Part shown: positions 1 through 64,000 of the stretch, in pieces
How positions within the stretch are numbered: position 1 is the first letter of the stretch
Layout: the number at the start of each line of letters is the position of its first letter
Assembly: GCF_032460525.1 (NCBI RefSeq)
Contig: NZ_CP135963.1
Span: forward strand, 2,170,001 to 2,234,000
From: Geodermatophilus sp. DSM 44513
Lineage (GTDB): Bacteria; Actinomycetota; Actinomycetes; Mycobacteriales; Geodermatophilaceae
Reading direction: 5' to 3'
Length of the DNA: 64,000 nucleotides
Translations under genes and position numbers: made by a program
The notes under the pieces: model-generated
What the model was told of the DNA's origin: nothing
The model's input: the letters and a program-made list of their open reading frames with translations, nothing else
The model's database searches: none

Positions 1-358
1 CGACGCCCCGGCAGGGTGGTACCGCCACTCGCCCACGCCGGGGGAGGTCGGCCCGGCCGTCGTCCTCGGGCACGTCGACTCCGCCGAGCACGGGCCGGGG
101 GTCTTCTTCGGGCTCGGCACACTCGTCCCCGGGGACACCGTCGAGGTGACCCGGTCGGACGGCACCGCCGCGGTCTTCACCGTCGAGCGGGTCGAGAGCC
201 ACCCCAAGACGAGCTTCCCGACGGCCGACGTCTACGGCGACACGGCGCACGCGGCCCTGCGGCTGGTCACCTGTGGTGGTGCCTTCGACGACCGGTCACG
301 CAGCTACCTCGACAACGTCGTCGTCCACGCGTCCCTGACCGACACCCGCCCCGCATGA
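1..358 (+). CDS. class F sortase, 3' part (5' end outside window)
   Basis: Only the C-terminal 118 residues are present; the frame is open from base 2 to the TGA at 356-358. They show the sortase barrel with the catalytic histidine in GHVDS and the catalytic cysteine in LVTCGG, followed by the usual short tail. The product should be a membrane-anchored transpeptidase of the actinobacterial class E/F type acting outside the membrane; whether it attaches proteins to the cell wall is not known from sequence. It is closely similar, motif by motif, to the complete sortase at 33206-33943, so the two are paralogues. The next gene is convergent. Confidence 0.9.
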   Translation, partial: DAPAGWYRHSPTPGEVGPAVVLGHVDSAEHGPGVFFGLGTLVPGDTVEVTRSDGTAAVFTVERVESHPKTSFPTADVYGDTAHAALRLVTCGGAFDDRSRSYLDNVVVHASLTDTRPA

Positions 359-362
359 CCGA

Positions 363-396
363 CCGTCCCCTGCGTCCTCCTGCCCTGTGGGGACGG
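363..396. terminator. possible bidirectional terminator hairpin
   Basis: CCGTCCCC (363-370) pairs with GGGGACGG (389-396) across an 18-nt loop, in the 49-bp gap between the convergent sortase and MFS genes. There is no T-tract. The placement supports a terminator, but the loop is long. Confidence 0.35.
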
Positions 397-407
397 CCGG
401 TCCCGGC

Positions 408-1688
408 TCATGCGGGGGTCGGCGTCGCCGCGGTCAGCCGGCCCCCTCGGTCCAGGGCACGTACTGCGGCTGCGCTGACCAGGCCCAGCAGGACCAGGAC
501 CGCCCAGGGCAGGGCCGAGAGCTGGGCCGCTCGGGCTGCGTCGAGGACGGCACCGGTGACCAGGTTGCCGACGGTGATGCCCACCCCGACGACGGTGTTG
601 TACAGCCCGTAGTGGGTGGCCACCCACCGACCGCCAGCGAGGGCGACGATGGTGTCCATCTCGAACGGGAAGGCGACCATGGTGCCCACCGCGAGCAGCA
701 CCGCCGCGGCCAGCGCCGGCGCCACCGCCAGCACCGCGCGTCCGGTGGCGCCCTCCGGCACCGGCACGGCGGTCGCTGCCAGCAGCGGCACGAACGCCGT
801 CCCCATCACCACCAGGCCGACGCGCACCGCCGCCGGCGCGGACAGCCGGCGCCGGCACCAGGCGGTCACCCGGGTCTGGCCGACGATGGTGACCAGGCCC
901 GACGCGGCGAACAGCAGGCCCACCCCGATGGTGCTGACGCCCCCGTCCCCGCCCAGGCGGCGCACCTCGAGGGGTAGGGCCAGGTACACCTGGAAGGAGA
1001 GCACGTAGGAGCCGGTCATCGCGGCGGCGAACAGGAGGAACGCCCGGTTGCCGAGCACGACGCGCGCCTGCCCCCACAGCGACCGGTCCAGCCCCGGGGC
1101 GGCCTCACCGGTCGCGCCACGGGCCGGGAGCGCGCGCACCTGCAGCACGGTAAGCACGGCGAACACGGCGGCCGACACCAGGCAGGTGAGCCGGAAGTCC
1201 ACCCAGGTCAGCGCCAGACCCAGCAGCGGGCCGAGCAGGATGCCGGCCTGGTAGAAGACGTTGAACAGCGCGAACGCCTCCACCCGACGCTCCCCGGCGT
1301 CCTCGGCGAGGTACGCCCGGACGGCCGGGTTGAACAGCGCGCCGGCGAAGCCCGTGGCCGCCAGGGCGACGACCAGGGCCGGCAGGGACTCCACGGCCGC
1401 CAGGACGCCGAACCCGACGGTGCGCAGGGTGCAGCCCGCGACGATGAGCGGCTTGTAGCCCAGCCGGTCGGCCAGGGCCCCGCCGACCAGGAACATGCCC
1501 TGCTGGCTGAAGTTGCGCACGCCCAGGACCAGGCCCACCGCCCAGGCGGCCAGGCCGAGGGTCCCCGCCAGGTACTGGGCGAGGAACGGCATGAGCATGT
1601 AGAAGCCGAGGTTGATGGTGAACTGGTTGGCCATCAGCAGCTGGACGCTGCGGTCGAAGGAGCGGACTTGGCCCGCGAGGCCCCTCAC
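408..1688 (-). CDS. MFS transporter, probable exporter coupled to a cysteine-synthase-like enzyme
   Basis: A 426-residue protein with about 12 hydrophobic membrane segments and the MFS layout: a long N-half, a charged middle loop and a C-half ending in a basic tail. The GTG start at 1688 overlaps the TGA of the upstream enzyme (1685-1687) as GTGA, so the two genes are almost certainly translationally coupled. The longer in-frame reading upstream is a shadow of the enzyme gene. Substrate cannot be read from sequence; context suggests export of the enzyme's product or a related amino-acid metabolite (inference). A GTG start with the soluble leader [16 protein letters not shown] fits this family. 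Confidence 0.85.
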
Positions 1689-2851
1689 TCGTGCGCTCCT
1701 GCTGACGGGTCGGTCGGGTCGACCACCGTCGTGCAGCGCGTCCACGAGGTCACCTCGCGCGCGGAGGAGTGCTCGATCTGCTCCGGGTCGGTCGCGGGCG
1801 GGCGGTCGAGCAGGTCGTGCTCGGCGCAGTAGCCGTCGTCGTACACAGTCTCGAGGTACCGCTGGGGCCCGTCGCAGAAGACCGCGGCGATCCGCGTCCC
1901 CGGCGGCGAGGTGCGGGCCACCCACCCGGCGACCAGCCCCACCGCGCCCACGCTCCAGCCCCCGGACGCGTAGTGGGACCGGGCGAGGGCGCGGGCCGTC
2001 CACACCGCTTCGTGCGGCGCCACCCAGTGGACCTCGGAGAACGCGTCGTAGGCGACGTTGCGCGGGTGGATGCTCGACCCCAGACCGCGCATGAGCCGGG
2101 TCCGCGCCGGCTGGCCGAAGATGGTCGACCCGACGGTGTCCACGCCGACCAGGCGCAGGTTCGGGAACAGCGGCCGCAGGGTCCGGTAGGTGCCGGCCGA
2201 GTGCCCGCCGGTGCCCACGCTGCAGACCAGCACGTCGATGCGCCCGAGTTGGGCGGCCAGCTCCAGCCCGAGCGGGGTGTACGCGGCGACGTTGTCGGGG
2301 TTGTCGTACTGGTTCGGGGACCACGAGCCTGGGTGCTCGGCGCGCAGCTGGGCGACCCGCTGCCGACGGGCCTCCTGCCAGCCGCCCGTGGGGTGCGGTT
2401 CGTCGACCAGCTCGACGCGGGCGCCCCGGGAGGCCAACAGTCGGCGTACCGAGGGCTCCAGGCCGGGATCGGCGACCAGGGTCACCGGGTGGGACAGCGC
2501 GAGGCCGGCGAGTGTGAGCCCGAGACCGAGGGTGCCGCTGGTCGACTCGATCACCATCCCGCCCTCGCGCAGGGCCCCGCGGGCCCGGGCGGAGGTCATC
2601 ATGTGCAGGGCGGGGCGGTCCTTGATCCCTCCCGGGTTGGCGCCCTCGAGCTTGGCCCAGAAGCCCCGTCCGGCGGGGTCCGCGGGTGTGGGGATCCACA
2701 GCACGGGGGTGTTGCCGACGAGAGTCGGCAGTCGGTGGCTGGCCTGCGGTGGTGGAGCCGGGACGGCTGACGCCGAGTGCAGGGAGGTGAGTGCCGAGTC
2801 GAACGCGGACACGTCGGACCGAGTCGACGCGGAGGTGGATCGGGAGGACAT
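1685..2851 (-). CDS. PLP-dependent cysteine synthase family protein
   Basis: A 388-residue fold-type II PLP enzyme. The PLP lysine is K77 in [14 protein letters not shown]; the substrate loop is ESTSGTLG; the phosphate-binding glycine loop is GTGGHSAGT. The family (CysK/CysM/SbnA-like) performs beta-replacement on serine derivatives. An N-terminal extension of about 40 residues is low complexity. The ATG at 2851 was chosen because GGAAAG lies 8 nt upstream and homology begins well inside; the reading open to 3004 is not needed. It is the first gene of a two-gene unit with the MFS exporter, an arrangement more like a dedicated metabolite/export cassette than the housekeeping cysE-cysK route. 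The exact amino acid made is unknown. Confidence 0.85.
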
Positions 2852-3060
2852 GGACGTCGCTTTCCGTGGGAGTCGGTACGGGACACGACCCCTCGCGCGA
2901 GGACCCCGGGAGGTGCGCCGATGGCAGGCGTCACCACGCCGGTCCGGGGGCGGACCGGACGCGGCTCTGTGGCCGAGCGGGCAGCGGGCGGGTGTGCGGC
3001 CCACTCGAGGGACCTCCGGGACGCGACGGCGAGGCAGCCGGCGAGGTCAGCGCGGCAGCC

Positions 3061-3519
3061 TCAGGTCAGGGACAGGCAGTGCAGCAACAGGCGTTGGGGA
3101 CCGGGGGGTGCTGCCCGCTCGGGGCCTCCGGGTGTGGGATCAGTGCTCGCCAGTGCGGTCGGTGGGGTCGCTCCGGTGGACAGGACGAGGGAGCCGGCCG
3201 GGGGATGGGCGGTCGTGCCGGTGGCGAGCGAGCCGGTCCTCGGCAGGAGACCTGCCTCGACACATGAACCGTGCGTCCCGACGTGGTGACCGGTGTCGAC
3301 CGATGCCTGTACGTGGGGACCCCGTGCTCCGGGCGGAGACGTCGGACCGTGCTGGTCCCTGGCGGTCGACGCCGGGTCGGCGTTGTGGGAGGTCACCAGC
3401 ACCACACCGTGGGCGTCTCGAGGGACGTCGTGCGGATCGGACCCTGACGAGCACAGGGACACGAGGACGACCAGGACCACCGGCCACAGGACGAGAGCCC
3501 GCCGCGCGGATCCGCGCAT
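3061..3519 (-). CDS. small histidine-containing membrane protein, DUF6153-like
   Basis: A 152-residue reading frame. An N-terminal hydrophobic segment (about residues 6-22, VLWPVVLVVLVSLCSS) is followed by a polar His/Pro-rich region, and the C-terminus ends in a short hydrophobic tail, LLLHCLSLT. This resembles actinobacterial DUF6153 proteins, which often sit beside copper-resistance genes and end in a similar leucine-rich tail. It is divergent from csoR across about 260 bp, which fits that idea. The start at 3519 puts the membrane segment at the N-terminus but has only a G-run as a possible RBS. The family call is by recall; a spurious ORF in GC-rich DNA remains possible. Confidence 0.4.
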   Translation of the reverse strand: MRGSARRALVLWPVVLVVLVSLCSSGSDPHDVPRDAHGVVLVTSHNADPASTARDQHGPTSPPGARGPHVQASVDTGHHVGTHGSCVEAGLLPRTGSLATGTTAHPPAGSLVLSTGATPPTALASTDPTPGGPERAAPPGPQRLLLHCLSLT

Positions 3520-3722
3520 CCCCCGACCCCCGACCTGAGCTGCGTGTCCCACTGCTCCATTGCTCGACCGCAGGACGCATGAACGGTGGTAACCGCATGG
3601 ACACGCAACGAAACCGTGGTGTGACCCACCTGTCGGCACGAGGTGGCCGAGGAGTGGGCGAGCCGGACGATGGTGGGTTGGTACGTCAGGGGGGTACGGT
3701 GTCGGCGACGGGCTGGCAGAAA

Positions 3723-3737
3723 TACCATTGGGGGGTA
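3723..3737. promoter_or_regulatory. probable CsoR operator upstream of csoR
   Basis: TACC (3723-3726) and GGTA (3734-3737) form an inverted repeat around a G-tract, within ATACCATTGGGGGGTAAT (3722-3739). This is the classic shape of CsoR-family sites, TACC and GGTA arms around C/G runs. It lies 41 bp before the csoR start. A second G-tract flanked by GGTAC copies (3680-3697) could be another site or part of the promoter. Confidence 0.65.
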
Positions 3738-3778
3738 ATGTGTTGGCCGGACAGGAAGCACCCGCAGGAGGAGACGAC

Positions 3779-4084
3779 GTGGAGAGCGCCCAGCAGGCCG
3801 GCCAGCACGGCTACATCCACCGCAAGGACGACTACCTCAAGCGGCTGCGCCGCATCGAGGGGCAGGCCCGCGGGCTGCAGCGCATGGTGGAGGAGGAGAA
3901 GTACTGCATCGACATCCTCACCCAGATCTCGGCGATGACCCGGGCGCTGCAGTCGGTGGCCCTCGGCCTGATGGACGAGCACATGGGGCACTGCGTCGTC
4001 CAGGCCGCCCAGGCCGGTGGCCGGGAGGCCGACGAGAAGCTCCGCGAGGCCTCCGAGGCCATCGCCCGCCTGGTGCGCTCCTGA
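3779..4084 (+). CDS. csoR: copper-sensing repressor CsoR
   Basis: A 101-residue all-helical DUF156 repressor. The Cu(I) ligands of the family are all present: C43 in YCIDILTQI, and H68 and C72 in DEHMGHC. The apo form should bind operator DNA and release it on binding Cu(I). The GTG at 3779 was chosen because AGGAGG ends 7 nt before it and the family is about 90-110 residues; upstream TTG and GTG starts would run through the operator. It heads a co-directional copper module (copZ, the secreted HVHP protein, copA) and is probably autoregulated through the site at 3723-3737. Confidence 0.95.
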   Translation: MESAQQAGQHGYIHRKDDYLKRLRRIEGQARGLQRMVEEEKYCIDILTQISAMTRALQSVALGLMDEHMGHCVVQAAQAGGREADEKLREASEAIARLVRS

Positions 4085-4208
4085 TCCACGGCGCGCGGGG
4101 AGGGTCGTCAGCCCTCCCGCACGCAGCGCGGCGGCCGCCCCGGACGGGACGGCACCGCGCACCGACACCACCCACCCCCGCACGGATGATCGAGAGGACC
4201 CACCCGAG

Positions 4209-4418
4209 ATGAGCACGTCCAGCTACACCGTCGTCGGCATGACCTGCGGCCACTGCGTCAGCTCGGTCACCGAGGAGGTCACCCAGGTGCCCGGCGTCAC
4301 CGACGTCGACGTGGACCTGACCACCGGCGGCCTGACCGTCACCAGCGACTCCGAGATCGACGACGCCGCGATCACCGCGGCCGTCGAGGAGGCCGGCTAC
4401 TCCGTGGCCGGCCGGTAA
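4209..4418 (+). CDS. copZ: copper chaperone CopZ (HMA domain)
   Basis: A single heavy-metal-associated domain of 69 residues with the metal-binding GMTCGHCV motif (Cys13 and Cys16) and the beta-alpha-beta-beta-alpha-beta length of CopZ. It should carry Cu(I) in the cytosol and hand it to the CopA ATPase encoded downstream. The ATG at 4209 is preceded by GAGAGGA. It lies 124 bp after csoR and is followed by a strong hairpin, so it may be expressed at a higher level than the downstream genes. Confidence 0.95.
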   Translation: MSTSSYTVVGMTCGHCVSSVTEEVTQVPGVTDVDVDLTTGGLTVTSDSEIDDAAITAAVEEAGYSVAGR

Positions 4419-4430
4419 CCGACGCACTCC

Positions 4431-4463
4431 GCCCTCCCCGCGCCGCACCGGCGCGGGGAGGGC
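4431..4463 (+). terminator. perfect 14-bp hairpin between copZ and the next copper gene
   Basis: GCCCTCCCCGCGCC (4431-4444) and its exact complement (4450-4463) enclose a 5-nt loop. There is no T-tract. It probably works as a partial terminator or an mRNA-stabilising end that sets copZ above the distal genes. Confidence 0.6.
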
Positions 4464-4509
4464 GACACCCCGGCGCCCACGGGCGCCGCCGGCAGGGAGG
4501 GACCACGCC

Positions 4510-5532
4510 ATGAACACCCCCACCAAGCTGGGCGCCTTCGCCCTCGGCCTGGTCGCCGTCTTCGGCGCGGCCGCCGGGGTCGGCAACGCCGTCGGGCCGA
4601 TCGGCCCGGTGCAGGAGCCCCACGACACGGGCGCCGGTACGGACACGGGCGCCGGCGACGGCCACGGCGGTGCGCACGGCACCACGTCGGTCCCCGCGGG
4701 CGGCACCCCCACCGCCGACGCGGCCGAGGAGCTGCCCGGTGGGCTGGTGGTGGCCCGCGACGGCTACGCCCTCGACCTCGACGCCGCACAGCTCGCCGCC
4801 GGCCCGGCGACCCCCCTCTCCTTCCGGGTGCTCGGCCCCGACGGGCAACCGGTGACCGCCTACGACACCTCCCACGACGAGGACCTGCACCTGATCGCCG
4901 TGCGCCGGGACACCGCCGGCTTCCAGCACGTGCACCCCGAGCTGGCCGCCGACGGCACCTGGAGCACCCCGCTGGAGCTCACCCCCGGTAGCTGGCGGGT
5001 GTTCGCCGACTTCGACCCCGCCGGGGACGACCCGGCGCTCACCCTGGGCGCCGACGTGGACGTGGCCGGCCAGTACGCCCCCGGCCCCCTGCCGGAGCCC
5101 GCCACCGTCGCGGAGGTCGACGGGTACACCGTCACCCTGGACGGTCGGCTCGAGCCCGGGCAGGAGTCCGAGCTGACCCTGTCGGTCAGCCGGGACGGGC
5201 AGCCGGTCACCGACCTGCAGCCGTACCTGGCCGCCTACGGCCACCTGGTGGCGCTGCGCGCCGGCGACTTGGCCTACCTGCACGTGCACCCCGCCGGTGA
5301 GCCCGGCGACGGCACCACGGAGCCGGGCCCGGACGTGACCTTCTACGCCACCGCGCCCTCGGCCGGTGACTACCGGCTGTTCCTGGACTTCCAGCACGGC
5401 GACGTGGTGCGCACCGCCGAGTTCACGGCCCGCGCCGGGACGGTCGCCGACGGCGGCAGCACCGAGCCCCCGACCGGCACCACCACCACGGACGGCGCCG
5501 GGCACACCGACGACGGCCACACCCACGGCTGA
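4510..5532 (+). CDS. secreted or membrane-anchored copper-module protein with two HVHP motifs
   Basis: A 340-residue protein. The N-terminal hydrophobic segment (about residues 8-30) is a signal peptide or anchor. A histidine/glycine-rich linker (GDGHGGAHG) precedes two beta-rich regions, each containing a His-Val-His-Pro motif (FQHVHPE and YLHVHPA), and the tail is His-rich (HTDDGHTHG). Similar proteins occur in actinobacterial copper operons, but their biochemical role is not established; the paired histidines suggest extracytoplasmic copper binding (inference). The ATG at 4510 follows GGAGGGA. The position between copZ and copA indicates co-regulation by CsoR. Confidence 0.75.
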   Translation: MNTPTKLGAFALGLVAVFGAAAGVGNAVGPIGPVQEPHDTGAGTDTGAGDGHGGAHGTTSVPAGGTPTADAAEELPGGLVVARDGYALDLDAAQLAAGPATPLSFRVLGPDGQPVTAYDTSHDEDLHLIAVRRDTAGFQHVHPELAADGTWSTPLELTPGSWRVFADFDPAGDDPALTLGADVDVAGQYAPGPLPEPATVAEVDGYTVTLDGRLEPGQESELTLSVSRDGQPVTDLQPYLAAYGHLVALRAGDLAYLHVHPAGEPGDGTTEPGPDVTFYATAPSAGDYRLFLDFQHGDVVRTAEFTARAGTVADGGSTEPPTGTTTTDGAGHTDDGHTHG

Positions 5533-5574
5533 CGCCGTCCCCATCCTGAACACCCCCTCCCGAGGAGAAAAACG

Positions 5575-7950
<2,376 letters not shown>

Positions 7951-8078
7951 GCACCACGTCCCGCGCCGGGGCCGGCGCCCCCCGGCGCCCTCGGGAGGAC
8001 GCCGGGAGCGCCGACGACTGCGGCAGCGCCCGGTCCCCGGGTGCTCTGTCCTCCGGGGTGCTCGGTCCTCGGGTCTGC

Positions 8079-8236
8079 TCAGTGCTCGGGGGCCGCGTTG
8101 AGGTGCCGGTACTCGGCCTGCACGACGTCGTAGCAGTCGCAGGCCGCGTCGGTGAGCGCGTCGACGTCGAGGACGGAGATGCGGCCGCGGGTGTAGCGGA
8201 TCACCCCGGCCTGCTGCAGCACGCCGGCGGTTCCTC
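8079..8236 (-). pseudogene. Crp/Fnr-family regulator, C-terminal fragment
   Basis: In the frame ending at TGA 8079-8081 the translation contains QQAGVIRYTRGRISVLD, then AACDCYDVVQAEYRHL. This is the characteristic wing and C-terminal helix of actinobacterial Crp/Fnr regulators. About 50 residues are recognisable. The cyclic-nucleotide-type sensor domain and most of the helix-turn-helix are absent, and no start codon leads into it. Upstream, the DNA runs straight into another small ORF (8201-8347), so a deletion joined the two. Almost certainly non-functional. Confidence 0.7.
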
Positions 8237-8347
8237 GGAGACGACCTGCAGGTCCTCGTCGCGGACGTCCAGGTCGGCCAGCAGCGCCATGACCTCGTCG
8301 ACCGACGTCGCCGGCGGCAGCCCCGGTCCGGGCTCAGGCGGGGTCAC
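8201..8347 (-). CDS. small ORF, probably truncated by the Crp-fragment junction
   Basis: A 48-residue ORF from GTG 8347. It includes SVDEVMALLADLDVRDEDLQVVSEE and then reads out of frame into the Crp/Fnr relic (PPACCSRPG). The acidic helical part looks like genuine coding sequence, while the last 10 or so residues are junction-derived. The start overlaps the end of the frame-broken gene 8334-8727 as GTGA, suggesting the two were once co-translated. Function unknown; it may no longer be made as a folded protein. Confidence 0.4.
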   Translation of the reverse strand: MTPPEPGPGLPPATSVDEVMALLADLDVRDEDLQVVSEEPPACCSRPG

Positions 8348-8727
8348 CGGGCACCTCCTCGTGCCAGGCTCGGTCGGCGTCCTCCTCGGCGGCCTCCCGG
8401 TCCTCGCCGGCCGCGGAGCGGGTGGTCCTCCGCCCGGCTGCGGTGGGCCACCACGTCGCCGACGCCGGCCCGCGCGGCCGCCTCGTGCGCCTGGGCCGTC
8501 CGCTCGTGCACGCGGGCCGCGCGCTGGTGGCCCAGGCGTGCGCGCTCCGCCGACTCCCGGGCGTGCTCGGCGGCGGCCTCGGCCTGCGCCCGGGCATCCC
8601 GCACGCTCTCGGTGTCCGGCCGCTCGCCGGCGCTCAGCCGGGCGAGCCGCTCGGCGAGCTCGTCGCTGCGGCGGCCGGCCGCCGCAGCGCGCTGGGCCGC
8701 CGTGCGTCCCGCGTCCTCGGACTCCAT
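8334..8727 (-). pseudogene. Ala/Arg/Glu-rich helical protein, single-base frameshift
   Basis: The ATG at 8727, preceded by GGAGGGG, opens a helical, alanine-rich protein with HERTAQAHEAAARAGVGDVV, a pattern common in small actinobacterial proteins of unknown function. The frame derails after RSRAEDH. Removing one G from the GGG at 8420-8422 restores a continuous 130-residue protein ending REAAEEDADRAWHEEVPGDPA with TGA at 8334-8336. The restored length of 393 nt and the typical helical tail support one real or artefactual indel. Called a pseudogene as read; a sequencing error in the short run is an alternative. Confidence 0.65.
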
Positions 8728-8841
8728 GCCGACCCCTCCCGGCGGCACCGTACGCCGCCGTACACCATGGAGCCGGGTCCACCCGTTGCCGCCCGGCCGC
8801 CGGGGGCTCCCGGCGGCCGGGCAGGCCGGTGCCGGACCGGC

Positions 8842-11079
8842 TCAGGACGCCGGGCTCGGCGCCTCGTCCTCGAGCACGGCCGCGCGCGTCCCCGACTCCT
8901 CGCCGCCGTCGGTGGCCTTGGCCTTCTGACGCCACGTGGTCAGCGCCCGCTCGGTGTAGCCGTTGGGCTCCCGCCGGCCAGAGAACACCAGGTCCAGCGC
9001 GGCCTGGAACGACGGGCTGCCGTCCAGGTCGGCGCACATCGGTGCGTACCCCGGCTCGTCGGCGTTCTGCCCGTCGACCACCTCGGCCATCCGGGCGAAG
9101 GTCTCGCGCACCTGGCCGTCGGTGACCAGCCCGTGGTGCAGCCAGTTGGCGATCTGCTGGCTGGAGATGCGCAGCGTCGCGCGGTCCTCCATCAGGCCGA
9201 CGCCCTCCAGGGTCGGGACGGTGGAGCAGCCGATCCCCAGCCCCACCCAGCGCACGACGTAACCCAGGATGGACTGCGCGTTGGTCTCCAGCTCGTGCCG
9301 CTTGTCCTCCTCGGACAGGCCGGTGCCCGCGTCGGGCAGGACCGGCGGCACGAGCAGGCCGCGCCGGTCGGCCAGCGGGCGCTTCTTGATCTCCTCCTGG
9401 ACGGCGAGGACGTCGGTCTCCAGGTAGTGCAGCGCGTGCAGCGTGGCCGCGGTCGGCGAGGGCACCCAGGCGGTGTTCGCCCCGGCCCGCGGGTGACCGC
9501 CCTTGGTGTCGAGCATCTCGCGCATCGCGGCGGGCTTGGCCCACATGCCCTTGCCGATCTGCGCCTGCCCGGCGAAGCCGGCCCGCAGGGCCACGTCGAC
9601 GTTGCGGTCCTCGTAGGTCTTCAGCCACGTCTGCGACCGCTGGTCGTCCTTGCGGACCACCGGCCCGGCCTCGAAGTCGGTGTGGATCTCGTCGCCGGTG
9701 CGGTCCAGGAAGCCGGTGTTGACGAAGATGACCCGATCCGCGGCGCGGGCGATGCAGGCCTCCAGGTTGATCGAGGTCCGCTTCTCCTCGTCCATGATGC
9801 CGATCTTGAGCGTCGTGGGCTCCATGCCCAGCGCCTCCTCCACCGCGGCGAGGAGCTCCACCGACAGCGACACCTCGTCGGGGCCGTGCATCTTGGGCTT
9901 GACGATGTAGACGCTGCCGGTCCGGGTGTTGGAGTACCGGGCGTTGCCGCGCAGCTCCTGCAGTGCCGCGGTCGCGGAGACCAGCGCGTCGAGGACCTCC
10001 TCGAGGATGGGCTCGCCGTCGGCCGTCCGGACGGCGTCCAGGCGCATGTGGTGGCCCACGTTGCGCACGAGCAGCAGCGAGCGGCCGGGCAGGGTCAGCT
10101 CGCCGCCGTCGGTGCCGACGTAGGTGCGGTCGCCGTGCACCTCGCGGGTCACGGTGCGCCCGCCCTTGCCGAAGGAGGCGGTCAGCTCCCCGGTCCGCAG
10201 GCCCAGCCAGGACCGGTAGGCGCCGACCTTGTCCGGGCCGTCCACGGTGGCGACGGAGTCCTCCAGGTCGACGATGGTGCTGACCGCGGACTCCAGCAGG
10301 GCGTCGGACACCCCGGCGTGGTGCTGGGTGCCCACCCGGGTCGAGGGGTCGATGGTCAGCTCCAGGTGCAGCCCGTGGCGGCGCAGCAGCACCGCGGCCG
10401 GGCGGTCGCCGTCCCCGGCCCGGTGCCCGGCGAACTGCGCCGGGTCGGCCAGGCCGGTCGTCCCGGACGCGGTGTCGACGGCCAGCTCACCGGCCGACGG
10501 CACCCGGTAGGCGACGACGTCGGCGTGGCTGCCCTCGGCCAGCGGGAAGAACTGGTCCAGCAGGCGGTCGGCCTCCGCGATGACCTGCGCGCCGCGGCGC
10601 TCGTCGTAGCCGGGCTCCAGCTCGTGGTCCAGGGGCAGCGCGTCGGTGCCGTAGAGCGCGTCGTAGAGCGAGCCCCAGCGGGCGTTCGCGGCGTTGAGGG
10701 CGTACCGCGGCACGGTCGCCGGCACCACCAGCTGCGGGCCGGGCACCTCGGCGATCTCCCGGTCCACCCGGGTCACCCGGACCGTGGGCTCCTCCACCGG
10801 CAGCAGGTAGCCGATCTCGGTGAGGAAGGCCTCCAGCGCCTCGACGTCACCGGTGCCGTGCTCGCGGTGCCAGTCGTCGACCTGCTGCTGCAGCTCGTCG
10901 CGGCGGCGCAGCAGCTGCTCCACCCGCCCGCCGAACCGCTCCTGCAGGTCGGCGACGACGGCCCAGAACCGCGCCGGCGTCAGGTCCAGGCCGGCCACCA
11001 GCTCCTCGGCCACGAAGTCGCGCAGGTCGGGGTCGACCTGCAGTCCACCGGTGCCGGTCACGTCTGTCTCGGTGTCCAC
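8842..11079 (-). CDS. glcB: malate synthase G
   Basis: A 745-residue enzyme, the length of the monomeric G-type. It condenses glyoxylate and acetyl-CoA to malate and CoA in the glyoxylate shunt. Visible family signatures include TLKIGIMDEEKRTS, the FLDRTGDEIHT segment, the GLGIGCSTVP loop and the catalytic-aspartate region MEDRATLRISSQQIANWL near the C-terminus. The GTG at 11079 follows GGAG by 8 nt; an upstream ATG is out of frame. No isocitrate lyase gene is in the window, so the shunt partner must lie elsewhere. Confidence 0.97.
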   Translation of the reverse strand: MDTETDVTGTGGLQVDPDLRDFVAEELVAGLDLTPARFWAVVADLQERFGGRVEQLLRRRDELQQQVDDWHREHGTGDVEALEAFLTEIGYLLPVEEPTVRVTRVDREIAEVPGPQLVVPATVPRYALNAANARWGSLYDALYGTDALPLDHELEPGYDERRGAQVIAEADRLLDQFFPLAEGSHADVVAYRVPSAGELAVDTASGTTGLADPAQFAGHRAGDGDRPAAVLLRRHGLHLELTIDPSTRVGTQHHAGVSDALLESAVSTIVDLEDSVATVDGPDKVGAYRSWLGLRTGELTASFGKGGRTVTREVHGDRTYVGTDGGELTLPGRSLLLVRNVGHHMRLDAVRTADGEPILEEVLDALVSATAALQELRGNARYSNTRTGSVYIVKPKMHGPDEVSLSVELLAAVEEALGMEPTTLKIGIMDEEKRTSINLEACIARAADRVIFVNTGFLDRTGDEIHTDFEAGPVVRKDDQRSQTWLKTYEDRNVDVALRAGFAGQAQIGKGMWAKPAAMREMLDTKGGHPRAGANTAWVPSPTAATLHALHYLETDVLAVQEEIKKRPLADRRGLLVPPVLPDAGTGLSEEDKRHELETNAQSILGYVVRWVGLGIGCSTVPTLEGVGLMEDRATLRISSQQIANWLHHGLVTDGQVRETFARMAEVVDGQNADEPGYAPMCADLDGSPSFQAALDLVFSGRREPNGYTERALTTWRQKAKATDGGEESGTRAAVLEDEAPSPAS

Positions 11080-11236
11080 GCTCGCATCTCCATTCCCCGG
11101 GACGGTGCGTCCCGTTCTCGACCGTTCAGCGGCTGCTGCCAGGAGCGCACAGGCCGTGCGGTAGGTGCATCGTGCCGCGTCCGGCGTCGGCGCTCCGACG
11201 CGGTGGGGGCCGGGAGGCGCGCCCGACCCCCGGAGG

Positions 11237-12277
11237 TCACCGCAGGGTCGCGGTGTCGATCACGAACCGGTAGCGGACGTCGGAGGCCAGCACGCGCTCG
11301 TAGGCGTCGTTGACCCGGTCGGCGGCGATGACCTCGACGTCGGCGCCGATGCCGTGCTCGGCGCAGAAGTCGAGCACCTCCTGGGTCTCGGCGATGCCGC
11401 CGATCATCGACCCGGCGAAGGTGCGCCGGTTGGTCAGCAGCGAGAACACGTCGACGGCCAGCGGCTCGGCGGGGGCGCCGACGTTCACCAGGGCGCCGTC
11501 GACCGCCAGCAGCGAGAGGTAGGCGTCGACGTCGATCGGCGCGCTGACGGTGTTGAGGACCAGGTCGAACGTGCCGGCCAGCTGGGTGAACGTGTCCGGG
11601 TCGCTGGTGGCGTGGTAGTGCTGCGCACCGAGCCTCAGGCCGTCCTCCTGCTTCTTCAGCGACTGGCTGAGCACGGTCACCTCGGCCCCCATCGCGGCGG
11701 CGATCTTGACGGCCAGGTGGCCCAGCCCGCCGAGGCCGACGACGGCCACCCGCCGGCCCGGGCCGGCACCCCAGCGGCGCAGCGGGGCGTAGGTGGTGAT
11801 GCCGGCGCACAGCAGCGGCGCGGCGGCCGCCGGGTCGAGGGTGTCGGGCACCGCGAGCACGAAGTGGGCGTCGACGACGACGTGGGTGGAGTAACCGCCC
11901 TGGGTCGTGGTGCCGTCGCGGTCGGTGCCGGCGTAGGTGGCGACCATGCCTTCGACGCAGTACTGCTCGTCGCCGTTGCGGCAGTTGGCGCACCGGCGGC
12001 AGGAGCCGACCATGCAGCCCACGCCGACGCGGTCACCGACGCGGTGGGTGGTGACGCCGGCGCCGACCTCGGCGACCACGCCGACGATCTCGTGACCGGG
12101 GACGACGGGGAAGGGCTGCGGGCCCCAGTCGCCGTTGACGGTGTGGATGTCGGAGTGGCAGATGCCGGCGTACTCGATCTCGATGAGGACGTCGTCCGGG
12201 CCGACGTCCCGGCGCTCGACGGTGGTGGGCGCCAGGGGGCGGCCGGCGGCGGGGGCGGCGTAGGCGTTGACGCGCAT
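11237..12277 (-). CDS. zinc-dependent NAD(P) alcohol dehydrogenase, AdhC/CAD type
   Basis: A 346-residue medium-chain dehydrogenase. Catalytic zinc ligands sit in GICHSDIHT and GHEIVG. The structural zinc cluster is CxxCxxCxxxxxxxC in the [15 protein letters not shown] region. The nucleotide-binding loop is [11 protein letters not shown]. The family (cinnamyl-alcohol/mycobacterial AdhC type) reduces aliphatic and aromatic aldehydes, usually with NADPH. The ATG at 12277 gives the canonical start; the longer frame to 12514 has no homology and is a shadow. It is transcribed the same way as glcB but 157 bp away. Confidence 0.93.
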
Positions 12278-12536
12278 GCGGGAGGTGCTCCTCGTCCAGT
12301 GGTGGGGGGCGGTTCCAGGTCGGTCGAGGGCGGGCAGCGGCGCTGAGCGTCGGCGACGGGGTGGGCGCGGGTGCACGACGGCGTGGTCGACCCCGCCCTC
12401 GGACCGTGGACAACCCGCGCCGACGCCCGCGGCTTCCCGGTCGGCGGACCCGCCCGCACTCCCGCCGTCGGGCACCGCCGGGCGCGGCGGCTCCTCACCC
12501 GTGCCGTCGGGCACCCGAGGTGCCCGTGCCGGTGGG

Positions 12537-12725
12537 CTACTCGCGCACCACCCAGACCTCGGCCGGACCGTGGGGGGTCTCCTGCAGCCGCACGGGCTCG
12601 AAGCGCCGGTAGACGCCGTACCAGCGGGGCCCCTCGTAGACCAGGATCGAGGAGGCCAGCGACTCGGCGGGTACCTCGTCGACCTCGGCGTGCCGTGGGC
12701 CGCCCCAGTGCAGGATCAGCGGCAT
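12537..12725 (-). CDS. conserved small hypothetical protein (62 aa)
   Basis: A 62-residue protein starting at ATG 12725. The composition is that of a compact folded protein ([13 protein letters not shown], then [17 protein letters not shown], ending VWVVRE) rather than of a GC-rich shadow frame. Alternating hydrophobic and aromatic residues suggest a small beta-sheet. No function is recognised. It is transcribed in the same direction as the alcohol dehydrogenase, with a 259-bp gap between them in which nothing else was seen. Confidence 0.6.
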
Positions 12726-12845
12726 GGGCGGACCGTAGTCGCCGTCGGGGCACGCGGGGGCGGCGGGTGCCCGGTCCGGTCCGGCGGGTGCCCGGCGGCC
12801 CCCGGCGAGGACCGCCGACCCGGCGGGGGCGCCGCGCCCGGGGGA

Positions 12846-13385
12846 TCAGCTCAGCGCCGCGACGACGGCGCGGGTGGCCTCGGCGACGAGGGCGTCGTCG
12901 TGCCCGGCGTCCGGCTCGTCGCGGTCGGAGAGCACGGCCACCACGATCGGGGCCCGTCGCGGCGGCCGGACGACGGCGGTGTCGTTGCGGGTGCCGTACG
13001 CGGCGGCGCCGGACTCCTCCCCGACCACCCACCCCGCGGGCACCCCGGCCCACACCCGTGCGTCACCGGTGGTCGTCGTGGTCAGCCACCCGACGGGAGG
13101 TCGCGGTCCTCGGCTGCCAGCGCGCCGCCGAGGACGCGCGCGCAGGTCACCGGCGAGGCCCCGCGGCGTGCTGGTGTCCCGGGGGTCGCCGGGGACGGTG
13201 TCGTCGAGCGTGGGCTCGGTGCGGTCGACCCGGGTGACGTCGTCGCCGATCGTCTCCGGCGCGGCGTCGAGTGCCTGCGGGCCCCCGAGCAGGTCGAGCA
13301 GCACGTCGGTGGCGGTGTCGTCGCTGTGGCGGACGGCGGCCTCGGCCGCCGCGCGCACGGTGGTGCCCGCGCCGACCAGGCGCCT
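12846..13385 (-). pseudogene. class A beta-lactamase relic
   Basis: The C-terminal two thirds of a class A beta-lactamase can be followed: HSDDTATDVLLDLLGGP, IGDDVTRVDR, PGDPRDTSTP, then WLTTTTTG, GVPAGWVVG, YGTRNDTAVV and PIVVAVLS. The N-terminal third with the SxxK serine is missing. The SDN motif reads SDD and the KTG box reads ESG. Between about 13095 and 13137 the expected helix is found only in another frame (VLGGALAAEDRDLPSG), so two compensating shifts have occurred. The enzyme cannot be active. The sequence upstream (13386-13450) shows no trace of the missing part. Confidence 0.8.
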
Positions 13386-13462
13386 CGCTCCTCGACGATC
13401 GACCGACTGTGCCAGGGGCGCCGCGTGCACCCGCCGGGCCCGCGACGGGGATGATCCTCGAC

Positions 13463-14206
13463 ATGGCCACCCCCGCCGGCGTCACGGAGGGCACCGGGGG
13501 ACCGCCCGTCCGCCGGTCACGGCGGCCCGCCGGGTGGGTCCGGCCCGCGCTGCTGGTGCTCGCCGTCGGGCTGGTGGCCGTGGTCGCCGCCGCCGTGGGG
13601 CTGCCCGACGTCGCCCGGCTGCGGGCCGGCGTCGCCGGTCTCGGGCCGGCGGGCCCTCTCGCGTTCGCCTTGCTGTACGCCGCGGTCACCCTCACCCCGC
13701 TGCCGAAGACGGTGCTCAGCGCCGCGGCCGGCGTGCTGTTCGGGCTCCTGACGGGGGTCGCGGTCGTGCTGGCCGGCGCGCTGCTGGGGGCCGTGGCCGC
13801 GTTCGCGCTGGCGCGGGCCCTGGGCCGCGACACCGTGGAGCGCCTCACCGGCAGCCGCGTGGCCCGGCTCGACGCGCTGCTCGGCCGCCGCGGCCTGCCG
13901 GCGGTGCTGGCCGTGCGCCTGGTGCCGGTGCTGCCCTTCACCGCGGTCAACTACCTGGCCGGGCTGACCGCCGTCCGGTTCCGCGACTACCTGGCCGGCA
14001 CCGCCCTGGGCATCGTCCCCGGCACGGTCGCCTTCGTCACCCTCGGTGCCCACGGCTCGTCCCCGGGGTCGTGGCCGTTCGTCCTGGCCGTCCTGGCCCT
14101 GGTCGCGCTCAGCGCCGGGGGCGCCGCCGCGGCGCGGCGGCTGCGCCGACCCCCGAACCCCCGACGTGAGGAGTCCCCGTGCCCATCCCCACCGCCGACG
14201 AGCTGA
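13463..14206 (+). CDS. TVP38/TMEM64 (SNARE-associated, DedA-like) membrane protein
   Basis: A 247-residue integral membrane protein with about five hydrophobic segments. The core signature includes [12 protein letters not shown] and [15 protein letters not shown], then [17 protein letters not shown], as in VTT-domain proteins. Members are implicated in lipid scrambling and membrane homeostasis; the substrate here is unknown. Starts at 13451 or 13463 are both possible; 13463 gives MATPAGV and lies after a G-run. The 3' end overlaps the next gene by 28 bp, so the two are probably co-transcribed. Confidence 0.85.
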
Positions 14207-15704
14207 GCCGCCGCGCCCGCGACGCCGCCGCCCGCTGCGGCGTCGACCTGGACGCGCTGGCCGGGGACTGCCCGGTGACCTCCCCGGTCAACGGCCGGCC
14301 GCTGCTGTCGCTGCGGCGGCACACCGCCGCCGACGTCGAGACCGCCGTCGCCCGCGCCGGCGAGGCCTTCTCCACCTGGCGCACCGTGCCCGCCCCGGTG
14401 CGCGGCGGGGTGGTGCGCCGCCTCGGCGAGCTGCTGCGCGCGCACGCCGACGACCTGGCCACCCTGGTCACCCTGGAGGTCGGCAAGACCGCGTCGGAGG
14501 CCCGCGGCGAGGTGCAGGAGATGGTCGACGTCTGCGAGTTCGCCGTCGGCCTGTCCCGCCAGCTGTACGGGCGGACGATCAGCTCCGAGCGGCCCGGCCA
14601 CCGGCTCACCGAGACCTGGCACCCCCTCGGCGTGGTCGGGGTGATCAGCGCGTTCAACTTCCCGGTGGCGGTCTGGTCGTGGAACGCCGCCATCGCGCTG
14701 GTCTGCGGCGACCCGGTGGTGTGGAAGCCCTCCGAGCTCACCCCGCTGACCGCGGTGGCCTGCACCGCGCTGCTCGACCGGGCGGTCGCCGACACCGGCG
14801 CCCCGGCGGCGCTGGGCCAGGTGCTGCTCGGCGGCGCCGACGTCGGGGAGGCCCTCGTCGCCTCCCCGGGGTGGCCCTGCTGAGCGCCACCGGGTCGACC
14901 CGGATGGGGCGGACGGTCGGCCCGCGGGTCGCCGACCGGTTCGGCCGCGCGCTGCTGGAGCTCGGCGGCAACAACGCCGCCATCGTGACGCCGTCGGCCG
15001 ACCTGGACCTCACCACCCGCGGCGTCGTCTTCTCCGCCGCGGGCACCGCCGGGCAGCGGTGCACCACCATGCGGCGGGTCATCGCGCACGCGGACGTGGT
15101 CGACGCGCTCACCGACCGCCTGGTCGAGGCCTACCGGCGGCTGCCCATCGGCTCGCCCACCGAGTCGGGGACCCTGGTCGGCCCGCTGGTCCACGGCGGC
15201 GCGTTCACCGCCATGCAGGACGCGCTGGCCGCCGCGCAGGAGCAGGGCGGCGAGCTCGTCGTCGGCGGCGGGCGCCGGCTGGCCGAGGAGGCACCGGACG
15301 CCTTCTACGTCGAGCCGGCGATCGTGCGGATGCCCGGCCAGACCGACGTCGTCCGGCGGGAGACGTTCGCGCCGGTGCTCTACGTCATGCCCTACCGGAC
15401 GCTGGAGGAGGCGATCGCGCTGAACAACGACGTGCCGCAGGGCCTGTCGTCGAGCATCTTCACCTCCGACCAGGCCGAGGCCGAGCGGTTCCTGGCCGCC
15501 GACGGCTCCGACTGCGGCATCGCCAACGTCAACATCGGCACCTCGGGGGCCGAGATCGGCGGGGCGTTCGGCGGGGAGAAGCAGACCGGCGGGGGCCGGG
15601 AGTCCGGCTCGGACGCCTGGCGCGGGTACATGCGCCGGGCCACCAACACCGTCAACTACTCCGGCGAGCTGCCGCTGGCCCAGGGGGTGGAGTTCCCGAT
15701 CTGA
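14179..15704 (+). pseudogene. ALDH7-family aldehyde dehydrogenase (amaB-like), broken by one base
   Basis: The first 234 residues (GTG 14179, preceded by GAGGAG) give an aldehyde dehydrogenase N-half with the ISAFNFP motif. The rest continues in another frame from [20 protein letters not shown], the catalytic cysteine in GQRCTTMRR, and an ALDH7-type tail with [15 protein letters not shown]. Adding one G to the run at 14868-14871 restores the usual [12 protein letters not shown] and a full protein of about 508 residues. ALDH7/AmaB enzymes oxidise piperideine-6-carboxylate (aminoadipate semialdehyde) in lysine catabolism. A consensus error in the G-run is a serious alternative to a real frameshift, since nothing else is decayed. 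Confidence 0.8.
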
Positions 15705-15750
15705 CCCGGTGGGCACCACCTGCCAGGGTGAGGTCTGCCGAACTGTGATG

Positions 15751-15777
15751 GATACCTGTTGACTGTCGATGGGTATC
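15751..15777. promoter_or_regulatory. inverted repeat upstream of the DUF2975/XRE pair
   Basis: GATACC (15751-15756) and GGTATC (15772-15777) are perfect 6-bp arms 15 bp apart, ending 16 bp before the DUF2975 start. The AT-containing arms stand out from the surroundings. It is a candidate operator, possibly for the XRE regulator encoded in the same unit. Confidence 0.5.
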
Positions 15778-15793
15778 ACGCGACGGTCGACGC

Positions 15794-16288
15794 ATGCAGA
15801 CAGTGCGCCGGGCCGTCGGCCCGCTCCGGTTCCTCCTCGTGGTGGTCCTCCTGGCCCTGGTCGCCGCCCAGCTGTGGGCGGTGCCCGCGATGGTGCCGGA
15901 CCTGACCGACCCGTCCCTGGAGCAGTCGGTGGTGCGGTGGACGATGCTCACCGTCTCCGCCCTGGCGCTGGTGTGCGTCCAGGTCGTGGTCGTGTGCACC
16001 TGGCAGCTGCTCACCCTGGTCACCCGCGACCGCATCTTCAGCGCGGACGCCCTGCCCTGGGTGGACGCCATCGTGGCCGCGATGGCCGCCGGGTGGGTGA
16101 TGCTCCTGGGCACCCTCGTCGGCGCCTACTACTTCGTCATCGACGAGGTGAGCGACGGCGCCGCGCTGCCGGTGCTGCTGCTGGTGCTGCTGCTGGTCGG
16201 CGCCGTGGTGGGGCTGCTCATGGTGGTGATGCGGGCGCTGCTGCGGCAGGCCACCAGCCTGCAGACCGACCTCGAGGCGGTCATCTGA
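15794..16288 (+). CDS. DUF2975 four-helix membrane protein
   Basis: A 164-residue protein with four hydrophobic segments (about residues 10-30, 47-68, 93-115 and 126-148). The TRDRIFSADALPWV loop between helices 2 and 3 is typical of DUF2975. Such proteins are regularly encoded directly upstream of a small XRE/YozG-like regulator, as here, with stop and start overlapping (TGATG at 16286-16290). The role of the pair is unknown; membrane-linked control of the regulator is a reasonable guess. Confidence 0.85.
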   Translation: MQTVRRAVGPLRFLLVVVLLALVAAQLWAVPAMVPDLTDPSLEQSVVRWTMLTVSALALVCVQVVVVCTWQLLTLVTRDRIFSADALPWVDAIVAAMAAGWVMLLGTLVGAYYFVIDEVSDGAALPVLLLVLLLVGAVVGLLMVVMRALLRQATSLQTDLEAVI

Positions 16289-16533
16289 TGCCGATCGTGG
16301 TGCGCATCGACGTGGAGCTGGCCCGGCGCAAGATGGGCGTGGGCGAGTTCGCCGAGCGGGTCGGCCTCACGCCGGCGAACGTGGCGGTGCTGAAGAACGG
16401 CCGCGCCAAGGCGGTCCGCTTCAGCACGCTGGAGGCGATGTGCCGGGTGCTGGACTGCCAGCCCGGCGACCTGCTCGAGTGGGTCCCCGACGACCAGGAC
16501 GCCCCGCAGGCCGTGCGCGGGGCCCAGCAGTGA
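16288..16533 (+). CDS. small XRE-family DNA-binding regulator
   Basis: An 81-residue protein made almost entirely of a helix-turn-helix of the HTH_26/YozG type: MGVGEFAERVGLTPANVAVLKNG, then FSTLEAMCRVLDCQPGDLLEW. The ATG at 16288 overlaps the DUF2975 stop and the 3' end overlaps the next gene by GTGA, so three genes form one translational chain. It may bind the inverted repeat at 15751-15777. Confidence 0.9.
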   Translation: MPIVVRIDVELARRKMGVGEFAERVGLTPANVAVLKNGRAKAVRFSTLEAMCRVLDCQPGDLLEWVPDDQDAPQAVRGAQQ

Positions 16534-17696
16534 CCGACGCCGGCAGCGGGCGGGTCGACGTCCTGGTCGTCGGGGCCGGGCTGGCCGGGCTGCACACCGC
16601 CACGCTGCTCGCCCGGCACGGTCACGAGGTACTGCTGGCCGAGCGGCGCCGCACGCTCGGCGGTGCCGTCCGCACCACGGGGATCTTCGTGCGCAAGACG
16701 CTCGACGACTTCCCGCTGCCCCCGGAGCTGCTCGGGCCGCCGATCCGGCGCGTGGTGCTCCACCCGCCGGGGCTGCGCCGCCCGGTGACCCTGGACAGCG
16801 ACCGTGACGAGTACCGGGTGGGCGACATGGCGCCGCTGTACCTCGCGGCGGCCCGCACCGCTGCCGACGCCGGCGTGCGCCTGGCGCTGGGCACCCGCTG
16901 TGCCGGCCGGTGCGACGACGGTGGCTGGCTGCTGGTCGGGCCGGACGGGCCGGGAGTGGTCCGGGCGCGCTACGTCGTCGGCGCCGACGGGGCACGCTCG
17001 CGGGTCGCCCGCGACCTCGGCCTGGACCGCAACCGGCACCTGCTGGTCGGCGCCGAGGAGGTGTTCCCGGTCGCCCCCGGGGACCGGACGCCGGCGTTCC
17101 ACTGCGTCCTGGACCCCTCGCTGGCGCCGGGCTACCTGGCCTGGGTGGTCGACGACGGGCGGCACGCGCACGTCGGGGTGGCCGGGTACGCCGACCGCTA
17201 CCCGCACGGCCTGCGCGCCGCCCTCGACCGGTTCAGCGCGTCGGCCCCCGGGCTGTCCGGGCTGGACCGGCCGGCGGACGTCGAGCGGCGCGGCGGCCCG
17301 ATCCCGGTCGGCGGGCTGCTGCGCCGCATCGGCGGCAGCCACGGACTGCTCGTCGGCGACGCCGCCGGCGCGGTCTCCCCGCTCACCGCCGGCGGCCTGG
17401 ACCCCTGCCTGCGGCTGTCCGGGCTCGCCGCCGAGGTGCTGGACGACGCGCTGCGCGCCGGACGGCCCGACCCGCTGGCCCACTACGACGGCGCGGCGCT
17501 GCGCGCCCGCTTCCGGGGCCGGCTCGCCCTGCGCCGCGGGCTGGCCCAGGTGCGCACCCCGGCGGCGGCGACCGCGGCCTTCAGCGTCCTGCGCACGCCG
17601 CCCGGCCGGGCCGCGGCCCGCCGCGTCCTGTTCGGCGACCGGTCCTTCCCCGAGCCCGAGCGCCACCCCGGACGGACGGCCGCGGCCGTGCCGTGA
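16530..17696 (+). CDS. FAD-dependent oxidoreductase, geranylgeranyl-reductase-like
   Basis: A 388-residue flavoprotein. The N-terminal dinucleotide fold is VVGAGLAGLHTATLLARHG, the second motif is GADGARSRVARDLG, and the FAD-binding GLLVGDAAGAVSPLTAGGL lies near residue 270. The combination is typical of the geranylgeranyl reductase/halogenase-like superfamily. The substrate is unknown: candidates are isoprenoid double bonds, lipids or aromatic rings. The GTG at 16530 overlaps the XRE stop as GTGA. Confidence 0.85.
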   Translation: MTDAGSGRVDVLVVGAGLAGLHTATLLARHGHEVLLAERRRTLGGAVRTTGIFVRKTLDDFPLPPELLGPPIRRVVLHPPGLRRPVTLDSDRDEYRVGDMAPLYLAAARTAADAGVRLALGTRCAGRCDDGGWLLVGPDGPGVVRARYVVGADGARSRVARDLGLDRNRHLLVGAEEVFPVAPGDRTPAFHCVLDPSLAPGYLAWVVDDGRHAHVGVAGYADRYPHGLRAALDRFSASAPGLSGLDRPADVERRGGPIPVGGLLRRIGGSHGLLVGDAAGAVSPLTAGGLDPCLRLSGLAAEVLDDALRAGRPDPLAHYDGAALRARFRGRLALRRGLAQVRTPAAATAAFSVLRTPPGRAAARRVLFGDRSFPEPERHPGRTAAAVP

Positions 17697-17760
17697 CGCC
17701 GTCCGCCACCGGGCCGGGGGGCCGGTGTCCGGCCGGGCCGGGTGTGGCAGCGTTCCGGGC

Positions 17761-19083
17761 ATGGTCAGCCACGAGGACCTCGCCGTCCGGACCCTCGGAC
17801 CCTGCCGGATCGACTCACCGCTGGCCGCCCGGCTCGGCGAGCGGGAGACCACCCAGCACTCGGTGGTCGAGGAGGACCGGATCCTCTTCGACGACACGAT
17901 CTCCATGATCGGCAGCCGGGGCCTGCCGATCGACCAGCTGCCCAGCCTGGAGCCCGGGGGACCCCGCAAGCAGATCTACTTCGACCCGGCCAAGACCCGG
18001 GTCGGCATCGTCACCTGCGGGGGGCTGTGCCCCGGCCTCAACGACGTCATCCGCGGGCTGGTGCTGGAGCTGTCCCGCCACTACGGGGTGCGCCGCATCG
18101 TCGGGTTCCGCAACGGCTACCGCGGCTTCATCCCGCGCTACGGGGAGGACGTCCTCGACCTCGACCCGGAGGTCGTGATGGACATCGACGACGAGGGCGG
18201 CACCATCCTCGGCACCTCCCGCGGCGAGCAGGACGCCGAGGAGGTGGTCGACGCGCTGGAGCGCCTGGGCATCAACATCCTGTTCGTCATCGGCGGCGAC
18301 GGCACCATCCGCGGGGCCATGGACGTCGTCCGCGTCATCGGCGAGCGGGGCCTGAAGATCGCCGTCGTCGGCATCCCCAAGACGATCGACAACGACATCC
18401 CCTACATCGACCAGAGCTTCGGCTTCCAGACCGCGATGGCCGAGGCCACCAAGAGCATCCACGCGGCCAGTGTCGAGGCCCGCTCGGCCCCCGGCGGCAT
18501 CGGGCTGGTCAAGCTGATGGGCCGGCACTCGGGGTTCATCGCCTGTTACTCCACCCTGGCGAAGGACGACGCCGACTACGTGCTCATCCCCGAGGTGCCC
18601 TTCGCCCTCGACGGGGAGCGCGGGTTCCTGGAGCACCTGCGCCGCCGCGTCGAGGACCGCGGGCACGCCGTCGTGGTCGTCGCCGAGGGCGCCGGCCAGG
18701 AGCACATCGAGGGCGAGGAGCCCGGCCGGGACGCGTCCGGCAACGTCCGCTTCGGCGACATCGGCCGGCTGCTGCGCCGGCTGGTCGTCGAGCACTTCGA
18801 CGCCCACGGCACCGAGACCAACGTCCGCTACTTCGACCCCAGCTACGCCATCCGCAGCGTCCCGGCCAACCCGTTCGACAGCGCCTACTGCCTGCGCCTG
18901 GCCCACGCCGCCGTGCACGCGGCGATGGCCGGGCGCACCGAGGTGATCGTGGCGCGGCGGCGGCGCCGGTTCGTGCACATGCCGATGCCGCTGGCGGTCA
19001 GCCGCCGCAACCACGTCGACCCGATGGGCGACCTGTGGCTGTCGGTGCTGGAGGCCACCGGGCAGCCGGTGCGCTTCGAGTGA
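17761..19083 (+). CDS. ATP-dependent 6-phosphofructokinase (long, PPi-PFK-like clade)
   Basis: A 440-residue PFK. Motifs: TCGGLCPGLN at the phosphate-donor site, GGDGTIRGA, PKTIDNDI with the catalytic aspartates, and MGRHSGFIA. The PKTIDNDI signature and long N-terminus place it with the plant/PPi-type clade, but glycine after GGD (GGDGT, not GGDDT) predicts ATP rather than pyrophosphate as donor. It phosphorylates fructose 6-phosphate in glycolysis. The ATG at 17761 is clear. It stands alone, followed by a hairpin. Confidence 0.93.
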   Translation: MVSHEDLAVRTLGPCRIDSPLAARLGERETTQHSVVEEDRILFDDTISMIGSRGLPIDQLPSLEPGGPRKQIYFDPAKTRVGIVTCGGLCPGLNDVIRGLVLELSRHYGVRRIVGFRNGYRGFIPRYGEDVLDLDPEVVMDIDDEGGTILGTSRGEQDAEEVVDALERLGINILFVIGGDGTIRGAMDVVRVIGERGLKIAVVGIPKTIDNDIPYIDQSFGFQTAMAEATKSIHAASVEARSAPGGIGLVKLMGRHSGFIACYSTLAKDDADYVLIPEVPFALDGERGFLEHLRRRVEDRGHAVVVVAEGAGQEHIEGEEPGRDASGNVRFGDIGRLLRRLVVEHFDAHGTETNVRYFDPSYAIRSVPANPFDSAYCLRLAHAAVHAAMAGRTEVIVARRRRRFVHMPMPLAVSRRNHVDPMGDLWLSVLEATGQPVRFE

Positions 19084-19097
19084 GCCCTCGCCGCTGA

Positions 19098-19118
19098 GCC
19101 CCCGCCACCACCGGGGGC
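19098..19118. terminator. hairpin between convergent pfk and small ORF
   Basis: GCCCCCG (19098-19104) pairs with CGGGGGC (19112-19118) across a 7-nt loop in the 45-bp gap between convergent genes. No T-tract. Confidence 0.45.
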
Positions 19119-19128
19119 AGGGACACCG

Positions 19129-19302
19129 TCAGCGCGGCGGCGGCACCGGCTCCTCGATCCGGTCCCAGCTGTGGTGGCTGAACAGCGTCTTGTTGCCCCG
19201 GGCGTCGTAGACGACGAGGTGACCGGTCGCGGTGAAGCTGAAGCGGGCGCCCTCGTCGTAGCGGATGACTTCCCCGTCGGCGCGGTGCAGCTCGAAGGCC
19301 AT
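19129..19302 (-). CDS. small conserved-looking hypothetical protein (57 aa)
   Basis: A 57-residue protein from ATG 19302 to TGA 19129. It begins MAFELHRADGEVIRYDEGAR and continues through FSFTATGHLVVYDARGNKTL to a C-terminal SHHSWDRIEEPVPPPR. The regular beta-strand alternation and balanced charge mark it as real coding sequence despite the small size. No family recognised. The promoter would lie in the gap upstream (19303-19416 on the minus strand), which also follows the end of mmsA. Confidence 0.65.
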   Translation of the reverse strand: MAFELHRADGEVIRYDEGARFSFTATGHLVVYDARGNKTLFSHHSWDRIEEPVPPPR

Positions 19303-19416
19303 CCCCGGAGCCTGGCACGCCGGGGTGGCGCCTGCCCGGAGGGGACGATGCCGGGTGGCCCCGCTGCAGGGGCCCGCCGCGAGCGTGCGAGCGGTGGGGG
19401 GCAGTGGGGTCCTCGA

Positions 19417-20946
19417 TCAGCCGTTCCGGGGGAAGCCGAGGTCCAGGCCGCCGTGGCTGGGGTCCAGCCAGCGGGAGGTGATCACCTTGCCGCGGGTGTA
19501 GAAGTGCACGCCGTCGGCGCCGTGGGCGTGCGAGTCGCCGAACAGCGAGTTCTTCCACCCGCCGAAGGAGTAGTAGGCCATGGGGACGGGGATGGGCACG
19601 TTGACGCCGATCATCCCGACCTCCACCTCGTGCTGGAAGCGCCGTGCGGCACCGCCGTCGTTGGTGAAGACCGCGGTGCCGTTGCCGTACTCGTTGGCGT
19701 TGACCAGCGCGACGGCCTGCTCGTAGGTGTCCACCCGCAGCACCGACAGCACCGGGCCGAAGACCTCGTCGGTGTAGACGCTCATGTCCGGCGCCACCCG
19801 GTCCAGCAGGGTGGGGCCGAGCCAGAAGCCGTCCTCGGCGCCGTCGGGGGTCACCTGCCGGCCGTCGACGACGACGTCGGCGCCCTGCAGCTCGCCGGCG
19901 TCGACGTAGGAGGCCACCCGGTCGCGGTGCCGCCGGCTGATCAGCGGGCCCATGTCGCAGCCCTTGCGGCCGTCGCCGGTGCGCAGCGTGGCGGTGCGCC
20001 CGGCGATGCGGGCGACCAGGTCGTCGCCGATGCCGCCGACGGCGACCACCGCGCTGATCGCCATGCACCGCTCCCCGGCGGACCCGAACCCGGCGTTCAC
20101 CGCCGCGTCGGCGGCGAGGTCCAGGTCGGCGTCGGGCAGCACGACCATGTGGTTCTTCGCCCCGCCGAGGGCCTGCACGCGCTTGCCGTGCCGGGTGCCG
20201 GTCTCGTAGACGTGCCGGGCGACGGCGGTGGAGCCGACGAAGGAGACGGCCCTGACGTCGGGGTGCTCCAGGAGCCGGTCGACGGCGACCCGGTCGCCCT
20301 GGACGACGGTGAAGACGCCGTCGGGCAGGCCGGCCTCGGCCCACAGCTCGGCCAGCCAGACCGCGGCCGAGGGGTCCTGCTCGCTGGGCTTGAGGACGAC
20401 GGTGTTGCCGGTGGCGATGGCGATCGGGAAGAACCACATCGGGACCATCGCCGGGAAGTTGAACGGGCTGATCACCGCCACCGGGCCCAGCGGCTGGCGC
20501 ACGGAGTGCACGTCGACGCCGGTGGAGGCGTTCTCGGTGAACCCGCCGCGGACCAGCGAGGGCACGCCGCAGGCGTACTCGACGACCTCCTGGCCGCGGG
20601 AGACCTCGCCGAGGGCGTCGTCGAGGACCTTGCCGTGCTCGGCGGTGATGATCGCGGCCAGCTCGGGCTTGCGGGCGTTGAGCAGCTCGCGGAAGCGGAA
20701 CAGCATCGCGGTCCGCCGGGCCAGCGAGGTGTCCCGCCAGGCGAGGAAGGCGGCTGCCGCCGAGGCGACCGCGGCGTCGACCTCCTCGACGCCGGCCAGC
20801 GCGACGTGGCCGGTGACCTCGCCGGTCGCGGGGTCGGTCACCTCCCCGGTGCGGCCGCTGGCGCCCTCGCGGCGGGCGCCGTCGATCCAGTGCGGGATGT
20901 GCGGGGTCGTGCTGGGGGTCGTGCTGGGGGTCGTGGTGAGCGTCAC
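19417..20946 (-). CDS. mmsA: CoA-acylating methylmalonate-semialdehyde dehydrogenase
   Basis: A 509-residue aldehyde dehydrogenase. The MMSDH signatures are ISPFNFPAMVPMWFFP (about 159-174), ALGGAKNHMVV (259-269) and the catalytic C294 in GSAGERCMAIS. MMSDH enzymes lack the usual general-base glutamate and transfer the acyl group to CoA, turning methylmalonate semialdehyde into propionyl-CoA in valine and myo-inositol breakdown. The GTG at 20946 follows AGGAGG by 7 nt. The N-terminal TTPSTTPSTTP stretch is encoded by a short 12-bp tandem repeat and is not part of the fold. Confidence 0.93.
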   Translation of the reverse strand: MTLTTTPSTTPSTTPHIPHWIDGARREGASGRTGEVTDPATGEVTGHVALAGVEEVDAAVASAAAAFLAWRDTSLARRTAMLFRFRELLNARKPELAAIITAEHGKVLDDALGEVSRGQEVVEYACGVPSLVRGGFTENASTGVDVHSVRQPLGPVAVISPFNFPAMVPMWFFPIAIATGNTVVLKPSEQDPSAAVWLAELWAEAGLPDGVFTVVQGDRVAVDRLLEHPDVRAVSFVGSTAVARHVYETGTRHGKRVQALGGAKNHMVVLPDADLDLAADAAVNAGFGSAGERCMAISAVVAVGGIGDDLVARIAGRTATLRTGDGRKGCDMGPLISRRHRDRVASYVDAGELQGADVVVDGRQVTPDGAEDGFWLGPTLLDRVAPDMSVYTDEVFGPVLSVLRVDTYEQAVALVNANEYGNGTAVFTNDGGAARRFQHEVEVGMIGVNVPIPVPMAYYSFGGWKNSLFGDSHAHGADGVHFYTRGKVITSRWLDPSHGGLDLGFPRNG

Positions 20947-21052
20947 GGTGGGGCCTCCTGGAACGGCACGCGGGGCACGGACTGTGCGGCGCGGCCGGTC
21001 GGACGCGCGGGTCGTGGCCCCATCGAAGCCGATGCCGGCCGGGGCGGCGCGG

Positions 21053-21105
21053 CGTCGGTGGCGGTCGCGGTGGCGGTGGCGGTCGCGGTGTCGGTGGCGG
21101 CGGCG
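21053..21105 (+). repeat. low-complexity GGTGGC/GGTCGC tandem tract
   Basis: About 50 bp made of imperfect GCGGTG/GCGGTC hexamer units, directly before the RBS of the gene at 21118. It could be slippage-prone. No coding role; in one frame it reads Val-Ala repeats. Confidence 0.6.
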
Positions 21106-21117
21106 AGGATGGCCGGC

Positions 21118-21498
21118 ATGGCTGCCTTCTTCCTCCCGCGCGCCGGGGACGACGAGCAGGCCGAGCGGCTCTACGACGCCCTGGCCGAGTTCGCCGGGTG
21201 CGAGCCGGCGCCGCGGGCCCGGCGCGTGCAGGCGATCGCGTTCACCGCCGACGGCGTGGCCTGGGTGGCCGCGGTGGGGGAGGAGCTGCGCGGGTCGCGG
21301 ACGACGCAGCGGCTGCGCCGCGGCGAGCTGCTGGAGCACACCGAGGAGCTGTCGTCGTCCACCCGGGTGCTCGCCGTCTACCCGGGCACGCCGTTCACCG
21401 TGGTGACCGACGCCCAGCCGATCACCGGCGCGGCCTCGGAGTGGGCCAACCCGTTCACCGCCACCCCGGAGGAGGTGACCTGGTTCGACCCGGCGTGA
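21118..21498 (+). CDS. hypothetical protein (126 aa)
   Basis: A 126-residue protein beginning MAAFFLPRAGDDEQAERLY and continuing AIAFTADGVAWVAAVGEE, RLRRGELLEHTEEL, VLAVYPGTPFTVVTDA and ending EEVTWFDPA. The alternating strands and helices look like a small globular alpha/beta domain. GAGG lies 9 nt before ATG 21118; another ATG at 21109 is possible. No function recognised. It diverges from mmsA across the repeat tract. Confidence 0.7.
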   Translation: MAAFFLPRAGDDEQAERLYDALAEFAGCEPAPRARRVQAIAFTADGVAWVAAVGEELRGSRTTQRLRRGELLEHTEELSSSTRVLAVYPGTPFTVVTDAQPITGAASEWANPFTATPEEVTWFDPA

Positions 21499-21507
21499 GC
21501 CCGCCGG

Positions 21508-21891
21508 TCAGCGCACCCCGCCGGCGCCCCGCAGGCGGGCGTAGCCGACGGTGCCGAGCAGGAAGACGCCGCTGACCACGAGCAGCACCGCGCTGAAGGC
21601 GTTGACCAGGGGCAGGTCCACCCCGGCCAGCGCGGCGATCCCCAGGCCGACGAGCACCGCGGCGCACAGCACGGCGCCGACCGCCCGCCAGGGGCTGCGG
21701 GCCACCTCCTCGATGCCCTCGCGCGCCTTGTCCTTGGCGTAGTCCAGCGGCCGGCGCGCCCAGGCGAACTGGGTGGACAGCACCGCCAGGCCGGCGGCGA
21801 CCAGCACGAAGCCGGGCCCGGGCAGCACCAGCAGCGCGATCCCGGCCAGGGTCAGCAGCCCGCCGAGCACGGCGACGACCGTCTGTCGCAT
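21508..21891 (-). CDS. PGPGW-type membrane protein (TIGR02611-like)
   Basis: A 127-residue protein. Two hydrophobic segments flank LPGPGFVLVAAGLAVLSTQF, the core of putative transmembrane PGPGW proteins, followed by an amphipathic cytoplasmic stretch (RRPLDYAKDKAREGIEEVA) and two more membrane helices. The ATG at 21891 follows GGAGG. Role unknown; members are common small envelope proteins of Actinobacteria. Confidence 0.8.
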   Translation of the reverse strand: MRQTVVAVLGGLLTLAGIALLVLPGPGFVLVAAGLAVLSTQFAWARRPLDYAKDKAREGIEEVARSPWRAVGAVLCAAVLVGLGIAALAGVDLPLVNAFSAVLLVVSGVFLLGTVGYARLRGAGGVR

Positions 21892-21985
21892 CGAGGGGTC
21901 CTCCACGGCGTCGGTGCCGGCCGCCGAGCACGCGGCCGGTACCGCCAGGCTGCCCCGCCGGCGAGCCCGCCGTCCACCTCCCCGG

Positions 21986-23437
21986 TCAGGGGGTGGCGGT
22001 CGGCCGCCGGTGGTGCGGGCTGTCCGGGTTGAGCAGGGAGTGGCGGCGGCCGTAGGCGACGTAGACGACCAGCCCGATGACCAGCCAGGCGCCGAAGCGC
22101 GCCCAGGTCTCCCACGGCAGCTGCACCATCAGGAACAGCGAGCAGAGGACGCCGAACGCGGGGACCACCGGCATGAGCGGCAGCCGGAAGGAGCGGGGGG
22201 CGTCGGGCCGGGTGTAGCGGAACAGGATGACCGCCAGGCACACGACGACGAACGCCGACAGGATGCCGATGTTCGTCAGGTCCGCCACGGCGCGGATCGG
22301 GAAGACGCCGGCGAGCAGGGCCGCGCCGATGCCGGCGATCCAGGTGACCCGCTGCGGGGTGCCGTTGCGGTCCACCCCGGCGAACCACCGGGGCAGCAGG
22401 CCGTCGCGGCTCATGGCGAACCACACCCGGGTGACCCCGAGCAGGAAGGTCAGCATGACGGTGAGGATGGACAGCACGGCGAACACCGAGATGACGCCGG
22501 CGACCACCGGCAGGCCGACGCTGGTGAAGGCCGAGGCGAAGCCGGCGGTCGGGTCGATCTCCCGGTAGTCCTGCATGCCGGTGAGCACCAGCGTGGCCGC
22601 CACGTAGAGCACCATCGCGACGACCAGGGACAGGACGATCGCCCGGGGCATGTGCCGCCTGCCGTCCTCGGCCTCCTCGGCCGCGGTGCTCATGGCGTCG
22701 TAGCCGAACACCGCGAAGAAGACGGTGGCCGCGCCGGTGAGCACCGGGCCGAAGCCTGCGGGCAGGAACGGGTCGTAGTTCCCGGTGTCGACGTAGAAGA
22801 CGCCCAGGCCGATGATGAACAGGATCAGCGCGATCTTGACCGCCACGGCCACCAGCTCGAAGCGGCCGAAGGTGCGGGTCCCGCGGCTGAGGATGACGGT
22901 GACCAGCAGGCAGATGACGACGGCGGGCACGTTGACCACCCCGCCCTCCTCGGCCGACGCGGTGAGCGCGGCGGGCAGGGTCACGCCGAAGCCGTCGAGG
23001 AACGCCGCCAGGTAGCCGGAGATGCCGATCGCCACCACGGCGACGATGGCGATGTACTCCAGCAGCAGGTCCCAGCCGATGAACCACGCGACGACCTCGC
23101 CGAGGGCCACGTAGCCGTAGGTGTAGGCGGAGCCCGCACGCGGGACCATCCCGGCGAACTCCGCGTAGGACAGCGCCGCGGCCGCCGACGCCAGGCCGGC
23201 GACGAGGAAGGCGATGAGCACGGCCGGCCCCACGCCGGGGTTCTCCTCGTCCCCGGCGGCGACCAGCCCGGCGAGGGAGAAGATGCCGACGCCGATGATG
23301 CCGCCGACGCCGATGGCGGTCAGCTGCCACAGGCCCAGGCTCTTGGCCAGCGTGCCCGCCCCGCCGCCCGCGTCGTCCTCGCCCACCTGCTCGACCGGCA
23401 TGCGCCGCAGGACGGAGTGCCGGGCCCGATCGCTCAT
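21986..23437 (-). CDS. APC-family amino acid permease (cationic amino acid transporter type)
   Basis: A 483-residue protein with about 12 membrane helices. The first helix holds GVGGIIGVGIFSLAG, the unwound substrate-binding motif of APC transporters, and SYAEFAGMVPRAGSAYTY follows, typical of the CAT/YfnA group. It should import amino acids by proton symport or exchange; specificity cannot be assigned. The ATG at 23437 follows GAGGGGAC. The next gene upstream, an MBL protein, is co-directional 65 bp away. Confidence 0.92.
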   Translation of the reverse strand: MSDRARHSVLRRMPVEQVGEDDAGGGAGTLAKSLGLWQLTAIGVGGIIGVGIFSLAGLVAAGDEENPGVGPAVLIAFLVAGLASAAAALSYAEFAGMVPRAGSAYTYGYVALGEVVAWFIGWDLLLEYIAIVAVVAIGISGYLAAFLDGFGVTLPAALTASAEEGGVVNVPAVVICLLVTVILSRGTRTFGRFELVAVAVKIALILFIIGLGVFYVDTGNYDPFLPAGFGPVLTGAATVFFAVFGYDAMSTAAEEAEDGRRHMPRAIVLSLVVAMVLYVAATLVLTGMQDYREIDPTAGFASAFTSVGLPVVAGVISVFAVLSILTVMLTFLLGVTRVWFAMSRDGLLPRWFAGVDRNGTPQRVTWIAGIGAALLAGVFPIRAVADLTNIGILSAFVVVCLAVILFRYTRPDAPRSFRLPLMPVVPAFGVLCSLFLMVQLPWETWARFGAWLVIGLVVYVAYGRRHSLLNPDSPHHRRPTATP

Positions 23438-23502
23438 GCTGTCCCCTCGGGAGTGGTGGCCCCCTGGCGCGCCGTCGACGGCCCGTCCCGGGGGACGGCG
23501 GC

Positions 23503-24267
23503 TCAGGCCGGCTGCAGGCGGTCGGCGAGCCCGGCGGCGGTGAAGGCGGCGACGACCTCGTCGCGGCCCTCGCTGAAGTGCGCCCAGCTGTCGCAGTGGG
23601 CGACCACGACGCGGCGGGCGCCGAGCAGCGCGGCGGCCTCCGCGGCCCCCGCGCCGTCGACGGTGAGCAGCGCGCCGTCGAACAGCGCGGTGCGGGCGGC
23701 ACCGGCGAACAGCAGCGCGGTGTCCACCGGCCCGGCCCGCCCGGCGATCTCCCGGACGACGTCCAGCGCGGCGTTGTCCCCGCTGACGTGCACGGTCGGC
23801 AGGCCCTCGGCGGTGAGCAGGAAGCCGACGACCTCCCCGGTGACCGGCTCGCAGCCCTCCGGCCCGTGCCGGGCCGGCGTCGCCGTCACGGTCACCGGGC
23901 CACCGTCCGGCCGGGGCAGCTGCACCGACTCCCAGGGGGCCAGCCCGCGGACGCCGCCGCCCAGGCGCGCGGCGGCGCTGCGGGTGGTCAGCACGACGGG
24001 GACGTCGGCGAGCAGGGCGCGGCCGGAGGTGTCGAGGTTGTCCGGGTGCTGGTCGTGGGAGAGCAGCACCACGTCCAGCGCACCGAGGTCGGCCGGGCCG
24101 GCGGCCGGCGGGGCGGTCTTGGTGAGCACCCGGCCCCCGCCGAGCGGGTACTCGCCCGGGCCGTCGAAGGTCGGGTCGGTGAGCACGCGCAGCCCGCCGT
24201 AGCCGATCAGCACGGTCGGCCCGCCGAGGACGCGCACGGGCACCTGCTCGTCGGCGGCGTCGGTCAC
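23503..24267 (-). CDS. MBL-fold metallo-hydrolase, UlaG/RomA-like
   Basis: A 254-residue beta-lactamase-fold protein. The metal motif is SHDQHPDNLD (an HxxxHxDN form), with GDN later (HVSGDNAAL) and a C-terminal histidine in VVVAHCDSWAHFSEGRDE. The layout fits the UlaG-like lactonase/phosphodiesterase branch. Substrate unknown. The GTG at 24267 is preceded by GAGG; a second GTG at 24279 is possible. One copy of the CCGTTATCCC motif lies about 85 bp upstream. Confidence 0.85.
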   Translation of the reverse strand: MTDAADEQVPVRVLGGPTVLIGYGGLRVLTDPTFDGPGEYPLGGGRVLTKTAPPAAGPADLGALDVVLLSHDQHPDNLDTSGRALLADVPVVLTTRSAAARLGGGVRGLAPWESVQLPRPDGGPVTVTATPARHGPEGCEPVTGEVVGFLLTAEGLPTVHVSGDNAALDVVREIAGRAGPVDTALLFAGAARTALFDGALLTVDGAGAAEAAALLGARRVVVAHCDSWAHFSEGRDEVVAAFTAAGLADRLQPA

Positions 24268-24350
24268 TCGGCACCTCACGGGGTCGGCGGCGGCTGTGCG
24301 CCGGGCAGTCTGCCAGGAGCGCCGCCTGCCCGCCTCCCGGCCTGGCTCGA

Positions 24351-24360
24351 CCGTTATCCC
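24351..24360. repeat. intergenic motif copy A (CCGTTATCCC)
   Basis: CCGTTATCCC followed by TCACAC. One of five copies in the window; this one matches the 10-bp core only. It lies upstream of the MBL gene and downstream of the Rv1733c-like gene. Confidence 0.5.
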
Positions 24361-24400
24361 TCACACAGCAACCAGCAGGGACAGGGACCACCCCGGGCGG

Positions 24401-24991
24401 TCAGGGGACGCGGCGGCTCCAGGTGGGCTCGACCCGGGCCCACCCGCGCGTCCAGTACCGGTCCCTCCGGCGCTCCAGCAGCCGGCACAGCGCGGCGTGC
24501 AGGAGGACGACGGCGCTCAGGGTGCCGCCCCACCCGACGCCGACCAGGACCAGCGTGCTGCGCCGGACCTCCGCGGACGTCATCGGCTCGTCGGTGCGGC
24601 GGCCCTCGGCGGTGGTCCACAGCGTCAGGGTGTCCCCGGCGCGGGTGGCCGGGGAGGCGGGGACGGCACCGGTCACCGGCTCCCCGGCGGGGGAGGTCCA
24701 CCGCGCCGGGACGGGGACGCGCAGCCGCGGCGGGGCCTCCCGCGGGGCCACCGCGTCGGCGGTCGCGACGGCGGTCACCCGGGTGCGCTCCTCGGCCTGC
24801 GCCCGGGCCCGGGCGTCGAGGTCGGACCGGACCGCGGTGCCCACGGCGAGCGCGACCGGCACGGACAGCAGCACGACCAGCAGCACGAGCAGCCGGGACA
24901 CGCACTCCGCGGTGTCGACGCCGCGCTTCAGCGGTCCGGAGCCGAGGGTGAGCCGGCGGAGACGGCGGGCGAGCGGACCGGAGGGCGCCAC
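24401..24991 (-). CDS. Rv1733c-family membrane protein
   Basis: A 196-residue protein with two membrane helices (about residues 33-53 and 147-168) flanking an extracytoplasmic domain. The pattern RGVDTAECVSRLL, then AVGTAVRSDLDARARAQAEERTRV, and a C-terminal LLERRRDRYWTRGWARVEPTWSRR is characteristic of the Rv1733c family. Function unknown; the mycobacterial member is a dormancy-regulated antigen. GTG 24991 is chosen because GAGGAGG precedes it by 7 nt. Confidence 0.85.
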   Translation of the reverse strand: MAPSGPLARRLRRLTLGSGPLKRGVDTAECVSRLLVLLVVLLSVPVALAVGTAVRSDLDARARAQAEERTRVTAVATADAVAPREAPPRLRVPVPARWTSPAGEPVTGAVPASPATRAGDTLTLWTTAEGRRTDEPMTSAEVRRSTLVLVGVGWGGTLSAVVLLHAALCRLLERRRDRYWTRGWARVEPTWSRRVP

Positions 24992-25125
24992 GGCACCGCC
25001 TCCTCGTCGTCCGCGCGGACCCCTGCAGCGTGCACCCGGGCACCCGTGGTCGGGAAGGGGTGCGGGTCCGCCGCCGGGCCCATCGTGGCAGGTGGGGGCG
25101 GGAGCCGCCGTCCGGCCGCGTGCGC

Positions 25126-26109
25126 TCAGGCCGCGGCCGGCGCCGCGGCCGCGGACCACGCGCGCAGCCGGGCGAACCCCTCGTCCAGGCCCACCCGCGG
25201 CGCCCACCCCAGGGCCGCGCGGGTCCGGCGCTGGTCGAACCAGTGCGCGGTGGCCAGCTGCTCGGCCAGGAACCGGGTCATCGGCGGGGTCGACCGCCGG
25301 CGGGACACCGCCCACACCGCCTCCACCGCGGCACCGGCCGCGTACGCCGCGGCGAACGGCGCCCGGCCGCGCGGCCCGGGCACCCCCGCGGCCCGGCACA
25401 GCCGGTGCAGCACCTCCGCCACCGGGCGCGGTTGCCCGTTGGACACCACCAGGGCCTCCCCGTGCACCGGCCCGCAGGCGTCCACGGCGGCCACCAGGGC
25501 GCTCGCGGCGTCGTCGACGTAGGTGGTGTCGATCAGCGCCGCGCCCGAGCCGATGACCGGCAGCCGCCCGGCGCGCGCCCGCGCCACGATTCGCCCGACC
25601 AGCTGGGCGTCGCCCGGGCCCCACACCAGGTGGGGGCGGACGGCGAGCACGGCCAGGGCGGGGGAGTCCGCGGCGAGCGCGTCCAGCTCGGCCACGGCCT
25701 TGGAGCGGGAGTAGCGCCCGCGGGCGCGGTCCGGGTCGGCCGGCCCGGCACCGACCCCCACCAGCGCGGTGCCGGCGTGCGCCACCGACGGGGAGGAGAC
25801 GTGCACCAGCCGGCCTACGCCCCCGGCGCGGCAGGCCTCCACCACGGCGCGGGTGCCGGCGATGTTGGCCGAGGCGTACTCCGCCCACGGCCCGGTGACG
25901 TCGACCTTCGCGGCCAGGTGCAGCACGGCGTCCTGCCCGCGGGCGGCACGCCGCACGACGGCCGGGTCGGCGACGTCGCCGAGCACCTCCCGGCACGGCA
26001 GGCCGGCCGTCCGGCGCTGTAGCACGGTGACCTCGTCGCCGCGGTCGAGCAGCGCGCCGGCGGTGGCCCGGCCGAGCATCCCGCTCGCCCCGGTGACCAG
26101 CACCCTCAC
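25126..26109 (-). CDS. oleD: OleD, NAD(P)-dependent 2-alkyl-3-ketoacid reductase of olefin synthesis
   Basis: A 327-residue short-chain (extended) dehydrogenase of the 3-beta-HSD type. The N-terminal Rossmann motif is TGASGMLG, and the catalytic Tyr/Lys are in RYSRSKAVAE. In the ole pathway OleD reduces the 2-alkyl-3-ketoacid made by OleA to the hydroxy acid that OleC closes to a beta-lactone. Its GTG (26109) overlaps the oleBC stop as GTGA. Assignment rests as much on the operon (oleA-oleBC-oleD) as on sequence, because the SDR family is broad. Confidence 0.9.
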   Translation of the reverse strand: MRVLVTGASGMLGRATAGALLDRGDEVTVLQRRTAGLPCREVLGDVADPAVVRRAARGQDAVLHLAAKVDVTGPWAEYASANIAGTRAVVEACRAGGVGRLVHVSSPSVAHAGTALVGVGAGPADPDRARGRYSRSKAVAELDALAADSPALAVLAVRPHLVWGPGDAQLVGRIVARARAGRLPVIGSGAALIDTTYVDDAASALVAAVDACGPVHGEALVVSNGQPRPVAEVLHRLCRAAGVPGPRGRAPFAAAYAAGAAVEAVWAVSRRRSTPPMTRFLAEQLATAHWFDQRRTRAALGWAPRVGLDEGFARLRAWSAAAAPAAA

Positions 26110-28685
26110 GGCCGGCGGGCGCCGGCCAGCAGCGCGGCGGCCCGGCGGGCGACCTCGGCGCGGTCCACCTTCGACTGGTGGCGGACGTCCACCGGCAGCC
26201 GCCCGGCGAGGAGCACCGCGGCGACCTCCGTGCCGGCGGCGGCGCGCACCGCGTCGGCGAGGTCCGTGCCGGCCAGCCGCAGCCGGTCCGGGCGGCGGCC
26301 GGCCGCCGCCCCGTCGGCCGGGACGACGACCACCACGAGGACCTGCGCGCCGGCCGGGCCCACGCCGACGGCCGCGGCGGCGGTGACGCCGGGCACCCGC
26401 TCCACCCGCTGCTCGACGCCGACGGGGGTGACCGGGCCGGCGGCGGTGGTGACGACGTGCGGCAGGCGGCCCTCGACCCACAGCCGACCCTCGGCGTCCA
26501 GGTGCCCGACGTCGCCGGTGCGGTGCCAGCCCGGGTCCCGGGACGCGGCGCGCTCCAGCACCCACACCGCGTCGTAGCGGTCCTTGACGTGCGCGGCCCG
26601 CACGCACACCTCGCCGGTCGTGCCGGGGGCGTCGGTGAGCGGGCCGTCGGCCGCGCCGGCCGGGGACAGCGGGCTGACCCGGACGTCGACACCGGGCAGC
26701 GGCCGGCCCACGCAGACGCCGTCGCCGTCGCCGGCGGCCTCGATCTGCGCCAGCGACACGTCGGTGACCGGGAGGGCCTCGGTCATCCCGTAGGGCGTGT
26801 GCGCCGCGGCGTGAGGCAGCACCTCCCGCAGCCCGCGCAGCAGGGCGGCCGGGACCGGTGCCCCGGCCGACATCAGCAGCCGGACCCGGCCGAGCGCGGC
26901 CCGCCGGTCGTCACCGAGGTCCGCGGCGGTGGCCGCGACCCGCCGCAGCGCCGCCGGCGAGGCGAACACCACCGTGGCGTCGACGGCGGCCACGGCGTCG
27001 GCCAGCGCGGTGGCGGTCAGCGACCCCGGGGCGGTGACGTCGACGTCGGGCACCGCCGAGCCGATGCCCAGGCCCGGGCCGAGGATGGCGAACGGCGCGA
27101 ACGCGGCCACCAGCCGGTCGGTGTCGGCCAGGCGGTAGGTGGCGGCCACCAGGTCCAGCTGGGCGGCGGCCTGGCGGTGGGTGTAGACGACGCCCTTGGC
27201 CGGGCCGGTCGCCCCGGAGGTGAACAGCACGGCGCAGTCGGTGTCCACCGGCGGCTCGGCCGGCGCGGGCGACGTCCGGCCGAGGACCTCCAGCCCGGCC
27301 AGGGTGTGCCCGGCCCGCAGCACCCGCCGCGCGGCCGGGGTCAGGTGCCCGGCGGCGACCCGGGTGCCGGGCAGCCCCATCAGCCGCGCCGCGGCCAGCC
27401 CGCGCGCGCTGCCGACGACGTGGTCGACGGCCGCGCTGCGCAGGGCGCGGCGCATGCCGGCCAGGCCCAGGCCCTTGTCCGCGACGACGACCACGGCGCC
27501 GGCGCGCCAGAGCGCGTACACCGCGGCGGTGAGGTCGGCCGAGGGCTCCACGAGCAGCGCCACCCGGTGCCCGGGGCGGACCCCGGACGCCGCGAGCCCG
27601 GCGGCCAGGTCGCCCACCCGGCGGGCCAGTCGCGACCAGCTGACCGTGGCGCCGCCGACCTCGACCACGGCAGGCGTCGCGTCGTCCGCGCGCCGGTCCA
27701 GGGCCGACCACAGCCGGCGCCCGGCGTCCCCGGCCGGCCGGGCCGCCACCGAGGCGTGTCCTGTGTCGTGCCCGGCGTCGAGGTCGGCCACCCACTGGGC
27801 GACCGCGCCGGCGTACCCGGGCGCGTCCTCGGGCAGCAGGTGGGAGGCGCCCTCGTAGCGGTGCAGCCGGGCCTGCGGCAGCCGGCGGCGCAGGTCGGTC
27901 AGGTAGCGCTCGCCGAAGACCGGGTCGCGCGGGCCCCACAGCAGCAGCGCCGGGACGTCGAGGGTGCGCACTCCCTCGGCGATCGCCTCCTGCACCGGCC
28001 GGGAGGGGTGGTCGGGGGCGAAGGGGATGTCGGCCACGAAGTCCCCGACGGCGTGCCGCCGCGCCGGCGACCGGTAGGGAGCGGCGAAGGCGTCCCGGAC
28101 CCCGGGGGGCAGCGCCGGGCGGGACAGCGCCGTGGTGGCCCGGACGAACACCGGGGTGCCGACGGTGACCGCCGCGCGCACCCCGGGGGCGTTGGCCAGC
28201 CGGATCAGCGCCGGGCCCAGGTCGCCCGGCGGCATGGCGACGGCGGTGTTGGTCAGGACGACGCCGCGCAGCTGCGCGCGGTGCGCCAGCGCCCAGCCCA
28301 GGGAGATGACCCCGCCCCAGTCGTGCCCGACGGTGACCACCGGGCCGGTGACGCCCAGCGCGGCGGTCAGGTCGCCGAGGTCGGCCACCCGCTGCGCCAG
28401 CGACCGCGGACCGGCCGGGCGGTCGGAGAAGCCCATGCCGAGCTGGTCAGGGGCGACCACCCGCCAGCCCGGCGGCGCGGCGGCCACCAGCCGGCGCCAC
28501 AGGTAGGACCAGGTGGGGTTGCCGTGCACGCACAGCAGCGTGCCCACCGGGTCGCGGACCCCGTTGTCGAGGAGGTGCCAGCAGTGCTCGACGCCCTCGC
28601 TGTCGCGGACCCGCACCGTGCGGGACCAGGAGGGGTCCAGCCCGGGGAGGGCGGTCGGGACGATCGCCGCGTCGGCCGCCCTCAC
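26106..28685 (-). CDS. oleBC: OleBC fusion: beta-lactone decarboxylase plus beta-lactone synthetase
   Basis: An 859-residue two-domain protein. Residues about 1-300 are an alpha/beta hydrolase of the haloalkane-dehalogenase type (OleB): HGNPTW oxyanion region, nucleophile D122 in GHDWGG, acid D254 in GPRDPVF, base H282 in ASHLLPED. Residues about 315-859 are an AMP-binding enzyme (OleC) with FTSGATGPAKGVVYTH (488-503) and WHRTGDVGHLD. OleC converts the 2-alkyl-3-hydroxy acid to a beta-lactone with ATP; OleB decarboxylates it to the cis-olefin. Fused OleBC proteins are known in Actinobacteria. GTG 28685 overlaps the oleA stop as GTGA, and the 3' end overlaps oleD likewise. The longer in-frame reading into oleA is a shadow. 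Confidence 0.93.
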   Translation of the reverse strand: MRAADAAIVPTALPGLDPSWSRTVRVRDSEGVEHCWHLLDNGVRDPVGTLLCVHGNPTWSYLWRRLVAAAPPGWRVVAPDQLGMGFSDRPAGPRSLAQRVADLGDLTAALGVTGPVVTVGHDWGGVISLGWALAHRAQLRGVVLTNTAVAMPPGDLGPALIRLANAPGVRAAVTVGTPVFVRATTALSRPALPPGVRDAFAAPYRSPARRHAVGDFVADIPFAPDHPSRPVQEAIAEGVRTLDVPALLLWGPRDPVFGERYLTDLRRRLPQARLHRYEGASHLLPEDAPGYAGAVAQWVADLDAGHDTGHASVAARPAGDAGRRLWSALDRRADDATPAVVEVGGATVSWSRLARRVGDLAAGLAASGVRPGHRVALLVEPSADLTAAVYALWRAGAVVVVADKGLGLAGMRRALRSAAVDHVVGSARGLAAARLMGLPGTRVAAGHLTPAARRVLRAGHTLAGLEVLGRTSPAPAEPPVDTDCAVLFTSGATGPAKGVVYTHRQAAAQLDLVAATYRLADTDRLVAAFAPFAILGPGLGIGSAVPDVDVTAPGSLTATALADAVAAVDATVVFASPAALRRVAATAADLGDDRRAALGRVRLLMSAGAPVPAALLRGLREVLPHAAAHTPYGMTEALPVTDVSLAQIEAAGDGDGVCVGRPLPGVDVRVSPLSPAGAADGPLTDAPGTTGEVCVRAAHVKDRYDAVWVLERAASRDPGWHRTGDVGHLDAEGRLWVEGRLPHVVTTAAGPVTPVGVEQRVERVPGVTAAAAVGVGPAGAQVLVVVVVPADGAAAGRRPDRLRLAGTDLADAVRAAAGTEVAAVLLAGRLPVDVRHQSKVDRAEVARRAAALLAGARRP

Positions 28686-29707
28686 CAGGCGATCTCGAGG
28701 AAGGAGGCGTTCAGGCCCGAGCCGATGCCCATGAGCAGCACCCGGTCGCCGTCGACGAGGGAGTCCTGCCGGTCGGCCAGCGTGAACGGCACCGACGCCG
28801 GACCGAGGTTGCCGCGGGTGGGGAAGGTCGTGGGCACCCGTGCCGGGTCGATGGCGAACCGCTCGCACATCGCCTGGGTGTGCACCTTGGACACCTGGTG
28901 GACGACGTAGCGGTCCATGCCGGCGGCCCAGCCGAAGTCCGCCGACGAGCCGGTCCACAGGTCCGCGGCGAGGTTCAGCCCGGCGTCGAGCAGGCCCTTG
29001 AGGTCGGTGCGCATGAGGTCGTTGTCGCCGATGCACAGCTCGTGGTGCTCGCTGCCGGCGCGGCTGGCCGACCCGACCAGGCGGTGGCCCTCGGGGTGCC
29101 GGTCCGCGCGGCCGAGCACCATGGCGGCCGCACCGGAGCCCAGGGTCAGGGTGGCGAACTGGGCGAGCACGTCCTTGGACGTGGTGTCCGGGCCGTTGAG
29201 CCGCTCGACGGTGCGCTCCTGCACCGGGCGGGAGTCCTCCCCGTTGACGATGAGGGCGTACTCCACCATCCCGGAGTCGATCATCGCGGCGGCCAGCTCC
29301 ATGCCGTTGACGAAGCCCAGGCAGGCGTTCGTGACGTCGAAGTTCTGGCAGGAGCGGGGCAGGCCCAGCGCGTGGTGCACCTCGACGGCGGTCGAGGGCT
29401 CCAGGTGCCGGCGGCTCACCGAGGTGTTGACCATCAGGCCGATGGCCGCCGGGTCCACGCCGCTCTCGCTGATGGCCTTGGCGCCGGCGGTGGCCGCGCC
29501 GTCGACGAAGGTGACGCCCTCGGCCCACCAGCGGCGCTCGCGGATGCCGGCCAGCCGCTCCAGCAGGCCCGGCCGCAGCCGCACCCGCCGGTAGGTGTCG
29601 GCGAGGGCCTCGTCGAACGCGTCGGAGGTCACCACCCGGGTGGCGTCGGCCGTCTGCACGGCCAGGACCGCCGTGTTGGTGAACCGGTGCGTGGCGTTAC
29701 CGCTCAT
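28682..29707 (-). CDS. oleA: OleA, acyl-CoA head-to-head condensing thiolase
   Basis: A 341-residue thiolase-fold enzyme. C129 (NACLGF), H270 (VVHQVSK) and N300 (TRGNLG) form the active site. E103 (HLEPSTA) lies 26 residues before the cysteine, matching the spacing of E117/C143 in Xanthomonas OleA, and H270/N300 match H285/N315. This glutamate distinguishes OleA from FabH. It joins two fatty acyl-CoAs into a 2-alkyl-3-ketoacid. It is the first gene of the ole operon; ATG 29707 has only a weak RBS (GAGCAG). The promoter should lie in 29708-29992, where no clear -35/-10 is visible. Confidence 0.93.
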   Translation of the reverse strand: MSGNATHRFTNTAVLAVQTADATRVVTSDAFDEALADTYRRVRLRPGLLERLAGIRERRWWAEGVTFVDGAATAGAKAISESGVDPAAIGLMVNTSVSRRHLEPSTAVEVHHALGLPRSCQNFDVTNACLGFVNGMELAAAMIDSGMVEYALIVNGEDSRPVQERTVERLNGPDTTSKDVLAQFATLTLGSGAAAMVLGRADRHPEGHRLVGSASRAGSEHHELCIGDNDLMRTDLKGLLDAGLNLAADLWTGSSADFGWAAGMDRYVVHQVSKVHTQAMCERFAIDPARVPTTFPTRGNLGPASVPFTLADRQDSLVDGDRVLLMGIGSGLNASFLEIAW

Positions 29708-29992
29708 CTGCTCGTATCAGTCCTCGGAGGGAGTCGTCTGTCGTGCCGGTGCTGCGTCGTCGGGTGCGTCGTCGGTGGGGCGGGCCGTCGGGGACGGGTA
29801 CCCCGCCCACGGCCCCGGTACCCGGCGCGCAGCGGTGGCGGTCCGCCGGGGGCGGAGAGCCGGTCGGGTGCACGTCGCCGGGGCAACGACGGGCTGCGGG
29901 TCGGTGTTCCTGCCGCACGAGCGTCCCACCGCGGTGTGACGACCGCGTACCGCGCCCGGTCCCCGTCCCTGCCGGCGGCGCCCGGCCACGGG

Positions 29993-31381
29993 TCAGCGGA
30001 CGACGAGCACGTCCCCGAAGGCGGTCGCGTGCCGGCTGGTGAACGGGTAGCTGCCCGGCTCCTGCGGTGCCGGGAAGGCCAGCAGGCTGCGCGGGGGGAC
30101 GACGACGTCGAAGGAGCCGTCCGCCGCGGTGAGCGTGACCTCGGCGTCCGTCGGGTTGTGCACGGTGACCCGCGCACCCGCGGCGACGGGGCCCGCGACG
30201 TGGAACCGCGCCGGGTCGACCAGCACGCCCACCGACAGGTCGCCGTGGTCGTGGCCGGCCATCCCCGCCGGCGCCGCGGCCGCCGGGGCGGGCGCGGCGG
30301 CGGGGGCCGCGGGAGCGGGGTCCGCCGCCGGGGGAGGGGAGGCCGCCAGCGCCACGGCCAGCGCGACCGTGGCCAGCATGACGGCGACCTCGACGGCGGC
30401 CAGCCGCCGGAAGGCACCCGGCTGCCCGCTGCGCAGCCGGGGCAGCGTGCGCCGCCGGTGCGCCCGGCCCAGGACGCCGAGGGCCACCAGGGCCGCCGTC
30501 TTGGCCAGCAGCAGCCCGCCGTAGCCGCTGCCCAGGACGGTGCCGGGCGAGGTGGTCCGGTCCAGGACCAGCCAGGCGGCCACCAGGCCGGACAGCCCGG
30601 TGGCCAGGAAGCAGGCCAGCGCCAGGGTGCTGAAGCGGCCCGTGGCGGTCGCGGCGTCCGCTCCGGACCGGCCGTGCAGCAGCAGGGCGAGCAGGCCCCC
30701 GACCCATGCGGTCGCCGCCACCACGTGCACGGCCAGGGCGGTCACCGCCGGCACGTGGTCCGCGGCCGCCGCGGAGTGGCCGGTCAGGACGGCCGGGACC
30801 ACCAGCCCGGACACCGCGACGGCGAGCAGCAGCGCGGCGGGCAGCGCACCGGTGCACCGCCGCGCCAGCACGGCCACCAGGCCGGCCGCGCCGACGGTCA
30901 CCGCCGCGGCCCGTCCCGCGGGCAGGTCGGTGAGGAAGACCCCCACGGCCGACGCCGGCACCGTGGTGGGCGGGGTGCCGAGCACGTCGGCCAGGGTGAG
31001 CAGCGCGGCGGCCGCGGCCGCGACGGCCCAGAGCGGCGCCCACAGCGCGGCGGCCCGCGCCGCGCGGCGCGACGCCGCGGGGAGCCCGCCGCCGTGGCCG
31101 GGGAGCAGCACGGCGGCGAACAGCAGCGACCCCACCGTGCCGACGGCCGCGACCCGCCCCAGCAGGGTGGCCGCGGGCAGCCCCCAGGCGACCAGCGGAC
31201 CGGCCTGCCCCAGCCCGGGCACGGGTTGCGCCGGGCGGCCGCCGCCGAGCACGAGGGCCAGCACCAGCACCCCGAGGAGCCCGGCGCCGGCCGCCACGAC
31301 CGTCGGCACGGCCGACGGCGGCCGCGCCGCGCCGGCCGGCAGCGGCGGCTCGGCGGTGAGCGTCCCCGGCACGGCGCTCAC
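29993..31381 (-). CDS. copD: CopD-family copper protein with C-terminal cupredoxin-like domain
   Basis: A 462-residue protein. About eight membrane helices carry a CopD-like core (VHVVAATAWVGGLLALLLHG). A Pro/Ala linker with GHDHGD then leads to a beta-sandwich tail: VTVHNPTDAEVTLTAADG, ending SYPFTSRHATAFGDVLVV. The tail resembles cupredoxin-type domains fused to CopC/CopD proteins. Role: copper movement across the membrane together with CopC (inferred from family). GTG 31381 overlaps the copC stop as GTGA. Confidence 0.88.
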   Translation of the reverse strand: MSAVPGTLTAEPPLPAGAARPPSAVPTVVAAGAGLLGVLVLALVLGGGRPAQPVPGLGQAGPLVAWGLPAATLLGRVAAVGTVGSLLFAAVLLPGHGGGLPAASRRAARAAALWAPLWAVAAAAAALLTLADVLGTPPTTVPASAVGVFLTDLPAGRAAAVTVGAAGLVAVLARRCTGALPAALLLAVAVSGLVVPAVLTGHSAAAADHVPAVTALAVHVVAATAWVGGLLALLLHGRSGADAATATGRFSTLALACFLATGLSGLVAAWLVLDRTTSPGTVLGSGYGGLLLAKTAALVALGVLGRAHRRRTLPRLRSGQPGAFRRLAAVEVAVMLATVALAVALAASPPPAADPAPAAPAAAPAPAAAAPAGMAGHDHGDLSVGVLVDPARFHVAGPVAAGARVTVHNPTDAEVTLTAADGSFDVVVPPRSLLAFPAPQEPGSYPFTSRHATAFGDVLVVR

Positions 31382-31968
31382 GCCCGGCGCCGGGAGCGCA
31401 GCAGGACCAGCGTGGCCGCCACGACGACCACGCCGGCCGCGGCCGGCACCAGCCACCCCGACCCGGGCGACGACCCCGGCGACGACCCCGGCGACGGCCC
31501 CGGCGACGGTGCCGGGACCGGCGCGGCCGCGACCGCGGGGGTGTCCGCGCCGGCGCCGGCGACCGCGGGGGCCGGGGCCACGGTGAAGGCGAGGGTGCCC
31601 GACAGCGGGTGCCCGTCGGAGGAGGTCACCCGCCAGGCGACGGCGTGCAGCCCGCCGGCCGGGTCGACCGCCAGCGGCTGGACCACCGTGGCGCCGCGCA
31701 CCTGCGGCGCACCCCGGGACACCGCGGCGCCGTCCGGCCCGGTGACGACCACCTGGGCGCCCAGCGCCTGCACCGGGGCGCTGAACTCCAGCTCCACCTG
31801 CGCCGGCGGCACGGGCACCGTCGCGTCGGCGGCCGGCACCGTGGCGACCAGCCGGTCGTGCGCCCGGGCGGCCGGCGTGCCGGTGCCCAGCAGGGTGAGC
31901 ACGGCGGCGGCCAGCACCACCGCTGTCCGGGCGGCCGGGCCGGGGGCGCCGGGGCGTCGTCGCGACAT
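31378..31968 (-). CDS. copC: CopC-domain periplasmic-type copper-binding protein, membrane-anchored
   Basis: A 196-residue protein. The signal peptide (about 1-40) ends in an ARA-HDRL site, so the mature protein would begin with histidine, the N-terminal copper ligand of CopC. The second motif, SSDGHPLSG, supplies the Asp/His ligands. After the roughly 95-residue sandwich come a Ser/Pro/Gly repeat linker (PSPGPSPGSSPGSSPGSG) and a C-terminal membrane helix with a RSRRRA tail, so it is tethered. It is the first gene of copC-copD; upstream is a long divergent region with the CHRD gene. Confidence 0.92.
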   Translation of the reverse strand: MSRRRPGAPGPAARTAVVLAAAVLTLLGTGTPAARAHDRLVATVPAADATVPVPPAQVELEFSAPVQALGAQVVVTGPDGAAVSRGAPQVRGATVVQPLAVDPAGGLHAVAWRVTSSDGHPLSGTLAFTVAPAPAVAGAGADTPAVAAAPVPAPSPGPSPGSSPGSSPGSGWLVPAAAGVVVVAATLVLLRSRRRA

Positions 31969-32316
31969 GACCTGCGTTCGCGCGCCGCCGCCGTCCCGGT
32001 TGTCGCAGCCGACGGCCCGCCCGCCGCGCGGGGACGCCGCCCGGCCCGGTGACCAGCGGGGACGCCGTCCGCCGGCACGCGGGGTCGGCCACCCGATCGT
32101 GTCGACCGGGCCGGGCGGTGAACCGGTCGGGGCGGTGCCGCCGAACGTCCATCGGGACGGTGCGGAGGCCGGCGTGCAGACGCCGGCCGGGGGAGCCGCC
32201 CGTGCTGCCGGGTCCCGCGGGACTCGGACGGCGGCCGGCGCGAGGACGCGCCGGCCGTGCACCACCGAGCCGTCGTCACGGAGACGTCGGTCGTCCCGAC
32301 CCCTGAGGAGCCCATC
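31969..32316. promoter_or_regulatory. divergent regulatory region between copC and the CHRD gene
   Basis: This is 348 bp without a convincing gene. It holds a perfect 9-bp inverted repeat, GGCCGGCGT (32167-32175) and ACGCCGGCC (32180-32188), with a GCAG loop. No CsoR-like TACC/GGTA site was found, so this copper pair is probably controlled differently from the csoR module. No confident -35/-10 pair seen. Confidence 0.45.
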
Positions 32317-33084
32317 GTGCGCAAGGCACTCGCAATCCCGACCGTCGCCATCGCGGCGGCCGCCTTCCCGCTGCTGACCATGTCCCCGGCGCTCGCCGCC
32401 CACGACGGCAGCTACCAGGCCGACCTGGGCGCCCTGAACCAGTCCGGCGTCTCCGGCACCGGCATGGTCACCCTGTCCGGTGACCAGGCGACGGTCGTGA
32501 TCGAGGCGTCCGGCCTGCTGGCGGGCGCCCCGCACGCCCAGCACTTCCACATCGGTGCGCAGGGCACCTGCCCGACCGACGCCGACGACAAGGACGGCGA
32601 CGGCTTCCTGAGCACCTCCGAGGGCGCGCCGGCCTACGGTGCGATCGGCACCTCGCTGACCACCGAGGGCGACACCAGCCCGGACAGCGGCCTGGCCGTC
32701 GACCGGTTCCCGACCGCCGACGACGGCACGGTCAGCTACGAGCGGACCTTCGACATCACCGAGGACGTCCAGCAGGCCTTCGCTTCGGGCACCGCGGTGC
32801 TGGTCCTGCACGGCGTCGACAAGGACGGCAGCGGCACCTACGACGGTGACGTCAAGAGCGACCTCGACCCGTCGCTGCCGATGGAGGCCACCGCCCCGGC
32901 CGCGTGCGGCGCCCTCGAGCTGGCGCAGATGGGCACCACGCCGGCCGGTGGCGCGGAGACCGGTGCGGGCGGCACCGCCGGGACCGAGCAGCAGGCCGCG
33001 ATCGGCGTCGGCGCCCTCGCCCTGGCCGGTGCGGCCGCGGCCGGCGCCCTCGCCTACCGCCGTCGTCAGGCCGACCAGGCCTGA
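32317..33084 (+). CDS. secreted CHRD-domain-like protein with C-terminal membrane anchor
   Basis: A 255-residue protein. The signal peptide ends near SPALA-AHDG. The body has the CHRD pattern: NQSGVSGTGMVTLSGDQATV, an HAQHFHIG metal-like motif, FDITEDVQQAF and AVLVLHGVDKDGSGTYDG. A Gly/Thr/Glu linker then leads to a hydrophobic helix and the AYRRRQ tail, a sorting-signal-like end but without a recognisable LPxTG or LAxTG. GTG 32317 follows GAGGAG. A class F sortase gene follows, and copC is divergent, so an envelope role near copper is plausible. Function unknown. Confidence 0.8.
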   Translation: MRKALAIPTVAIAAAAFPLLTMSPALAAHDGSYQADLGALNQSGVSGTGMVTLSGDQATVVIEASGLLAGAPHAQHFHIGAQGTCPTDADDKDGDGFLSTSEGAPAYGAIGTSLTTEGDTSPDSGLAVDRFPTADDGTVSYERTFDITEDVQQAFASGTAVLVLHGVDKDGSGTYDGDVKSDLDPSLPMEATAPAACGALELAQMGTTPAGGAETGAGGTAGTEQQAAIGVGALALAGAAAAGALAYRRRQADQA

Positions 33085-33093
33085 CCGGCACGC

Positions 33094-33130
33094 CGCGTCG
33101 CGCGGGGGTCCCGCACCCCCGCGCGACGCG
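33094..33130 (+). terminator. perfect 16-bp hairpin after the CHRD gene
   Basis: CGCGTCGCGCGGGGGT (33094-33109) and its exact complement (33115-33130) enclose a 5-nt loop, directly after the CHRD stop. No T-tract. Confidence 0.75.
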
Positions 33131-33205
33131 GGCGCCGTCCCGACAGTCCCGACCCCGCCGCGCCCGCACGGCCCTGACCCCGCCGTACCCATCCCCGGAG
33201 GCCCC

Positions 33206-33943
33206 GTGACCGACCGCCCACCCCGCCGACCCGGTGCGCGTGCCTGGGCCGCGCTGGCCCTGGTGCTCGCCGCCGTGGCCGCCGTGGCCCTCGTCGTCGC
33301 GGCGACCGGGCAGCAGCGGGCCCCGCAGCCCCCGGCGGCCGCTGCTGCCGACGCCGCGACCCCGGACCCCGCGGGCGACACCGTGACCCCGGACGCGGTC
33401 CCGGCGCCGGCCGCCCCCTCCCAGGCGGCCCCCGTGCCGGCGGCCCCCGTGCCGGCGGCCCCCGTCCCGGCGGAGCCGGTCGCCGCCCCCGTGTCGCTGG
33501 AGATCCCGGCCATCGACGTCCGCAGCGACCTGCTGCGCCTGGGCGTCAGCGGTGACGGCACCGTGCAGGTGCCGCCGCTGGCCCCCGACGACCGGGCCGG
33601 GTGGTACGAGCGCGGCCCGGCGCCCGGTGCGGTGGGCCCGGCGGTGGTCCTCGGCCACGTCGACTCCGCCGAGTGGGGCCCCGGGGTGTTCTTCGACCTC
33701 GGCGCGCTGCAGCCCGGTGACGAGGTCACCGTCGCCCGGGAGGACGGCTCGGTCGCGGTGTTCGCCGTCGACCGCGTCGAGCGGCACCGCAAGGACGACT
33801 TCCCGACCATCGCGGTCTACGGCAACACCGATGCCGCCGAGCTGCGGCTGATCACCTGCGGCGGGGCCTTCGACGCCGGTGCGGGCAGCTACGAGGACAA
33901 CGTGATCGCCTTCGCCTCGCTGGTCGACACCCGGCGGGCCTGA
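33206..33943 (+). CDS. class F sortase (complete)
   Basis: A 245-residue protein. An N-terminal membrane helix (about 15-33) precedes an Ala/Pro linker with three PVPAA units, then the sortase barrel from about residue 93: GHVDS with the catalytic histidine, LITCGG with the catalytic cysteine, and a C-terminal arginine-containing strand. It is a near copy of the partial sortase at 1-358. GTG 33206 follows GGAGG. It may process the preceding CHRD protein, but the hairpin between them suggests separate mRNAs, and no cognate sorting motif is obvious. Confidence 0.92.
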   Translation: MTDRPPRRPGARAWAALALVLAAVAAVALVVAATGQQRAPQPPAAAAADAATPDPAGDTVTPDAVPAPAAPSQAAPVPAAPVPAAPVPAEPVAAPVSLEIPAIDVRSDLLRLGVSGDGTVQVPPLAPDDRAGWYERGPAPGAVGPAVVLGHVDSAEWGPGVFFDLGALQPGDEVTVAREDGSVAVFAVDRVERHRKDDFPTIAVYGNTDAAELRLITCGGAFDAGAGSYEDNVIAFASLVDTRRA

Positions 33944-33983
33944 CGCCGGGCGCTCACGCCGCCGCCGACGGACGCCGGGACGC

Positions 33984-34685
33984 TCACCAGGGGATCGGGT
34001 GCCCGTCCCGGGTGAGGGTGCCGGTGGGCCCGTCGTCGGGCAGGTCGACGGCGTACAGCACGCTCGCCGCCCCCTCGGCCACCGGCCGCCCGCCGGGGCC
34101 GCCCATGTCGGTGGCCACCCAGCCCGGGCAGACCGCGTTGACCAGGACGCCGCGGCCGGCCAGGTCGGCGGCCAGCTTGACGGTGAGCATGTCCAGCGCG
34201 GCCTTCGACACCGAGTACGCCGGGGCGCCCCCGGCCCCGCCGGTCTCACCGAAGGAGCCCGCGCCGCTGGACACGTTGACGATCCGCCCGCCGCGGGGCA
34301 CCAGCGGGGCCAGCGCGACCGCCGTCCGCCACGCGCCCACGACGTTGGTCTCCAGGGCCTCCCGGACCACCCGCAGGTCCGCGGTCACCGCGGACTGCCC
34401 GGCGTCGTAGTGCACGCCGGCGTTGTTCACCAGGACGTCGAGCCGGCCGGGGCCGGCCCGCAGCTCCGCTGCCAGGGCGTCGACGTCGTCCTGGACGGTG
34501 ACGTCCAGCCGGCGGACCACCACGTCGCCCACCAGGCCGCGGGCGGCCGCCCGCCCCCGCTCCTCGTCCCGCGAGCCGAGCACGGTGCGCACCCCGCGCG
34601 CGGCCAGGACGCGCACCACCTCCCGCCCGATGCCCCGGTCGGCACCGGTCACCACGGCGACACTGCCCTCGCCCGGGGCGCTCAC
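33984..34685 (-). CDS. SDR-family oxidoreductase
   Basis: A 233-residue classical short-chain dehydrogenase. It has TGADRGIG (cofactor), NNAGV, a serine in IVNVSSGAG, and YSVSK with the catalytic Tyr/Lys. It is similar in length and motif order to carbonyl-reductase-like SDRs. GTG 34685 gives a compact start; an upstream GTG is possible, and neither has a strong RBS. Convergent with the sortase. A copy of the CCGTTATsCC motif lies about 115 bp upstream. Substrate unknown. Confidence 0.88.
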   Translation of the reverse strand: MSAPGEGSVAVVTGADRGIGREVVRVLAARGVRTVLGSRDEERGRAAARGLVGDVVVRRLDVTVQDDVDALAAELRAGPGRLDVLVNNAGVHYDAGQSAVTADLRVVREALETNVVGAWRTAVALAPLVPRGGRIVNVSSGAGSFGETGGAGGAPAYSVSKAALDMLTVKLAADLAGRGVLVNAVCPGWVATDMGGPGGRPVAEGAASVLYAVDLPDDGPTGTLTRDGHPIPW

Positions 34686-34798
34686 CGCAGCCCACCCGAC
34701 GTCGTGCACGGCACCCGGCCCACCTCCTCCACGGCGCCCACCGTGGCCCGGTACCCCCGTCGGGCGCCAGCGGGTGTTGGCGCACTCGCCAGCTGCTA

Positions 34799-34814
34799 CC
34801 GTTATGCCCAACAA
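34799..34814. repeat. intergenic motif copy B
   Basis: CCGTTATGCCCAACAA, preceded by GCTA. It differs from copy C (47224) by two substitutions. It lies between the SDR start and the 3' end of the Cys-containing small gene, both on the minus strand. Confidence 0.55.
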
Positions 34815-34870
34815 TTCACGTCGTCGGACGTTCAGTGCAGACGGCGACGACCGGGGAACCGCCGCCCGCC

Positions 34871-35074
34871 TCAGGCCGGTGCCCGGGTGGCGCACTCCGC
34901 GCAGCGGTCGGCCGAGCCCAGGCCGCGCCGCCCGGCCCAGCTGCCCTGGACCACCCCGACCGGGGTGCCGCAGACGGCCACCCACGGCGGCGGCCCGTCG
35001 GCGGCCTCGCGCGGGACGGCGTGGGCGGTCCCGCTTTCCTGGTCGCGGCCGGCGGCGTACTCGGGAGCGGTCAC
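34871..35074 (-). CDS. small hypothetical protein with C-terminal CxxC
   Basis: A 67-residue protein from GTG 35074. The C-terminal part, WVAVCGTPVGVV then DRCAECATRAPA, carries one cysteine plus a CAEC pair and could bind a metal. The N-terminal half is polar. No family recognised. It is divergent from the DUF1918 gene. Confidence 0.5.
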   Translation of the reverse strand: MTAPEYAAGRDQESGTAHAVPREAADGPPPWVAVCGTPVGVVQGSWAGRRGLGSADRCAECATRAPA

Positions 35075-35176
35075 GTCCCCAGCATGGACGCCGCCCCGAG
35101 GCCCCTTGATCGGCCCCCGCGCCGAGGAGCAGGCTGTGACCTGAGACACAGCAGCGGAGTGGGTCAGGAGGTCGTC

Positions 35177-35374
35177 GTGGAGGCACGCGTCGGGGACCGG
35201 ATCGTCGTCCGGTCCACCCACCAGGGGGAACCGGAGCGCACCGGCCGGGTGCTGGAGGTGCGCGGGGAGCGCGGCGGGCCGCCCTACGTCGTCCGGTGGG
35301 ACGCCGACGGGCACACCGGGGTGTTCGTGCCGGCCGGGACCTGCACCGTGGTCCCCGAGCCGGCGAACGGCTGA
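35177..35374 (+). CDS. DUF1918 domain protein
   Basis: A 65-residue protein with a single DUF1918 fold: VGDRIVVRS, GRVLEVRGERGGPPYVVRW, then GHTGVFVPAGTCTVV. It is an SH3-like small beta barrel, common in Actinobacteria; function unknown. GTG 35177 follows AGGAGG by 5 nt. The stop lies 5 bp before the EF-G-like start, so the two are co-transcribed. Confidence 0.88.
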   Translation: MEARVGDRIVVRSTHQGEPERTGRVLEVRGERGGPPYVVRWDADGHTGVFVPAGTCTVVPEPANG

Positions 35375-35379
35375 GCGGC

Positions 35380-37455
35380 ATGGGCAGGGAGACCGTCGCC
35401 GCACCCGCCCCGCGGCCGGCCGCGCAGGTGCGCAACGTGGCGCTGGTGGGCCACGCGGCCGCGGGGAAGACCACCCTCGCCGAGGCGCTGCTGGTCGCCA
35501 CCGGCGCCCTGGCCCGCGCCGGCCGGGTCGAGGACGGCACCACCTGCCTGGACAGCGAGGAGGTGGAGGTCCGCCAGCAGCGCTCGGTGTCCCTCGGCGT
35601 GGCCACCGTCGAGCACGCCGGGCACCGCATCACGCTGCTGGACACCCCCGGTTCGCCGGACTTCGTCGGCGAGCTGCGGGCCGGGCTGCGGGCGGCCGAC
35701 GCCGCGCTGTTCGTCGTCTCCGCGGTCGCCGGGGTCGACGCCACCACGGTGCAGCTGTGGGAGGAGTGCGCCGCGGTCGGCGTGCCGCGCGCGGTCGTGG
35801 TCACCCAGCTGGACCGCCCGCGCGCGGACGTCGAGGACGCCGTCCGCTCCTGCCGCACGGCGCTCGGCGACGGCGTGGCGCCGCTGCAGCTGGTCCGGCG
35901 CGGCCCGGACGGCGCGGTCACCGGGGTGGTGTCGCTGCTGGAGCCGCACCCGGAGACCGACGACGCAGACGCCGACCGGCTCCGCGCCGAGCTGATCGAG
36001 GGGATCATCGGCGAGAGCGAGGACGAGACCCTCATGGACCGCTATCTTGGCGGCGAGGAGCTCTCCGTCGCCGACCTGGTCGCGGACCTGGAGACCGCGG
36101 TGGCCCGCGGGCACTTCCACCCGGTGCTGTGCGTGGCCCCGCTGACCGGGGTCGGTGTGCCCGAGCTGCTCGACCTGCTGGTCGCGGCCTTCCCGTGCCC
36201 GGTGGAGCACGGCTGCCCGCCGGTCACCCGGCCCGACGGGTCGCCGGCGCCGCCGCTGTCCTGCGACCCCGACGGCCCGCTGGTCGCCGAGGTGGTCAAG
36301 ACGACCACCGACCCCTACGTGGGCCGGGTCTCGCTGGTGCGGGTCTTCTCCGGGACGCTGCGCCCGGACACCCCCGTGCACGTCTCCGGGCACGGCCTGG
36401 CCGACCGCGGGCACCCCGACCACGACACCGACGAGCGGATCGGCGCGGTGTCCTCCCCGCTGGGCCCGGTGCTGCGCCCGGTCGCCGCCTGCCCGGCCGG
36501 GGACGTGTGCGCCGTGGCCCGGCTGACCACCGCCGAGACCGGGGACACCCTGTCCTCGCCGTCGGACCCGCGGCTGGTCCCGCCCTGGGACCTGCCCACC
36601 CCGCAGCTGCCGGTGGCGCTCGAGGCGGCGTCCCGGGCCGACGAGGACCGGCTGGCCACCGCGCTGTCCCGGCTGGTCGCCGAGGACCCCACCGTCCGGC
36701 TGGAGCGCCGGCCGGACACCGGGCAGCTGCTGCTGTGGTGCGTCGGCGACGCGCACGCCGAGGTGCTGCTCGAGCGGCTGCGCACCCGGCACGGCGTCGC
36801 GGTGACCACGGTGCCGGTGCGGGTGCCCCTGGTGGAGACCCTCGCGGGGCCGGCGCGGGTGACCGGCCGGCTGGTCAAGCAGTCCGGCGGGCACGGCCAG
36901 TACGCCGTCGTGGTCGTCGAGGCCGAGCCGGGGGAGCCGGGCTCGGGCATCGCGTTCGACCAGCGCATCGTCGGGGGCACCGTGCCCGGTCAGTACCACG
37001 GCAGCGTGGAGAAGGGCATCCGCGCGCAGGCGGCCCGGGGCGTCACCGGAGACCGGCCCCTGGTCGACGCCCGCTTCACCCTCGTCGACGGCAAGGCGCA
37101 CTCGGTGGACTCCTCCGACGCCGCCTTCCAGGCCGCCGGCGCGCTCGCCGTCCGCGAGGCCGCCGCCGCGGCCGGCACGCGGGTGCTCGAGCCGTGGTGC
37201 GCGGTGGCCGTGGTGGTCCCGGGGGAGTACGTCGGCGCGGTGATGAGCGACCTGTCCGGACGCCGGGCGCGGGTCACCGGCAGCGAGGCCGACCCCGAGC
37301 GGGACCGGACGACGGTGCACGCCGAGGTGCCCGAGGTGGAGCTGCTCGGCTACGCCGGGGCGCTGCGCTCGGTGTCCCACGGCACCGGGTCCTTCACCCG
37401 GCGGCCGCTGGGCCACGAGCCGGCGCCGGCGTCGCTGGCCGCCGTCCCCGCATAG
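35380..37455 (+). CDS. elongation factor G-like translational GTPase (EF-G2 type)
   Basis: A 691-residue protein with the five-domain EF-G layout. G1 is GHAAAGKT (24-31). G3 reads DTPGSPDF (88-95), lacking the catalytic histidine of DTPGH. G4 reads TQLD (142-145) instead of NKxD. The domain IV/V segment keeps SGGHGQYAVV and GEYVGAVMSDLSGRRARVTG. Actinobacterial EF-G-like paralogues are known to have relaxed motifs; the loss of G4 is notable because it sets guanine specificity. It may act on ribosomes under stress or bind nucleotide weakly; unknown. It is distinct from canonical fusA, which sits with rpsL/rpsG elsewhere in these genomes. Confidence 0.88.
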   Translation: MGRETVAAPAPRPAAQVRNVALVGHAAAGKTTLAEALLVATGALARAGRVEDGTTCLDSEEVEVRQQRSVSLGVATVEHAGHRITLLDTPGSPDFVGELRAGLRAADAALFVVSAVAGVDATTVQLWEECAAVGVPRAVVVTQLDRPRADVEDAVRSCRTALGDGVAPLQLVRRGPDGAVTGVVSLLEPHPETDDADADRLRAELIEGIIGESEDETLMDRYLGGEELSVADLVADLETAVARGHFHPVLCVAPLTGVGVPELLDLLVAAFPCPVEHGCPPVTRPDGSPAPPLSCDPDGPLVAEVVKTTTDPYVGRVSLVRVFSGTLRPDTPVHVSGHGLADRGHPDHDTDERIGAVSSPLGPVLRPVAACPAGDVCAVARLTTAETGDTLSSPSDPRLVPPWDLPTPQLPVALEAASRADEDRLATALSRLVAEDPTVRLERRPDTGQLLLWCVGDAHAEVLLERLRTRHGVAVTTVPVRVPLVETLAGPARVTGRLVKQSGGHGQYAVVVVEAEPGEPGSGIAFDQRIVGGTVPGQYHGSVEKGIRAQAARGVTGDRPLVDARFTLVDGKAHSVDSSDAAFQAAGALAVREAAAAAGTRVLEPWCAVAVVVPGEYVGAVMSDLSGRRARVTGSEADPERDRTTVHAEVPEVELLGYAGALRSVSHGTGSFTRRPLGHEPAPASLAAVPA

Positions 37456-37601
37456 CGGCCCGCCGGCCGTGACCACCGGCGAGTGGCTCCTCCGGCCGGC
37501 GTGTCGGGCGACCACCCGCCGATGATCACGGCAGGGGACGGCGGTGGCGCCGGGCCGGGACACTAGCCTCAGGAGGGGTGTCCAGCGGGTGCGGAGGTGT
37601 C

Positions 37602-38261
37602 GTGACGTCGTCCAACGGGCCGTCGGCCGCCGCCTCGGCCCGGCCGGGGGCGGGCGGGGTCCGCGCGTCGGTCACCGCCGACCGCAACGAGTTGCCCGAC
37701 CGGGTCTGGACGCTGCCCAACGCCCTGTCGGTGCTGCGGCTGCTCGGCGTCCCGCTGTTCCTGTGGCTGCTGCTGGGCCCGCAGGCCGACGGCTGGGCCG
37801 TCCTGGTGCTCATGGTCGCCGGAGCCACCGACTGGCTCGACGGCATGCTGGCCCGGGCCTTCGGCCAGTCCAGCCGGCTCGGCGCGCTGCTCGACCCGGC
37901 CGCCGACCGGCTCTACATCGTCGCCACCCTGGTGGCCTTCGTGCTGCGCGACGTCGTCCCGCTGTGGGTGGTCGCCGTCCTGCTCGGCCGCGAGCTGGTG
38001 CTCGGCCTGGCCCTGCTGGCGCTGCGCGCCCACGGGTGGCCGCCGCTGCAGGTGCACTACCTGGGCAAGGCGGCCACCTTCGGCCTGCTCTACGCCTTCC
38101 CGCTGCTGCTGCTGGCCGACGGCGAGGGGCCGGTGGTCGCCGTGGTCGCCCCGGTCGGCTACGCCTTCGCCATCTGGGGCGGGGCGCTCTACGTCCTGGC
38201 CGGCGTCCTGTACGTCGTGCAGGCCGTCGCGATCCTGCGCGCGGAGCGGGCCGGCCGGTGA
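37602..38261 (+). CDS. CDP-alcohol phosphatidyltransferase family protein
   Basis: A 219-residue membrane enzyme with about six helices. The CDP-alcohol motif DGx2ARx8Gx3Dx3D is complete in the stretch DWLDGMLARAF to GALLDPAADR. It transfers a phosphatidyl group from CDP-diacylglycerol to an alcohol (glycerol phosphate, inositol phosphate or similar). GTG 37602 is preceded by GGAGG; GTG 37578 sits 1 nt from its RBS and is less likely. First gene of the conserved actinobacterial block running to gcvP; GTGA overlap with the next gene. Confidence 0.9.
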   Translation: MTSSNGPSAAASARPGAGGVRASVTADRNELPDRVWTLPNALSVLRLLGVPLFLWLLLGPQADGWAVLVLMVAGATDWLDGMLARAFGQSSRLGALLDPAADRLYIVATLVAFVLRDVVPLWVVAVLLGRELVLGLALLALRAHGWPPLQVHYLGKAATFGLLYAFPLLLLADGEGPVVAVVAPVGYAFAIWGGALYVLAGVLYVVQAVAILRAERAGR

Positions 38262-39220
38262 CGACGGTGCCGCGCGGGGGAGGGCCGCGCTCGCTGGGGG
38301 CCTCGCTGCTGGACCAGGTGCTGGCCGAGACCCTCGACCCGGCCTACGCCGCGGCCGCCCGCGACCGGGCGGCGCGCGCCGGGGGCGCGGACCCCGGCCC
38401 GTCCCCGCGGCGCGGCGGGCAGCTCGCCGTCGCCGGCGTGATGGTCCTCGCCGGCCTGCTCGCCGCGGTCACCTACGACCAGGCCGCGGCCGGCGCCCAG
38501 GGCCGCGAGCAGGTGCGCGCGGCCCTCGTCCGGGACATCGAGCAGGATTCCGAGGTCACCGACGGGCTGGTCGCGGACCTCGCGGCGGCCCGCGCGGAGC
38601 TCACCGCCGCCCGGGACGACGCGCTGGCCGCCAGCGCCGTCGGTACGCGGGCGCTGGACCGGCTCGACGCCGCCGAGGCCGCCGCCGGGGTGGTGGCCGT
38701 GTCCGGCCCGGGGCTGCTGGTCACCCTCGCCGACGCCGAGCCCGACGCCGACGCCGACCCGGTCGGGGGGACGGCGGAGCCCGACCCGCGCGGCCTGGTC
38801 CGCGACGGCGACCTGCAACTGGTGGTCAACGCACTGTGGGCCGCCGGGGCCGAGGCGGTCGCCGTCAACGGCCAGCGGCTGGGCCCCACCTCGGCGATCC
38901 GCTTCGCCGGCGAGGCGGTGCTCGTCGACTTCCGGCCGGTCACCAACCCCTACCTGGTCAGCGCGGTCGGCGACCCCGAGACGCTGCGCGAGCGCTTCCT
39001 GACCAGCCCGGAGGTCGGCGCCCTCGCCGCCATCTCGGAGTCCTTCGGACTGCGCTTCGAGTTCGCCCAGGAGGACGAGCTGTCCCTGCCCCCCGCGAGC
39101 CCGCCCGAGCTCCGGACCGCCACGCCGGCGTCCGCGTCACCCTCCGGCGCCGCCGCCCCCGGCGGCCCGGCCCCGGCCGCGACGGCACCCGCCGGCGCCG
39201 TGCCCGCCCCGGGGGGCTGA
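38258..39220 (+). CDS. DUF881 membrane-anchored protein (first copy)
   Basis: A 320-residue protein. One membrane helix (about residues 50-68) is followed by a coiled-coil-like segment (residues 80-130, rich in Ala/Arg/Glu) and the DUF881 domain: GPGLLVTLADA, LVVNALWAAGAEAVAVNGQR, then a C-terminal Pro/Ala tail. DUF881 proteins flank sbp in Actinobacteria and are thought to belong to the envelope or division machinery; biochemical role unknown. Start overlaps the preceding stop as GTGA. Confidence 0.9.
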   Translation: MTTVPRGGGPRSLGASLLDQVLAETLDPAYAAAARDRAARAGGADPGPSPRRGGQLAVAGVMVLAGLLAAVTYDQAAAGAQGREQVRAALVRDIEQDSEVTDGLVADLAAARAELTAARDDALAASAVGTRALDRLDAAEAAAGVVAVSGPGLLVTLADAEPDADADPVGGTAEPDPRGLVRDGDLQLVVNALWAAGAEAVAVNGQRLGPTSAIRFAGEAVLVDFRPVTNPYLVSAVGDPETLRERFLTSPEVGALAAISESFGLRFEFAQEDELSLPPASPPELRTATPASASPSGAAAPGGPAPAATAPAGAVPAPGG

Positions 39221-39223
39221 GCC

Positions 39224-39556
39224 GTGATCCCGATCATCGGTCTGGCCCTGGGCATCGCGCTCGGCCTGCTGCTCGAGCCCACCGTGCCGCTGTGGTTGCA
39301 GCCCTACCTGCCCATCGCCGTCGTCGCCGCCCTCGACGCGGTCTTCGGCGGCTTCCGCGCCCGGCTGGACGGGATCTTCGACGCCAAGGTGTTCGTCATC
39401 TCCTTCGTCTCCAACGTGGTCGTCGCCGCCCTCGTGGTGTTCCTCGGCGACCAGCTGGGTGTCGGCGCGCAGCTGTCCACGGCGGTCGTCGTCGTCCTCG
39501 GCATCCGCATCTTCGGCAACGCCGCGGCCATCCGCCGACACGTGTTCCGGGCGTGA
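39224..39556 (+). CDS. sbp: small basic protein Sbp (DUF1290)
   Basis: A 110-residue protein with three hydrophobic helices. It has the family signature PYLPIAVVAALDAVFGGFRA and ends IRIFGNAAAIRRHVFRA. DUF1290/Sbp sits beside division genes in Firmicutes and between two DUF881 genes in Actinobacteria, exactly as here. Role unknown. GTG 39224 directly follows the previous stop; the 3' end overlaps the second DUF881 gene. Confidence 0.92.
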   Translation: MIPIIGLALGIALGLLLEPTVPLWLQPYLPIAVVAALDAVFGGFRARLDGIFDAKVFVISFVSNVVVAALVVFLGDQLGVGAQLSTAVVVVLGIRIFGNAAAIRRHVFRA

Positions 39557-40413
39557 CCGGGCAGCACCCGGGGCCCGGCGCCGAGCAGCCCGCCGCCGGC
39601 GAGGTCCACCCGGGGGACGACGCGCCGGACCCCTCTGCCGCCGGCACCCCTGCCCCGGACCCCGGCACCCCCGCGGCCGCGGACCCGCCCGCCGCGGAGG
39701 AGCCCCCCGCGCGGCGGCGCCGTCGCCGCGACCCGCTGGCCGCCGCGCTGATCGGCGTCCTCACCCTGCTGCTCGGCTTCGCCTTCGCCGTGCAGGTGCG
39801 CACCACGGGGACCGGCGAGGACTACTCGACGCTGCGGGAGGAGGACCTCGTGCGCATCCTGGACACCCTCGACGCCCGCGAGGACCGGCTGCGGGAGGAG
39901 ATCGCCGACCAGCGGTCCCGGCTGCGCGAGCTGGCCAGCGACGACGGCCGGTCGGAGGCGGCGCTGGCCGAGACGCGGGAGCGGGCCGAGGCGCTGGGCA
40001 TCCTCAACGGCACCGTCGCCGCCCAGGGGCCGGGGCTGGTGATGACCGTCCGCGACCCGGAGGGCCGGGTGCGCGTCGCCGACCTGCTGGACGCCGTCCA
40101 GGAGCTGCGCGGCGCCGGCGCGGAGACGATGCAGATCGACGACGTCCGCGTGGGGGTGTCCACGGCGGTCACCGGCGATCCCGGGCAGCTGCGCGTGGAC
40201 GGCGTCGAGGTGCAGAGCCCCTACGAGTTCCGGGTGATCGGCTCCCCGCAGGACCTGGCGACGGCGATGGCCATCCCGGGCGGCGTCGTCGACCGGATCG
40301 GCCGGCAGGGCGGCAGCGTGGACATCGTGCAGGCCCCGGTCGTCCTCGTGGACGCGTTGCGGCAGCTGGACCGGCCTCAATACGCTGCGCCCGACACCGG
40401 CGACGGCGACTGA
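39553..40413 (+). CDS. DUF881 membrane-anchored protein (second copy)
   Basis: A 286-residue protein. A long Pro/Ala N-terminal cytoplasmic part with an RRRRRR patch precedes a membrane helix (about 65-82), a strongly charged coiled coil (DTLDAREDRLREEIADQRSR) and the DUF881 domain with QGPGLVMTVRDPEGRV and ELRGAGAETMQIDDVRV. It is a paralogue of the gene at 38258 and probably forms a complex with it and Sbp (inference). GTG 39553 overlaps sbp as GTGA. Confidence 0.9.
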   Translation: MTGQHPGPGAEQPAAGEVHPGDDAPDPSAAGTPAPDPGTPAAADPPAAEEPPARRRRRRDPLAAALIGVLTLLLGFAFAVQVRTTGTGEDYSTLREEDLVRILDTLDAREDRLREEIADQRSRLRELASDDGRSEAALAETRERAEALGILNGTVAAQGPGLVMTVRDPEGRVRVADLLDAVQELRGAGAETMQIDDVRVGVSTAVTGDPGQLRVDGVEVQSPYEFRVIGSPQDLATAMAIPGGVVDRIGRQGGSVDIVQAPVVLVDALRQLDRPQYAAPDTGDGD

Positions 40414-40458
40414 CGCCGCACCGGCCGACACCACCCACCCCCCGGGAGACGACGCCGC

Positions 40459-40872
40459 ATGAGCACGCCCGACGACCGCCGCTACACCGAGCAGCACGAG
40501 TGGGCCCTGCTGGTGGGTGAGGGCGCGCAGCCGGGCGGGGGCCCCGTCGTGCGGGTCGGCATCACCGACCACGCCCAGGACGCGCTCGGCGACATCGTCT
40601 TCGTGCAGCTGCCCGAGGTGGGCGCGGAGGTCGCACCCGGCAACCCCATCGGCGAGGTGGAGTCGACCAAGTCGGTGTCCGACGTCTACGCCCCGGTCGC
40701 CGGCGTGGTGGCCGCGGTCAACGAGGCGCTCACCGACGCGCCGGAGACCATCAACGGCGACCCCTACGGCGCCGGCTGGCTGGTCGAGATCACCGTGACC
40801 GGCGACGGTGGCGACCCCACCCAGGACCTGCTGGACGCCGCTGCCTACCAGGCCCTGGTCGACGCCGGCTGA
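40459..40872 (+). CDS. gcvH: glycine cleavage system H protein
   Basis: A 137-residue lipoyl carrier. The lipoylated lysine is K71 in GEVESTKSVSDVYAP, and the N-terminus TEQHEWALL is typical. It shuttles the aminomethyl group between GcvP, GcvT and the lipoamide dehydrogenase. ATG 40459 follows CCGGGAG. It is separated from gcvP by three regulators and a nuclease gene; gcvT is not in the window. Confidence 0.97.
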   Translation: MSTPDDRRYTEQHEWALLVGEGAQPGGGPVVRVGITDHAQDALGDIVFVQLPEVGAEVAPGNPIGEVESTKSVSDVYAPVAGVVAAVNEALTDAPETINGDPYGAGWLVEITVTGDGGDPTQDLLDAAAYQALVDAG

Positions 40873-41147
40873 CCTGCGGCGCGGCGTCCGGCGGGGGCCG
40901 CTGCCGCCTCCTGCGGGGTCACTATGCTCACCCGCCGGGACGCCGCCGAGTCCGCCGGACGACCGCGGAGCCTCACCCTGTACGTCCGGTTGACCCTCGG
41001 GTCGGCCGACTGGTTCCATGACCCACGGCCCGCCGTGCACCGCGCGGCGACCGACCCGCGACGAGCCGTCCGGCCCGCCGTCCGGCGGCCGCCCGCAGCC
41101 GGACCCCCGTCCGCGGCGGGGCCACCCCTGCACCCGAGGAGACAGAC

Positions 41148-41660
41148 GTGCACTGCACTCGTTGTGGCCACAACAACCCCGAGGGCAGTCGCTTCTGCGC
41201 GCAGTGCGGCGCGGCGCTGTCCCAGGAGCGGATCGGCGAGTCCACCAGCGTCATCCCCAAGGTGGGCGGTGAGGACTCCGCGGAGACCCCGGAGGTGACC
41301 GAGGCCGACGCACACGCCGGCGCGGTGGAGTCGCTGCCCGCGGGCTCGGCCCTGCTGGTCGTCAAGCGCGGGCCCAACGCCGGCAGTCGCTTCCTGCTCG
41401 ACCAGGACGTCACCACCGCCGGACGACACCCCGACAGCGACATCTTCCTCGACGACGTCACGGTCAGCCGCCGGCACGTGGAGTTCCACCGCGAGGGCGG
41501 CGGCTACTCGGTGCACGACGTCGGCAGCCTCAACGGCACCTACGTCAACCGCGAGCCGGTCGACGTGGCCACCCTGGCCGGCGGCGACGAGGTGCAGATC
41601 GGCAAGTTCCGCCTCGTCTACCTGACCGGCCCGCGCACCGGCGAGCCCGCCGGCGCGTGA
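41148..41660 (+). CDS. FHA-domain regulator of central metabolism (GarA/OdhI type) with zinc ribbon
   Basis: A 170-residue protein. An N-terminal zinc ribbon (CTRCGHN, then FCAQCG) is followed by an ESTSVIP segment resembling the kinase-phosphorylated threonine motif of OdhI/GarA, then an FHA domain (residues about 75-150) with GRHPDSDI, SRRHVEF and GSLNGTYVN. OdhI/GarA inhibit 2-oxoglutarate dehydrogenase and tune glutamate metabolism; Ser/Thr kinases switch them off. The zinc ribbon is an addition relative to the short mycobacterial GarA. GTG 41148 follows GAGGAG. Confidence 0.85.
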   Translation: MHCTRCGHNNPEGSRFCAQCGAALSQERIGESTSVIPKVGGEDSAETPEVTEADAHAGAVESLPAGSALLVVKRGPNAGSRFLLDQDVTTAGRHPDSDIFLDDVTVSRRHVEFHREGGGYSVHDVGSLNGTYVNREPVDVATLAGGDEVQIGKFRLVYLTGPRTGEPAGA

Positions 41661-41709
41661 GCCGGCGCGCACGGGGGTCAGGGCCGGTGCGGACGGCACG
41701 GACGGCGGC

Positions 41710-42432
41710 GTGAGCGCGGTGCCCTCGCGCACCGACGGGCCCGGGGACCCCGGGGGCCGGCACGCGCCGCGGCTGACCATCGGCGAGGTGCTGACCGTGC
41801 TGCGCGAGGACTTCCCGGACGTGTCGATCAGCAAGATCCGCTACCTGGAGTCCGAGGACCTCGTGCACCCCCAGCGGACGCCGTCGGGGTACCGCAAGTT
41901 CTCCTCCGCGGACGTGGCCCGGCTGCGCTACGTGCTGGCCGCCCAACGCGACCAGTACCTCCCGCTGCGGGTCATCAAGGATCACCTGGCCGCGCTCGAC
42001 CGGGGTGAGCCGCTGCCCGGCGGCACGCCGCCGGCCGCACCGCCGCCGGCCGACGGCGACGCCGGCGCCCTGACCCCCGAGCAGTTCGCCCGGGCGGCGG
42101 GGCTGGAGCCCGGTCAGCTGGCCGACTGCGTGCAGTTCGGGCTGCTCGCCACCGACGCCGACGGCCGGCACCCCGCCGCCGACCTGCCGATCGCCCGGGC
42201 CGCCGCCGGCCTGGCCCGGCACGGCATCGAGCCGCGGCACCTGCGCGTCTACCAGAACGGCGCCGAGCGGGAGGCCGGGCTGGTCGAGCAGCTGGTCGCA
42301 CCGGTGCTGCGGGCCCGCTCGGAGGAGACCCGCAGCCGCGCCGCGGAGAAGCTGCGGGAGCTCAGCACGCTGTCCGCCCAGCTGCACGGCGCGCTGCTGG
42401 AGGCGCGCCTGCGCGACCTCCTGCGCCCCTGA
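41710..42432 (+). CDS. ftsR: MerR-family regulator FtsR
   Basis: A 240-residue protein. The N-terminal MerR winged helix (about 22-90) has LTIGEVLTVLREDFPDVSIS, IRYLESEDLVHPQRTPSGYRKF and ADVARLRYVLAAQRDQYLPL, followed by a helical C-terminal part. The order FHA - this gene - bifunctional nuclease - second MerR is conserved in Actinobacteria, where the orthologue in Corynebacterium (FtsR) activates ftsZ. GTG 41710 was chosen; the leader is flexible. Confidence 0.85.
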   Translation: MSAVPSRTDGPGDPGGRHAPRLTIGEVLTVLREDFPDVSISKIRYLESEDLVHPQRTPSGYRKFSSADVARLRYVLAAQRDQYLPLRVIKDHLAALDRGEPLPGGTPPAAPPPADGDAGALTPEQFARAAGLEPGQLADCVQFGLLATDADGRHPAADLPIARAAAGLARHGIEPRHLRVYQNGAEREAGLVEQLVAPVLRARSEETRSRAAEKLRELSTLSAQLHGALLEARLRDLLRP

Positions 42433-42551
42433 CCGCGGCGTACCGTGGACCCGGTCGGGCCCCGAGTCCACGGCCCCGTCGCCGACCGCGTCCACCAGCC
42501 GCCCGCACCGATCCACCGCCCGTCCCGGGCCGCAGCTGAGGGAGTCCCACC

Positions 42552-43043
42552 GTGCAGGAGCTCAGAGTCGTCGGCGTCCGGGTCGAGCTGCCCGGGAACC
42601 AGCCCATCCTGCTGCTCAAGGAGACCCAGGGGGAGCGGTACCTGCCCATCTGGATCGGCGCCGTCGAGGCGGCGGCCATCGCCTTCGAGCAGCAGGGCGT
42701 GCGCCCCGCCCGGCCGATGACCCACGACCTGCTGCGCGAGGTGGTCACGGCGCTCGGCGCGACCCTGGAGGCGGTCAACATCACCGAGATGCGCGACGGC
42801 ATCTACATCGCCGAGCTGGTGTTCGGCGACGAGCGGGTGGTCAGCGCCCGCCCGTCGGACGCCGTCGCCCTCGCCGTCCGCACCGGGGCGCCGATCTTCG
42901 GCGCCGAGGCCCTGCTCGACGAGGTCGGCATCGAGATCCCCGACGAGCAGGAGGACGAGGTCGAGAAGTTCCGCGAGTTCCTCGACCAGATCTCCCCCGA
43001 GGACTTCGGCGCGGGCTCGGGCTCCGGCGGCAACCCCTCCTGA
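42552..43043 (+). CDS. bifunctional nuclease family protein (DUF151)
   Basis: A 163-residue protein. DUF151 signatures are ILLLKETQGERYLPIWIG, EAAAIAFEQQG, then ARPSDAVALAVRTGAPIF, with an acidic C-terminal tail. The family has both RNase and DNase activity in plant and bacterial members. GTG 42552. Highly conserved location between ftsR and the next merR suggests a housekeeping role. Confidence 0.92.
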   Translation: MQELRVVGVRVELPGNQPILLLKETQGERYLPIWIGAVEAAAIAFEQQGVRPARPMTHDLLREVVTALGATLEAVNITEMRDGIYIAELVFGDERVVSARPSDAVALAVRTGAPIFGAEALLDEVGIEIPDEQEDEVEKFREFLDQISPEDFGAGSGSGGNPS

Positions 43044-43202
43044 CCCGAGCGCCCTCCCGGCCCGGGGCCGGTGGGGCCGCTGTGACGGCGGGTGCGCCCG
43101 GGTCGCGTGGGTCCGCTCCCCGGCGCCTCCGGGTCAAGCCGCCGGCGCAGCACGCCGATACCCCCCCGATGGGGGAGTGCTGCGACACGCCGCCCGCCTC
43201 AG

Positions 43203-43231
43203 TTGACCCACCCCAGGGCCCGGCTTACGGT
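43203..43231 (+). promoter_or_regulatory. sigma-A-like promoter for the second merR gene
   Basis: TTGACC (43203-43208), a 17-bp spacer, and TACGGT (43226-43231). This is the best -35/-10 pair in the 311-bp gap 43044-43354 and leaves a leader of about 115 nt before the GTG at 43355. The rest of the gap shows nothing clear. Confidence 0.55.
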
Positions 43232-43354
43232 CGGCGAACAACAGCGGTGGAAGTCCCGGCACACGACACGGCAGCCCGCCTGCAGTGACCCGAGCTCGGC
43301 GTCCCACCGCGGGGGACCGCGGCGAGTGCTGCGGGAGCAGAGGAGGACGCTGAC

Positions 43355-43927
43355 GTGAGCGACCAGAGCAAGGGCTCCCAGGGTCAGCTCTTCAGCGACG
43401 CTGCCGTGGGCGCGCAGTCCTACGACGAGGTCGACAGCGACCTCGTCGGGTACCGCGGCCCGACGGCGTGTGCCGCTGCCGGCATCACCTACCGTCAACT
43501 GGACTACTGGGCCCGCACCGGCCTGGTCGCCCCCTCCGTGCGCAGCGCCACCGGCTCGGGCACCCAGCGGCTCTACTCCTTCCGCGACATCCTGGTGCTC
43601 AAGGTCGTCAAGCGGCTGCTGGACACCGGCGTCTCGCTGCAGAACATCCGCAAGGCCGTCGACCACCTGCGCAACCGCGGCACCAAGGACCTCGCCAACG
43701 TCACCCTCCTGTCCGACGGCGCCACGGTGTACGAGTGCACCTCCGCCGAGGAGGTCGTCGACCTGCTCGCCGGCGGCCAGGGCGTGTTCGGCATCGCCGT
43801 GTCCGGCGCGCTGCGCGAGCTGACCGGCGAGCTCGCCGAGCTGCCCGCCGAGCGCGTCGACGGCGCCCCGCTGCACGCCACGGACGACGAGCTGTCCCTG
43901 CGCCGCCGCCGCCGCGCGGCTGTGTAG
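43355..43927 (+). CDS. MerR-family regulator (Rv1828-like)
   Basis: A 190-residue protein. The MerR DNA-binding domain (about 32-105) has [43 protein letters not shown] and [12 protein letters not shown], followed by a ligand-like C-terminal domain with [20 protein letters not shown]. The protein corresponds to mycobacterial Rv1828. It is expressed from its own promoter (43203-43231) and may also control gcvP, which starts 218 bp downstream. Confidence 0.88.
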
Positions 43928-44004
43928 CTGGTCGCCCTCCGGGCTCCGACCGCGGCCAAGGTCCATCCCCGGCTCGCGCTGAGCCCATCCGTCGTCCTCC
44001 GCCG

Positions 44005-44021
44005 GGGAGCCTCCGGCTCCC
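44005..44021 (+). terminator. hairpin between merR and gcvP
   Basis: GGGAGCC (44005-44011) pairs with GGCTCCC (44015-44021) across TCC, in the 218-bp gap before gcvP. Likely a terminator for merR or a leader structure for gcvP. No glycine-riboswitch signature was recognised in the gap. Confidence 0.4.
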
Positions 44022-44145
44022 GCGCCGGAAGCCGACCCTCGCAGGCGGCTCCTGTCCCAGCGTCTTCGGCTCTCGTCCCGTCCCTCCTCGCGGGGACCCT
44101 GCGGGCCCCCGGTCGGAGGGACGGAGCGCTGGTACCGTCCGCGTA

Positions 44146-47142
<2,997 letters not shown>

Positions 47143-47171
47143 CGCGGCGGCGCCGCGCCCGCGGCGTCCCG

Positions 47172-47206
47172 GGGACCACCCGGCCGACCCTCGGCCGGGT
47201 GGTCCC
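47172..47206 (+). terminator. perfect 16-bp hairpin after gcvP
   Basis: GGGACCACCCGGCCGA (47172-47187), a 3-nt loop CCC and the exact complement (47191-47206), 30 bp after the gcvP stop and before convergent coaA. No T-tract. Confidence 0.8.
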
Positions 47207-47223
47207 GCATCAGCGCCGTACTA

Positions 47224-47239
47224 CCGTTATCCCGAACAA
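47224..47239. repeat. intergenic motif copy C
   Basis: CCGTTATCCCGAACAA preceded by CTA, between the gcvP terminator and the coaA stop. This copy is between two convergent 3' ends, so it is not in an obvious promoter position. Confidence 0.55.
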
Positions 47240-47292
47240 ACCTCACCGAAACGCCACCAGGGGAACAGCGGTGACCGGGGGAGGGCCCCGGG

Positions 47293-48255
47293 TCAGATCT
47301 TGCGCAGCAGCACCCGCCGGACCTCGTGGTCGGCGGCCTTCTGCAGCACCAGCCGGGCGCGGGACCGGGTGGGGGCGATGTTGTCGCGCAGGTTGGGTCC
47401 GTTGACCGCCGCCCAGATGTCCAGCGCGGTGTCGCGGGCCTGCTCGTCGGTGAGTCCGGCGAACCGGTGGAAGTAGGCGCTGCTGTCGGCGAAGGCGGTG
47501 CGGCGCAGGGCGAGGAACCGCTCGACGTACCACCGCCGGATGTCGGACTCCGGGGCGTCGACGTAGACGGAGAAGTCGAAGAAGTCCGACAGGAAGACCT
47601 CCGGGGCGCGGCCGTCGGCCGAGCGGCCGGCCTGCAGCACGTTGAGCCCCTCCAGCACGAGGATGTCCGGCCGGTCGACGACCTGCCGCCCGTCGCGGAC
47701 GACGTCGTAGGCCTGGTGGTCGTAGAGCGGGGCGCTGACCTCGCCGCGGCCGGACTTCACCTCGGCGAGGAAGCGCAGCAGCGCCCGCCGGTCGTAGCTC
47801 TCGGGGAAGCCCTTGCGGCCGAGCAGCCCGCGGGCCTCCAGCTCGGCGTTGGGCAGCAGGAACCCGTCGGTGGTGACCAGGTCGACCCGCGGGTGGCCGG
47901 GGCCGGCGGCGAGCAGGGTCTGCAGCAGCCGGGAGGTGGTGCTCTTGCCGACGGCGACGCTGCCGGCGACGGCGATGACGTAGGGCACCTTGGCGGTGGC
48001 GTCGCCGAGGAACTCGCTGCGGGCCGCCCACAGCCGCCGGCTGGCCTCCACGTGCAGCCGCAGCAGCCCGGCCAGGGGCAGGTACACCGTGGTGACCTCG
48101 TCGAGGTCGATGCGGTCGCCCAGGCTGGCCAGCGAGGCCAGCTCGGCGGCGTCCAGGGGGAGGGAGGTGCCCGCCGCCAGCGCCCGCCACGAGTTCCGGT
48201 CGAAGACCGCGTAGGGCGACACCTGGGGCCGTGCCGCTGCGGTCACGCCGCCCAT
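47293..48255 (-). CDS. coaA: type I pantothenate kinase
   Basis: A 320-residue kinase of the CoaA type. The P-loop is GSVAVGKST; the family motifs [19 protein letters not shown] and LEGLNVLQ follow. It phosphorylates pantothenate with ATP, the first step of CoA synthesis. The start is uncertain among ATG 48255, GTG 48246 and an upstream GTG; homology begins near [14 protein letters not shown], 12-16 residues in. Convergent with gcvP. Confidence 0.95.
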
Positions 48256-48377
48256 CCCAGTGCCGTCACGGGGCACATCGTGCCGTCCGGTCCCGCGGCC
48301 GCCTCCGGCCGGGTGGCGGAGGCGGGCGGCGGGCCGCGGCGGCGGCCACGGGGGGCGCCGGCGTCTAGGGTGCGCGT

Positions 48378-49196
48378 GTGTCCCTGCCCCCCGGGCTGCT
48401 CCACCGCGTCGAGCGGTACTTCGCCGCGGCGCCGCTGCCCGACGTGCGGGTGGAGACCGCGGGCGGCCTGGACGTGCCCGTCGGCAGCCCCACCTGGCCC
48501 TACCCGGCCCGGCCCCGGCCGGGGGAGCGGGTCACCGCCGACGACGTCCGCGCGGCCGCGGCGCTGCAGGAGGCCGCGGGGCTGCCGGTGGCGGTGGAGT
48601 GGGTGTGCGAGGACTCGCCGACGGCGGAGGCCGCCGTCCGGGCCGCGGGGCTCGTCGTGGACTCCGCGCCGCTGCTGGTGGCCGCGGACCCGGTCGAGCT
48701 GCTGCTGCCCTCCGGCGTCCGGCTGTACCTGGTCGGTGCCGACGACCCGCAGCTGCCGCGCTACGAGCAGCTGGCGTCGATCGCGTTCGCCCACCCCGGC
48801 CCGTACCAGGAGGCCGGCGACACGGCGGTCGTGCCGGCCGTCGGCACGACCCCCGGCTCACTGCGGACGGCGGTGCTGCGCGAGCGGATCGCCACCGGCC
48901 GCACCGTCATGATGGTCGCGGTGGAGGGCGGCGCGCCGGTCGCGGTCGGCACCCACCACCCGGTCGACGTCGAGGGGGTCGAGGTCACCGAGATCGCCGG
49001 CGTGGCCACCCTGCCGCGGCTGCGCGGCCGCGGGCTGGGCGCGGGGCTGGCCTCGGCGCTGACCGCGCACGCCCGAGAGACCGCCGAGCTGGTGTTCCTG
49101 GTGGCCGGGGACGACGACGTCGCCCGGGTCTACGAGCGGACCGGGTTCGCCCGGCTGGCGACGGTGGGCCTGGCCGACCTGTCCGGCGGGCCCTGA
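48378..49196 (+). CDS. GNAT-family N-acetyltransferase
   Basis: A 272-residue protein. The C-terminal GNAT domain has the acetyl-CoA loop in [17 protein letters not shown], preceded by VTEIAGVAT and followed by [18 protein letters not shown]. The N-terminal half is a degenerate second GNAT-like domain. Substrate unknown. GTG 48378. It diverges from coaA. Confidence 0.88.
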
Positions 49197-49203
49197 GCTG
49201 GGC

Positions 49204-50103
49204 TCAGAGCCCGGTGGGCACCGCGGCCGCGGCGGCGTCCAGGGCGGCCGCGGCGTCGGCCCAGCCGACCGAGGAGCGCACCTCGCTGAGCAGCACGACC
49301 ACCCGGTCGTCGACGACGCCCACCGAGTGCAGGTGCCGCTGGCCGGACAGGCAGCACATCCAGCCCTGCTTGACCGCGGGTTCGGGCAGGGTGCCGAACA
49401 CGCCGAACTCCTGGTCGAAGCCGTCGGAGGCGATCGGGGTGGCCGTGCCCATCCAGCCCAGCAGGGCCGCGGCGTCGTCGGGGTGGGCCACGACCGGCAG
49501 GCGGATCAGGAACCAGGCGAGGTCGTTCGCGGTCGTGGTCGTCTCACCCCACTGCCCCCACCGGCGCGGCGGGTCGGTACCGGCCAGCCCGTAGCGGGCG
49601 GCGACGTCGCGCACGGCCCGCGCACCGTCGAAGCGCACCCAGAGGTCGGAGGCGGCCGGGTCGTCGGAGCTGCGGATCATCACCTCCAGCTGCGCGCGGT
49701 CCCGGTCGGTGAGCGTCACGGCACCGGTGCGGGCGCGGTGCAGCACGTCCTCGGCGAGGTAGAGCTTGACCATGGAGGCGGTCGGGAACGGCCGGTCGGC
49801 CAGCTCGCTGCTCGCCCGGGTGGCCAGCATCCGGGCGCTGGCCGCCTCGGCGGCGCGGATGGACAGGCCCGCGAGGCGTTCCTGCTGCCGGGCGACCACG
49901 ACCGCCAGCGTGCCGACGTCCCCGTAGGCGGCGGTCACCGACGGGACGACGGCCGACGGAGGGGTGCCCTCCTGGGCGGCCGCGGCCCGCGGGGCGAGCA
50001 GGCCGGAGAGCACCAGGGCGAGGAGCACGACGGGCAGCACGAGGGGTGCTGCGACCGGCGGGAGGACGCGCGGGGCGCGCGGCAGTGCCCGGCCGGTGGA
50101 CAT
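49204..50103 (-). CDS. secreted beta-lactamase-like serine hydrolase
   Basis: A 299-residue protein with a long hydrophobic signal segment (about 12-43). The penicillin-recognising motifs are complete: S110-M-V-K113, S146-D-D, and K244-Q-G (replacing KTG). An uncleaved anchor is possible. Members act as D,D-peptidases or beta-lactamase-related hydrolases; the variant second and third motifs make activity on beta-lactams uncertain. Convergent with the GNAT gene, 7 bp between stops. GTG or ATG alternatives upstream were not needed; start 50103 (ATG) is clear. Confidence 0.85.
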   Translation of the reverse strand: MSTGRALPRAPRVLPPVAAPLVLPVVLLALVLSGLLAPRAAAAQEGTPPSAVVPSVTAAYGDVGTLAVVVARQQERLAGLSIRAAEAASARMLATRASSELADRPFPTASMVKLYLAEDVLHRARTGAVTLTDRDRAQLEVMIRSSDDPAASDLWVRFDGARAVRDVAARYGLAGTDPPRRWGQWGETTTTANDLAWFLIRLPVVAHPDDAAALLGWMGTATPIASDGFDQEFGVFGTLPEPAVKQGWMCCLSGQRHLHSVGVVDDRVVVLLSEVRSSVGWADAAAALDAAAAAVPTGL

Positions 50104-50178
50104 GCCGTCATCGTCCGCCGGGCAGGTGACGGGGACCTGACCCGCCAGGGTGACACCGTGTGTCGTACGCCGAGTGCG

Positions 50179-50210
50179 CCCGTTCCGTCACCGCCCGGTG
50201 ACGGAACGGG
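50179..50210 (-). terminator. perfect 14-bp hairpin at the end of the YbhB gene
   Basis: CCCGTTCCGTCACC (50179-50192), loop GCCC, and the exact complement (50197-50210), 4 bp beyond the stop of the minus-strand gene at 50215. On the minus strand the downstream DNA carries no T-run. Confidence 0.75.
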
Positions 50211-50214
50211 GGGT

Positions 50215-50751
50215 TCAGCGCTGCTCGTACGTGCCGACCAGCACCGCCCGGGCCAGGGTGTGGCTGAACAGCTGGAAGCCGAGGTAGGCCGGCGAGGCGT
50301 CGGGGGTCACCTCGAGCCGGTCGACGTCGACGGCGTGCACCGTGACGAGGTACCGGTGCGGCCCGTGGCCGGCCGGGGGCGCCGCGCCGACGTACCCGGC
50401 GAAGCCGGCGTCGTTGCGCAGCTGCACCGCGCCCTCGGGCAGGCCGCCGTCGGAGGCCCCGGCGGGCAGCTCGGTCACCGAGACCGGGAGGTCGGCGACC
50501 GCCCAGTGCCAGAAGCCGCTGTGGGTGGGCGCGTCGGGGTCGAAGACGGTGACCGCGAAGCTGCGGGTGGCCTCCGGGAAGCCCGACCAGGACAGCTGCG
50601 GCGAGCGGTCCTGCCCACCGGCGCCCATGACACCGCTCACCTGGGGCGCCTGCAGCGGCGCCCCGTCGGTGACGTCGGTGCTGGTCAGCTCGAAGCCCGG
50701 CACCTGCGGCAGGAAGTCGTAGGGGCTGGGCGGCGTCGGGCGGTCGGCCAT
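50215..50751 (-). CDS. YbhB/YbcL family (PEBP, Raf kinase inhibitor-like) protein
   Basis: A 178-residue PEBP-fold protein. Signatures are [27 protein letters not shown], split here as [13 protein letters not shown] and [15 protein letters not shown], then [13 protein letters not shown] near the C-terminus. Bacterial members bind small ligands and have unknown roles. ATG 50751 follows GAGGAG. Unlike secreted homologues it has no signal peptide. Confidence 0.92.
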
Positions 50752-50984
50752 GGCGTGCTCTCCTCGCGGGTCGGGTGTGCAGGGACGGCGCGTCCCTGCG
50801 TCCGACCCTAGAGAAGGGACCCCGTACCCCTCACCGTGAGAGGACCCGGTCCCCCTCGCCCCCCGCGGGCTCGGGACGAGCCCCCGGACCGGGCCGGCAG
50901 CGCGCCTCCGCACGAGGCCGCGGGTCGGTGAACTGCGGATTCCCGGCGCGGCGGGGGTGGACCGGCGCCGGTAGCGTCGCAGCC

Positions 50985-51716
50985 GTGCTCGGTCTCCCCG
51001 GCAACACCCGCGCGTGCCTGTTCGACCTCGACGGCGTCCTGACCCGGACGGCGACGGTGCACATGGCCGCCTGGAAGCGCACCTTCGACGAGGTGCTGGC
51101 CCGCGTCGACCCGGCCGCCGGGGAGTTCACGCAGGAGGACTACAACCGCTCCGTCGACGGCAAGCCGCGGCTCGACGGCGTCCGCGACTTCCTCGCCAGC
51201 CGGGGGATCACGCTGCCGGAGGGCACGCCGGACGACCCGCCCGACGCCGCCACGGTGCACGGTGTCGGCACCCGCAAGAACCAGCTGGTGCACGCCGAGC
51301 TCGCCGAGCACGGCGTCGAGGTCTACCCCGGCTCGGTGCGCTACCTGCGCGCGGTCAAGGACGCCGGCCTGGCCACGGCGGTGGTCACCGCCTCCCGCAA
51401 CGGGGCGCAGGTCATCGCCGCCGGCGGTTTCGCCGACCTCATCGACGCCCGCGTGGACGGCGAGGTCGCCGCCGCCCAGGGGCTGCGCGGCAAGCCGGCA
51501 CCCGACACCTTCCTGGCCGGCGCCCGGGCGCTGGGTGTGCCGCCGGAGGAGGCGGTGGTCTTCGAGGACGCCCTGGCCGGGGTGGCCGCCGGTCGGGCCG
51601 GCGGGTTCGGCCACGTCGTCGGCGTCGACCGCGTCGGGCAGGCCGCGGAGCTGGCGGCCTCCGGCGCGGACGTCGTCGTGCAGGACCTCGCCGAGCTGCT
51701 GGACGAGGAGCCGTGA
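50985..51716 (+). CDS. pgmB: beta-phosphoglucomutase-family HAD phosphatase
   Basis: A 243-residue HAD protein. The motif I nucleophile is in [21 protein letters not shown], with a cap domain containing [13 protein letters not shown], then [17 protein letters not shown] and VFEDALAGV. DxDGV plus the RxDGV-type cap points to beta-phosphoglucomutase, converting beta-glucose 1-phosphate to glucose 6-phosphate. It overlaps the GH65 gene by GTGA, which produces exactly that sugar phosphate. GTG 50985; nothing convincing upstream. Confidence 0.88.
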
Positions 51717-54073
51717 CGGAGGGCCGGCCGGACTTCCCGGTCGAGCCGTGGGCGCTGACAGAGACCGGGCTGGACCACGCCTCGCTCGCCGTCCACGAGT
51801 CGGTGTTCGCGCTGTCCAACGGGCACATCGGGATGCGCGGCTCGTTCGAGGAGGGCGAGCCGGTCGTCGTCCCGGGCACCTACCTCAACGGCTTCTTCGA
51901 GGAGCGGCCGCTGCCCTACGCCGAGGCCGGCTACGGCTTCCCCGAGCAGGGGCAGACCGTCGTCAACGTGACCGACGGCAAGCTGGTGCGGCTCCTGGTC
52001 GGTGACACCCCGCTGGACCTGGACTACGGCGAGGTCGTCGAGCACCGGCGCACCCTGGACCTGCGCCGCGGGCTGCTGCGCCGGCACACCGAGTGGCGCT
52101 CGCCCAACGGCCGGGTGGTCAGCGTGACCAGCACCCGGATGGTGTCGCTGCGCCGCCGCTCGATCGCCGCGATCGAGTACACCGTCGAGTGCACCGACGG
52201 GCAGGGCGACCTCTACATCGCGCTGCAGTCGGACCTGCTGGCCAACGAGCCGGTCGACAACACCGGCACCGACGACCCGCGGGCGTCGGCCGCGCTGGAC
52301 CGTCCGCTGGCCGGGGAGATGGCCGTGGCCCGCGGCCAGCGCGCCGTGCTGGTGCACCGCACCCGGCGCTCCCGGCTGCGCATGGCCGCCGGGATGGACC
52401 ACGTGGTGGAGGTGCCCGACACCTCGACCACCGACATCGAGGCCACCGACGACCTCGCCCGCTTCACCCTCGCCGCCCGGCTGCCGCAGGGCTCCTCGGT
52501 CCGACTCGTCAAGTACCTGGCCTACGGCTGGTCGTCGCGGCGCTCGGCGGCGGCGCTGCGCGACCAGGTCGAGGGGGCGCTGGCCACCGCCAAGCTGGCC
52601 GGCCTCGAGCGGCTGGTGCGCGAGCAGCGCGAGGTCCTCGACCAGCACTGGCAGCACGCCGACGTGGAGATCGAGGGCGACGAGGAGCTGCAGCAGGCGG
52701 TGCGGGTGGGCATGTTCCACCTGCTGCAGGCCGGGCTGCGGGCCGAGCGCCAGCCCATCCCGGCCAAGGGGCTCACCGGCCCCGGCTACGACGGGCACAC
52801 CTTCTGGGACACCGAGACCTACGTGCTCCCGGTGCTCACCTACATTGCGCCGGTGGCCGCCCGCGACGCGCTGCGCTGGCGGCACTCCACCCTGGAGCTG
52901 GCCCGGGAGCGGGCCCGCGTGCTGGGGCTGGCCGGTGCGGCCTTCCCGTGGCGCACCATCCGCGGCGAGGAGACCTCGGGGTACTGGCCGGCCGGGACGG
53001 CGGCCTTCCACATCAACGCCGACATCGCCGACGCCGTCGTCCGGTACTGGCACGCCACCGGCGACGAGGCGTTCGACCGCGACCACGGCGCCGAGCTGCT
53101 GATCGAGACCGCCCGACTGTGGGCGTCGCTCGGGCACTTCGACGACGAGCACGGCTTCCGCATCGACGGCGTCACCGGCCCGGACGAGTACACCGCGGTG
53201 GTGGACAACAACGTCTACACCAACCTCATGGCGCAGCGGAACCTGCGCGAGGCGATCGCCGCGGTGCACCGGCAGCCCGACGTCGCCGGCCGGCTGGACG
53301 TCGCCGAGGACGAGCTGTCCCTGTGGGAGCGGGCGGCGGCGCTCATGGCGGTGCCCTACGACACCCGGCGCGGGGTGCACATGCAGTCCGACGCCTTCAC
53401 CCACCACGAGGAGTGGGACTTCGCCAGCACGCCGCCGGACTGCTACCCGCTGCTGCTGCACTACCCGTACTTCGACATCTACCGCAAGCAGGTGATCAAG
53501 CAGGCCGACCTGGTGATGGCCCTGCACCTGCGCGGGGACGCCTTCACCCCGGAGGAGAAGGCCGCCGACTTCGCCTACTACGAGGCGCGGACGGTGCGCG
53601 ACTCCTCGCTGTCGGCGACCCAGCAGGCGGTGGTGGCCGCCGAGACCGGGCACCTGGCACTGGCCTACGACTACTGGGGCGAGGCCACGCTGACCGACCT
53701 GCAGAACCTGCACGGCAACTCCGGGCACGGCCTGCACCTTGCCTCGCTGGCCGGCGGCTGGACGGTCGCCGTCGCCGGGTTCGGCGGCATGCGCGACCAC
53801 GACGGGCAGCTCACGTTCGCCCCGCGGCTGCCCGAGCGGATCAGCCGGCTGCGCTTCCGGCTCAACTACCTGGGGCGGCTGCTGGTGGTCACCGTGACGC
53901 CGACCCGGGCCACCTACCGGCTGAGCGAGGGCGAGCCGCTCGACGTCCACCACCACGGCCGGCGGCTGACGGTGGGCGAGCAGGAGGTCGCCGCGGACAT
54001 CCCGCCCGCGCCCGAGGTGACCCAGGTGCACCAGCCGCCCGGCGTGGCGCCCCGCCGGCGCGGCCGCGGCTAG
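51713..54073 (+). CDS. glycoside hydrolase family 65 disaccharide phosphorylase
   Basis: A 786-residue GH65 enzyme. An N-terminal beta-sandwich precedes an (alpha/alpha)6 barrel with KGLTGPGYDGHTFWDTE, the general acid in VTGPDEYTAVV, and the phosphate/lysine segment VIKQADLVM. The family phosphorolyses alpha-glucosides (maltose, trehalose, kojibiose or nigerose) with inversion to beta-glucose 1-phosphate and glucose; specificity cannot be told here. Translational coupling to a beta-PGM completes the route to glucose 6-phosphate. Confidence 0.93.
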   Translation: MTEGRPDFPVEPWALTETGLDHASLAVHESVFALSNGHIGMRGSFEEGEPVVVPGTYLNGFFEERPLPYAEAGYGFPEQGQTVVNVTDGKLVRLLVGDTPLDLDYGEVVEHRRTLDLRRGLLRRHTEWRSPNGRVVSVTSTRMVSLRRRSIAAIEYTVECTDGQGDLYIALQSDLLANEPVDNTGTDDPRASAALDRPLAGEMAVARGQRAVLVHRTRRSRLRMAAGMDHVVEVPDTSTTDIEATDDLARFTLAARLPQGSSVRLVKYLAYGWSSRRSAAALRDQVEGALATAKLAGLERLVREQREVLDQHWQHADVEIEGDEELQQAVRVGMFHLLQAGLRAERQPIPAKGLTGPGYDGHTFWDTETYVLPVLTYIAPVAARDALRWRHSTLELARERARVLGLAGAAFPWRTIRGEETSGYWPAGTAAFHINADIADAVVRYWHATGDEAFDRDHGAELLIETARLWASLGHFDDEHGFRIDGVTGPDEYTAVVDNNVYTNLMAQRNLREAIAAVHRQPDVAGRLDVAEDELSLWERAAALMAVPYDTRRGVHMQSDAFTHHEEWDFASTPPDCYPLLLHYPYFDIYRKQVIKQADLVMALHLRGDAFTPEEKAADFAYYEARTVRDSSLSATQQAVVAAETGHLALAYDYWGEATLTDLQNLHGNSGHGLHLASLAGGWTVAVAGFGGMRDHDGQLTFAPRLPERISRLRFRLNYLGRLLVVTVTPTRATYRLSEGEPLDVHHHGRRLTVGEQEVAADIPPAPEVTQVHQPPGVAPRRRGRG

Positions 54074-54080
54074 GCCGGCC

Positions 54081-54785
54081 TCAGCCGAGGACCCACCAAC
54101 CACCGAGCAGCAGCGCGCCGACGTCGACGAGCAGGAAGACCCCGACCCACAGCACGGCGGGCAGTCGGGTGAGGCGGGCCAGCTGGTCGGCGTCGGAGTC
54201 CGGGGCGGCCCGCCGGCGGCGGGCCCGCTGCAGCTCGAGCACCGTCTTCGGTGCAGCCAGCAGCAGGAACCAGGTGACCGCGGCGGCGAACGCGGCCTGC
54301 CCGGCCGGCGGCAGCCACCCCGTCACGGCGAGGACGACGGCGCCGGTGGCCAGCACCGCCCACAGCCCGTACCAGTTGCGGATCTGCACCAGCAGCAGCG
54401 CGAGCAGGGCCAGCAGCGCCCACAGCAGGAGCGCGGCGTGCCCGGCGGCCAGCAGCGCGGCGGCCCCCAGACCGAACAGCGCCGGGCCGGGATAGCCAGC
54501 GGCGCAGGTCAGCACCATGCCGATGCCGGTGGGGCGGCCGGCGGACACGGTGAGCCCGGAGGTGTCCGAGTGCAGCCGGATGCCGGCCAGCCGCCGTCCC
54601 GCGGCCAGGGCCACCAGCCCGTGCGCGCCCTCGTGGGCGATGGTCACCACGGTGCGGGCCGGCCGCCACAGGGCGGGGGAGCCGACGACGACGGCCGCGG
54701 CGACCAGTGCGCCGAGCAGCACTGCCGTCGACAGCTGGGGGAGCGGGGTGGTGACCCGGTCCCAGAGCTGCGCGACGAGGTCCAC
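54081..54785 (-). CDS. M50-like membrane metalloprotease family protein
   Basis: A 234-residue protein with about six membrane helices. HEGAH (in TIAHEGAHGLVALAAGRR) is an HExxH zinc motif inside a hydrophobic segment, with TCAAGYPGPALFG further on, as in the M50B-like group. Whether it cleaves a regulator in the membrane is unknown. GTG 54785 lacks a clear RBS. A copy of the CCGTTATCCC motif lies about 57 bp upstream. The longer upstream opening is not supported. Confidence 0.8.
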   Translation of the reverse strand: MDLVAQLWDRVTTPLPQLSTAVLLGALVAAAVVVGSPALWRPARTVVTIAHEGAHGLVALAAGRRLAGIRLHSDTSGLTVSAGRPTGIGMVLTCAAGYPGPALFGLGAAALLAAGHAALLLWALLALLALLLVQIRNWYGLWAVLATGAVVLAVTGWLPPAGQAAFAAAVTWFLLLAAPKTVLELQRARRRRAAPDSDADQLARLTRLPAVLWVGVFLLVDVGALLLGGWWVLG

Positions 54786-54841
54786 GCGCGCAGTCAACCC
54801 CAGCCGGTTGGGGACACCTGGCTCGTGACGCCCCCTTACGT

Positions 54842-54855
54842 CCGTTATCCCCAAC
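54842..54855. repeat. intergenic motif copy D
   Basis: CCGTTATCCCCAAC, upstream of the M50 gene. It is 14 of 15 identical to copy E at 55249 when the preceding T is included. Confidence 0.55.
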
Positions 54856-55248
54856 GATATTGACAATCGGCTTGACCAAGAACACCCCCACGCAACAACA
54901 CGGGGGAGTGGCCCAGGGTCGAGAGGACGGCGACCCGACTCGGGGCGCCGCCGGCCCGCCACGGACGCCGGCCGCCGCTGCGGTGCCGCTCACGCCGGTG
55001 GGCGACCGGCCTCCCGGCCGCGAGGGAGGCGGCCCCGACCGACCTCGTCGCAGCGCCGCACGCGCCGGCGTCCCGCTCACCGGCCTGCGCCGGCCGGGGG
55101 AGTGGGGCTCGAGCAGCAGACTGCACCCCGCACCGGCGGGTGGGCCCAGCCGCCACCATCCCGGAGTCGTGTCCCCGGTCAGCCGGCCGCCTGCGGCTGC
55201 CGATGTGCAGAGCTCAGGCGCACCCGATCGGTTCACAGGACGTCGTAT

Positions 55249-55263
55249 CCGTTATCCCGAACA
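55249..55263. repeat. intergenic motif copy E
   Basis: CCGTTATCCCGAACA preceded by GTAT, about 95 bp before the LysE start and followed by an AT-rich stretch that could serve as a promoter. Confidence 0.55.
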
Positions 55264-55357
55264 CAAATGCTATTAAACTTTGCACGAGCACAGACGACGG
55301 CGACGTCAACGAAAAACACCGTCGACCGGACAGGGGAGCGCGGGCCACCATGCCGGC

Positions 55358-55993
55358 ATGGACGTGATCTCCTCGCTGCCGGCCTTCGTGCTGGCCGTGC
55401 TGCTCATCTCGGCCTCTCCCGGGCCCGCGATGGCCCTGATCATCCGGCGGGCCGCCCTGCGCGGGCTGCCGGCCGCCGTCCCGACCGTGCTGGGTCTGGA
55501 GGCCGGTCTCTACGTGTGGGCGTTGTTCGCGGGAGCCGGCTTCGCCGCGCTGGTCGCCGCCTCGGAGGTCGCCTACCTGGTGCTGCGGGTGGTGGGCGCG
55601 GCCGTGCTGCTGGTCCTCGGCGTCCGGGCCTGGCGCGCGGCCTGGCGGGACCGCGGGGGAGAGGTCCCCACCCCGGCGCCGATGGCCCGGCACGGCTGGT
55701 GGTCGGCGTTCGGGGAGGGCTTGGTGGTGCAGCTGGCCAACCCCAAGGCCGCGGTGTTCATGATCGCGTTCTACCCGCAGTTCGTGCCGGCTGATGGGCC
55801 GGTCTTCACGACCACCGCGCTGCTGGGCCTGCTGCAGGTCACCCTGGAGACCGGGCTCTACCTGGCGCTCGCCGCCGGTGTCGCGCGGGCCGGCGACTGG
55901 TTCCGGCATCCGCGGATCCGCCGGCGGCTCGAGGCGGTCAGCGGGACGGTGCTCGTCGCGCTCGGGCTGCGGGTGGCCGTCTCCAGTCGCTGA
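55358..55993 (+). CDS. LysE/RhtB-family amino acid exporter
   Basis: A 211-residue protein with six predicted membrane helices. The family start LLISASPGPAMALIIRRAALRG (helix 1 and loop) is clear, followed by EGLVVQLANPKAAVFMIAFYPQF, the second LysE signature, here split by no gap. It exports an amino acid or homoserine-like metabolite. ATG 55358 lacks a strong RBS; another ATG 8 nt upstream is out of frame. The promoter is probably in the AT-rich stretch near 55265. Confidence 0.9.
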   Translation: MDVISSLPAFVLAVLLISASPGPAMALIIRRAALRGLPAAVPTVLGLEAGLYVWALFAGAGFAALVAASEVAYLVLRVVGAAVLLVLGVRAWRAAWRDRGGEVPTPAPMARHGWWSAFGEGLVVQLANPKAAVFMIAFYPQFVPADGPVFTTTALLGLLQVTLETGLYLALAAGVARAGDWFRHPRIRRRLEAVSGTVLVALGLRVAVSSR

Positions 55994-55996
55994 GTC

Positions 55997-56008
55997 GGGG
56001 GGGGGGGG
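55997..56008 (+). repeat. G12 homopolymer
   Basis: Twelve consecutive G directly after the LysE stop. It is the longest homopolymer noticed in the window. It is not inside a gene. Confidence 0.9.
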
Positions 56009-56109
56009 CGGTGGGGGAGTCGGCGCACTCCTGTCCTGCGGCTCCACGGCCGGGCCGGATGACGTACCTCGGTGCGGCCCCCACCGTTCGCCACCCGACA
56101 GGAGTGACG

Positions 56110-56368
56110 GTGCCCCGGGGCACCGAGCCAGGACCACCCGCGGCACCGGACCGCGGCGTGCCGGGGGAGATCGGCGTCTTGGGCGTGCTGGTGCTGTCCG
56201 TGGCGGTGTCCGTCCTGGTGGCCCCAGTTCGTCGCGGCCGCCGTCTGCGTCGCGCGGTACCGGTCAACCGGGTGGGACTCGGGCTTCGAGGTGTTCGGCT
56301 TCCTGCACCCTCTGCTGCTCACGGCGGTGGCGGGAGTGCTGGTTGCCGTCGTGCGTCGCCGTGCCTGA
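56110..56368 (+). pseudogene. small two-helix membrane protein, single-base frameshift
   Basis: GTG 56110, preceded by AGGAG, opens a frame reading through IGVLGVLVLSVAVSVLVA. The rest appears in another frame: QFVAAAVCVARYRSTGWDSG, then FEVFGFLHPLLLTAVAGVLV, ending VVRRRA with TGA 56366-56368. Deleting one C from the CCCC at 56222-56225 joins them into an 85-residue protein with two membrane helices. Both halves look authentic, so this is either a recent frameshift or a consensus error. No family recognised. Confidence 0.6.
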
Positions 56369-56529
56369 GCACCTGGGCTCTTCTCGCCGGACGCCGTTCG
56401 CCGGTGGCGAGCTCCCGCTCGCGGCCCACGTCCGCCGGGCGGGATCGTCACGTGACGGAACCCCGGACAGGGTGGCGACCCTCGGGCGCGACAGGTTGGC
56501 CGAGCCCGACTCAGTCCTACGCTCGTCAC

Positions 56530-56775
56530 GTGTCGACGACCGTCAACGTCCACGAGGCGAAGACGCACCTCTCCCGACTCCTCGACGCCGTCGAGGCGGG
56601 GGAGGACGTCGTGATCGCCCGGGCCGGCAAGCCGGTGGTCCGGCTGGTCCCGGTGACCAGCCGGACCGCGCCGCGGACCCCGGGCTCATGGCGGGGGCAG
56701 GTGCGGATCGCCGACGACTTCGATGACACGCCCGAGGAGCTGATCGCCGCCTTCCACGGCGACGTCAGCCCGTGA
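56530..56775 (+). CDS. Phd/YefM-type antitoxin (VapB-like)
   Basis: An 81-residue antitoxin. It has the Phd/YefM N-terminal DNA-binding segment STTVNVHEAKTHLSRLLDAV, then GEDVVIARAGKPVVRLVPV, and an acidic C-terminal toxin-binding tail, IADDFDDTPEELIAAFHGD. GTG 56530. The stop overlaps the start of the toxin relic (56772), as in a normal vapBC operon. The antitoxin is intact although the toxin is not. Confidence 0.9.
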   Translation: MSTTVNVHEAKTHLSRLLDAVEAGEDVVIARAGKPVVRLVPVTSRTAPRTPGSWRGQVRIADDFDDTPEELIAAFHGDVSP

Positions 56776-56971
56776 CGTCGTTGCTGGACACCCACATCCT
56801 GCTCACCCTCTCGGACGGGCTCGAGCGCGAACTCGACGGCACGGCGTCGAGGGACCGCCGGCGACCGTCGAGGACGGTCTGGCCGCCGGCGCCCTGCCAC
56901 GCCACCACGGCGACCCGTTCGACCGGATACTCATCGCCCAGGCAGTGCGCCACGTGCGGATCCTCGGCTGA
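56772..56971 (+). pseudogene. VapC-like PIN-domain toxin, internally deleted and frame-shifted
   Basis: The N-terminus VTSLLDTHILLTLSDG is the first PIN strand with its catalytic aspartate. After about 20 residues the remaining PIN sequence appears in another frame as EDGLAAGALPRHHGDPFDRI and LIAQAV, then stops at 56971. The middle of the domain, roughly 60-80 residues with other acidic ligands, is missing. The first frame runs on to 57002 without homology. The toxin must be inactive. Confidence 0.8.
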
Positions 56972-57003
56972 CGGAGGAGCGGTCCCGCTCTCCACTACCT
57001 GAC

Positions 57004-57017
57004 ATAATGTGCATTAT
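57004..57017. promoter_or_regulatory. AT-rich inverted repeat
   Basis: ATAATG-TG-CATTAT, perfect 6-bp arms with a 2-bp centre, in a strongly AT-biased patch (56999-57030) of otherwise very GC-rich DNA. Candidate operator or recombination site just after the vapC relic. Confidence 0.5.
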
Positions 57018-57387
57018 CGGCTTAAGTCGTCCAGAGGCGCCGACAAGAGTCCGAGGCCTACCGAGTTGTCGTCCTGATGTCACGCCGACCCGCCGACGTG
57101 GTGACGTGTCGGCACGGCGATCCGTCACACTGACCGGTCATCCTGCCGGCGCTCTCGGCGACCGGTCGGGAGACGCCGGGCTGGTCCTGGACGGCAATCC
57201 GCCGGGCACCGCGACCGGGCACCGCGACCGGACGCCGTCGGTGCGGCCGACTGTCGTCGGCGGCGGCGCGGTCGCGGCCACGGACCCCGACCGACCTGCG
57301 ACCGGCTCACTGTCGATGAATCCGTCGCCGGCGCTGACAGACCACCCGGGGCCATGCTCCCCCGGACCCGCCGACACCTGCCGATTT

Positions 57388-57402
57388 ACGTCACAGTGAC
57401 GT
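57388..57402. promoter_or_regulatory. 15-bp palindrome upstream of the lipoprotein gene
   Basis: ACGTCACAGTGACGT, perfect 7-bp arms around a single A, ending 63 bp before the lipoprotein start. TTATAC follows at 57403-57408 and could be a -10. Probable operator. Confidence 0.5.
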
Positions 57403-57465
57403 TATACCGGGAGGGTCGCCACATCTCGACGGGCACACGGCACGGCTGCTGCTTAGGGTCGGAGC

Positions 57466-57708
57466 ATGCAACTCCGACGCCCGATCGCCGCGCTCGTGAC
57501 CGCCCTGGCGCTGTTCGGAGGTGGCGCGACGATGACCGCCTGCTCGGCTGCCGGCAGCGGTGAGCAGAGCGACGGCACCACCGACGGGACGGCTCCCAAC
57601 ACCGAGAACAACGACGAGAACGACCCGTCGCGGGACAACCTGCCGGACAACAACGACCAGGAGGACGGTGTCGAGCAGGGCAACGGCAACGACGACGCCG
57701 ACAACTGA
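57466..57708 (+). CDS. small acidic lipoprotein
   Basis: An 80-residue protein. The signal peptide ends in a lipobox-like MTAC (Cys26), after which the mature chain is almost entirely Asn/Asp/Glu/Gly (NNDENDPSRDNLPDNNDQED). Such short acidic lipoproteins are common in related actinobacteria; function unknown. The mature part is too short and polar to be an enzyme and may sit as a linker or bind cations. Confidence 0.75.
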   Translation: MQLRRPIAALVTALALFGGGATMTACSAAGSGEQSDGTTDGTAPNTENNDENDPSRDNLPDNNDQEDGVEQGNGNDDADN

Positions 57709-57746
57709 CGCACCCACCGGCCGATCGGTGCGCCGCCGGGTGCGTC
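57707..57746. terminator. stem between convergent lipoprotein and zinc-finger genes
   Basis: GACGCACCC (57707-57715) pairs with GGGTGCGTC (57738-57746), with an inner ACCG/CGGT stem, between two convergent genes. The left arm begins in the lipoprotein stop codon. Confidence 0.45.
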
Positions 57747-57748
57747 GC

Positions 57749-58156
57749 TCAGCCGGCGGCGCGCTCGGAGACCCAGAGCCGGTCGAGCCGTCCGGTGGAG
57801 CGCACCAGCTCCTGCAGCGACCGCTCCAGCTCCGCCTTGGTGTGCCGCTCGCCGAGCACGGTCTGCACGTCCTCGATGGCGCAGCGCAGCTGGTACAGCC
57901 GGTCCTGCAGACCGTCGAGCTCAGCGCGGGTGACCAGCACGACGTCACCGGACAACCCGGCCCGGGTCGTCGCGGCCCGCTGCTCGTAGGCGCGCTGCCG
58001 GCAGGCCTGCCCGCAGTACTGCCGCGGCCGCCCCACCGAGCCCTGCTCGGGCAGCACCCGGCGACACCAGCCGCAGCGGCGCTCGCCGTCGCGGGCCGGC
58101 GGCGTCCCGGGTCGGGCCTCCGCGTGGATCGTCCGGACCCCGTCTCGCTGTGCCAC
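57749..58156 (-). CDS. conserved hypothetical protein with C4 zinc-finger-like motif
   Basis: A 135-residue protein. A central CGWC, then RQYCGQACRQRAYEQR makes a CxxC-x(n)-CxxxC finger, followed by a helical C-terminal half (LDGLQDRLYQLRCAIEDVQ and ERSLQELVRSTGRLDRLW) likely to form a coiled coil. This arrangement recurs in actinobacterial proteins annotated as hypothetical. Starts at GTG 58156 or 58165 are equivalent; neither has a clear RBS. Confidence 0.75.
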   Translation of the reverse strand: MAQRDGVRTIHAEARPGTPPARDGERRCGWCRRVLPEQGSVGRPRQYCGQACRQRAYEQRAATTRAGLSGDVVLVTRAELDGLQDRLYQLRCAIEDVQTVLGERHTKAELERSLQELVRSTGRLDRLWVSERAAG

Positions 58157-58291
58157 GGTGCGCACCGTAGACGCCGGCACCGACAGGACCGCAGGACACG
58201 CCGCGTCCGGTGCCCCCGGGGCCCCACGCGCACCGGAGCGGGGGCTGCGGGCCCTGGTCGGCCCGCGGACCTGCGGCGTTAGCGTGTCGTC

Positions 58292-59077
58292 GTGGTCCCG
58301 GCACGGTACGCGTTCCTCGACGGGCCCACGCCCCTGGCGATGGCCCACCGGGGCGGGGCCATCGAGCACCTGGAGAACTCCCTGCCGGCCTTCGAGGCGT
58401 GCGTGGCCATGGGCTACCGGTACCTGGAGACCGACGTCCGGGTGACCGCCGACGGCGTCCCGGTCGTCTTCCACGACGCCGTCCTGGACCGGGTCACCGA
58501 CCGCACCGGCCGGGTGGACCAGCTGACCTGGGCGCAGCTGTCCGGGGCCCGCATCGGCGGGCGTGAGCCGGTGCTCCGCCTGGAGGACCTGCTCGGCGCC
58601 TGGGCCGACGTCCGCTTCAACCTCGACGTCAAGGCACCCGGCGTGGTGGCGCCCCTGGCGCGCACGGTCCGCCGGCTCGGGGTGGCCGACCGCATCTGCG
58701 TGGCGTCCTTCTCCGACGCCCGGGTCGCCGCGGCGCGACGGGTGTTCGGCCCCGGGGTGTGCACCTCGCTGGGCCCGCGGGGCGTGGCCGCGCTGCGGCT
58801 GTCCTCCTACTCCCCCCGCGCCGCCGGGCTGGTGCGCATCCCGGCCGGCTGCGCGCAGGTGCCGCTGCAGCTCGGCGGCCGGGCGCTGGTCGACGAGCGG
58901 TTCATCGCCGCGGCGCACGCCCAGGGCCTGCAGGTGCACGTGTGGACCGTCGACACCGAGGAGGAGGCGACGCGGGTGCTGGACCTCGGTGTCGACGGCG
59001 TCATGACCGACCGGCCCGCCATGCTGCGCGCCCTGCTGCAGCGCCGCGGGCAGTGGACGGGACGACCGGCCGCGTGA
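58292..59077 (+). CDS. glycerophosphodiester phosphodiesterase
   Basis: A 261-residue GDPD barrel. It has AHRGGAIEHLENSLPAF with the catalytic histidine and glutamate, ETDVRVTADGVPVVFHD, then LDVKAPG and HVWTVDTEEEATRVLDLGVDG near the C-terminus. It hydrolyses glycerophosphodiesters to glycerol 3-phosphate and an alcohol. No signal peptide, so it acts in the cytosol. GTG 58292 opens the frame. Confidence 0.94.
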   Translation: MVPARYAFLDGPTPLAMAHRGGAIEHLENSLPAFEACVAMGYRYLETDVRVTADGVPVVFHDAVLDRVTDRTGRVDQLTWAQLSGARIGGREPVLRLEDLLGAWADVRFNLDVKAPGVVAPLARTVRRLGVADRICVASFSDARVAAARRVFGPGVCTSLGPRGVAALRLSSYSPRAAGLVRIPAGCAQVPLQLGGRALVDERFIAAAHAQGLQVHVWTVDTEEEATRVLDLGVDGVMTDRPAMLRALLQRRGQWTGRPAA

Positions 59078-59146
59078 CCGGCGGCGACATCCCGGCGTGA
59101 CCAACACCTGCTGGACGGCCCCTCCCCCTGCTGACACCCTGCGGCC

Positions 59147-60499
59147 GTGACGACCGCCGCCACCACCGGGCACCCGCCGCCCCCCGCCGACCCGGCGCTG
59201 CGCCGGGAGCGCTTCGGCTGGTACTCCTACGACTGGGCGATGTCGGTGTTCAACACCAGCGTCACCACCGTCTTCCTCGGCCCGTACCTGACTGCGGTGG
59301 CCGAGGACGCGGCCGGGCCCGACGGGCGGCTGGGCCTGCTCGGGCTGGGGATCCCCCCGGGCAGCTGGTTCTCCTACGTGCTGTCCGCGTCGGTGCTGCT
59401 GCAGGTGCTGGTGCTGCCGCTGACCGGTGCGGTCGCCGACCGCACCGGGCGCAAGCGCCTGCTGCTGGCCGGCTTCGCCACCCTGGGCGCGCTGGCCACG
59501 ACCGGGCTGTTCTTCGTCGCCGACGGCCGCTACCTCCTCGGCGCGGTGTTGTTCGTCGTGGCCAACATCAGCTTCGGGGCGGCCACCGTCGTCTACTATT
59601 CCTGGCTGCCCGACCTGGCCGGCCCCGAGGAGCGCGACGCGGTGTCCAGCCGCGGGTGGGCATTCGGCTACGTCGGCGGGGCGCTGCTGCTCGCCGTCCA
59701 CCTGGGCCTGGTGCTCGCCGCACCGTCCCTGGGCCTGACCACCGGGGAGGCGGTGCGGATCTGCCTGGCCACCGCCGGCCTGTGGTGGGGGGCGTTCACC
59801 GTCTTCACCGTCTCCCGGCTGCGCGACCGGCCGGTGCGCGGGGCCGCCGGGCGCCCGCGCAGCGGGTTCCGCCAGCTGGCGACGACGATGCGCGAGATGC
59901 GGGCCTTCCCGCTGACCCTGTGGTTCCTCGGCGCCTACCTGCTCTACAACGACGGCGTCCAGACCGTGATCTCGCTGTCGGCCACCTACGCCGTCGAGGA
60001 GCTGGGCCTGGAGCAGTCGGTGCTCACCGGCGCGATCCTCATGGTGCAGGTGGTGGCCATCGCCGGCGCCCTCGGACTGGGCCGGCTGGCCGCCCGCTAC
60101 GGCGCCAAGCGGGTCGTCCTCGGCGCGCTGCTCGCCTGGATCGGCGTGCTGCTCGCCGCCTTCTGGCTGCAGGCCGGCGCGGTCGGGCAGTTCTACGCGC
60201 TGGCCGCCGTCATCGGGCTGGTGCAGGGCGGCACCCAGGCGCTGTCCCGGTCGCTGTTCAGCCACCTGATCCCGGCCGGCAAGGAGGCGGAGTACTACGG
60301 CTTCTACGAGATCAGCGACCGCGGCACCAGCTGGCTGGGCCCGCTGGCGTTCGGGCTGACCTACCAGCTCACCGGCTCCTACCGGCTGGCCATCGTCAGC
60401 CTGGTGGTCTTCTTCGTGGCCGGCTTCGCCGCGCTGGCCGCGCTGCCCGTCCGCCGCGCCGTGCTCGCCGCCGGGAACACCCCGCCGGAGCGGCTGTGA
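59147..60499 (+). CDS. UMF1-family MFS transporter (Atg22-like)
   Basis: A 450-residue membrane protein with 12 helices. The family N-terminus RFGWYSYDWAMSVFNTSV is clear, with GLVQGGTQALSRSLFSHLIP and EYYGFYEISDRGTSWLGPLAFG in the second half. Yeast Atg22 exports amino acids; the bacterial substrates are not known. The gene overlaps tdk by GTGA, so they are co-translated. Confidence 0.92.
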   Translation: MTTAATTGHPPPPADPALRRERFGWYSYDWAMSVFNTSVTTVFLGPYLTAVAEDAAGPDGRLGLLGLGIPPGSWFSYVLSASVLLQVLVLPLTGAVADRTGRKRLLLAGFATLGALATTGLFFVADGRYLLGAVLFVVANISFGAATVVYYSWLPDLAGPEERDAVSSRGWAFGYVGGALLLAVHLGLVLAAPSLGLTTGEAVRICLATAGLWWGAFTVFTVSRLRDRPVRGAAGRPRSGFRQLATTMREMRAFPLTLWFLGAYLLYNDGVQTVISLSATYAVEELGLEQSVLTGAILMVQVVAIAGALGLGRLAARYGAKRVVLGALLAWIGVLLAAFWLQAGAVGQFYALAAVIGLVQGGTQALSRSLFSHLIPAGKEAEYYGFYEISDRGTSWLGPLAFGLTYQLTGSYRLAIVSLVVFFVAGFAALAALPVRRAVLAAGNTPPERL

Positions 60500-61215
60500 G
60501 CGCGGCCACCGAGCCGCTGCCGGCAGCCGTCCCTGCCGCCGGCGACCGCCGCCGCCACCCGGCGCCGGCGCACCTGCGGTTCTTCCACGGGCCGATGGAC
60601 TGCGGGAAGTCCACGCTGGCCCTGCAGGTGGACCACAACCAGGCCCGGCAGGGACGGCACGGGTTGCTGCTCACCCAGGGCGACCGCTCCGCGCAGCCGC
60701 GGATCAGCTCCCGCGTCGGGCTGTGCCGCGAGGCGCTGGAGGTGGGCGCCGGCACCGACCTGCGGCTGCTGGTCCGCGACTCGTGGGCCGCGGGCGACCG
60801 GGTCGACTACCTGATCGTCGACGAGGCGCAGTTCCTCGAACCCGGGCAGGTCGACCAGCTGGCCGAGCTCGTCGACGAGTCGCACGTCGACGTCTACGCC
60901 TTCGGGCTGACCACCGACTTCCGCACCCGGCTGTTCCCCGGCACCCAGCGGCTGCTGGAGGTCGCCGACGACGTCCAGCGCATCCAGGTCGAGGTGCTGT
61001 GCTGGTGCGGCCTGCCGGGTCTGCTCAACGCCCGGGTGGTGGCCGGGGAGGTGGTGCGCGAGGGCCGGACGGTCGTCGTGGCCGACACCTCCCCCACCCC
61101 GGCGCCGGACGACCGGGACGCCGAGGTGCACTACCAGGTGCTGTGCCGCCGCCACCACGTGCAGGGCCAGCTCGGCCCCAACCCGGCCGGCCCCGGGCAG
61201 CTCGCCCTGCCCTGA
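60496..61215 (+). CDS. tdk: thymidine kinase (type II)
   Basis: A 239-residue enzyme. The P-loop is FFHGPMDCGKST, the Walker B-like motif is LIVDEAQFL, and the zinc-binding cysteines lie in CWCGLPG and the C-terminal CRRHH. It phosphorylates thymidine with ATP for salvage. The first 25 residues are a flexible Pro/Ala leader; GTG 60496 overlaps the transporter stop. Coding ends 205 bp before rbpA. Confidence 0.93.
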   Translation: MSAATEPLPAAVPAAGDRRRHPAPAHLRFFHGPMDCGKSTLALQVDHNQARQGRHGLLLTQGDRSAQPRISSRVGLCREALEVGAGTDLRLLVRDSWAAGDRVDYLIVDEAQFLEPGQVDQLAELVDESHVDVYAFGLTTDFRTRLFPGTQRLLEVADDVQRIQVEVLCWCGLPGLLNARVVAGEVVREGRTVVVADTSPTPAPDDRDAEVHYQVLCRRHHVQGQLGPNPAGPGQLALP

Positions 61216-61304
61216 GGCCGCGGCGGGCGGCCCACTCCTCCCCCGTCGGGGGGTGGTCGACGGTCGGCATACCACCCCATGCGATGATTCGGGACCGGAT
61301 CCGC

Positions 61305-61330
61305 GGAATCTCTCCGCGAACTCTGTCGTT
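61305..61330 (+). promoter_or_regulatory. SigR-type promoter of rbpA
   Basis: GGAAT (61305-61309), an 18-bp spacer, and GTT (61328-61330). This is the GGAAT-N18-GTT consensus of the thiol-oxidative-stress sigma factor SigR/SigH. rbpA is a known SigR-regulon gene in Streptomyces. The start site would be near 61337, giving a leader of about 85 nt. Confidence 0.8.
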
Positions 61331-61420
61331 GGTCCTCGTGATCCCCTCCGCTCAGTGGGTAGTGACCTGCTGCGACGGTGAGTCCGGACCGACACCACCA
61401 GCACGAGAGGACGGTGTGCC

Positions 61421-61765
61421 ATGGGCGAGCGTTCCCTGCGGGGCAGCCGACTGGGCAGCGTGAGCTACGAGACCGAGCGGAACACCGCCCCCATCGAGCG
61501 GCAGTACGCGGAGTACCGGTGCCCCTCGGGTCACCTGTTCACCGTGCCCTTCGCGGACGACGCGGAGCTCCCCGACACCTGGGAGTGCAAGTTCGACGGA
61601 GCGGCCGCGAAGCTGGTCGGCGGCACCGAGCCGGCCCCCAAAAAGGTCAAGCCGCCGCGGACGCACTGGGACATGCTGCTGGAGCGCCGCTCGGTGGAGG
61701 ACCTCGAGGAGGTCCTGGCCGAGCGTCTCGAGGTGCTGCGCGGCCGGCGGACCCGCGCCAGCTGA
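61421..61765 (+). CDS. rbpA: RNA polymerase-binding protein RbpA
   Basis: A 114-residue protein. The N-terminal tail is basic, the core domain has YRCPSGHLFTVPFADDAELP and the second cysteine in TWECKFDG, and the C-terminal sigma-interaction helix is RTHWDMLLERRSVEDLEEVL. It binds the principal sigma factor and stabilises the open complex; it is actinobacteria-specific. ATG 61421. Controlled by the SigR-type promoter at 61305 and closed by a strong hairpin. Confidence 0.97.
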   Translation: MGERSLRGSRLGSVSYETERNTAPIERQYAEYRCPSGHLFTVPFADDAELPDTWECKFDGAAAKLVGGTEPAPKKVKPPRTHWDMLLERRSVEDLEEVLAERLEVLRGRRTRAS

Positions 61766-61784
61766 ACGGACCGCACGACGCAGG

Positions 61785-61816
61785 ACGGCCCCGGTGGGAC
61801 TCCCCACCGGGGCCGT
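61785..61816. terminator. perfect 14-bp bidirectional terminator hairpin
   Basis: ACGGCCCCGGTGGG (61785-61798), 4-nt loop, exact complement (61803-61816), between convergent rbpA and fxsA. No T-tract on either side beyond TT. Confidence 0.85.
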
Positions 61817-61836
61817 TCGCCGTCTCGGGCCGGGTG

Positions 61837-62367
61837 TCAGCCGACCCGGTCGTCGCGGACCGGTCCCTCCCGCAGCACCTCGCCCTCGATGACCAGCGGC
61901 CGCCCGAGCCCGGAGGCGTGCGACCCCGACCCGGACGGGCGCCCCGAGTACCCGGCCCCCTCCGCGCGGGCGCTGCGCACCCGGACCGGGCCGCGCAGCT
62001 CGACGGGCAGCCGCGACGTCACCGCCCGGACCAGCAGCGCGCGCACGAGGAACCGCGTCGGGGGCAGCAGGCACAGCAGGCCCACGACGTCGCCGACGAA
62101 GCCCGGCAGCACCATGAGCAGCCCGCCGGCGGCGATCAGCCCGGCGTCGCCCAGTGCCCGTCCGGGCGCACGGCGCTCCCGGGCGCGCTCGCGCAGCTCG
62201 GCCAGCGCCCGGGTGCCCTGCCGGGCCAGCAGCGTCCAGCCCAGGGCGGTCGTGGCGAGGGCGGCGAGCAGCGTCCACCCCACGCCGATCCAGGAGGCCA
62301 CCAGCACGAAGACGACGACCTCGGCCACGACCCACAGGGCGGCCAGCACGCGCACGCGGTGTCCCAC
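61837..62367 (-). CDS. fxsA: FxsA-family membrane protein
   Basis: A 176-residue protein with three or four membrane helices and the FxsA core: VASWIGVGWTLLAALATTALG, split by the conserved ALGWTLLARQGTRAL, then GFVGDVVGLLCLLPPTRFLVR. FxsA was found as a suppressor of phage F exclusion in E. coli; physiological role unknown. GTG 62367. Third gene of the lnt-ppm1-fxsA unit, 44 bp after ppm1. Confidence 0.9.
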   Translation of the reverse strand: MGHRVRVLAALWVVAEVVVFVLVASWIGVGWTLLAALATTALGWTLLARQGTRALAELRERARERRAPGRALGDAGLIAAGGLLMVLPGFVGDVVGLLCLLPPTRFLVRALLVRAVTSRLPVELRGPVRVRSARAEGAGYSGRPSGSGSHASGLGRPLVIEGEVLREGPVRDDRVG

Positions 62368-62411
62368 GGCTCTCCCTCTCCCCCGCCCCGGCCGGCGGCC
62401 CCCGCGTCCGC

Positions 62412-63203
62412 CTACCGGACCCGTGTCGACCGCCCGCCGTCGCGGACCCGTCCGGGCACGGGGCGGCGGACCCGGCCCGGCAGCCGGTCGGCCAGCCGGT
62501 CCTGCAGGCCCCACCAGGTGACCCGTACCAACGCCTCTTGAACGATCGAGCGGCTCATCTTGCTCCGCCCGTACGCGCGCTCGGTGAACGTGATGGGCAC
62601 CTCGACCACCCGGGCCCCCGCCCGGACCGCCCGCCAGGCCCAGTCGACCTGGAAGCAGTAGCCCTGGCTGGCCACGTCGTCGAAGGGCAGCCGGTCGACC
62701 AGCTCGCCGCGCACCGCACGGAAGCCCCCGGTGGCGTCGGCCAGCGGCAGCCGCAGCGACCACCGCGTCCAGGTGTTCCCGGCCCGGGACAGCAGCAGCC
62801 GGTGCACCGGCCAGTCCTCCACCGCGCCGCCGGGCACGTAGCGCGAGCCCAGCACCAGGTCCGCGTCGGTCAGGGCGGCGAGCAGGTCGGGCAGCTGCTC
62901 GGGGTGGTGCGAGCCGTCGGCGTCCATCTCCACCAGGACGTCGTAGCCGCGCTCCCGGCCCCAGCGGAAACCGGCGACGTAGGCGGGGCCCAGCCCGGTC
63001 TTCACCGTCCGCCGCAGCACGTGCACCCGGGGGTCGAGGGCGGCCAGCTTGTCGGCGAGCTCCCCGGTGCCGTCCGGGGAGCCGTCGTCCACCACGAGGG
63101 CGTGCGCGTCCGGGACGCTGACGTGCAGCCGCTCCAGGATGGGCTCGATGTTCTCCACCTCGTCGTAGGTGGGGACGACGACCAGCACCCGCGGGCCGCT
63201 CAC
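62412..63203 (-). CDS. ppm1: polyprenol monophosphomannose synthase (DPM1-like glycosyltransferase)
   Basis: A 263-residue GT2 enzyme. It has VVVPTYDEVENI, DDGSPDGTGELADKL, the metal-binding DADGSHHP, GSRYVPGGAV and a C-terminal FTERAYGRSKMSRSIV. It transfers mannose from GDP-mannose to polyprenyl phosphate, the donor for extracytoplasmic mannosylation (glycoproteins, lipoglycans). In Mycobacterium tuberculosis this domain is fused to Lnt; here it is separate but overlaps lnt by GTGA. Confidence 0.95.
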   Translation of the reverse strand: MSGPRVLVVVPTYDEVENIEPILERLHVSVPDAHALVVDDGSPDGTGELADKLAALDPRVHVLRRTVKTGLGPAYVAGFRWGRERGYDVLVEMDADGSHHPEQLPDLLAALTDADLVLGSRYVPGGAVEDWPVHRLLLSRAGNTWTRWSLRLPLADATGGFRAVRGELVDRLPFDDVASQGYCFQVDWAWRAVRAGARVVEVPITFTERAYGRSKMSRSIVQEALVRVTWWGLQDRLADRLPGRVRRPVPGRVRDGGRSTRVR

Positions 63204-64000
63204 ACCGCTCCCCCGCGATCCCGCCGGCGGCGCAGGCCCGGCAGCAGCACCGCGAGCAGCGCGCCGGCACCCAGGGCCGACAGCAGCCACTCCGGGCCGG
63301 CACCCAGCCGCTCGGCGGGGGTGGTGCCGTCCCGCTGGGCGATCTCCTCGACGAACACCGCGGGCTCGAACAGCCCCGAGGCGGCGGCCAGCGAGCCGTC
63401 GGGGGCGATGACCGCCGAGATGCCGCTGGTGGAGGCCAGGGCGACCGAGCGGCCGAACTCCACCGCCCGCACCCGGGCGGCGGCGACCTGCTGCTCGCTC
63501 TCGGCGGAGTAGCCGAAGGTGGCGTTGTTGGTCTGCACGACGATCATCCCGGCGCCGGCCCGGACGCCGTCGCGCACCAGGCCGTCGTAGACGACCTCGA
63601 AGCAGATGACGTCGGCGACCCGCGCCCCGCCCAGCTCCAGCAGCCCCACCTCGTCGCCGGCGGCGAAGTCCCGCCGCACCAGGTCGACCTTGTCGCTGAA
63701 CAGCCGGAAGAAGTCGCGGTGCGGGATGTACTCGGCGAACGGGACCGGGTGCCGCTTGACGTAGGTGTCCCCCGGCCCGGTCTCGGGGTCCCAGACGATC
63801 GCGGTGTTGCTGACGTACTCCCCCGGCCCGCCGACCACCGCACCGACCAGGACCGGCGCGCCGATCGCCCGGGCGGCGGTGTCGATCCGCGCGGCGGCGT
63901 CGGCGTTGCGGTAGGGGTCGATGTCGGAGCTGTTCTCCGGCCAGACCACCAGGTCCGGCTGCGGCTGCTCGCCGGCGGCGACCGCCTCGGCCAGCGCCAC
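63200..64000 (-). CDS. lnt: apolipoprotein N-acyltransferase, C-terminal part (N-terminus outside window)
   Basis: The last 266 residues of Lnt, open to the window edge. The nitrilase-fold triad is present: Glu in VVWPENSSD, Lys in YVKRHPVPF and Cys in DVICFEVVYD. A C-terminal membrane helix (LLSALGAGALLAVLLPGL) and basic tail follow. It acylates the N-terminal cysteine of lipoproteins. The membrane-spanning N-terminal half is beyond base 64000. Overlaps ppm1 by GTGA. Confidence 0.95.
   Translation of the reverse strand: MALAEAVAAGEQPQPDLVVWPENSSDIDPYRNADAAARIDTAARAIGAPVLVGAVVGGPGEYVSNTAIVWDPETGPGDTYVKRHPVPFAEYIPHRDFFRLFSDKVDLVRRDFAAGDEVGLLELGGARVADVICFEVVYDGLVRDGVRAGAGMIVVQTNNATFGYSAESEQQVAAARVRAVEFGRSVALASTSGISAVIAPDGSLAAASGLFEPAVFVEEIAQRDGTTPAERLGAGPEWLLSALGAGALLAVLLPGLRRRRDRGGAV

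Follow-up and report, generated by a model that had tools for sequence, protein, structure and literature searches.

In Geodermatophilaceae, a short, asymmetric DNA motif and the product of a single-copy gene beside it probably constitute a replication fork trap that evolved independently, the third such system after Tus-ter and RTP-ter. We lean towards a fuller account as well, in which this third independent trap, the first in Actinomycetota as far as the literature covered shows, would be built from a domesticated Xer/Cre-type recombinase, a dead monomer clamping a polar, half-dif-like site. It would stop forks leaving the dif zone, be autoregulated like tus and rtp, and keep an outer site within a ligase gene by codon choice.

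The window, i.e. the whole 64-kb stretch of DNA that was analysed, comprises bases 2170001-2234000 of a single-contig genome of 4,628,844 bp. The relevant features are the following (window coordinates unless stated otherwise).

24351..24364, + strand: ter-like site CCGTTATCCCTCAC, the outermost + copy in the window
34799..34812, + strand: ter-like site CCGTTATGCCCAAC, close to where a minus-strand SDR gene begins
47224..47237, + strand: ter-like site CCGTTATCCCGAAC, where the 3' ends of gcvP and a PRK-family kinase gene face each other
54842..54855, + strand: ter-like site CCGTTATCCCCAAC, near where an M50B-like minus-strand gene starts
55249..55262, + strand: innermost + ter-like site CCGTTATCCCGAAC, 1.7 kb from dif
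56997..57024, - strand: putative dif (chromosome dimer resolution site), core CGATAATGCACATTATGTCA at 57000-57019, the sole match in the genome and inside the array
2239325-2240182 (genome coordinates): single-copy gene for the candidate binding protein, just beyond the window, bordering the array on its inner side

An earlier note on this DNA had described five copies of a motif at 24351, 34799, 47224, 54842 and 55249, and all five are present at these positions, on the + strand. The continuation (G/C)AAC that it gave for four of them was also found, the copy at 24351 reading TCAC instead. With up to three mismatches, CCGTTATCCCGAACAA has six matches in the window against 0.10 expected (none of 100 dinucleotide shuffles reached six); the 10-mer alone with one mismatch occurs six times against 3.19 expected, no clear excess. 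The sixth match, at 39222, was dropped because its core differs (CCGTGATCCC). The neighbouring genes had been named correctly, as Pfam recovers beta-lactamase-fold, SDR, M50B-like and LysE proteins, and the converging 3' ends around 47224 are those of GcvP (43468-47142, +) and a PRK-family kinase (47293-48276, -). Site 24351 lies about 70 bp upstream of the minus-strand beta-lactamase-fold gene (23503-24279), site 34799 is also about 0.5 kb ahead of a plus-strand EF-G-like gene, and site 55249 is directly upstream of lysE (longest frame 55280-55993, +). The description of all copies as intergenic needs one qualification: the copy at 54842 falls within the longest possible M50B frame, yet upstream of the domain match, which starts at residue 85, and it is probably intergenic too. 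No known RNA or tRNA was found in the window at gathering scores.

The arrangement of the copies becomes apparent at the scale of the chromosome. Exact CCGTTATNCC occurs 10 times in the whole 4.63 Mb genome, and a reversed control pattern twice. The five + copies are those of the window (2194351, 2204799, 2217224, 2224842 and 2225249), and the five - copies all lie beyond it (2239302, 2240247, 2247642, 2270792 and 2608891). Nine of the 10 are confined to 76 kb opposite dnaA, and the strand flips once. This flip brackets dif, with + copies to its left and - copies to its right. The dif-like core lies at genome 2227000-2227019, on the - strand. With dnaA at 1.5 kb, dif lies 48% of the way round the genome, and in seven single-contig genomes the separation of dnaA and dif is 46-54% of the contig (for example G017 49%, G024 53%, G047 46%, G049 52%, G062 50% and G072 53%), which places the array opposite the origin. 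By eye, the site and the right arm of dif (window 57000-57019) both have TTAT...AAC. GC skew was considered as further support for a terminus and was set aside as uninformative: it is nearly equal between both chromosome arms of G000 (20 samples of 20 kb) and marks no terminus in this genome (10 vs 10 samples, p 0.62).

That the copies represent a conserved functional signal, as had been suggested, is borne out by the relatives within Geodermatophilaceae, in which site polarity toward dif is kept. A scan with CCGTTATSCCNNAC matched all 24 same-genus relatives and 95 of 112 genomes of the family, and 16 genomes from other families of the order had 0 or 1 copy. Polarity was tallied among the matches listed, which cover 76 of the 95 matching genomes (105 contigs, 390 sites). 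Among these, all + copies lie to the left of all - copies in 70 of 71 two-strand contigs, a count that includes 13 inverted-pair contigs of genus g19 (see below), and 328 of 337 sites are directed toward dif. Eight of the nine wrong-pointing sites belong to g19, one each, and the ninth is a lone out-of-order copy in G109, close to the far end of a contig of 4.22 Mb and probably reflecting the wrap-around of a circular chromosome. The number and exact place of the sites vary among genomes, and their polarity is constant across genera. In five Geodermatophilus genomes every site (41/41) points at dif, with the inner site 1.3-2.4 kb from dif on one side and 12-18.5 kb on the other. The copy at the kinase 3' end, 48-68 bp past the PRK-family gene, is present in all five Geodermatophilus genomes read.

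The consensus of 57 sites from 11 genomes is [A/T]CCGTTATCCCCAAC[A/T]. Invariance at positions 1-7, 9 and 10 is uninformative because it was set by the search pattern; at the free positions, C occurs in 51 of the 57 at position 8 and in 49 at position 11, A in 56 at position 12, and positions 13 (A) and 14 (C) do not vary, with a weaker preference in the bases just outside. No mirrored conservation is present across the 57 aligned sites, i.e. the site is not palindromic. It is oriented with its CCG end toward the origin and its AAC end toward dif.

The gene context of the sites bears on the possibility that they are an operator set, bound by a tyrosine-recombinase-fold repressor which, like MrpR of phage SPbeta, regulates genes of the terminus region. 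The nearest supported genes of 41 sites in five genomes are convergent for 7, divergent for 7 and tandem for 19, with 7 sites unclassed and 1 within an open frame, a crude classing in which some nearest genes are kilobases off. Where a gene starts within 300 bp, the motif lies on the same strand in 11 cases and on the opposite strand in 9. A regulator box or promoter element, which the earlier note had offered as a general function, is not supported by this context (11 vs 9, and sites between converging 3' ends); its other suggestion, a nucleoid or repair signal, was rightly listed. An operator also fits poorly because the sites follow the direction of replication, as shown by the 41 of 41 sites pointing at dif, and an operator or regulon would be expected to follow genes and not replication polarity. 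We therefore consider an operator set improbable.

A candidate for the protein that binds the site is encoded by the single-copy gene at 2239325-2240182. The predicted protein has 278-290 residues by called starts (mostly 281-287) and is found in 93 of the 112 family genomes, in two pieces in G057 and partially in G110. Its distribution follows that of the motif: 93 genomes have both, 17 have neither, 2 have the motif only and none has the protein only. One of the two motif-only genomes is 72% complete, and the other has a single copy. In all 67 contigs that carry both the gene and dif, the two are separated by 7.7-23.5 kb, with the gene always to one and the same side of dif and on the other strand. 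A scan of 397 genomes at the level of the order found the protein in 67 Geodermatophilaceae genomes, along with two chance-level matches. In a wider collection of named genomes, 75 of 96 candidate stretches were confirmed as relatives, nearly all titled Geodermatophilus, Blastococcus, Modestobacter or Trujillonella. One record (L131, SPQJ01000009.1), titled Bacillus sp. AZ43 (UNVERIFIED_ORG), carries this Geodermatophilaceae gene and is probably misnamed.

The gene itself carries the motif in its upstream region. In 70 of 76 cases a strict copy lies no more than 60 bp upstream. For 81 distinct genes, a second set that overlaps the first, a looser form is found 26-30 bp before the called start in 76, the other five having near variants at the equivalent place; an example of a near variant upstream of the gene is GTTGGTGATAACGG. 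By eye, a -10-like element (TAGTAT or TAGTGT) often follows directly after the motif. Since this element adjoins the motif, binding would cover the promoter.

Searches with the protein against Pfam, NCBIfam and PHROGs gave no significant match, a sequence profile found no recombinase in Pfam or PDB (matches in PDB were at chance level only), and a comparison with XerD was not significant. A first structure model, from 11 sequences, was too poor to use. A model from an alignment of 99 rows was of moderate quality (pLDDT 79.6, pTM 0.58), and the Foldseek and VIA-align lists obtained with it are headed by Cre, XerA and XerD, with Foldseek TM-scores of about 0.4 and just one Foldseek match below E 0.001. 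A viral fold library gave weak integrase matches (best E 0.011). The protein is thus predicted, from a model of this quality, to have a tyrosine recombinase fold with a core-binding and a catalytic domain. When residues are matched by the order of helices and strands only, the position of the first catalytic Arg is an invariant Pro, and the helix so matched has no conserved His or HxxR; no Tyr is present in the last ~36 residues of the 99 rows (97 distinct). The catalytic residues are apparently missing, and recombinase activity would have been lost with them. Judged by eye, the site might descend from an Xer half-site.

From these data we infer DNA binding, autorepression and polar fork arrest. 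The motif would be the asymmetric ter site of a fork trap, bound by the protein probably as a monomer on one stretch of the size of an Xer half-site, and the protein, lacking recombinase activity, would repress its own promoter. A bound site would let pass forks arriving at its CCG end (from the origin) and stop those arriving at its AAC end (leaving the dif zone). With such polar passage and arrest, forks would enter the terminus and be unable to leave it.

Polarity toward dif and an Xer-like fold would suit a role linked to dif or FtsK equally well. The sites could be a polar segregation landmark, where the bound protein guides, loads or stops a translocase (FtsK, SMC/MksB) or organises the terminus and forks are unaffected. 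KOPS, the FtsK-guiding motifs, occur in many copies along whole replichores with a strand bias, and the sites bound by MatP (matS) are palindromic; the motif described here has 10 copies, nine of them in 76 kb, and is not palindromic. Both tus and rtp, the genes for the binding proteins of the known traps, have a ter copy in their promoter (PMC10331603, in excerpt). A segregation landmark appears unlikely on these grounds, while being the strongest competitor of the fork trap.

The most distant copy (L021:8886-8900, genome 2608886-2608900) lies inside a gene for a LigD-like ATP-dependent DNA ligase (PF01068, PF04679), and is present there in 10 of 10 genomes read (this genome and nine others, L208-L216). 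It was at one point regarded as a mere coding coincidence, a view revised by a comparison of codons in the ten orthologues, which were chosen for having the exact motif. Among 193 codon columns, only three end in A or T in all ten, and these are the codons of the motif, CGT, TAT and GAA; all other columns stay below 7 of 10, third positions being about 91-98% GC. This is suggestive of codon choice that may preserve an outer site within the ligase gene. Five other distant copies were read, of which three are in no coding-like frame (L218-L220) and two (L217, L221) fall in an open frame whose composition is coding-like. Insertions are common in the vicinity of dif and the predicted fold is one common to integrases, so the copies might be repeats left by a mobile element or prophage, with no present function. 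Such an origin is difficult to reconcile with a single-copy gene whose product has a mean column identity of 77% across an alignment of 99 rows, with a polarity kept across genera and with the preserved A/T-ending ligase codons, and we give it almost no credence.

Genus g19 departs from the general arrangement. Under the strict pattern it has mostly a tight inverted pair, with ~165 bp between the sites; the pair is located immediately ahead of the gene and ~20 kb from dif where both are on one contig. Among the 10 g19 contigs that have dif as well as sites, a site across dif occurs in two (G065, G070), two have a single site only (G066, G079), and eight have a site on the wrong side of dif. 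The reading as a fork trap is weakened by this arrangement. The trap in g19 may consist of the pair alone, the strict pattern may have overlooked diverged sites, or the motif may have the gene as its sole target there. The spacing resembles that of terI and terII of B. subtilis, which are ~0.1 kb apart (PMC13220808, in excerpt). Inverted pairs ~150-165 bp apart upstream of the gene were observed at L064, L065 and L058 (g19) and also at G020:C537.

Two unrelated fork traps, limited to four clades, had been described as of Galli et al. 2019 (PMC6549158, as far as the available text goes). The ter sites of both Tus-ter and RTP-ter point at dif (PMC6549158, PMC10331603, PMC13220808), and the tus and rtp genes each carry one in their promoter (PMC10331603), according to the parts of these sources that were available. 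The present system shares with Tus-ter of E. coli and relatives a small number of asymmetric sites, split into two opposing sets that flank the terminus or dif (PMC10331603, PMC6549158, PMC13220808, in part), and a protein gene near the inner sites, with one site in the promoter region of tus and, here, upstream of the gene. The outer ter sites F-J of E. coli are also within genes (PMC10331603, in the portion available), comparable to the copy in the ligase gene. The present system differs from Tus-ter in the predicted tyrosine recombinase fold of its protein and in the phylum. Like RTP-ter of Bacillus subtilis, it has convergent sites and a gene beside them, with a site in the promoter of rtp and, here, directly upstream of the gene, as far as the partial sources describe RTP-ter; unlike RTP, which binds as dimers on two half-sites (PMC10331603, partial text), it has a single asymmetric element of 14-16 bp. 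Neither Tus (PF05472) nor RTP (PF02334) was detected in any of 15 genomes, with E. coli and B. subtilis as the respective positive controls. On paper, the system behaves as a fork trap would, and it belongs to neither the Tus nor the RTP family.

In contrast to XerC, XerD, XerA and Cre, the catalytic residues are apparently gone, and single half-site-sized elements are spread over tens of kb in place of paired arms. A precedent for the use of the fold is MrpR, a DNA-binding phage repressor that has lost its recombinase function (PMC10516654, in excerpt). MrpR, like the phi3T repressor complex 9rgl, uses a tyrosine-recombinase fold for DNA binding, but is a prophage repressor, whereas the gene described here is chromosomal and its sites are arranged by replication polarity. 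Among the titles and abstract openings covered, largely from non-subscription journals, no account of an Actinobacteria fork trap or of the motif was recognised.

Weighing against the fork trap reading, four genera of Geodermatophilaceae were found without motif or gene, except for one stray copy in G090; one such genus comprises nine genomes, eight of them at 99% completeness. In genus g24 (G091-G099), dif was found in eight of nine genomes, along with neither motif nor protein. Relatives with and without the system, such as this genus, represent a natural experiment on its role. Should the system prove to be a fork trap, such traps would have arisen convergently a third time, in a distant phylum and once more with a ter-like site upstream of the protein gene, which would argue that the need for them is general; replication arrest would also join the known functions of the tyrosine recombinase fold.
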